Origin: Clostridia bacterium
Lineage (GTDB): Bacteria; Bacillota_A; Clostridia; Christensenellales; Aristaeellaceae
Direction of reading: 5' to 3'
DNA: 29,654 bases
NCBI GenBank assembly: GCA_017509065.1
Contig: JAFWQM010000076.1
Location: forward strand, 1-29,654
The notes beneath the pieces were generated by a model. It made no database searches, was not told the origin of the DNA, and saw only the letters and a list, made by a program, of their open reading frames with translations. Shown in pieces: positions 1 to 29,654 of this stretch (its first letter is position 1; every line of letters starts with the position of its first letter). The position numbers and the translations under genes are program-made.

Positions 1-97
1 CGAGGGGCCGAAACGCCCGGAAAACCTGCCCTTGGGCTGGTTTTCAGCGGAGGGGCCGAAACGCCCGGAAAATCATCCAGTGGATGATTTTCAGTGA
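1..97. repeat. 48-bp tandem repeat with a variable hairpin in each unit
   Basis: Two units with a period of 48 bp begin with an identical 23-bp stretch (2-24 and 50-72, GAGGGGCCGAAACGCC onward). Each continues into a hairpin of different sequence: GAAAACCTGCCC (20-31) pairs with GGGCTGGTTTTC (34-45) with one mismatch, and GAAAATCATCC (68-78) pairs perfectly with GGATGATTTTC (82-92). The array runs off the left edge of the window. The arms differ between units but remain paired, so the fold seems to matter more than the sequence. Function unknown. Confidence 0.7.
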
Positions 98-470
98 AGG
101 CCGGGCGGTAGCCCCGGAAAGGCCGGAAGGCCCTGTCCAGAGCATTTCAGGCGGGAGCGAAGACGACCAGATGAAATTTTCCTACCTTGCGTTTTTCCGC
201 CCGGGAGCAAAGCGACAGGAAAAAACGTAGTGGGACGAACCGCCGAAAGCCGCCAGTGGCGGCAATCCTTTCGGCGGTGAGATCAGCCGAAACGAACAAT
301 GTCCGCATGAATAGCGCCGAGCAACGCGAGGCTGAGGGCGAGCAATCCTTGGATTGCCGCCCGAAACCCGCGCTTCCCGAAGGGAATAGCGCGGGGCGTA
401 AGCGGACTTGCGAAGATTGAGGCTGCGGAATCCCGAAGGGGGGAAGGATTCCCCCTTTCGCGTTACTGCG
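98..470. other. Hairpin-rich noncoding stretch
   Basis: No credible gene lies here: the open frames on both strands have low-complexity, arginine-rich translations and no ribosome-binding site. There is a series of inverted repeats: CCGCCGAAAG (240-249) with CTTTCGGCGG (268-277), GCAATCC (342-348) with GGATTGC (351-357), and GGAATCC (427-433) with GGATTCC (446-452). Two further hairpins around 145-235 share a similar loop motif (CGGGAGC, then A or G, then AAG, then CGAC nearby). It looks like a continuation of the array at 1-97, either a large structured element or remnants of one. Confidence 0.5.
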
Positions 471-522
471 AAGCCGTAGGCTGAGCAGCAACATTGTATT
501 TATGAAAATTTTTCTTTTCCTC

Positions 523-551
523 TTGCCAGCGCGCACAAAGGCGTGTACACT
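523..551 (+). promoter_or_regulatory. Putative sigma-A promoter for the oxidoreductase gene
   Basis: TTGCCA (523-528) and TACACT (546-551) are separated by 17 bp. The -35 box matches consensus at 5 of 6 bases and the -10 at 4 of 6. It lies about 85 bp upstream of the chosen start codon. Confidence 0.4.
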
Positions 552-634
552 GGATGGTGGAAAGGAACAGTGAGGTGTGAGGGATTTTTATCGTTGAATC
601 ATGGACGACAAATAGAATGAAGGAGAAGATAACT

Positions 635-1816
635 ATGGCTGATTATGTTCGTCTCGGAATCATCGGCATCGGCAACCAGGGAAGCGGCTACGCCCGCCAT
701 CTGACCGAAGAAGCGGATTGGTGCCCGGAAATCAAGCTGACCGCGATTGCGGACAAGAATCCCGCCCGGATCGACTGGGCAAAAAAAACTTTGTCCGGTG
801 AAATCGCTTATTTCACCGACGCGATGGACATGCTGGACAGCGGGCTGATCGATGCCTGCGTGGTGTCCATCCCCCATTACGACCATCCAAAATACGTGAT
901 GGAGTGCATGAAGCGCGGCATCCACGTGATGTGCGAAAAACCCGCGGGCGTGTACACCAAACAGGTGCGCGAAATGAACGAGGAAGCCAAAAAGCATCCC
1001 GAGGTCGTGTTCGGCATGATGTTCAACCAGCGCACAAACTGCCTGTATCGCAAGATGCGGGAACTGGTACAGAGCGGCAAGTACGGCCGCGTGCGCCGGG
1101 CCAACTGGCTCATCACCAACTGGTACCGCAGCCAGTTCTACTATGACAGCGGCGACTGGCGCGCCACCTGGAGCGGCGAGGGCGGCGGCGTGCTGCTGAA
1201 CCAGTGCCCCCACCAGCTGGACCTGTGGCAGTGGATTTTAGGCATGCCAAAAAAGGTGCAGGCGTTCATGCGGTACGGCCAGTGGCACGACATTGAAGTC
1301 GAGGACGACGTGACCGCGCTCATGGAATATGAGGACGGACACACCGGCGTGTTCATTACCTCCACCGGCGACCCCCACGGCAGCAACCGCTTTGAAGTGC
1401 AGATGGACGGCGCGCAGATCATCGCCGAAAACGAGAAGCTGTACTTGCGGGAGTTGGATCAGTTGGAGCAGGAATGGACCAAGACCAACACCGCGCCTTT
1501 CGGCACCGTGCCTTACCACGAAATCGAAGTGGAAACAGACGGGCAGAACCCGCAGCACAAAGGCGTGTTCCGTGCCTGGGCCGGGGCCATCCTGCGGGGC
1601 GAACCGCTGGTCGCGGGCGGCGAGGAAGGCATCAATGGACTGACGCTCTCCAACGCCATGCATCTTTCCGCGTTCCTGGGCAAGCCTGTGGAGCTTCCCT
1701 TTGATGAAAATCTGTACTACGACGAGCTGATGAAGCGCGTCGCCACGTCCCGCCGCAAGGAAGGCGGCACGGCTGTGTTCGCCGATACCGCCGGAAGCTA
1801 CGCGGGAACGAAATAA
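635..1816 (+). CDS. Gfo/Idh/MocA family NAD(P)-dependent oxidoreductase
   Basis: This 393-residue cytoplasmic dehydrogenase probably oxidises or reduces a sugar, inositol or sugar-acid substrate. The N-terminal Rossmann fold carries the dinucleotide-binding motif GIIGIGNQG (residues 8-16). The family lysine is in EKPAG (101-105). The C-terminal domain has the substrate-site signature GGGVLLNQCPHQLDL (about 183-197), whose histidine 193 is the usual catalytic residue. I start at the ATG at 635 (MADYV) because GAAGGAG at 619-625 is a Shine-Dalgarno site 9 bp before it; the in-frame ATG at 617 overlaps that site. The gene stands alone between noncoding repeats and convergent genes. The family assignment is firm. 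The substrate cannot be read from sequence, and an inositol or sugar dehydrogenase role is only a family-level guess. Confidence 0.9.
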   Translation: MADYVRLGIIGIGNQGSGYARHLTEEADWCPEIKLTAIADKNPARIDWAKKTLSGEIAYFTDAMDMLDSGLIDACVVSIPHYDHPKYVMECMKRGIHVMCEKPAGVYTKQVREMNEEAKKHPEVVFGMMFNQRTNCLYRKMRELVQSGKYGRVRRANWLITNWYRSQFYYDSGDWRATWSGEGGGVLLNQCPHQLDLWQWILGMPKKVQAFMRYGQWHDIEVEDDVTALMEYEDGHTGVFITSTGDPHGSNRFEVQMDGAQIIAENEKLYLRELDQLEQEWTKTNTAPFGTVPYHEIEVETDGQNPQHKGVFRAWAGAILRGEPLVAGGEEGINGLTLSNAMHLSAFLGKPVELPFDENLYYDELMKRVATSRRKEGGTAVFADTAGSYAGTK

Positions 1817-1836
1817 GGAGATTAATTCATCTCCTT
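1815..1836. terminator. Hairpin between convergent genes
   Basis: AAGGAGAT (1815-1822) and ATCTCCTT (1829-1836) form a perfect 8-bp stem with a 6-nt loop, overlapping the stop codon of the oxidoreductase. Neither side has a strong T-run, so it may be a weak bidirectional terminator or only an mRNA 3' hairpin. Confidence 0.4.
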
Positions 1837-1869
1837 CAATACATCATGGCTTCCGTCGGTTCCGGCTTC

Positions 1870-2286
1870 TTACCTGAACAGCGGCGTTTCTTCCTCACCG
1901 TATACATTGATCACCTTGGGCTGCCAGACGGATTTCGTTTTCATCCGCTTTTCCACCCAGCGCAGGATAAGCCAGCTCAGGCCCATACACACGATGCCGG
2001 TGAGCGCTTTGAAAATATCGTTTTCAAACAGCACGCTGCCCAGAGCCAAGCCGCCCAGCAGCATCAGCACCGGCATCACATATGCCAGCGCCGAGGCTTT
2101 CAGCACCTGCCCTTCCGGCATGTCCACATCGATCCACCGGCCGACCGGCGCATCGCCGGGGATCTTCACAAAGGTCTCCGTCTTCTGCCCGCCGCACGCG
2201 CCGCAATGGGCGCAGGCCTCGGGCCGCTCAAAACATACCTCCAGCACGCCGTTTTCCGCGGCGACCACTTTTCCGCTGCGCAGCAT
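1870..2286 (-). CDS. SoxR-reducing/RseC-like membrane protein
   Basis: This 138-residue protein resembles the RseC/MucC family, small inner-membrane proteins linked to SoxR reduction with the Rnf complex or to envelope stress. A cytoplasmic N-terminal part carries a cysteine cluster (Cys25, Cys28, Cys31; CAHCGAC) typical of the family. Two transmembrane helices follow (about 66-87 and 91-109), then a basic tail. The start is the ATG at 2286, where AGGAGGT lies 9 bp upstream; an in-frame ATG 30 bp earlier has no such site. It lies downstream of spoIIIAH on the same strand, separated by an inverted-repeat element, so co-transcription is uncertain. The cysteine cluster may bind a metal or Fe-S centre, but that is inference. 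No rnf or soxR gene is visible in the window. Confidence 0.75.
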   Translation of the reverse strand: MLRSGKVVAAENGVLEVCFERPEACAHCGACGGQKTETFVKIPGDAPVGRWIDVDMPEGQVLKASALAYVMPVLMLLGGLALGSVLFENDIFKALTGIVCMGLSWLILRWVEKRMKTKSVWQPKVINVYGEEETPLFR

Positions 2287-2329
2287 TGTGATTGTACCTC
2301 CTGTGGAAAATCGCAAAATGTTCAGTGAT

Positions 2330-2422
2330 AGTTCTAAGTTCTAAGCAAAATAGTGTTCAGAATAATATAGAAAACATCGGATCTGGTATCCTACAGGCGC
2401 ACTCGGCTTAGAACTTAGAACT
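2330..2422. repeat. Inverted-repeat element with 7-nt tandem arms (copy 1)
   Basis: A perfect 17-bp inverted repeat, AGTTCTAAGTTCTAAGC (2330-2346) and GCTTAGAACTTAGAACT (2406-2422), flanks a 59-bp interior. Each arm is itself a tandem duplication of the 7-mer AGTTCTA. It lies 26 bp downstream of the spoIIIAH stop. The element at 28021-28103 has the same design and position. It may act as a 3' processing or termination element or be a small mobile repeat. Confidence 0.7.
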
Positions 2423-2447
2423 GAATTATATCACACCTTCCCGCATT

Positions 2448-2918
2448 TTAATAGCCTGTCAATCGAATATTCTCCGCATTCAGCCCCGATATATCCCGGG
2501 AGATTTCCAGAAAAAACGCTGCTTCGTCAGCGTTTATTTGTATTGGAAGAAACACGGTCATACTCCCGTCCCGCGAAACGCAGATGGCGTCGGCATAGCC
2601 GTGGGCCGCCAAAGCGCCTTCCACGGCCAGCTCGATTTCATCGTTCACCGTGATCTCAATTAACTGCTGTTCCGCCATGATTCGGGTTTCTGAATCGGTG
2701 AGCTCACTTTCGGCAAGGGCGGCGAGCAAGGATTGCTCCATGGCGCGGGTTTCCTTCCGCCGTGCGCGATAGATCTCCGCCGGGTGCGGCGCGGCAGTGG
2801 CTTCGGCCACAGTCATCGGAAGCGTCTCGCCGCGCTCCGGTACGCCCTTTAAAAGCGTCAGAACCAGCGCCGCTGCCACGGCGGAGAGCATCAGGATGTT
2901 CAGAATCCGATCCTTCAT
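2448..2918 (-). CDS. spoIIIAH: Stage III sporulation protein AH
   Basis: SpoIIIAH is anchored in the mother-cell membrane. Its extracellular domain forms a ring and binds forespore SpoIIQ, making the channel (Q-AH complex) that supports the forespore after engulfment. The predicted protein has 156 residues, against about 218 in Bacillus subtilis. One transmembrane helix lies at about 5-24 (ILNILMLSAVAAALVLTLL), followed by a charged linker and the conserved ring-building domain (EQQLIEITVNDEIELAVEG, then GYADAICVSRDGSMTVF), which is related to YscJ/FliF proteins. The ATG at 2918 overlaps the spoIIIAG stop codon (ATGA), so translation is probably coupled. It is the last gene of the operon. The linker between helix and ring domain is short compared with Bacillus. 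Confidence 0.88.
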   Translation of the reverse strand: MKDRILNILMLSAVAAALVLTLLKGVPERGETLPMTVAEATAAPHPAEIYRARRKETRAMEQSLLAALAESELTDSETRIMAEQQLIEITVNDEIELAVEGALAAHGYADAICVSRDGSMTVFLPIQINADEAAFFLEISRDISGLNAENIRLTGY

Positions 2919-3280
2919 GGCTTGTCCTCCATCAAAAACACGTCCACCTGATTCGCGTTCAGGCCCAGCAGCGTTTCCGCGGCCCGCAGCAGGTTCAGCC
3001 TCACGGCGAGGTCGCCCGCGCCTTGCGCCACGACCACAGCGCCGACGGGCGTGCGATTTCCGCCCCCAAACGCGGACGCTTCCTGCGCGTAGTATATGCT
3101 CACCCGCACGTCCCCCGCACCGGCGATCTGCCCCAGCGTGGCGCTCACCCGCTGCTCCTCTTCTGTCATGGACGCGGGCTTCGCGCTGCCCGCAGGCCAC
3201 AGCAAAAGCGCCGCCGCGCAGCAGATGAGCGCCAGCATCCACGGCGCGGACTTTATCGTTTTCAGCTTATCCCATCGCAA
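2915..3280 (-). CDS. spoIIIAG: Stage III sporulation protein AG
   Basis: SpoIIIAG forms a large ring in the intermembrane space of the engulfed forespore and is the core of the SpoIIIA channel. The protein has 121 residues (B. subtilis about 229). It has one N-terminal membrane helix (about 14-30) and then the conserved ring domain with the motifs LGQIAGAGDVRVSIYY and VGAVVVAQGAGDLAVRLNLL, ending in LLGLNANQVDVFLM, which matches the end of the family domain. The start is a TTG at 3280 preceded 8 bp upstream by GAGGGG. It overlaps the end of spoIIIAF by 14 bp and the start of spoIIIAH by 4 bp. The insertion that forms the beta-triangle in Bacillus SpoIIIAG appears shortened, judging by length only. 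Confidence 0.88.
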   Translation of the reverse strand: MRWDKLKTIKSAPWMLALICCAAALLLWPAGSAKPASMTEEEQRVSATLGQIAGAGDVRVSIYYAQEASAFGGGNRTPVGAVVVAQGAGDLAVRLNLLRAAETLLGLNANQVDVFLMEDKP

Positions 3281-3422
3281 GATAGATTCCCCTCAACATG
3301 CAAAGCATCATGCAAAGCTCCACCCCGAAGGCGGCGTATCTTGACGCTTCGCCCTCGGGGAGGATGAAGTCCAGCACCAGACGCACGAGGCACAGACCGG
3401 TCAATTGTTTCAAAAAGTCCAT
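3267..3422 (-). CDS. spoIIIAF: Minimal stage III sporulation protein AF (membrane part only)
   Basis: A 51-residue frame fills the spoIIIAF position exactly between spoIIIAE and spoIIIAG. It matches the N-terminal membrane region of SpoIIIAF: MDFLKQLTGLC, a first helix, the LPEGEASRYA turn, and a second helix ending LRGIYLAMG. Bacillus SpoIIIAF has about 206 residues, with a ring-building domain after these helices; here the gene stops directly after helix two. The stop cannot easily be a frameshift, because spoIIIAG starts 14 bp inside this gene and leaves no room for the missing domain. The ATG shares its A with the spoIIIAE stop (TGATG), so translation is coupled. Confidence 0.8.
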   Translation of the reverse strand: MDFLKQLTGLCLVRLVLDFILPEGEASRYAAFGVELCMMLCMLRGIYLAMG

Positions 3423-4558
3423 CACCGCAGCATCACCGTCAGGTTTCCCACCACCAGCATCTGCGCTACCAGCAGCAGGAACATGGCCCCCACTGATAAT
3501 TGAATCACGAACAGCAGCATCAGGATGTCTGAAAAATCCTGTAAGCACGCCCCGCTTCGGGGGTCGGAGAGCGGTTCCAGCAGCGCGGCTCCGGCGCGGT
3601 AAAGCATGGCCGCCGCCAGCGTTTGCAGCATCGGTGCGGCGGCAACGGACAAAAGGAGCAAAAGCCCCGTCAGGCCCAGGGCGTTTTTGATCAGCAACGA
3701 CGCGCCGACCAGCGTGTCCATGGTGTCGGCGAACATGCCGCCCACCACCGGCACGAAATGATCTACCGCGTACTTCGCCGTGCGGATGGACACTCCGTCC
3801 GCCGCCGCAGCGCCCAGGGACTGCAGCGTCGTGACCGAGATGAATACCGTAAAGCCCACGCCCAGCGTCCAGGAAGCGCCGGTTTTGAACAGGGAAGACA
3901 GCCTGCTGATTTTCATGCGCGGGGACAGGTGGCTGAGGATGGCGGTCACCCCCGCTGAAAGCGCCAGGGGCAGCGTCACCGACCGCACCAGCGCCGTCAT
4001 GGTGCCGCTCGCCGCCACCACCGCGGGCTGGAAAAAGGCCGCGCCTGCCGTGCCGCCCACCGCCGCCAGCAGCGTGAGCAGCAGGGGAAAAAGCGCCTGC
4101 ATGAGATCCGCCATCCGGGCGACGGCATCCTGGGCCAGCAGAATGTGCTGGCCCAAGTCCTGCGCCATGCACCCCGCAAGCAGCAGGAAGCAGGCCGCGC
4201 TGAGGGTTTCGCCCAATGCCTCCTTTGCAAAGGAAGCCCGCAGCCGCTGCATGACGCCACAAAAGATGGCCGGTACCATCAGCCGCGCCAACCGCCACGC
4301 GCTGGCTGTCAGGGCGTTCAGGAAGCGGGAAGCCAGGGAACGCAGCAGCGTTTCCGCGTCCATGCGCATGTCGCCCCGGGCCAGGCGCAGGATGAGCGTC
4401 CGGAAGTCCTCGCCCTGGGGGAAGGCTTCCGTGTAGGCGTCCTGCCATTCTTTCAGAGGCAGCGTGTCCAGGGTGTTTTTCAGCGCGTCGCCCAGGCTTT
4501 CGGCGCGGGCGGAAGAGCAGAAGAAAAGCAGCAGCAAAGCAATCGTGATTTTTCTCAT
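3422..4558 (-). CDS. spoIIIAE: Stage III sporulation protein AE
   Basis: SpoIIIAE is the large polytopic membrane protein of the SpoIIIA channel, thought to be the permease-like part in the mother-cell membrane. The predicted protein has 378 residues, close to the family norm of about 400. It starts with a signal peptide (MRKITIALLLLFFCSSARAE) and has many hydrophobic helices from about residue 95 to the end. Family-typical segments include SPRMKISRLSSLFKTGASW, DGVSIRTAKYAVDHFVPVVG and the C-terminal SVGAMFLLLVAQMLVVGNLT. The ATG at 4558 overlaps the spoIIIAD stop as ATGA, which fixes the start; longer in-frame readings run through spoIIIAD. It overlaps spoIIIAF at its 3' end. Confidence 0.93.
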   Translation of the reverse strand: MRKITIALLLLFFCSSARAESLGDALKNTLDTLPLKEWQDAYTEAFPQGEDFRTLILRLARGDMRMDAETLLRSLASRFLNALTASAWRLARLMVPAIFCGVMQRLRASFAKEALGETLSAACFLLLAGCMAQDLGQHILLAQDAVARMADLMQALFPLLLTLLAAVGGTAGAAFFQPAVVAASGTMTALVRSVTLPLALSAGVTAILSHLSPRMKISRLSSLFKTGASWTLGVGFTVFISVTTLQSLGAAAADGVSIRTAKYAVDHFVPVVGGMFADTMDTLVGASLLIKNALGLTGLLLLLSVAAAPMLQTLAAAMLYRAGAALLEPLSDPRSGACLQDFSDILMLLFVIQLSVGAMFLLLVAQMLVVGNLTVMLR

Positions 4559-4944
4559 GGGATTAAGCTCAGCGTCAAATCCCCGATTTCCGTGATGAGC
4601 GGCAGCGTCTGGGCCATGAGCAGCATTTTGCCGCAGAGCGCGGCCTTGCCTGCCAAGCCTTCTTCGCCCGCGTCGCGGCAGGCTTGCACGGCGAATTCTG
4701 TCACATACGCCATGGCTACCAGCTTCAGCAGCAGCGTCACCGTCTGCCTGCCGACGCCCGCCCGCTCGGACAGCGTTTTCAGCATTTCCACTGCCGGGCC
4801 GACGGAAGTGAGCGCGAAAAAAAAGAGCATCAGCCCCGCCGCCATGGCTGCGGCCGCGCCTGCCTGCCGGTGCGCAGCGCGCAGGGTGAAGCTGAGTATC
4901 GCCGCCGCGCACGCGAACCCTGCCATCCGAAGCGCGCCCGTCAT
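4555..4944 (-). CDS. spoIIIAD: Stage III sporulation protein AD
   Basis: A 129-residue integral membrane protein of the SpoIIIA complex (B. subtilis about 133 residues). Four hydrophobic stretches are visible, with the family-typical central segment KTLSERAGVGRQTVTLLLKL followed by AYVTEFAVQACRDAGE, and a C-terminal helix ending in LPLITEIGDLTLSLIP. The ATG at 4944 overlaps the spoIIIAC stop (ATGA), and its own stop overlaps the spoIIIAE start. The precise biochemical role is unknown even in model species; with AC it is proposed to form a membrane base for the channel. Confidence 0.93.
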   Translation of the reverse strand: MTGALRMAGFACAAAILSFTLRAAHRQAGAAAAMAAGLMLFFFALTSVGPAVEMLKTLSERAGVGRQTVTLLLKLVAMAYVTEFAVQACRDAGEEGLAGKAALCGKMLLMAQTLPLITEIGDLTLSLIP

Positions 4945-5138
4945 GGCAGCTGAAACACCGCCTGCACCTGGGAGAGCACCTCACCCGCCAGGCTGACTAC
5001 CATCATCACCACGATCAGGATGCCCGCCACCGCCGCTACCGTGGCGATGTCCTCCCGCCCCGCTTTCGTCAGCGCCTGGCAGATCACCGTCACCAGCAGC
5101 CCCACCCCGGCGATCCTGAGAAGCACTTGGACTTGCAA
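4941..5138 (-). CDS. spoIIIAC: Stage III sporulation protein AC
   Basis: A 65-residue protein of two membrane helices, the normal size for this family (about 68). The segment IAGVGLLVTVICQALTKAGREDIA and the second helix through LIVVMMV match SpoIIIAC. The start is a TTG at 5138 with AAGGAG 8 bp upstream; no ATG is available nearby. Unlike the rest of the operon, which overlaps end to end, the gap to spoIIIAB is 429 bp and is filled by a repeat element. Confidence 0.92.
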   Translation of the reverse strand: MQVQVLLRIAGVGLLVTVICQALTKAGREDIATVAAVAGILIVVMMVVSLAGEVLSQVQAVFQLP

Positions 5139-5170
5139 GATGTGATCTCCTTTCTGTTAGACAAGAGAAA

Positions 5171-5560
5171 CGGCGGGGCGTTGCCCCGCACCCCACCAGG
5201 GGGGTGATCCCCCCTGGACCCGCAATAGCGGAAGCTACAAGTCAGGTGAAGCAGAATTGGTTCCCTCTGTTGCTTGAGAAAAACGAGCAAACAAACGCCG
5301 TTGTGCTTCTAGCCCGGCGTCTGAAAGACGCCAGTCCGGACGCGAAGCGTCCGGGGAAAGCCAGGGATAAATCACCAGTGGAAAGCTCGCTTTCCTCTGG
5401 GATTTTTCCAGGCTTTCTTGGGCCAGAAGCCTCTAACTTTCGTAACCCCAGCGCGGCAGGCGAAAGTTGTTTTCTCTGCCCAACGGGGTAATTTCGCCTA
5501 TTGAAGTCCAGAGGACGAAGTCCTTTGGTCAGGGGTTTGGGGGCGGAAAGCCCCCCCAAA
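5171..5560. repeat. 390-bp mirror-symmetric structured element, copy 1
   Basis: The element lies between spoIIIAB and spoIIIAC. Its ends mirror each other. On the left, a GC hairpin (GCGGGGC 5173-5179 with GCCCCGC 5183-5189) is followed by CCAGGGGGG (5196-5204) pairing with CCCCCCTGG (5209-5217). On the right, CCAGAGGAC (5508-5516) pairs with GTCCTTTGG (5520-5528), followed by a GGGGGC/GCCCCC hairpin. Inside are conserved spacers around AATAGCGGA (left) and TTTCGCCTATTG (right), and a cloverleaf core at 5306-5429. It ends 8 bp from the spoIIIAB stop. Copies 2 and 3 share the whole arrangement. No coding function is supported. Confidence 0.85.
5306..5429. other. Cloverleaf core of repeat copy 1
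   Basis: The outer stem is CTTCTAGCCC (5306-5315) with GGGCCAGAAG (5420-5429), with one mismatch. Inside are a GGCGTCTGAAAGACGCC hairpin, a CCGGACGCGAAGCGTCCGG hairpin, and a long arm in which GAAAGCC pairs with GGCTTTC and the tip CCAGTGGAAAGC pairs with GCTTTCCTCTGG. Total length is 124 nt. Confidence 0.75.
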
Positions 5561-5567
5561 GTATTCC

Positions 5568-6047
5568 TTAACATAACAATATGAACACCGCCGCTCCGCC
5601 GAGCCAGCCGAGGCTGGTATAAAGACGGGCGTTTTTGTCGAGCGCCTCGCGGGAGGCTTTGCGGTAAACAGTCCACTGGCTGCGGGCGTAGGCGAGAGCC
5701 TGGGCCTGCTCCTGGAGGGAGGGGGAAAAGAGGAGGGACAGGCAGTTTTGCAGCGTGTCCAGCTCCGGCGGGAGCAGCGCGTTTTCCCATGGAAGATCAG
5801 AAAGCAGCGCTTCCGTGGACGCGGCGGGCATAGCTTCCAGGCGTCGGCGCAGCTCCAGCAGCGCGGGCATGCCGCCCCGATGAAGCACCTCGGAGAGCGA
5901 CGCGGCGCTGTGAGTAATGGCAGCATCCATGCGCAGCAGAGCGTTTTCCCAGGCTTGCAGGGTTTCTTCACGCCGGTTCAGGCGGTTCGCCGCGCTCAAG
6001 CCCAGGGCGACGCAGGCCCCGGCCCCCAGTATTGCAAGCCCAATCAT
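5568..6047 (-). CDS. spoIIIAB: Stage III sporulation protein AB
   Basis: A 159-residue protein (B. subtilis about 171) with an N-terminal membrane helix (about 3-20), a long helical soluble region, and a second hydrophobic segment at the very C-terminus (LGWLGGAAVFILLC). This is the usual SpoIIIAB layout and resembles the GspF-like fold assigned to the family. It probably pairs with the SpoIIIAA ATPase as the motor platform of the channel. The ATG at 6047 overlaps the spoIIIAA stop as ATGA. The TAA stop at 5568-5570 lies 8 bp from the edge of a 390-bp repeat, and the last residues match a normal family end, so the repeat did not truncate the gene. Confidence 0.9.
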   Translation of the reverse strand: MIGLAILGAGACVALGLSAANRLNRREETLQAWENALLRMDAAITHSAASLSEVLHRGGMPALLELRRRLEAMPAASTEALLSDLPWENALLPPELDTLQNCLSLLFSPSLQEQAQALAYARSQWTVYRKASREALDKNARLYTSLGWLGGAAVFILLC

Positions 6048-6865
6048 GGTTTGATTTCCTCAATGACCGGCACTCGCCCCGGCGCGGTCAGGACGATCAG
6101 CCTGTCAAACACCCGCTCCCGGAACAGCGCGTCCATGCCCTGCCTGCGCTTCACATCCTGAATACCCGTTCCGTGGGCTGTGGCGAGGATTCTCACCCCG
6201 CATTTTGCCGCTTCCATCAGCGCCGCTGCGTCTTCCGGCCCGCCGATCTCGTCCGTGGCGACCATCTGCGGAGCCATGGCACGGATGAGCAGTGAAAGCG
6301 CCTTTGCCTTGTTCACGCCTGTGACCACATCGGTATTCTGCCTCACGTCCAATTGCGGCATCCCTTCTCTGCACCCGGCGATTTCTCCCCGCTCATCCGC
6401 CACGCCCACCTGCGTTCCGTCCAGGGAGAAAAGCCGGACCAGATCACGAAGCAAGGTCGTTTTTCCTGACCCCGGCGGGCCGACGATCAGAGCCGACGCA
6501 CCGCGCAGCAGCGGGAAAACGCCTTCGCCCACGCCCCTGATTTCATGGGCGATACGCACGCACAGGCTGGTGATTTCGGTGAATCCCTTCGCACCCATCA
6601 CCCCGCAAACGCCAAGCCGGTGCCCACCCGCGAGTGGCACGAAACCCTGGGAAAGCTGCTCCTGCCGCGCGGCCAGGGAATGATTCGTCAGCGCCTGTGC
6701 CGCCTGTAATACATCCTTCGGCGAAAGGACATAGCTGCCCCGCCATACATCTCCCGCCAGCGTAACCGCCGCGCTTTGCCCCGGACGCAGCCTCACTTCA
6801 CGCGCCTGCGCCCAGTCCACTTCATCCCAGCCCGGTTCCCCGGGCACGATCAAACGCCAGTCCAT
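6044..6865 (-). CDS. spoIIIAA: Stage III sporulation protein AA (secretion-type ATPase)
   Basis: SpoIIIAA is the cytoplasmic ATPase of the SpoIIIA complex, related to type II/IV secretion ATPases, and is essential for late sigma-G activity. From the ATG at 6865 it has 273 residues. It carries the conserved AREVRLRPGQ (21-30), Walker A GPPGSGKTT (129-137), the VADERGEI motif (155-162) and Walker B MVATDEIGG (201-209). The family norm is about 300 residues, and the chosen ATG has no ribosome-binding site. A good site (GGAGG near 6971-6975) lies before a GTG at about 6963-6965, but that frame (VAELAEPMDYSKKP...) ends at 6822, out of frame with the ATPase. The N-terminus is therefore uncertain; a frameshift is possible. 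It is the first gene of the operon, divergent from the kinase gene. Confidence 0.88.
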   Translation of the reverse strand: MDWRLIVPGEPGWDEVDWAQAREVRLRPGQSAAVTLAGDVWRGSYVLSPKDVLQAAQALTNHSLAARQEQLSQGFVPLAGGHRLGVCGVMGAKGFTEITSLCVRIAHEIRGVGEGVFPLLRGASALIVGPPGSGKTTLLRDLVRLFSLDGTQVGVADERGEIAGCREGMPQLDVRQNTDVVTGVNKAKALSLLIRAMAPQMVATDEIGGPEDAAALMEAAKCGVRILATAHGTGIQDVKRRQGMDALFRERVFDRLIVLTAPGRVPVIEEIKP

Positions 6866-7003
6866 GATACAGGGTATGAGCAGGCGCGGAAAAATATGAC
6901 AGTAAAACAGCGGACCCTGGCTCCGGCTTTTTCGAATAATCCATTGGTTCCGCCAGTTCCGCCACGGAAGTCCTCCGCGATTCTTCAAGGATTTTCTTTT
7001 TTC

Positions 7004-7032
7004 TTGAATTTGACAATTGCTTATGCTATCAT
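7004..7032 (+). promoter_or_regulatory. Putative sigma-A promoter for the sugar-phosphate kinase operon
   Basis: TTGAAT (7004-7009) and TATCAT (7027-7032) are 17 bp apart, about 45 bp upstream of the kinase start codon. An overlapping TTGACA at 7010-7015 has no -10 at correct distance. Confidence 0.5.
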
Positions 7033-7076
7033 AGCCATGAGGAAAAGATTTCACATCGTTCAGAAGAGGAAGAGAT

Positions 7077-8006
7077 ATGATCATTACCGTCACACTCACC
7101 CCGGCGCTGGATAAAACGGTGATCCTTCCCGGCTTCCGGGTGGATCAGGTCAACCGCATCCAAAGCCTTCGCCTGGACCCAGGCGGCAAAGGCATCAACG
7201 TATCCAAGGTGCTGCTCTCATTAGGCGCTGACAGCCTGGCTACCGGTATCCTGGGCGGGGGCACGGGCCGCTATATTGAAAACAGCCTGCGGGAAATGGG
7301 GATTGCCTCCGATTTCGTGTGGGTAAAAGAGGAGACCCGCACCAACCTGAAGGTAGTGGACCCGCAGGAGCATACCAACACCGACATCAACGAGCCGGGC
7401 ACGCCGGTGGCTCCCGAGGTCATCGAAGCCGTATACCGGAAAGTGGAAGCCGCCGCCAGCCCCGGCGATATTGTGGTGATGGCGGGCAAGGCCCCGTCGA
7501 GCGCGCCTGACACCGTCTTTGCCGATTGGATCACCCGGCTGCGCAGTCGGAGCGTGCAGACCTATCTGGATGCCGACGCCGGGCTGCTGATCGAGGGCGT
7601 AAAAGCTAAGCCCACCCTGATCAAGCCCAACGACGTGGAACTGAGCCGTTTGACCGGAAGGGAGTTTCACGGCGTCAGTGAAATGGTGCAGGCTGCCGGG
7701 CGGCTGGTACAGGACGGCATCGGAACGGTAGTGGTATCCCTGGGAAGCGACGGGGCGCTGTTTGTGACAGGGGATCAGGCGCTTCGGGGATACGGCCTGC
7801 GGGTGCCTGTGCAGAGCACCGTCGGCGCTGGGGACAGCATGATGGCTGCCATGGCCTACGGCGCGGCCAAAGGCATGGGTTTCCGGGACACCTGCGCCTT
7901 AGCTCTGGCGGTCAGCGCTGCGGCAGTGACCACCCCCGGTACCCAGCCCGCCGAAAAGCATGTGGTCGATGAACTGCTCAAGCAAGTTCAAATAGAAGAA
8001 ATCTGA
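7077..8006 (+). CDS. pfkB: 1-phosphofructokinase-type PfkB sugar kinase
   Basis: A 309-residue PfkB-family kinase, most like 1-phosphofructokinase (fructose 1-phosphate to fructose 1,6-bisphosphate) or tagatose-6-phosphate kinase. The start MIITVTLTPALDKTV is characteristic of that subgroup. The first PfkB signature GGKGIN is at 36-41, KPNDVEL at 183-189, and the second signature with the anion hole and catalytic base, STVGAGDS, at 247-254 (Asp253). The ATG at 7077 is preceded by a purine-rich AGAGGAAG. A dehydrogenase gene follows 27 bp downstream on the same strand, so the two probably form an operon. No PTS transporter gene, the usual partner of fruK, is present in the window. Choosing between fructose 1-phosphate, tagatose 6-phosphate and other ketose phosphates would need a phylogeny. 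Confidence 0.88.
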   Translation: MIITVTLTPALDKTVILPGFRVDQVNRIQSLRLDPGGKGINVSKVLLSLGADSLATGILGGGTGRYIENSLREMGIASDFVWVKEETRTNLKVVDPQEHTNTDINEPGTPVAPEVIEAVYRKVEAAASPGDIVVMAGKAPSSAPDTVFADWITRLRSRSVQTYLDADAGLLIEGVKAKPTLIKPNDVELSRLTGREFHGVSEMVQAAGRLVQDGIGTVVVSLGSDGALFVTGDQALRGYGLRVPVQSTVGAGDSMMAAMAYGAAKGMGFRDTCALALAVSAAAVTTPGTQPAEKHVVDELLKQVQIEEI

Positions 8007-8033
8007 TACTGCCTGTACAGAAAGGAGTCCCGT

Positions 8034-9296
8034 ATGAAGAGCCGCGCTGTGCGCCTCCATGGCGCCAATGATCTGCGCCTGATGGAATTTGAACTGCCCG
8101 AGATCAAGGAGGACGAGATCCTGGTCAAGGTCGTCTCAGACAGCATCTGCATGTCCACCTACAAATGCGCCGTGATGGGCACCAAGCATAAGCGCGTGCA
8201 TCCCGACGTGGCCGAGCATCCGGCCATCATGGGCCACGAGTTCGCGGGCGTGATCGAAAAAGTGGGAAAGAAATACGAAGGGCAGTTCTTCCCGGGCACA
8301 AAATTCACCCTGCAGCCCGCGCTGAACTACAAGGGCACCATGTGGAGCCCCGGCTACAGCTATCCTTATTTCGGCGGAGACTGCACCTACTGCATCATTC
8401 CCCAGGAAGTCATGGAGCTTGGGTGTTTTCTGGAGTACAAGGGCGAAGCCTTTTTTGAAGCTTCTTTGGCGGAGCCCTACAGCTGCAATATCGGCGCGGC
8501 GCATTCCGCCTTCCATACCCAGATGGGCGTGTACAAGCATGAGATGGGCATCCGCGAGGGCGGGAAGATGGCCATCCTGGCGGGCGCGGGGCCCATGGGC
8601 CTGGGCATGGTGGAATACATCATCCACTGCGACCGCCGCCCCGGCACGCTCATCGTGACCGACATTGATGAAAACCGTATAGAACGCGCCCGCCAGCTTT
8701 TTCCCAGGGAGCTCGTGGAAAAAACCGGCGTTCAGGTCGCCTTCGTCAATACGCGGGATATTGCCGACCCAGCTCAGTATCTCAAGGACTTGGTCGGGGG
8801 AGGTTACGACGATGTGTTCGCCTACGCCCCTGTGGAAAGCGTGGTGGAGCTGTCCTCCGCCATCCTGGGCAGGGACGGGTGCCTCAATTTCTTCGCTGGG
8901 CCCACCGATAACAAATTCTCCGCCCGCATCAATTTTTATGACGTACATTACAACAGCGCGCATGTGATCGGCAGCACCGGCGGCAATACCGCGGACATGG
9001 TCGAGTCGCTGGAGCTCACCGCCGCCGGGCGCATCCGTCCCGCCGTGATGGTGACTCACGTGGGCGGCTTGGACTGTGTTGCCGAAACCACGTTGAACCT
9101 GCCCAAGATCCCCGGCGGGAAAAAACTGATCTATACCCATATCAACATGCCGCTGACCGCCATCGACGATTTTGCCGAAAAGGGAAAGGAAGACAAGCGC
9201 TTCGCGGCTTTGGCGGAAATCGTGGGACGCAATCAGGGCTTGTGGTGCCTGGAAGCGGAACAGTATCTGCTGTCGCACTGGGAGAACATAGAATAA
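8034..9296 (+). CDS. YggP/SorE-like zinc-type dehydrogenase
   Basis: A 420-residue medium-chain dehydrogenase/reductase. The N-terminal catalytic domain keeps a metal-ligand cysteine (Cys39 in ICMST) and GHE (67-69). A Rossmann domain with AGAGPMGLGMVEY lies near 183-195. Long segments (QPALNYKG, GYSYPYFGGDCTY, CLNFFAGPTDNKF, VHYNSAHVIG, LNLPKIPGGKKLIY, PLTAIDDFAEKGK) resemble what I recall of E. coli YggP and L-sorbose-1-phosphate reductase (SorE) proteins, which are longer than ordinary alcohol dehydrogenases. The likely substrate is a phosphorylated ketose or polyol. The four-cysteine structural-zinc cluster of classical enzymes is not evident. GAAAGGAG precedes the ATG at 8034. It follows the pfkB kinase by 27 bp, which suits a sugar-phosphate role. 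Substrate is inferred, not shown. Confidence 0.8.
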   Translation: MKSRAVRLHGANDLRLMEFELPEIKEDEILVKVVSDSICMSTYKCAVMGTKHKRVHPDVAEHPAIMGHEFAGVIEKVGKKYEGQFFPGTKFTLQPALNYKGTMWSPGYSYPYFGGDCTYCIIPQEVMELGCFLEYKGEAFFEASLAEPYSCNIGAAHSAFHTQMGVYKHEMGIREGGKMAILAGAGPMGLGMVEYIIHCDRRPGTLIVTDIDENRIERARQLFPRELVEKTGVQVAFVNTRDIADPAQYLKDLVGGGYDDVFAYAPVESVVELSSAILGRDGCLNFFAGPTDNKFSARINFYDVHYNSAHVIGSTGGNTADMVESLELTAAGRIRPAVMVTHVGGLDCVAETTLNLPKIPGGKKLIYTHINMPLTAIDDFAEKGKEDKRFAALAEIVGRNQGLWCLEAEQYLLSHWENIE

Positions 9297-9328
9297 TGCA
9301 ATCGGCTGTCAATCTGGTTGACTAAACC

Positions 9329-9342
9329 GTTAAGCGCTTTTT
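9329..9342 (+). promoter_or_regulatory. Possible catabolite-response (cre-like) or other palindromic site
   Basis: GTTAAGCGCTTTTT contains the palindrome AAGCGCTT and agrees with a degenerate cre consensus at about 11 of 14 positions. It sits upstream of the lacI-family promoter. The following T-run could instead make it part of a weak terminator of the dehydrogenase gene. Confidence 0.25.
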
Positions 9343-9363
9343 TGTATTTTTTTATTATCTCTC

Positions 9364-9392
9364 TTGACAGATCATACATATTGTGGTATGTT
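9364..9392 (+). promoter_or_regulatory. Strong sigma-A promoter of the regulator/ABC operon
   Basis: TTGACA (9364-9369, perfect) and TATGTT (9387-9392) are separated by 17 bp. Transcription would start near 9399, just before the operator palindrome. It is the only clear promoter seen before the regulator and binding-protein genes, which are 13 bp apart. Confidence 0.7.
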
Positions 9393-9401
9393 TTCATTGC
9401 T

Positions 9402-9416
9402 GGAACCGGTACCGGT
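9402..9416 (+). promoter_or_regulatory. Putative LacI-family operator
   Basis: ACCGGTACCGGT (9405-9416) is a perfect 12-bp palindrome, two ACCGGT units side by side, each with the central CpG typical of LacI-family operators. It starts about 6 bp after the expected transcription start and 37 bp before the regulator's ATG, a classic place for autorepression. Confidence 0.55.
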
Positions 9417-9452
9417 AGCGATGCCGGAAAATAGTCAGGGGGGGCGGAGCCG

Positions 9453-10478
9453 ATGACCACCATACGCGACGTGGCAGATTATCTGGGCGTATCGGTCTCC
9501 ACCGTTTCGCGCTACCTGAACAACCATCCTGATCTGAACGAAGAAACGCGCCGGAAAATCGAAAAAGCCATTCATGAGCTGGACTATGTGCCCAGCTCCG
9601 CAGCGCGGAACGTATCCCGGCTGTCGACGCGCACCATCGGACTGACCATTCCCGACATTCAGGATTCCTATTTTTCCGATAACGCTTTCGGCGTGGAACA
9701 ATATTTGCAGGAAAACAGATATTCGCTGGTGTATGGCAGCATCAGCCGCAGCCCCAAGCGGATGTTGGATTTTGTGCAGCACGCGCGGGAAATGCGCTTT
9801 GACGGCTTGATCATCACCCCCGAGGAATGGTCGGCGGAACTGCTGACGCTGCTGAAAAAGACGCGCATCCCCATTGTGGCGCTTCGCCGCCGTCCGCCGG
9901 AGGACAGCGGCATCCCTTACGTGGATGCCGACCACTACGCTGGCGCAAAGCAGATGGTCGATCATCTTGCCGGCCTTGGCCACCGCAATATCTGCCACAT
10001 CGTGCTGAACACGGATATCGGGCGGGAACGCCTGCGCGGGTATATCGACGCCATGAATGCCTATGGACTTGAACCTCGGACCATCACGATTCCCGAGCTT
10101 CCCGCCAACCGGATCATGGACGGCATTGCCTATGGCAGAGCCGCCGCGGAACAGCTGATGCGGGACGACCCAGCCACCACCGCCGTCTTCGCCTCCAGCG
10201 ACCCCATCGGCCTGGGCGTCATGGAATACGCCCGCGCCAAAGGCATCCGCGTGCCGGAGGACCTGTCCGTCTGCGGCACCGGCGATCTGGATATTGCTTC
10301 TCTTTCGTGGTTTGAAATGACCACGGTTGCTTTTGATCGGTATGAGCTCGGGCGAAAAGCCGCCGAGCTGCTGTTGAACATGGTGAGAAAGGAGGAGAGC
10401 CGTCCCAAATCCGTTCTGTTCGATACCCATCTGGTGCTGAGGAAAAGCACCGCGCACCCTGAAGACTCAATAAAATAA
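9453..10478 (+). CDS. LacI-family transcriptional regulator
   Basis: A 341-residue LacI/GalR-type regulator. The N-terminal helix-turn-helix and hinge (TTIRDVADYLGVSVSTVSRY, residues 2-21, then LDYVPSSAARNVSRL) are followed by a periplasmic-binding-protein-like sensor domain with RTIGLTIPDIQDSYF, FDGLIITP, AVFASSDPIGLGVMEYA and the C-terminal motif GIRVPEDLSVCGTGD. A GGCGGAG site precedes the ATG. A binding-protein gene follows 13 bp after its stop, so the regulator is probably co-transcribed with the transporter and represses both through the palindrome at 9405-9416. The effector is probably a sugar or sugar phosphate handled by the neighbouring genes; this is inference from context. Confidence 0.9.
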   Translation: MTTIRDVADYLGVSVSTVSRYLNNHPDLNEETRRKIEKAIHELDYVPSSAARNVSRLSTRTIGLTIPDIQDSYFSDNAFGVEQYLQENRYSLVYGSISRSPKRMLDFVQHAREMRFDGLIITPEEWSAELLTLLKKTRIPIVALRRRPPEDSGIPYVDADHYAGAKQMVDHLAGLGHRNICHIVLNTDIGRERLRGYIDAMNAYGLEPRTITIPELPANRIMDGIAYGRAAAEQLMRDDPATTAVFASSDPIGLGVMEYARAKGIRVPEDLSVCGTGDLDIASLSWFEMTTVAFDRYELGRKAAELLLNMVRKEESRPKSVLFDTHLVLRKSTAHPEDSIK

Positions 10479-10491
10479 GGAGGTTTTCCCA

Positions 10492-11517
10492 ATGAAACGC
10501 ATGCTTGCTCTGCTGCTCACCCTGTGCCTGCTGGCCTCGCTGCCCGTGTTCGCGACGGCCGAACAGGTCAAGTCCGTCTCCATCTACACCTGCTATGTTG
10601 AGAACGAAGCCCTGCAGATGTTTGAACAGTTCACCAAGGACACCGGCATCAAGGTCAACTACGTCCGCCTCGGCGCAGGTGAGATCGTGACCCGTCTGGA
10701 AGCGGAAGCCCAGAATCCCCAGGCCTCCATCTTCATGGGCGGTTCCGTGGACACCCACACCAGCGCCATGAACAAGGGCCTGCTGGATCACTACGTCTCC
10801 CCCAAGCTGGACGTGGTGGATGAACGCTGGAAGGACCCCAACGAAGTCTGGACGCCCGTTTCCATGATCGTGACCGCTTTCGCCAGCAACACCGAATACC
10901 TGGAGGAGAAGGGCATTCCCGCGCCCACCAGCTGGGCTGAGCTGCTGAATCCCGAGCTCAAGGGGGACGTCTGCATGGCGCACCCCGGCACCTCCGGCGC
11001 GGCCTACACCGCCTTCTCCGGCATGCTGCAGACCTTCGGCGTGGAAGAGGGCTTTGAGTACATGAAGAAGCTGGACGCCAATATCGCCCAGTACACCAAA
11101 GCCGGCGCCGCTCCCTACCGCATGGCGGGCCTCGGCGAAATCGGCGTTGCCATCGGCTATGACCTCGACGCCCAGGCAACCATCCTGGAAGGCTATCCCC
11201 TGGTCATCACCTATCCCAGCGAAGGCACCGGCTACGAAGTGACTTGCGTGTCCATGGTCAAGGGCGGCCCTGCCAACGAAGTGGAAGCGGCCCACGCCTT
11301 CATCGACTGGATGCTGTCCGATACCTGCCAGAAGATGGCCACCGAGCAGTTCTACCGCTATCCCATCAGCAAGACCGTGGAGCTCAACCCCGCCATGATC
11401 CCCATGGATCAGCTGAACCTCATCGACTATGACTTCATCTGGTCCGGCGACAACAAGGTGGACCTGGTGGAGCGCTTCGAGCGCGAAGTCCGCACCCGTG
11501 ACAACGTCATCAAGTAA
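10492..11517 (+). CDS. AfuA/FbpA-type ABC transporter substrate-binding protein
   Basis: A 341-residue secreted solute-binding protein with a clear signal peptide (MKRMLALLLTLCLLASLPVF, cleavage after ATA near residue 23). The fold is that of the iron/thiamine/phosphonate/sugar-phosphate group (SVSIYTCYVENEALQMFEQF, PTSWAELLNPELKG, GTSGAAYTAF, a C-terminal VEAAHAFIDWMLS). There is no lipobox cysteine at the cleavage site, although binding proteins of single-membrane bacteria are usually lipidated. The gene follows lacI by 13 bp with AAGGAGG before the ATG. The permease and ATPase genes follow after a 484-bp gap holding a repeat. AfuA of Actinobacillus binds hexose phosphates, and the phosphatase and sugar-kinase neighbours favour that type of ligand here over iron, but the ligand is unproven. 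Confidence 0.83.
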   Translation: MKRMLALLLTLCLLASLPVFATAEQVKSVSIYTCYVENEALQMFEQFTKDTGIKVNYVRLGAGEIVTRLEAEAQNPQASIFMGGSVDTHTSAMNKGLLDHYVSPKLDVVDERWKDPNEVWTPVSMIVTAFASNTEYLEEKGIPAPTSWAELLNPELKGDVCMAHPGTSGAAYTAFSGMLQTFGVEEGFEYMKKLDANIAQYTKAGAAPYRMAGLGEIGVAIGYDLDAQATILEGYPLVITYPSEGTGYEVTCVSMVKGGPANEVEAAHAFIDWMLSDTCQKMATEQFYRYPISKTVELNPAMIPMDQLNLIDYDFIWSGDNKVDLVERFEREVRTRDNVIK

Positions 11518-11526
11518 TCCGGTTTT

Positions 11527-11573
11527 AGCGTTCATTCCATTGACACAATGAGTTAGCCAAAAAAGGGAACGCT
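11527..11573 (+). terminator. Hairpin after the binding-protein gene
   Basis: AGCGTTC (11527-11533) pairs with GAACGCT (11567-11573), enclosing a CATTG/CAATG stem (11538-11550). With no T-run, it may be a 3' stabilising hairpin giving more binding-protein mRNA than permease mRNA, a common pattern in ABC operons, instead of a full terminator. Confidence 0.35.
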
Positions 11574-11960
11574 GTGGCCTCCGCGGCCCCAGACCCCGCG
11601 GCAAGGGATTTCATCCCTTGCATCCCAATAGGCGAAATGACTTGATTGAATAAAAAAGGCAACATTCGCCTGTCGCGCCGAGGTTACGAAAGAGAGTGGC
11701 TTCTGGCCCAGGAAAGCCGGGAAAATTCCAGGGGAAAGCAAGCTTTCCCCTGAGGATTATTCCCAGGCTTTCCCCGGACGCGAAGCGTCCGGGTAGGCGG
11801 CTTCGCCGCCGGGCCAGAAGCATGAGGTTGTGAGTTTGTCTGTTTTTCTCAAGTATCAGCGGGAATGAAGTCGATACGTCCCGACATGAAGTTTCCGCTA
11901 TCGGAGTCCAGAGGACGAAGTCCTTTGGTTCAGGGGTTTAGGGGGCTGAAGAAGCCCCCT
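11573..11960. repeat. 390-bp mirror-symmetric structured element, copy 2 (inverted)
   Basis: The element fills the gap between the binding-protein and permease genes in the opposite orientation to copies 1 and 3. The left end has a GC hairpin and AAGGGAT (11603-11609) pairing with ATCCCTT (11613-11619), then CAATAGGCGAAAT. The right end has TCCGCTAT, then CCAGAGGAC with GTCCTTTGG, and a final GGGGGC/GCCCCC hairpin. The cloverleaf core is at 11700-11820. The permease ribosome-binding site (GGGAGG) begins about 28 bp after the element. Length matches copy 1. Confidence 0.85.
11700..11820. other. Cloverleaf core of repeat copy 2
   Basis: CTTCTGGCCC (11700-11709) pairs perfectly with GGGCCAGAAG (11811-11820). 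The inner arms are CAGGGGAAAGC with GCTTTCCCCTG, a CCGGACGCGAAGCGTCCGG hairpin and a GGCGGCTTCGCCGCC hairpin. Arm order is reversed relative to copies 1 and 3, as expected for an inverted copy. Length 121 nt. Confidence 0.75.
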
Positions 11961-12001
11961 GCCTCGTCCTTCGTTACTGATTCAAAAGGGAGGCGGTTTT
12001 C

Positions 12002-13693
12002 TTGTCCAACCCGGCTGTCAAAAGGATGCGACAGCAGCGAAGAAAAGAGTTTGCCATGCTGCTCAGACAGCCTGGTCTGCTGGCCTGCATCATCGCCATC
12101 CTGATCATTCTGGTGATCTTCTGCATCTGGCCGGTGCTCAGGCTTTTGTGGGCCACGGTCACCAACGCCGAGGGCCGTCTGGACCTGAGCAATGTCCAGC
12201 ACATCATGACCTCGACGAATTTCTTTACCTCGCTGGGCAATTCGCTGATGCTCGGCGTGACGGTGGCGGTGATCGCCACCATCATCGGCTACGTGTTTGC
12301 CTATGCGGTCACGCGCACGGACATGAAGGGCAAACGCTTTTTCCATTTTATGGCGATGCTGCCCATTCTTTCGCCGCCCTTTGTGATTTCACTGGCCATG
12401 ATCCTGCTGTTCGGGCGCAGCGGCGTGATCACCAAAACGCTCCTGCACATCCGCAATCATAACGTGTACGGCTTTAACAGCCTGGTGATCGTGCAGACGC
12501 TGGCGCTGTTCCCGCTGGCGTACCTGAACCTGAAGGGCGTGCTGGAGAGCATCGACGGATCGGTGGAGGACGCGTCGCGCTCCCTGGGCGCGAGCCGCAT
12601 GAAGGTGTTCACCTCCGTGACGCTGCCGCTGAGCATTCCCGGCGTTTTCAGTGCGCTGCTGATCGTGTTCGCCAAATCCATCAGCGATTTTGGCAACCCC
12701 CAGGTGCTGGCGGGCAACTTCTCGGTGCTGTCCGTGGACGCGTATATGCAGATTACCGGCCTGTACGACCTGAAAACCGGCGCGTTCATGGCGCTGAGTA
12801 TCCTGCTGCCTGCCATGCTGGCCTTCTTCATCCAGAAATACTGGGTCGCCCGAAAGTCTTTCGTGACCATTACGGGCAAACCCGTGGGCAATGTCCAGAA
12901 GATCCGCGACCGCCATATCGTGGTGCCGCTGTTCATCTTCTGCCTGCTGATCACGGTAGTCGTGCTGATGCTGTACGGCACGGTGGTGTGGATTTCACTG
13001 GTCAAGACCTGGGGCGTGGATATGAGCCTGTCCTTCAAGAATTATGAGTTCGTGTTCAAGCGCGGCATGAGCGCCATGCAGGATACGCTGCTCCTGGCCC
13101 TGATCGCGACGCCTATTACCGCGCTCTTGGGCCTGGTGATCAGCTTCCTGCTGGTGCGCAAGCGCTTTTTCGCCAAGAAGCTGATGGAGGTTGCCTCCAT
13201 GATCCCCTTCGCGGTTCCCGGCATCGCTCTGGGCATCGGCTACATCCTGTCGTTCAACACGCCGCCGATCCTGCTCACGGGCACGGCGGTGATCATCGTG
13301 GCGGCGCTGGTGTTCCGCACGCTTTCTGTCGGCGTTGAAGCGGGCAGCAACAGCCTGCGCGCCGTGGACGCCAGCATCGAGGAAGCGAGCGCCGTGCTGG
13401 GGGCCAATAACCTGACCACCTTCACCCGCATATCGCTGCCGCTGATGCGGTCCGCGCTTTTCTCCGGGCTGCTGAACGCCTTCGTGCGTTCCATGACCTC
13501 CGTCAGCGCGGTCATTTTCCTGGTCAGCGTCAACTGGAACCTGCTGACGGTGTCCATCATGTCCGAAATCGAAGGAAGCCGCCTGGGCGTAGCGTCCGCG
13601 TACTGCGTGGTTTTGATGATCATCGTGGTGATCGCGATGCTGATCCTGGAAGTGGCGGTCAACGGCGAAGGCCCGAGGAGGAAAAGATCATGA
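12002..13693 (+). CDS. AfuB/FbpB-type ABC transporter permease (fused two-domain)
   Basis: A 563-residue polytopic membrane protein containing two BinPDT permease domains in one chain, as in AfuB, FbpB and ThiP. About 12 hydrophobic helices are visible. Each half has an EAA-type loop that docks the ATPase: EDASRSLGASRMKVFTSVTLP near 188-208 and EEASAVLGANNLTTFTRISLP near 460-480. The start is a TTG at 12002 with GGGAGG about 8 bp upstream; the basic N-terminus (VKRMRQQRRK) precedes the first helix. Its stop overlaps the ATPase start (ATGA). The repeat just upstream means it is expressed either by read-through from lacI or from a promoter inside the repeat, which I cannot identify. Confidence 0.9.
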   Translation: MSNPAVKRMRQQRRKEFAMLLRQPGLLACIIAILIILVIFCIWPVLRLLWATVTNAEGRLDLSNVQHIMTSTNFFTSLGNSLMLGVTVAVIATIIGYVFAYAVTRTDMKGKRFFHFMAMLPILSPPFVISLAMILLFGRSGVITKTLLHIRNHNVYGFNSLVIVQTLALFPLAYLNLKGVLESIDGSVEDASRSLGASRMKVFTSVTLPLSIPGVFSALLIVFAKSISDFGNPQVLAGNFSVLSVDAYMQITGLYDLKTGAFMALSILLPAMLAFFIQKYWVARKSFVTITGKPVGNVQKIRDRHIVVPLFIFCLLITVVVLMLYGTVVWISLVKTWGVDMSLSFKNYEFVFKRGMSAMQDTLLLALIATPITALLGLVISFLLVRKRFFAKKLMEVASMIPFAVPGIALGIGYILSFNTPPILLTGTAVIIVAALVFRTLSVGVEAGSNSLRAVDASIEEASAVLGANNLTTFTRISLPLMRSALFSGLLNAFVRSMTSVSAVIFLVSVNWNLLTVSIMSEIEGSRLGVASAYCVVLMIIVVIAMLILEVAVNGEGPRRKRS

Positions 13694-14778
13694 GTGAAAA
13701 ACAGGCTGTCAGCGTCGAGCTGAAAGATTTGGTCAAGGTGTTCCCCGCCTACGGCTCCCAGGGGGATTTTACTGCGGTCAACCACGTGTCCCTGACGGCG
13801 GAGCCGGGGGAGATGGTCACGCTGCTCGGCCCCTCCGGCTGCGGAAAAACCACCATCCTCCGCATGGTCTCCGGCTTTGAAATTCCCACCTCCGGCCAGG
13901 TGCTGATCGGCGGGAAGAACGTGTCCACCCTGCCGCCCAACAAGCGCAACGTGGGCATGATGTTCCAGAGCTATGCGCTGTTTCCCCATCTGAACGTGTT
14001 TGAAAACGTGGCCTACGGGCTTCGGATCAAGCGCCGCCCGGAGAAGGAAATCAGGGAGCGAGTTCAGCAGGTGTTGGAGCTGATGCAGATCGAGTCCTTT
14101 GAGCAGCGGATGCCCAACCAGCTTTCCGGCGGCCAGCAGCAGCGCGTGGCCCTCGCTCGCGCAGTGGTCACCGAGCCCAGCGTGCTTTTGTTCGACGAGC
14201 CGCTTTCCAACCTGGACGCCAAGCTGCGCGAGTACATGCGCGACGAACTGCGCAAGATCCAGCAGCGCGTGGGCATCACAAGCATTTACGTCACCCACGA
14301 CCAGAGCGAGGCCATGGCCATTTCCGATAAAGTCGTGGTCATGCGCAGCGGCGTGATCGAGCAGGTGGGCACCGCTACCGGCATCTATACGTCCCCGGAC
14401 AGCTGCTTCGTGGCCGATTTCATGGGGAAGGCCAATTTCCTGCCCGTCACCGGCTGGCAGCAGGGCGACACCGTTCAGGTGTTCGGCCGGACCGTCCGCG
14501 CGAAGGCCAGTGCTTCGCTCGGCAGCCGTCAGCCCGTGCTGATGGTGCGGCCCGAAAACGTGCTGCTGGATCAAAACGGCCCCTTCTCCGCGAAGGTCGA
14601 AACCGCCACCTACATGGGGCAGACCTTCCAGTATGTGCTGAAATGCGAGGGCGTCGCCATTTCCGTGGCGGATTACAGCTATCATACCAACGGCGTATTC
14701 AAACCGGGCGACGAGGTGCGCTGGAGCATGGTGGAGGAATCGCTGCGGCTGATTCCCAAAGAGGAGAAGGACGCATGA
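13690..14778 (+). CDS. AfuC/FbpC-type ABC transporter ATP-binding protein
   Basis: A 362-residue ABC ATPase that powers the importer. Walker A GPSGCGKTT lies at about 47-55, the Q-loop MFQSYALFPHLNV follows, then the signature LSGGQQQRVALARA near 145, Walker B VLLFDEPLSNLD near 165-176 and the H-loop YVTHDQSEAM. A C-terminal TOBE domain (about 230-355, with MVRPENVLL) may sense substrate or act in regulation, as in FbpC, PotA and MalK-type proteins. The ATG at 13690 overlaps the permease stop, with AGGAGG upstream. Its own stop overlaps the phosphatase ATG, so permease, ATPase and phosphatase are translationally coupled. Confidence 0.93.
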   Translation: MSEKQAVSVELKDLVKVFPAYGSQGDFTAVNHVSLTAEPGEMVTLLGPSGCGKTTILRMVSGFEIPTSGQVLIGGKNVSTLPPNKRNVGMMFQSYALFPHLNVFENVAYGLRIKRRPEKEIRERVQQVLELMQIESFEQRMPNQLSGGQQQRVALARAVVTEPSVLLFDEPLSNLDAKLREYMRDELRKIQQRVGITSIYVTHDQSEAMAISDKVVVMRSGVIEQVGTATGIYTSPDSCFVADFMGKANFLPVTGWQQGDTVQVFGRTVRAKASASLGSRQPVLMVRPENVLLDQNGPFSAKVETATYMGQTFQYVLKCEGVAISVADYSYHTNGVFKPGDEVRWSMVEESLRLIPKEEKDA

Positions 14779-15587
14779 ACGAACAAGCTTTCCTGGACAC
14801 CGCGAAAGAAGCCGCCCTCTCCGCCGGGCGCATGATCCGCGAGGAAACGAAGCGGCCCCACACGGTCAGCCGTAAGCACGGCTTTGATTTTGTGACGGAG
14901 GTGGACCGCCGCAGCGAGGAAATCATCCGCGGCGTCATCCTGTCCGCGTTCCCGGATCACGGCTTTTTCGGCGAGGAGGAGGTTTCCTCCGGCGACCGTT
15001 CCGAAGACCAGCTTTTGGACGAAGCCGGGGAATACCTGTGGGCGGTGGACGCCCTGGACGGCACCACGAATTTTATCCGCGGCATCCCGCAGTACGCCGT
15101 TTCCGTGGCCCTGATCCGTCGCGGCCAGATCATCGCCGGGGCCGTGTACGACCCGAACCGGGACGAGCTGTTTTCCGCCCTGCGGGGGCACGGCGCGGCA
15201 CTGAACGGCCAGCCGATTCACGTATCCGCAGCGGAAACGCTGTCTGACGCCATCCTCTCCTTCGGCTTTCCCGCCTCGGACATGGAAAAACGGCGGCAGA
15301 CCGTCCAAAGGTTCGACCGGCTTGCTCCGCTGCTGGGCAGTCTGCGGGTGTTCAACTGCGCGTCGCTGCTCCTGTGCTATACCGCCTGCGGGCGCATCGA
15401 CCTGACCTTTGAGCAGGGTATTCACCTGTGGGACATGGCCGCCGGCTTGTTGCTGGTGGAGGAAGCGGGCGGGGTCACGCGCGGTCTCGACGGCCAGCCC
15501 CTGACCGTTTACGCCCGCGAAAACCTTGCCGGGCCCGAAGCTCTCGTGCGGCAGCTGCTCACCCAATCTATCCAGTCATCCATCTAA
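14775..15587 (+). CDS. Inositol-monophosphatase-family phosphatase
   Basis: A 270-residue Mg-dependent phosphatase of the IMPase/FBPase superfamily. Metal and catalytic residues are in place: GEEEV (66-70), VDALDGTTNF (91-100) and WDMAAG (219-224). The ATG at 14775 overlaps the ATPase stop as ATGA, with GAGGAG upstream; longer in-frame readings would run into the ATPase gene. Translational coupling to an importer suggests that the enzyme dephosphorylates what the transporter brings in (a sugar or polyol phosphate, or an inositol phosphate). Members of this family also hydrolyse fructose bisphosphate, histidinol phosphate or PAP, so the exact substrate is open. Confidence 0.88.
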   Translation: MNEQAFLDTAKEAALSAGRMIREETKRPHTVSRKHGFDFVTEVDRRSEEIIRGVILSAFPDHGFFGEEEVSSGDRSEDQLLDEAGEYLWAVDALDGTTNFIRGIPQYAVSVALIRRGQIIAGAVYDPNRDELFSALRGHGAALNGQPIHVSAAETLSDAILSFGFPASDMEKRRQTVQRFDRLAPLLGSLRVFNCASLLLCYTACGRIDLTFEQGIHLWDMAAGLLLVEEAGGVTRGLDGQPLTVYARENLAGPEALVRQLLTQSIQSSI

Positions 15588-15608
15588 AGATAAGGCTATC
15601 GAACAAAA

Positions 15609-15641
15609 CGGACGGCTGCTCTTTTTCGGAGCAGCCGTCCG
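15609..15641. terminator. Bidirectional rho-independent terminator
   Basis: CGGACGGCTGCTC (15609-15621) pairs perfectly with GAGCAGCCGTCCG (15629-15641). An A-rich flank on the left and T-rich flank on the right suit termination of both the phosphatase operon and the convergent phosphoglucomutase gene. Confidence 0.85.
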
Positions 15642-15668
15642 CTTTGTTTGTTCATGCTGTAAGGGAAA

Positions 15669-17381
15669 TTACTTCATCCATTCCTGCGCTTCCGCGGCCA
15701 TCTTGTCGTTCAGCGCGTCCACAGCCGCCTGGCTGTCGGCGCGGGAGGCGACGTAGAGCTTGATCTTGGGCTCAGTGCCGCTGGGACGGACGCAGATCCA
15801 GTTGCCGTTTTCGATCTCGTAGTAGAGCACGTTGCTCTTGGGATAGTCCAGCTTTTCTTCCTTGCCGCCGGCGATGCGTACGCCCTTGCTGAAATCGCGG
15901 ACGCCGGTGATCTTGAGGCCGGCCACTTCCTTGGGCGGATTCTCACGCAGATTGTTCATGATGCCTGCGATCTTGGCCACGCCGTCCTTGCCGGGCAGAG
16001 TGACGGAAACGCCCTTTTCCTTGAAGTAGCCGTACTTCTGATACAGCTTCTGCAGGGTGTCGTACAGGGTTTCGCCCCGTTCGGCGGCGGCACACACGGC
16101 CTCGCACAGCAGCAGGGAGGCGTTCACGCCGTCCTTGTCGCGCACCTGGGTGCCGCTGAGGTAGCCGAAGGATTCCTCAAAGCCGAAGAGGAAGGTGTGC
16201 TCGCCGGTCTCCTCAAAGCGCTGAATCTGCTCGCCGATGAACTTGAAGCCGGTCAGCACTTCGATCATGGCCGCGCCGTAATCCTCGGCGATGGCTCGGG
16301 CCAGTTCCGTGGACACCACGGACTTCACCACCGCGCCGTTCTTGGGCAGGATGCCTTTCGCCTTTTTGCTGGTGAGAATGTGATTCAGCATCAGGCAGGC
16401 GATCTGGTTGCCGGTGAGGGTGTGGAAGACGCCGCTTCCGTCCTGCACGGCCGCGCCCAGGCGGTCGCAGTCCGGGTCGGTGCCGAACACAACGGTCGCG
16501 CCTACCTTCTGGGCCAGCGGAATGGCGAGGGTGAAGGCGTTGGGATCTTCGGGGTTGGGAGCCTTCACGGTGGGGAAATGTCCGTCGGGCTTTTCCTGCT
16601 CGGGCACCACGGTGTAGTTGACGCCCAGTTCCTTGAGCAGGCGCTGCACGGGCACGTTGCCGGAGCCGTGGAGGGGAGTGTAGACGATCTTCAGATCCTT
16701 GCCGCGCTTGGCCAGCAGCTCAGGCCGCTGGGCCAGGCCCTTGATCATGGCGATGTAGTCGTCGTCCACTTCCTTGTTGCCGATAATTTTGAGCAAGCCC
16801 TTATCGAGGGCTTCCTTCTCGTCCATCGGCAGGCAGTCGGTGTAGTTGAGAGCGCGAATGTAGCCGGTCACGGCGTCGGCGGCTTCGGGGCCCAGCTGCG
16901 CGCCATCGGCGGCGTAGACCTTATAGCCGTTGTACTGGGGCGGATTGTGGCTGGCGGTGATCACGATGCCCGCCGCGCAATTAAGGTGCCGCACGGTGTA
17001 GGAGAGCACCGGCACGGGGCGCAGCGCGTCGAACAGATAGGCTTTCACGCCCGCCGCGGCCAGGGTCAAAGCGGTTTCCTTAGCGAACACGTCGCTCTTC
17101 ATGCGGCTGTCATAGGCGATGGCGACGCCCTGATCCTGCACGCCCTGGGCGATCAGGTACTTGGCGACGCCCATGGTGGCCCGGCGCACGTTGTACACGT
17201 TCATCCGGTTGGTGCCCATGCCCAGCACGCCGCGGAGGCCCGCGGTGCCGAAGGCCAGTTCGGTGTAGAAACGGTCTTCGATTTCCTTTTCGTCGTCCGC
17301 GATGGAGGTGAGTTCCGCGATGGTTTCGGCGTCGTTTGCGAACATGTCCAGCCAGCGCTGGTATTCTTCTTTATAGCCCAT
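15669..17381 (-). CDS. Phosphoglucomutase/phosphomannomutase
   Basis: A 570-residue alpha-D-phosphohexomutase of the PGM2/PgcA type, which interconverts glucose 1-phosphate and glucose 6-phosphate. The phosphoserine loop TASHNPP is at 142-148 (Ser144), the metal loop GTDPDCDR at 300-307 (three aspartates), the sugar-binding loop GFEESFGY at 400-407, and the phosphate-binding PSGTEPK near the C-terminus. All four functional loops are intact, and length matches the family. The start is the ATG at 17381 with AAGGGG 9 bp upstream; further in-frame residues upstream lie in the AT-rich promoter. It has its own promoter (17418-17446) and terminator. It could feed sugar phosphates from the neighbouring uptake locus into glycolysis or glycan synthesis. 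Confidence 0.93.
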   Translation of the reverse strand: MGYKEEYQRWLDMFANDAETIAELTSIADDEKEIEDRFYTELAFGTAGLRGVLGMGTNRMNVYNVRRATMGVAKYLIAQGVQDQGVAIAYDSRMKSDVFAKETALTLAAAGVKAYLFDALRPVPVLSYTVRHLNCAAGIVITASHNPPQYNGYKVYAADGAQLGPEAADAVTGYIRALNYTDCLPMDEKEALDKGLLKIIGNKEVDDDYIAMIKGLAQRPELLAKRGKDLKIVYTPLHGSGNVPVQRLLKELGVNYTVVPEQEKPDGHFPTVKAPNPEDPNAFTLAIPLAQKVGATVVFGTDPDCDRLGAAVQDGSGVFHTLTGNQIACLMLNHILTSKKAKGILPKNGAVVKSVVSTELARAIAEDYGAAMIEVLTGFKFIGEQIQRFEETGEHTFLFGFEESFGYLSGTQVRDKDGVNASLLLCEAVCAAAERGETLYDTLQKLYQKYGYFKEKGVSVTLPGKDGVAKIAGIMNNLRENPPKEVAGLKITGVRDFSKGVRIAGGKEEKLDYPKSNVLYYEIENGNWICVRPSGTEPKIKLYVASRADSQAAVDALNDKMAAEAQEWMK

Positions 17382-17417
17382 GGTAATCTGCCCCTTTCCA
17401 TATTGAAGTATGTATAT

Positions 17418-17446
17418 ATTATATCTGTTTTTTTCCATTTTCGCAA
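17418..17446 (-). promoter_or_regulatory. Sigma-A promoter of the phosphoglucomutase gene
   Basis: On the minus strand, TTGCGA (17446-17441) and a perfect TATAAT (17423-17418) are 17 bp apart, about 37 bp upstream of the start codon. Confidence 0.75.
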
Positions 17447-17552
17447 GGGGGTTTCCATAAGTCTGACGGACAGGCATGCTCCTGAAAAAATATCGAACAC
17501 AATGTATATTTGTAAGTTTTACCATATATTGTTACAAAAACACATTTTATAG

Positions 17553-17580
17553 AAAAAGCCCGCCGCGAGGGGAGCGGCGG
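17553..17580 (-). terminator. Rho-independent terminator downstream of feoB
   Basis: On the minus strand, CCGCCGC and GCGGCGG form a 7-bp GC stem (arms at 17580-17574 and 17566-17560) followed by GCTTTTT. It lies about 200 bp after the feoB stop. Confidence 0.7.
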
Positions 17581-17777
17581 ACTGCCAGGAGAGTCAAAAA
17601 AGAAAAACAACGGCCTAAAACGCCTTCGCCGAGGGGGCAGCGAAAGCCCAGCTGCTGCTGACCATCCTGAACGGTGCTATCGTATCGTAATATTGTGTCA
17701 AAATTGTGTCACGTTTTCGACAAAATGCTCTCATTAGTTCATTTAGAATGCATAAACATAAATTATACAATGTATGA
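17581..17777. other. Intergenic stretch with possible coding remnant
   Basis: No intact gene is visible. A short plus-strand stretch at about 17620-17690 reads as AFAEGAAKAQLLLTILNGAI before a stop, with codon use like a real gene, but it has no start and a stop directly upstream, so it may be a gene fragment. At about 17691-17710 the 9-mer ATTGTGTCA occurs twice in close tandem. The rest is AT-rich. Confidence 0.3.
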
Positions 17778-19820
17778 CTACACTGTGTAATTATGCGCGA
17801 CCGCCGCGGTCATCATGCACAAAAGCATCCCGACGCAGGTGGGCAGGATCAAGGCAAAAGCAGTCCATTTCAAGCTGCCGGTTTCCTTGCGGATCGTGAG
17901 CAGCGTGGTAGAACAGGGAAAATGGAACAAGGAAAAAAGCATCAGGTTCAGGGCGGTCAGCGCTGTCCAGCCATTGTCGCTGAGGATACTCCCCAAGGCC
18001 GCCAGGTCCGCCGTTTCCTGCAAGGTTTCGCCCGCTGTGTACGCCAGCATGATGATGGGCAATACGATCTCATTCGCCGGGAAGCCCAGCAGAAAGCCTG
18101 ACAGAATGACCCCATCCAGGCCCATCAGCCGTCCAAGCGGGTCAAGGAAAGCCGTGATATGCGAAAGCAGCGTCTGCCCGCCCACCTGCGTATGGGTCAT
18201 AAGGAAAATCACGATGCCTGCAGGCGCTGCCACCGCCGCGGCGCGGCCCAGCACGAACAGCGTCCTGTCCAGAACGGAACGCACGATCACCCTGCCGAAA
18301 CGCGGCCTGCGGAATGACGGCAGCTCCAGGATACAGGACGATGGCACACCCCGCAGCAGCGTCGCCGAAAGCAGCCGGGAAACGCCCAGCGTCACGCCCA
18401 CAGAAAGCGCCGCTAGCCCAGTCAGCATCCCCGCCGAGAGCAGCGCTCCGCTCAGTCCGCCGCCGGCGAAGAACAGCGAAAGCATGACGAACAGCATGGG
18501 AAAGCGCCCGTTGCAGGGGATGAAGCTATTGGTGAGCACGGCGATCAGCCGCTCCCGCGGGCTGTCGATGATGCGGCATCCCATTACGCCCACCGCGTTG
18601 CAGCCGCAGCCCATGCACATGGTCAGCGCCTGTTTGCCGCAGGCGCGGCAGCGTTCAAACATCCCGTCCAGGAAAAACGCGGCGCGCGGCAGATAGCCCG
18701 CATCCTCCAGCAGCGTGAACAGCGGGAAGAAAATCGCCATGGGCGGCAGCATCACCGCGATCACCCTGCCCAGCGTGCGGAACGCGCCTTCCGTCAGCAG
18801 CGCTGTTAAGAAGGGCGGAGCGCCGAGCGCTTCCAGTCCGCTTCGCAGCGGCGTCTCCAGCGCGGCAAACCCCGCCGCCAGCCACGCCGATGGCAAGTTC
18901 GCGCCTTTCAAGGTAAGGAAAAACACCAGCGACAGGAGGAGCAGCAGCACCGGCACACCCGCCCAGCCGGTGAGCCGCCGGTCCCATTTCAGCTGCGCAT
19001 TCTCTCTGCCGATCGGTTGGCGCACCGCCGCGGAGCAGACTTCCTCCGCGGCCCTGTATACGCTCTCCGTCAGTAAAGCGGAGATTGCCTCCGGGTCAAG
19101 GCCGCATTGCGCGCGGGCACGCTGAATCGCCGTTTCAACGGAGGCATTGATGACCATCCGTTTGGCCAGCTCCCTGCGGAAGCAGGCGTCGTTTTCCATC
19201 AGCCGCAGCGCCGTGAACCGGGGATTCGCCGCGCCTTTCAGCGGTTCTTTCAGGCTGTCCGCCAGTTCTTCCGCGGCATGCGTGACAGCCTCCGGATACA
19301 CCGCGCGGCGCGGCTTTGGCACTTCATCCATCACGCCTTTTGCTGCCCGCAGCAACGCTGTCAGCCCTTTTCCGTCTCGCGCGCAGGCGCCTGTCACCGG
19401 GATGCCAAGGCGTTCGGACAGGGCTTTCAGATTGACCTGAATCCCTTTCTTTTCCGCCTCGTCCATTAAATTCACGCACAGCACCGCCCTGTCCGTGATT
19501 TCCAGGACCTGATACAGCAGGTTCAGGTTTCTTTCCAGGCACGCCGCGTCGCAGACTACGATGACCGCGTCCGCGCAGCCGAAGCAAATTGCCTCCATCG
19601 CCGCTTCTTCTTCCGCGGAATGGGCGCGGAGGGAATAGGCTCCCGGCGTGTCGATGATTTGGAACGTTTCGCCGTCCAGCGTGCAAATGCCACGCGCCGC
19701 AGTGACGGTCTTTCCGGGCCAGTTGCCCGTATGCTGGCGCAGGCCGGTGAGGGCGTTGAACACGGTGGATTTCCCCACGTTGGGGTTTCCGGCCAGAACG
19801 ATGGAACGCGCTTTACTCAT
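17778..19820 (-). CDS. feoB: Ferrous iron transporter FeoB
   Basis: FeoB is the GTPase-coupled Fe(II) importer of the cytoplasmic membrane. The predicted 680 residues include an N-terminal G domain with G1 GNPNVGKS (11-18), G3 DTPG (57-60) and G4 NLMD (117-120), a guanine-nucleotide-dissociation-inhibitor-like helical region, and a membrane domain with the two Gate motifs (MCMGCGCNAVGVMGC and GFPANEIVLPI). I start at the ATG at 19820 (MSKARS), since GGAGG lies 9 bp upstream; an in-frame ATG at 19829 is too close to that site. It overlaps feoA by 8 bp. No feoC is present. Anaerobic gut bacteria commonly rely on Feo for iron, which fits the clostridial setting. Confidence 0.95.
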   Translation of the reverse strand: MSKARSIVLAGNPNVGKSTVFNALTGLRQHTGNWPGKTVTAARGICTLDGETFQIIDTPGAYSLRAHSAEEEAAMEAICFGCADAVIVVCDAACLERNLNLLYQVLEITDRAVLCVNLMDEAEKKGIQVNLKALSERLGIPVTGACARDGKGLTALLRAAKGVMDEVPKPRRAVYPEAVTHAAEELADSLKEPLKGAANPRFTALRLMENDACFRRELAKRMVINASVETAIQRARAQCGLDPEAISALLTESVYRAAEEVCSAAVRQPIGRENAQLKWDRRLTGWAGVPVLLLLLSLVFFLTLKGANLPSAWLAAGFAALETPLRSGLEALGAPPFLTALLTEGAFRTLGRVIAVMLPPMAIFFPLFTLLEDAGYLPRAAFFLDGMFERCRACGKQALTMCMGCGCNAVGVMGCRIIDSPRERLIAVLTNSFIPCNGRFPMLFVMLSLFFAGGGLSGALLSAGMLTGLAALSVGVTLGVSRLLSATLLRGVPSSCILELPSFRRPRFGRVIVRSVLDRTLFVLGRAAAVAAPAGIVIFLMTHTQVGGQTLLSHITAFLDPLGRLMGLDGVILSGFLLGFPANEIVLPIIMLAYTAGETLQETADLAALGSILSDNGWTALTALNLMLFSLFHFPCSTTLLTIRKETGSLKWTAFALILPTCVGMLLCMMTAAVAHNYTV

Positions 19821-20043
19821 GCCGGTCATCCTCCAGCGCCACCCGCCGCGCGTCCCGCTGCCGCAGGGCGATGACCGCGCCGCGCACACGGTACGCCCGC
19901 ATCCCGCAGCCTGGCGCGGCAAACAGGCATTCTGCCACCGCGCCTCGGGTAAAGCCCAGGTCGCGCAGCCGTTGGTTCAGATTCCCCTCCGTTTTCCATA
20001 CGCGGCCCGCTTCCCCAACTGATAAATCACACAGTTTTCTCAT
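19813..20043 (-). CDS. feoA: Ferrous iron transport accessory protein FeoA
   Basis: A 76-residue SH3-like FeoA protein, the usual small partner needed for FeoB function. It has the family start MRKLCDLSVGEAGRV, the central LNQRLRDLGFTRGAVAEC and the closing RGAVIALRQRDARRV. The ATG at 20043 has GGAGG 9 bp upstream; an upstream in-frame ATG has none. The gene overlaps feoB by 8 bp. No clear promoter or Fur box was found in the 147 bp between it and argG. Confidence 0.92.
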   Translation of the reverse strand: MRKLCDLSVGEAGRVWKTEGNLNQRLRDLGFTRGAVAECLFAAPGCGMRAYRVRGAVIALRQRDARRVALEDDRHE

Positions 20044-20143
20044 TCCGCCCCACCTCCTGTGCTTTTCAGCATATGCCGAAACTGCGGGATGGGTCACAGG
20101 GCGGACATCATGAATCGGCCGGAGCGCTCATCGGTATCCATAG

Positions 20144-20173
20144 AAAAAAGCACCTCGCCGTATGACGGGGTGC
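20144..20173 (-). terminator. Rho-independent terminator of argG
   Basis: On the minus strand, the arms GCACC (20173-20169) and GGTGC (20154-20150) with additional inner pairs are followed by TTTTTT (20149-20144). It is directly after the argG stop. Confidence 0.8.
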
Positions 20174-20190
20174 TGCTTTTATCGTATCAG

Positions 20191-21408
<1,218 letters not shown>

Positions 21409-21426
21409 GGTTCCTTACTCCTTCTT

Positions 21427-21440
21427 TGAATAAATACACA
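21427..21440 (-). promoter_or_regulatory. Possible ArgR box overlapping the argG transcription start
   Basis: TGAATAAATACACA on the plus strand (TGTGTATTTATTCA on the minus strand) resembles the ARG box TGAATAATTATTCA. It lies just downstream of the argG -10 box, a suitable place for repression by arginine-bound ArgR. Confidence 0.35.
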
Positions 21441-21443
21441 CAG

Positions 21444-21471
21444 ATTATACATCCATTTTTCGATTTGTCAA
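21444..21471 (-). promoter_or_regulatory. Near-consensus sigma-A promoter of argG
   Basis: On the minus strand, TTGACA (21471-21466) and TATAAT (21449-21444), both perfect, are separated by 16 bp, about 36 bp upstream of the argG start. Confidence 0.8.
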
Positions 21472-21554
21472 GAGATTATTTGAAAAAATTTTTGATTTTC
21501 ATTCATATATGATTATATTATGTATATTTTTTCATTCCAATCTGCTTTTCATCC

Positions 21555-22445
21555 TTATCTGACGAGGCGGTTTTCCTCGATCGTCTTCAGGGTCTTTGGC
21601 ACATAGCCGCGGAAGGCGGTGAAATCGTCGGTGCTTTCCACGGTCAAATCGCCGTTAGTTCCCCGCATGGTTTCCCGCGCGATGTACAGACCCATGCCGC
21701 GGCCCTCTCCCTTGCCTGAAAAACCGGCGTCGAACACGGAATGCAGATGCTTTTCGGGAATTGCGGGGCCGTTGTTTTTCACTTCAAAAGAATAGCTTTT
21801 CACGTCCTCGTTCAGGGCGATCCACAGGCAGGGGTCTTTTGTGTCTTTCAGCGCGTCCATGGCGTTGTCGATCAGGTTGCTCAGCACACGGCACATTTCC
21901 CACGCGGGCAGCGGCAGGTTTTCCCATGCCGCATGCACGGTGCATTCCACGCGGATGCCTTTCTGTTCAGCTTCTGTCATCTTAGCCCGCAGCAGGGCGT
22001 TCACCGGGGCGCAGGCAGTTTTGAGCGCTTTGCTCAGGGACTGGATATCGCCGTACACCTGCTCAATGTAGCGGTTGGCTTCTTCATATTCGCGCATCTC
22101 GATCAGGCTGTACACCACCTGCAGATGGTTCAAAAAGTCGTGCCGCTGGATGCGCAAGGCTATGTTCAGGTCGCTCATCTGCGTGACGGTTTCGTTGAGC
22201 CCGTTGATTTTCAGGTTCAGCTTGCTCGCCTTGTACGCTTCCCGGATGTCCATGGCCGCGCCCCAGGATACCACGGCGGCCAGCAGCAGCACCACGATAT
22301 CACCAAGCGGCCCGTGCAGGGATTGATTGACCCCGTCATGCAGGATAAACACCGCCAGCGCGCATACGGCGATGATCTGCAGCGCGTTGATCACGATGGA
22401 ATAGAGGGCGGCCTTCCGGATGTTCAGCTGCGGCGATTGTTTCAT
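21555..22445 (-). CDS. Membrane sensor histidine kinase with Spo0B-type phosphoacceptor domain
   Basis: A 296-residue kinase with two N-terminal membrane helices (about 14-36 and 47-65) and almost no extracellular loop, so it may sense the membrane or a partner protein. The phosphoacceptor helix LRIQRHDFLNHLQVVYSLIE (His102) belongs to the Spo0B/DcuS/CitA-type dimerisation domain. The HATPase domain is intact: N-box NLIDNAMDALKD (190-201), G1-like VKNNGPAIP (222-230) and G2 GRGMGLYI (249-256). The ATG at 22445 overlaps the sigma-factor stop (ATGA), which ties the kinase to that gene. AAAGGAG lies 14 bp upstream, rather far. No response regulator is adjacent. The phosphate acceptor is unknown; a Spo0F/Spo0A-like target is possible but unsupported here. 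Confidence 0.85.
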   Translation of the reverse strand: MKQSPQLNIRKAALYSIVINALQIIAVCALAVFILHDGVNQSLHGPLGDIVVLLLAAVVSWGAAMDIREAYKASKLNLKINGLNETVTQMSDLNIALRIQRHDFLNHLQVVYSLIEMREYEEANRYIEQVYGDIQSLSKALKTACAPVNALLRAKMTEAEQKGIRVECTVHAAWENLPLPAWEMCRVLSNLIDNAMDALKDTKDPCLWIALNEDVKSYSFEVKNNGPAIPEKHLHSVFDAGFSGKGEGRGMGLYIARETMRGTNGDLTVESTDDFTAFRGYVPKTLKTIEENRLVR

Positions 22446-23179
22446 GGTGTTTCTGACAACTCCTTTCGCAGGGCGGCCAAAATGCGCCGCTCCATGCGGG
22501 AAATCTGCATCTGGGTTTTATTGAGGCGATTGGCGGCGTCGCGCTGAGAAAGACGGTGGGTATAGCGGAGGGAGAGCAGCAGGTTTTCTTCCTCTGTCAG
22601 CAAAGAGAGCGCGCGGCTCAAATCCTCCCGCTGTTCAGCCCGGTTGAAGCCCGGCTCCAGGAAAGGCAGGCGCTCCCCCAGGGTGAGGCCGTTTTCATCC
22701 GCTTCCTCTAAGGAGGAAACGCGCGTTGCCGACAGGGCTGTCCAGACGGCGAGCACCTTTTCCATCTCCCAGCCCAGCGCTTCCGCCAGCTGCCGGACAG
22801 TGGGCTCAGCGTGGTGACTGTTCAAAAAAGCTTCCCTCACTTTTTCGATCTCCATGCCCTGCTGCCGCCGGATGCGAGGCGCGCGGATCATCGGAGTCTG
22901 ATCGCGCAGGCAATTGCGCACCGCGCCCGTGACCGTAGGCGTGACGAAGGTGGAAAACTTTAGTCCCCTGTTTGGATCGAAGCTCTTCAAAGCATTCACG
23001 CAGGAAAGGCACGCCACCTGATATAAGTCGTCGTATTCCGCGCCGCGGTTCAAAAACCTCCTGGCAATCAAGGCGCACAGGGGCAGGCAGGCTTCCAGCG
23101 CCTGGTTCAAATGCTCTTCTGAGGGAAACTGAGCGTATCGGCACGCCAAATCGTGCATGCGCGCGGCGTCGATGGCCAT
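22442..23179 (-). CDS. SigB/SigF/SigG-class RNA polymerase sigma factor
   Basis: A 245-residue group 3 sigma factor. Region 2 (GAEYDDLYQVACLSCVNALK, then FDPNRGLKFSTFVTPTVTGA and VRNCLRDQ) contains the core-binding and -10-recognition parts. Region 3 follows at about 115-150, and region 4 (LTEEENLLLSLRYTHRLSQR onward, to about 235) holds the -35 helix-turn-helix. The RDQTPMIRAPR stretch corresponds to the segment after region 2 in SigF/SigB. It starts 3 bp after the stop of an RsbW-like gene and overlaps the kinase gene. It is not in a spoIIA operon (no spoIIAA), and spoIIGA/sigE are absent, so naming it sigF or sigG would not be justified. A stress or developmental sigma factor is the safest call. 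Confidence 0.85.
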   Translation of the reverse strand: MAIDAARMHDLACRYAQFPSEEHLNQALEACLPLCALIARRFLNRGAEYDDLYQVACLSCVNALKSFDPNRGLKFSTFVTPTVTGAVRNCLRDQTPMIRAPRIRRQQGMEIEKVREAFLNSHHAEPTVRQLAEALGWEMEKVLAVWTALSATRVSSLEEADENGLTLGERLPFLEPGFNRAEQREDLSRALSLLTEEENLLLSLRYTHRLSQRDAANRLNKTQMQISRMERRILAALRKELSETP

Positions 23180-23182
23180 GGC

Positions 23183-23551
23183 TCACACCCCGGCGGGCAG
23201 CGTCATACGGACGCAGTGCACGCCCCCTTCGTCCTGATCCAAAGTCACGTTCCGCACCAGGGTCTGGATAATCATCTGCGCGATGTCCGCGTCGGCCTTT
23301 TCCTCTTCTTCGCAGCGCGTGCGCTCCTTCGCGGTGAGGGTCACGTGGAGGCCGTCGGGCTTCTGCTCGCAGGAAAGGGTGAGGGTTTCGGCGGTGTAGT
23401 CCTGGTGCAGCAAAAGATCACAGCTTTCCTCGATGGCAGTGTTCAGGTCGTCCATCAGGTCCAGCGGCAGATCGTATAAAGCGCTCACGCCACTGGCGGC
23501 CATGCGCAGCACCAGCGTCCATTCCTTGTTCGCGGGTACGGTCAGGGTCAT
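23183..23551 (-). CDS. RsbW/SpoIIAB-like protein lacking ATP-site motifs
   Basis: A 122-residue protein that aligns by eye with RsbW/SpoIIAB anti-sigma kinases: TVPANKEWTLVLRMAASGVS corresponds to the RsbW start, DLNTAIEESCDLLLHQDY to the N-box helix, and AQMIIQTLVRNVTLDQDEGG to the end of the domain. The nucleotide-binding residues are missing: the N-box asparagine position holds a hydrophobic or acidic residue, and the DxGxG (G1) and glycine-rich G2 motifs are absent (the region reads AKERTRCEEEEKADADI). It is also shorter than RsbW (about 160). It starts 5 bp after dnaE and ends 3 bp before the sigma gene, so coupled translation is likely. It may be an anti-sigma factor controlled without phosphorylation. 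No RsbV/SpoIIAA anti-anti-sigma gene is nearby. Confidence 0.7.
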   Translation of the reverse strand: MTLTVPANKEWTLVLRMAASGVSALYDLPLDLMDDLNTAIEESCDLLLHQDYTAETLTLSCEQKPDGLHVTLTAKERTRCEEEEKADADIAQMIIQTLVRNVTLDQDEGGVHCVRMTLPAGV

Positions 23552-23556
23552 GGGGG

Positions 23557-26500
23557 TCACGGCTTTTCCACCACCTTCATGTCTTGTTCGTCCAGGTCGA
23601 AGAGCAGGGAGGTCCAGGCGATATGGGCATCCCGCACCCACAGGTTCCGAGGGCAGAGCAGGGTGATCCCCTCCTCCGGCAGATTGATGTACACCGGCAC
23701 GTCCCCCGGCATTTTTGCCAGCAGAGACTGGATATGGGGTATCTGATCCCGGCGCATGCGCAGGTATAGCTTGGTTTTCGCTTCTTTGGCGATCTGCGCG
23801 TCCGTGCGGGGGTCAATTGGCTTGGAAATGGCCTCGCCCAAAGGCTCCACGATATCGGCCAATAATTTGGTATCCTCGTCATCCCGGACGGACAGCCTGC
23901 CCGTCACCAGCACCGCCTGATCGGCTGCTAAAGCACGTCCGTAGCGCTCAAAAATCTTGGGGAACATGAGGCATTCCACCTGCCCGGTCTGATCCTCTAA
24001 GGTGAAAAAGCCCATGAGCCCGCCCTTGCGGGTGGCCTTGCTGTGCGCTTCCACGATGATCCCGCCCATGACCACCCGCCGGCCGTCCTCGGATAAACCT
24101 CTGTCCTCGCGTTCTTCCAGTTCGGCCAGGTACGCCGTGTTCACAGGCAGGTTTTTCAGCTGTTCCGCGTACTCGTCCAGGGGATGGGCGCTGCAATACA
24201 CGCCCGTCATTTCCTTTTCCTGGGAAAGCAGCTCTTTCAGCGGATATTCGGGAATGGGCGGGAAGGTCTCCTGTGTGCGCAGGTCCTCGGCGGGCTGGCC
24301 GAAATCGAACAGTGAAATCTGGCCGGTCACGTTCTGCTTGCGCTGGTTCAGCTGGGAATCCATGGCGGATTCGTACACCGCTACGCACTGGGCGCGCGCC
24401 GCGCCGAGGCCGTCAAAACAGCCTGCCTTGATGAGGCTTTCCACGGCCCGCTTGTTCACGTCCTCCCCGGCAACCCGGCGGCAGAAATCGAAAATGTCCA
24501 GGTAGGGGCCGTGGTTGAACCGCTCGCGGACGATGGATTCCACCGCCTTTTCGCCCACGTTCTTCACCCCGCCCATGCCGAAGCGGATGCCCTGTTTCCC
24601 GTCCGGGGTTTCGTCCACGGTAAAGGGGCCGAAGGAAGAATTGACCCGGGGCGGGAGAATAGGGATACCCTTCTGGCGGCAGTAATAAATGTAGGCGGCA
24701 ATTTTGGCGCTGTTGCCGGTGACGGAATTCATCAGCGCGGCCATGAATTCGGCGGGGTAATGGTATTTGAGGTAGCCCGTCTGCAAGGCGACCACCGCAT
24801 AGCAGGCGGCGTGGGGCTTGTTGAAGGCATAAGACGCAAAGGAAGTCATTTCGTCAAAAATGGACTCCGCCACTTCGGCGGACACGCCCTTCGATACAGC
24901 GCCGGGAATATGGTCTTCCTCGGAGCCGTAGACGAAATTCTTGCGCTCCTTGGCCATCACGTCTTTTTTCTTCTTCGCCATGGCGCGGCGCACCAGGTCG
25001 CTGCGGCCGTAGGAATAGCCCGCCAGGTCGCGCACGATCTGCATCACCTGCTCCTGATACACCATGCAGCCGTAGGTCACGTCCAGGATGGGGGCCAGGA
25101 GGGGCGTCTTGTACTGCACCGTTTCCGGGTGCTGCTTGCCCCGGATGTAGCGGGGAATGGACTCCATGGGGCCGGGGCGGTACAGGGAAATGGCGGCGAT
25201 GATATCTTCAAAGCTGCGGGGGCGCATGTTGGTAAGGAACGTGCGCATCCCGCCGCCTTCCAGCTGGAACACCCCGTCGGTGTCCCCCGCGCAGATCATG
25301 TCAAACACGCCCGGATCGTCCATGGGGATGTCCTCGGGCTTTAAATGAATCCCGCGCTTTTCGATCATATCCAGGGTGTCCCGGATGACGGTCAGCGTGC
25401 GCAGGCCCAGAAAGTCCATTTTGAGCAAGCCCAGCTTTTCAATGATACCCATGGGGTACTGGGTCGTAATTACATCATCATTTTTTTGCAACGGCACGTA
25501 ATGGGTGGCGGGCTCGCGGGTGATGAGCACGCCCGCGGCGTGGGTGGAAGCGTGGCGGGGCATGCCCTCCAGCGTCAGGCCCGTGTCGATCAGGCGCTTC
25601 ACCTTCGCGTCTGATTCGTACATGTCCCGCAGTTCCTTGTTCTGGTCCATGGCCTTTTCCAGGGTCATGTCCAGTGCCATGGGCACGGCCTTCGCCACCG
25701 CGTCCACCTCGGCGTAAGGATAGCCCAGCACCCGGCCCACGTCCCGCAGCACGCCCCGGGCGGCCATGGTTCCGAAAGTGATGATCTGGCACACGTGGTC
25801 GTGGCCGTACTTCCGCGCCACGTAATCAATGACCTCCTGCCGCCGCTCGTAGCAGAAGTCCACGTCGATATCCGGCATGGACACCCGCTCGGGGTTCAGG
25901 AAGCGCTCGAACAGCAATTGATATTTCAGGGGGTCGAGCATGGTGATGTTCAGGCAGTACGCCACGATGCTGCCCGCGCCGCTGCCACGGCCCGGGCCAA
26001 CCATGATGCCGTTGTCCTTGGCGTACTTGATGAAGTCCCAGACAATGAGGAAGTAATCCACATAGCCCATCCGCGTGATGACGGACAGCTCGTATTCCAG
26101 CCGTTCCTTGGCCGCCTGATCGTCGGGCTGATAGCGTTCCGCGAACCCTTCTTCGCACAGCCTCCGCAGCATGGAATCCGCCGTTTCTCCCTCCGGCACG
26201 TCGTAGCGGGGGAGATGAACGGTGTGGAAGTCAAAGTCCACCTGACAGCGCTTGGCGATTTCCTCCGTCCGCTGAATGGCCTCCTCCTGCTCAGGGAACA
26301 GCTGCTTCATTTCCTCTTCGGACTTAACAAACAATTCCTTCGTGTGCTGCCGCATCCGGTTGTCGTCCTCTAAGGTCTTTCCCATCTGGATGCACATCAG
26401 CACTTCCTGGGCGTCCGCGTCCTTGCGGGTCAAGTAGTGGCAGTCGTTGGTCACGACCAGCGGAATGCCGGTGCGTTTACTCATTTCGATCAGCCTTGGC

Positions 26501-27051
26501 CGTACTGTCTTTTCCTCATCAAGGCCGTGATCCATGAGTTCGATATAATAATGGTCGAGGCCGAACAGGTCGGTCATTTTCCTGATATATTCTTCTGCGT
26601 CGTTGTAGCGCTCGTCCAGCAGCAGCTTGGGCAAATCGCCGGAGATGCAGGCGGACAGGGCGATCAGGCCCTCATGGTGCTTTCGGATGAAGTCATAGTC
26701 CATGCGCGGGCGGTAATAGAATCCCCGGGTGAACGCCTCGCTCACCAGCGTCATCAGGTTCCGGTAGCCCGTTTCGTTTTCGCACAGCAGGATCAGATGG
26801 CTGTATTCGCGGGAGAGGGTGCGCTTGTCCTCCATGTCCGGGCAGACGTACACCTCGCATCCGATCACGGGATGGATGCCGGCGTCTTTGCACGCCTGAT
26901 AAAACTCCACCGCGCCGTACAGCACGCCGTGGTCGGTGATGGCGCAGGCGTCCATGCCCAGCTCTTTCACGCGCTGAACCAGCTTCTTGATCCGGCACGC
27001 CCCGTCCAGCAGGCTGTATTCCGTGTGCAGATGCAGATGCGCAAACGCCAT
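23557..27051 (-). CDS. dnaE: DNA polymerase III alpha subunit, DnaE1 type
   Basis: A 1164-residue replicative polymerase subunit. It has an N-terminal PHP domain (HLHLHTEYSLLDGA at about 5-18), the palm with catalytic aspartates in PDIDVDF (about residues 392-398), fingers and thumb with typical segments (GPGRGSGAGS, YQEQVMQI, HAACYAVVALQTGYLK), a helix-hairpin-helix region, and a C-terminal OB fold (GGIIVEAHSKATRKGG onward). It lacks the inserted exonuclease of PolC. I start at the ATG at 27051, since GGAGG is 7 bp upstream; an in-frame GTG at 27057 abuts that site. It is the first gene of an apparent operon with the RsbW-like, sigma and kinase genes. Confidence 0.96.
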   Translation of the reverse strand: MAFAHLHLHTEYSLLDGACRIKKLVQRVKELGMDACAITDHGVLYGAVEFYQACKDAGIHPVIGCEVYVCPDMEDKRTLSREYSHLILLCENETGYRNLMTLVSEAFTRGFYYRPRMDYDFIRKHHEGLIALSACISGDLPKLLLDERYNDAEEYIRKMTDLFGLDHYYIELMDHGLDEEKTVRPRLIEMSKRTGIPLVVTNDCHYLTRKDADAQEVLMCIQMGKTLEDDNRMRQHTKELFVKSEEEMKQLFPEQEEAIQRTEEIAKRCQVDFDFHTVHLPRYDVPEGETADSMLRRLCEEGFAERYQPDDQAAKERLEYELSVITRMGYVDYFLIVWDFIKYAKDNGIMVGPGRGSGAGSIVAYCLNITMLDPLKYQLLFERFLNPERVSMPDIDVDFCYERRQEVIDYVARKYGHDHVCQIITFGTMAARGVLRDVGRVLGYPYAEVDAVAKAVPMALDMTLEKAMDQNKELRDMYESDAKVKRLIDTGLTLEGMPRHASTHAAGVLITREPATHYVPLQKNDDVITTQYPMGIIEKLGLLKMDFLGLRTLTVIRDTLDMIEKRGIHLKPEDIPMDDPGVFDMICAGDTDGVFQLEGGGMRTFLTNMRPRSFEDIIAAISLYRPGPMESIPRYIRGKQHPETVQYKTPLLAPILDVTYGCMVYQEQVMQIVRDLAGYSYGRSDLVRRAMAKKKKDVMAKERKNFVYGSEEDHIPGAVSKGVSAEVAESIFDEMTSFASYAFNKPHAACYAVVALQTGYLKYHYPAEFMAALMNSVTGNSAKIAAYIYYCRQKGIPILPPRVNSSFGPFTVDETPDGKQGIRFGMGGVKNVGEKAVESIVRERFNHGPYLDIFDFCRRVAGEDVNKRAVESLIKAGCFDGLGAARAQCVAVYESAMDSQLNQRKQNVTGQISLFDFGQPAEDLRTQETFPPIPEYPLKELLSQEKEMTGVYCSAHPLDEYAEQLKNLPVNTAYLAELEEREDRGLSEDGRRVVMGGIIVEAHSKATRKGGLMGFFTLEDQTGQVECLMFPKIFERYGRALAADQAVLVTGRLSVRDDEDTKLLADIVEPLGEAISKPIDPRTDAQIAKEAKTKLYLRMRRDQIPHIQSLLAKMPGDVPVYINLPEEGITLLCPRNLWVRDAHIAWTSLLFDLDEQDMKVVEKP

Positions 27052-27078
27052 GGCCACCCCTCCTTTTTTGAACCTATA

Positions 27079-27129
27079 TTTTCACATTTATCATTATAGC
27101 GCAAACGAAACGGAATGTAAATGTGAAAA
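27079..27129. promoter_or_regulatory. 12-bp perfect inverted repeat spanning the dnaE promoter
   Basis: TTTTCACATTTA (27079-27090) and TAAATGTGAAAA (27118-27129) are perfect inverted copies 27 bp apart. One arm overlaps the -35 box and the other the expected transcription start of dnaE. This resembles a pair of half-sites, or two copies of one operator, for an unknown repressor. Confidence 0.55.
27093..27121 (-). promoter_or_regulatory. Sigma-A promoter of dnaE
   Basis: On the minus strand, TTTACA (27121-27116) and a perfect TATAAT (27098-27093) are 17 bp apart, about 42 bp upstream of the ATG. Confidence 0.75.
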
Positions 27130-27136
27130 GTGATAC

Positions 27137-27183
27137 GCAAAAAACTGCCTCGGGTCAGCTGTTTTCTGACTTCCGAGACAGTT
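27137..27183 (-). terminator. Rho-independent terminator of the AraC-family gene
   Basis: On the minus strand, AACTGTCTCGG pairs with CCGAGGCAGTT (one mismatch) around an inner GTCAG/CTGAC stem, followed by a run of T. It begins 6 bp after the araC-family stop and insulates dnaE. Confidence 0.85.
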
Positions 27184-27188
27184 ATATT

Positions 27189-27953
27189 TTATTCTTTCTT
27201 CGTGCTGACCGCCCAATGCTTTCGGTAGTGCGTTTTCCTGTATGCCGTGGGCGTCTGGCCGGTATACTTGCGGAAGAGCTGAGAGAAGTGGCTGTCGGAG
27301 GAAAAGCAGAGGTATTCGGCAATATCCAGGCAGGAAAAATCTGTGTATTCCAGCAGGGCTTTCGCGGTTTCGACGCGTTTCCTGCGAACGTATTCCGACA
27401 CCGCAACGCCCGTTTCCTTCATGAACAGTACGGAGACGTAGGACGCGGACAGTTCCAGTTCTTCCGCCAGACTCTTCACGGTGATGGGCTGCTGCAGATG
27501 GTGATCGATATAGTCCATGCTGCGGCGCACCTGCTGGGAATACACATCCTGCCGCAGGATGGCCTGCATGCGCAGGGTATAATCCCGGAACATGGCGTCG
27601 TGGAGGTCATAGATCTCCTGGACTGTTTTGCATTTGTCCGCCTGGCGGATATATACGTCGCTCAGGTTAAACGCGGTTTCCACCGGCATCCCGCCCTCGA
27701 TGCAGAAGCGGCAGGCCAAGGTGATGGAAGCGACGAACAGATATTGGTAATTCCTCAGCGGATCGTCGGAAATGGAGCCGGTGGCCGGCCCCTCGAACAT
27801 CTCTTTGCCGACGGATATGGCTTTCATGTTCCCCTGGCGGATGTATTCGTATTGGCGCAGGTCTTCTTCATAGGTATGGTGCCGAAAATTCGTTTCCCGG
27901 TTTTCAAGGGCGAGCCGCTCCAGCGCTTCCGCGATTTTCCGGTTCACCGCCAT
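27189..27953 (-). CDS. AraC-family transcriptional regulator
   Basis: A 254-residue regulator. The C-terminal third is a typical AraC double helix-turn-helix: MDYIDHHLQQPITVKSLAEE, LSASYVSVLFMKETGVAVSE, YVRRKRVETAKALLEYTDF, LDIAEYLCFSSDSHFSQLFR and KYTGQTPTAYR. The N-terminal part is helical and contains no cupin-like sugar-binding signature that I can recognise; it reads like a sensor domain also found before AraC domains in clostridia, rich in Tyr and charged residues. The start is the ATG at 27953, where GGGAGG lies 7 bp upstream; the in-frame ATG at 27959 is adjacent to that site. It stands alone between a repeat and a terminator. Targets are unknown. Confidence 0.88.
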   Translation of the reverse strand: MAVNRKIAEALERLALENRETNFRHHTYEEDLRQYEYIRQGNMKAISVGKEMFEGPATGSISDDPLRNYQYLFVASITLACRFCIEGGMPVETAFNLSDVYIRQADKCKTVQEIYDLHDAMFRDYTLRMQAILRQDVYSQQVRRSMDYIDHHLQQPITVKSLAEELELSASYVSVLFMKETGVAVSEYVRRKRVETAKALLEYTDFSCLDIAEYLCFSSDSHFSQLFRKYTGQTPTAYRKTHYRKHWAVSTKKE

Positions 27954-28020
27954 GGGCATGCCTCCCTTTTGCAGTACCTGTATACATGGACGCTTTAAAT
28001 CAGAAGGAGAGAACAGAATT

Positions 28021-28103
28021 CAGAGTACAGAGTACAGATGATATAGTCAATGCGCTGCGGAGTCCGAAGTGTAAAACTATATAAATCTGTACTCTGCACT
28101 CTG
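28021..28103. repeat. Inverted-repeat element with 7-nt tandem arms (copy 2)
   Basis: CAGAGTACAGAGTACAGAT (28021-28039) pairs with the segment at 28085-28103 with one mismatch in 19. The arms are tandem CAGAGTA 7-mers. The interior of 45 bp includes TGCGCTGCGGAGTCC, which weakly resembles the interior of the element at 2330-2422 read on the other strand. It lies 30 bp after the prfA stop. Confidence 0.7.
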
Positions 28104-28133
28104 TACTCTTCTTATTGTTGATAATAAAAATCA

Positions 28134-29195
28134 TCACATGTTCAGCACCCGGAGCTTCTCGGCCTGCTCCTTCATGGTGAGGGCGTCGATGATCTCGTCG
28201 AGATCGCCGTCCAGGATGGCGTCAATTTTATAGAGCGTCAGGTCAGCCCGGTGGTCGGTGACGCGGCCTTGGGGAAAATTATAAGTGCGGATACGCTCGT
28301 TGCGTTCGCCGCTGCCCACCTGGGCTTTGCGGTTCTGCGCGTAAGCGGCGTCCTTTTCCGCGCGGTAGAGATCATACAGCCTGGACGCCAGCACCTTCAT
28401 GGCTTTTTCCTTGTTTTTCAACTGGCTCTTTTCATCCTGGCAGGTGACCACCAGGCCGGAGGGCATATGCGTGATGCGCACGGCGGAGTCCGTACGGTTG
28501 ATGTACTGCCCGCCGTGGCCGGAGGCTCGGTAGGTGTCGATGCGGATGTCCTCGGATTTGATTTCCACGTCTACGTCTTCCGCCTCGGGCAGCACGGCCA
28601 CCGTGGCGGTGGAGGTGTGGATGCGCCCGCCCGCCTCCGTTACCGGTACTCGCTGGATGCGGTGCACCCCGGACTCGAACTTCATCCGGGAAAACGCGCC
28701 GACGCCGTTCAGGGTGAACACCGCTTCCTTGACGCCCTTGAGTTCCGTGGTGGAAATATCCACCGGCTCGAACTGGAAGCCTTTGCGCTCGGCATAGCGC
28801 TGATACATGCGCAGCAGCAGCGCTGCGAACAGCGCCGCTTCATCCCCACCCGCGCCGGGACGAATCTCCATCACCACCGAACGGTCATCGTTCGGATCGT
28901 GAGGGATCAGAAACAGCCGCAGCTTATTTCGTTCTTCTTCCTCTCGGGGGAGCAGGTCTTTTAATTCTTCTTCCGCCATTTCCGAAAGGTCGGGGTCTTC
29001 ACGCATTTCCTTTGCCTGCCTGATCCGCTCCAGCATCTGTTTATATTCCCGCCAGGCGTTTACGGCAGGCTCCAGCTGGCGCATTTCTTTCAGCATCGCC
29101 TGCCACTTGGGCACGTCGGCGATGATTTCCGGCTGGGCCGTAGCGACGCTCAGCTCCTCCAGGCGGCCTTCCATGGCTTCAAACTGCGCTTCCAT
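28134..29195 (-). CDS. prfA: Peptide chain release factor 1
   Basis: RF1 ends translation at UAA and UAG codons. The 353-residue protein has the N-terminal helical domain, the RF1-type codon-recognition tripeptide PVT (about 183-185, in [13 protein letters not shown]), and the catalytic GGQ (228-230) in [18 protein letters not shown]. In most RF1 proteins this reads GAGGQHVN; here His replaces Ala before GGQ and Tyr replaces His after it. The C-terminal part ([19 protein letters not shown]) is normal. The start is the ATG at 29195, with GGGAGA upstream; further upstream in-frame residues do not resemble the family. prmC, the methyltransferase gene often next to prfA, is not seen in the window. 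Confidence 0.95.
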
Positions 29196-29229
29196 GCTTC
29201 TCTCCCTTGATCGACAAATGCCTTCCGGC

Positions 29230-29257
29230 AAGATAATGTGTGATTTTTTTCTTCCAA
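29230..29257 (-). promoter_or_regulatory. Putative promoter of prfA
   Basis: On the minus strand, TTGGAA (29257-29252) and TATCTT (29235-29230) are 16 bp apart, about 35 bp upstream of the ATG. Confidence 0.4.
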
Positions 29258-29290
29258 ACTATTAACAGTCTTGTTGCGGAGGGTAATGAT

Positions 29291-29654
29291 GGGGCGAGGG
29301 CCTGTGCGGCCCTCGTGCACCTGCACCAAAGGTCTTCGACCTCTGGACTCCAATAGCGGATATTGCTTGCCATGATAAATGTGCCTGGTTCCCGCTGATG
29401 CAAAAAAGAACGCGGAAGTCTGGCTTGTTGCCGTGGTGCTTCTGGCCCGGCGGCGAAGCCGCCAGCCCGGATGCTTTGCATCCGGGGAAAGCCAGGGAAT
29501 AATCCGTAGGAGAAAGTGAACTTTCCCCTACGGATTTTCCCAGGATTTCTTGGGCCAGAAGCCCTCAAACCTTCCGTAATCCCAGCGCAGCAGGCGGAAC
29601 CTGGTTGCTTTTCACAACAAAGTTATTTCGCCAGTTGTGGGTCCAGGGTCCTCA
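29291..29654. repeat. 390-bp mirror-symmetric structured element, copy 3 (cut by window end)
   Basis: Same orientation as copy 1. The left end has a GGGCGAGGGCC/GGCCCTCG hairpin, then CCAAAGGTC with GACCTCTGG and CAATAGCGGA. The core is at 29439-29561. The right side has CCCAGCGCAGCAGGCGGAA and TTTCGCC, then GGGTCCAGGG as the beginning of the outer hairpin, where the window stops. It sits just upstream of prfA, beyond its putative promoter. Confidence 0.82.
29439..29561. other. Cloverleaf core of repeat copy 3
   Basis: CTTCTGGCCC (29439-29448) pairs with GGGCCAGAAG (29552-29561). The arms are GGCGGCGAAGCCGCC, CCGGATGCTTTGCATCCGG, and a long arm tipped by CCGTAGGAGAAAGT with ACTTTCCCCTACGG. 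Length 123 nt. Confidence 0.75.

Follow-up and report, generated by a model that had tools for sequence, protein, structure and literature searches.

The question raised by this locus is what kind of element its three cloverleaf-forming sequences are, and whether the form that is conserved is that of an RNA or of DNA. The window, which is the entire 29,654-nucleotide stretch analysed, comes from the chromosome of a Clostridia bacterium that sporulates, and carries spoIIIA genes, dnaE, feoB and a prfB-like release factor gene. Its kinship to the genomes compared is deduced from the prfB-like protein, which is 93–94% identical to that of six genomes, including the draft genome G001, and from the flanks of copy 2, both 93% identical to those in locus L078. 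A 291-residue open reading frame at 27123-27998 (+ strand) has no Pfam match. Reading of the sequence at the positions given in the original prediction confirmed all three cores, the second being inverted, and the arm sequences attributed to them were found as described. The claim that one closing stem is shared by the three holds for copies 2 and 3 and fails for copy 1 (from 5306), which reads CTTCTAGCCC and contains one A.C pair. The features are listed below, where scores in bits refer to covariance model R1, built from 46 cores.

5170..5559, + strand: copy 1, whole nested palindrome, from the sequence and from conservation across 111 left and 103 right flanks; outer limits judged by eye
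5173..5217, + strand: copy 1, 5' outer tandem hairpins GCGGGGC-GTT-GCCCCGC and CCAGGGGGG-TGAT-CCCCCCTGG, from sequence and fold
5306..5429, + strand: copy 1, core with closing stem and three arms (four-way junction); 122.9 bits
5508..5560, + strand: copy 1, 3' outer tandem hairpins CCAGAGGAC-GAA-GTCCTTTGG and TTGGGGGC..GCCCCCCCAA, from sequence and fold
11567..11967, - strand: copy 2, whole nested palindrome; limits by eye
11700..11820, - strand: copy 2, core, from sequence, fold and pattern; 128.7 bits
29287..29654, + strand: copy 3, palindrome cut by the end of the window, from the sequence
29439..29561, + strand: copy 3, core, from sequence, fold and pattern; 136.4 bits

The pattern CTTCTRGCCCGGN{86,116}GGGCCAGAAG matched the window three times, exactly at the three cores, and had no match in 100 dinucleotide shuffles. 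When folded as RNA, cores 1, 2 and 3 display energies of -74.9, -85.3 and -81.8 kcal/mol, with z-scores of -9.1, -10.1 and -10.7, respectively. Each core constitutes the middle of a nested palindrome of ~390–400 bp, in which tandem outer hairpins and inner flanking hairpins surround the core; these additional hairpins on either side had been missed in the original prediction. Copy 1 is located within the spoIIIA operon (- strand), between spoIIIAB and the next gene, copy 2 between genes for a solute-binding protein (10492-11517) and a permease (12002-13693), and copy 3 upstream of the prfB-like gene (28134-29231, - strand), where an outer TTAACAG inverted-repeat layer begins near 29263.

The sequences had initially been described as an unrecognised family, and this description stands: no Rfam (release 15) family reached its gathering score in the window or in 20 chosen loci, and permissive thresholds returned for copy 1 sub-threshold matches only, the best being to a microRNA family, which scored 28.8 bits where the cut-off is 98. 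A literature search in CC-licensed PMC text identified no paper on the cloverleaf repeat family. The search of related genomes that had been proposed with the prediction showed the cores to be members of a large, dispersed family. Scanning genome contigs with the pattern returned at least 120 stretches, mostly from ruminant Clostridia assemblies among the matches listed. Three of the hits, in a Spirochaetaceae (L057), a Thermoplasmata (L064) and a Chloroflexi (L091) contig, were rejected as chance pattern matches, being unalignable and scoring at most 26.6 bits with R1, and are left out of the alignment (A1). The closing stem is invariant in R1 because the pattern used to collect cores demanded it. 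Of 29 genomes from the genus to which G001 belongs (rumen and gut Clostridia), 28 match R1, G282 only weakly (E 4.6e-5); so do 8 of 120 genomes sampled at the family level and 3 of 151 sampled at the order level, two of these three being weak. In G001, 784,178 bases contain 30 separate places with the element, of which four are truncated at contig ends and some are weak matches; the highest match counts, of at least 147 and at least 119, include opposite-strand shadows and are not usable as copy numbers. Many G001 contigs start or stop within the repeat (L243, L249, L250, L251, L257, L276 and others), and since assemblies break at the repeat, copy numbers are underestimates. Plasmids and phages gave no blastn match to window positions 5150-5600. 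Among viral contigs, a true copy (L415; 131.4 bits) was identified on a 4.3-kb contig, and a match of 20.7 bits (L416) was discarded as unconvincing.

The core, 121–130 nt in length, presents a fixed geometry across the family. A total of 267 non-overlapping places was reduced to 234 cores by dropping 33 that were outside 110–135 nt or identical in sequence. Exactly three arms lie inside the closing stem in 231 of the 234 distinct cores, a count biased towards this shape as the copies were collected with a structure model. Arm 4 measures 61–63 nt in 183 of 231 cores; in the main group most linkers follow 0/2/0/2, and in the diverged group they are short. The 68 cores of diverged lineages have a median identity of 68% to the third core of the window, and their closing stems, quite different in sequence, retain pairing. 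The 234-core set includes at least one non-member, L234, which is 53% identical and lacks the three-arm fold; the next lowest core, at 56% identity, retains the four-armed fold. In one genome (G189; L189-L208), 16 of 20 elements display two different cores arranged back to back and divergent.

Comparison of orthologous sites revealed that the element is present or absent between species at the same gap. Over the spoIIIAB region, compared at 28 loci from 27 genomes, an element placed as in the window occurs only in L342 (G010). Of 13 such loci read, seven display a short gap without the element after spoIIIAB (G009, G006, G287, G005, G012, G275 and G004), five carry other sequence and one is L342 itself. 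The insertion of copy 3 is common to the window, L363 (G001) and L365 (G008), and copy 2 has an orthologue in L078 with flanks 93% identical on both sides. The sharing of copy 3 by three genomes and the absence of the element from all but one of the spoIIIAB loci thus indicate that some copies are old and others are not. Locus L369 was dropped as an orthologue of the prfB-like-site copy, having the opposite orientation relative to that gene. At one site shared by L047, L184 and L240 the flanks are 85–90% identical and the cores, of differing subtypes, only 62–74%, which counts against the reading preferred below. At L269 (2353-2457), both TTAACAG ends and joined outer-hairpin remnants are present without a core, and this looks like an internally deleted copy.

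Double changes that keep pairs intact had been taken to point to selection on the folded form. The changes themselves are real. Counted on a FastTree tree as replacements of one Watson-Crick pair by another, they occurred independently 207 times at 51 pairs (211 with another tie-breaking seed), compared with 8–54 when partners were slid by 1–3 positions and 17 with random partners. A stricter null, our own tree test rather than R-scape, in which the changes of each column are re-placed on branches, retained 1 of 51 structure pairs at E<0.05 when all column pairs were considered, and 11 of 51 when scaled to the structure pairs alone. Neighbouring double changes display a modest clustering on the same branch (18 versus 9.6, sd 2.9, with a maximum of 20 in 1000 shuffles). 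On deep branches (at least five copies) paired double changes make up about half of the changes away from Watson-Crick pairs, versus about 28% on leaf branches. As evidence of selection, double changes alone do not suffice, since template switching generates them without selection.

The pairs that are neither Watson-Crick nor doubly changed bear on the choice between RNA and DNA. In the rigid stems of the cores, G.T and A.C cells number 73 and 63, the events on the tree are 123 from Watson-Crick to G.T and 133 to A.C, and on branches leading to at least two copies the G.T:A.C events are 29:24. In the same genus, RNase P RNA (23 genomes) presents a G.T:A.C ratio of 170:3 cells and 21:3 events, which differs from that of the cores (Fisher p 2e-23 for cells and 2e-4 for events). 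A control with 16 tRNAs gave 11:3, leaning as RNase P does; a cruder tRNA count with misplaced stems gave 14:7. A selected RNA is expected to resemble RNase P, and the changes in the cores are thus not RNA-like. A G.T pair has only a small advantage over A.C in DNA, so that a single DNA strand stays compatible with equal counts and may be the folded form, as may RNA made from both strands. The alternative initially posed, RNA or extruded DNA, is thereby narrowed, with RNA disfavoured and extruded DNA remaining.

The loops provide a further signature. Among 176 parsed cores, the arm-3 loop is TTT in 59, AAA in 51, GAA in 17 and TTC in 10, with states intermediate between TTT and AAA in 7 of 176. 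Tip loops are GA in 52, TC in 47, TT in 52 and AA in 17, with no AG and one CT. At one orthologous insertion the arm-3 loop reads AAA in L371 and TTT in L370. Loops in both orientations, together with a loop flipped at an orthologous site, constitute the footprint of hairpin template switching, a process that, in the sections of the two reports considered here, homogenises arms and inverts spacers (PMC8604942) and both creates and maintains hairpins (PMC8794818). Flipping is not the sole mode of loop change, as of the 74 arm-3 loop changes on the tree only 9 turn the loop into its exact reverse complement and 25 are single steps, and none of 58 arm-2 loop changes, in columns that align poorly, is an exact inversion. 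Nine comparisons of copies at shared insertion sites contained 21 paired double changes, alongside 9 G.T and 12 A.C states; these comparisons share copies and represent five sites, not nine independent cases. They include the window with L100 and L365, and L371 with L370 and L368, and leave out L052-L262 (partly broken) as well as L047-L184, L047-L240 and L184-L240 (differing core subtypes).

We consider it probable, although far from certain, that each core lies at the heart of a MITE-class mobile DNA element, non-autonomous and non-coding, which is conserved in the form of a DNA four-way junction. The element is ~390–430 bp long (up to ~540 bp including outer inverted repeats in some relatives), intergenic and present in dozens of copies per genome within one Clostridia genus. 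This reading takes in what was observed, namely the dispersal and copy number, the empty orthologous gap, the constant geometry, the paired changes, the equal G.T and A.C counts and the two-way loops, and on it the family is best described as new, made up of mobile palindromes that resemble MITEs and keep a DNA four-way junction at their centre. The form that matters would be DNA, extruded or single-stranded during replication. By template switching, a nascent strand would copy one arm from the other, producing most paired changes in one step and also flipping loops, while a trans-acting enzyme would recognise and move folded copies, such that arm number, order and length are retained. Template switching explains the joint changes of pairs but does not alone account for the fixed geometry, for which we infer selection on mobility. 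Counting against the reading as a whole are the lack of a mobilising enzyme with matching ends among the families searched, the near-silence of the strict covariation null, the modest clustering on branches, the loop changes that are not flips, the bias of the geometry count and the dissimilar cores at the site of L047, L184 and L240. A more specific proposal, which we put forward tentatively and regard as possible rather than probable, is that the recognition signal is shape and not sequence: template switching would mutate an extruded Holliday-like four-way DNA junction of fixed arm lengths, and a junction-reading transposase or resolvase would select it. On this view the shape persists genus-wide while nearly every stem gets rewritten.

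The most serious alternative is neutral upkeep, in which the palindrome spread once, template switching re-perfects its hairpins and the cloverleaf is unselected. Both loop orientations, the parity of G.T and A.C and the symmetric changes found also in copies resident at one site are in line with it, as are the homogenising of arms, spacer inversion and hairpin upkeep known for template switching from the parts of PMC8604942 and PMC8794818 considered. Against this, three arms in the same order, an arm 4 of mostly 61–63 nt and short linkers persist at 56–68% core identity, and hairpin copying by itself leaves arm number, linkers and arm length unfixed; the larger share of paired double changes on deep branches than on leaves also argues against it. 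Neutral upkeep alone is judged unlikely.

A structured non-coding or cis-regulatory RNA, selected as RNA, would account for the high stability of the fold (z-scores near -9 to -11) and for the abundance of paired double changes. We regard it as very unlikely: G.T is no commoner than A.C on either strand, in contrast with RNase P and with the tRNA control that sides with it, loops are found in both orientations, Rfam holds no match, and the orientation relative to neighbouring genes is unbiased (22 sense and 29 antisense copies in co-directional gaps).

The gene surroundings bear on whether the element is of use to the host, whether by terminating transcription in both directions or by acting between genes as a topological roadblock. 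The 89 scorable copies lie between 32 convergent, 51 co-directional and 6 divergent gene pairs, compared with 88, 392 and 81, respectively, among 561 background pairs, which represents an excess of convergent (Fisher p 2e-5) and a deficit of divergent pairs (p 0.046); a further 60 copies were excluded because a contig end was too close. These counts come from a crude gene caller in which open reading frames overlapping a core were excluded by design; without this exclusion, 61 of 90 cores overlap some predicted frame, and such frames are read as spurious, lying within a dispersed GC-rich palindrome. The convergent excess and the divergent deficit speak for such a role. However, 51 of the 89 copies are co-directional, one inside the spoIIIA operon, the gene calling limits the comparison, and promoters are avoided by selfish elements too. 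A host-useful element is held to be very unlikely.

The mobilising enzyme was sought through the ends of the element. Inverted arms corresponding to the terminal inverted repeats of MITEs are present in the window copies. Outer layers (TTAACAG, TACTNTTTCTC) occur on part of the copies in some relatives, and in some the element is bounded by inverted repeats TACTNTTTCTC..TCTAAA common to shorter repeat families. Eight pairs of TACT ends were inspected by eye: six have the same TTA or TAA on both sides (L117, L279, L039, L074, L332 and L314, as opposed to L317 and L243), and only three of the eight enclose a cloverleaf (L039, L074 and L243), which may there be nested in another MITE. In L314, a single long stretch between TACT ends holds a 287-residue open reading frame, not called a transposase. 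DDE_Tnp_1 genes were found in 11 of 17 genomes, and none of the 20 loci read carries TACT ends; weak TTAACAG-like matches occur in L284 and L289, and a cloverleaf copy in L288. An IS5-type transposase element in G001 (L285) was rejected as parent, its ends being different. Searches covering the DDE_Tnp_1 and Y1 families thus identified no parent transposon with the same ends. Movement of a REP/BIME-type palindrome by a single-strand (Y1, RAYT) transposase, which would fit the high-copy intergenic palindromes with short loops and the divergent double cores of G189 (16 of 20 loci) that recall REP dimers, is the least plausible alternative, as Y1_Tnp is found in just 10 of 29 genomes of the genus and is absent from the draft genomes G001, G008 and G010, and the core of 121–130 nt compares with 20–40 bp for REPs in the part of PMC3733652 considered.

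Other repeats accompany the element. Short MITE-like families of ~130–300 bp with TACTNTTTCTCNTCTAAA ends, mostly TTA- or TAA-flanked (L117, L246, L247, L273, L279, L332 and others), are represented by 52 end matches in G001; most of the other genomes searched contain few such matches or none. A second repeat, with the motif GAGATCARCCGAAACGAGCAAT, lies within the outer hairpins of the cloverleaf element (L005, L021, L022, L023, L044, L053, L055, L072, L081, L084, L092 and L097); 12 of its 22 counted copies are at most 300 nt from a core, and one window copy is located near 278 (+ strand). Palindromes seem to be nested within palindromes.

Similar to MITEs, the cloverleaf element is short, non-coding, dispersed and intergenic, with terminal inverted repeats. 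It differs from them in its nested multi-hairpin build, in a central four-way junction that is constant across the genus and in that no parent transposon was found for it among the DDE_Tnp_1 and Y1 families searched. With REP, BIME and REPIN sequences and their RAYT enzymes, as far as the portions of PMC3733652 and PMC2817692 at hand describe them, it shares high-copy extragenic palindromes, short loops and dimers, but it is far longer and four-armed, and the Y1 transposase is absent from its high-copy genomes. Template-switch hairpins, reported from rRNA, microRNA genes and yeast coding genes in the parts of PMC8794818 and PMC8604942 considered, are similar in that one copying event explains both paired changes and inversion of the loop or spacer. 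In contrast, the cloverleaf hairpins are linked in a fixed multi-arm shape, and loop inversion, described as very rare in rRNA in the same part of PMC8794818, is matched here by two common orientations. The hairpin-associated small inversions of chloroplast DNA, in the limited accounts considered, likewise involve loops that flip between hairpin arms; they are single hairpins, whereas the cloverleaf is a dispersed mobile family.

A functional RNA is ordinarily proved by covariation. The cloverleaf family combines strong covariation with failure of the wobble test, G.T being no commoner than A.C, and constitutes a natural counter-example to that proof as well as a ready benchmark for separating RNA from DNA palindromes. 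Its dispersed copies preserve a natural history of template switching at bacterial hairpins, and if the shape is indeed selected, the family would represent a mobile element recognised through the geometry of its DNA.
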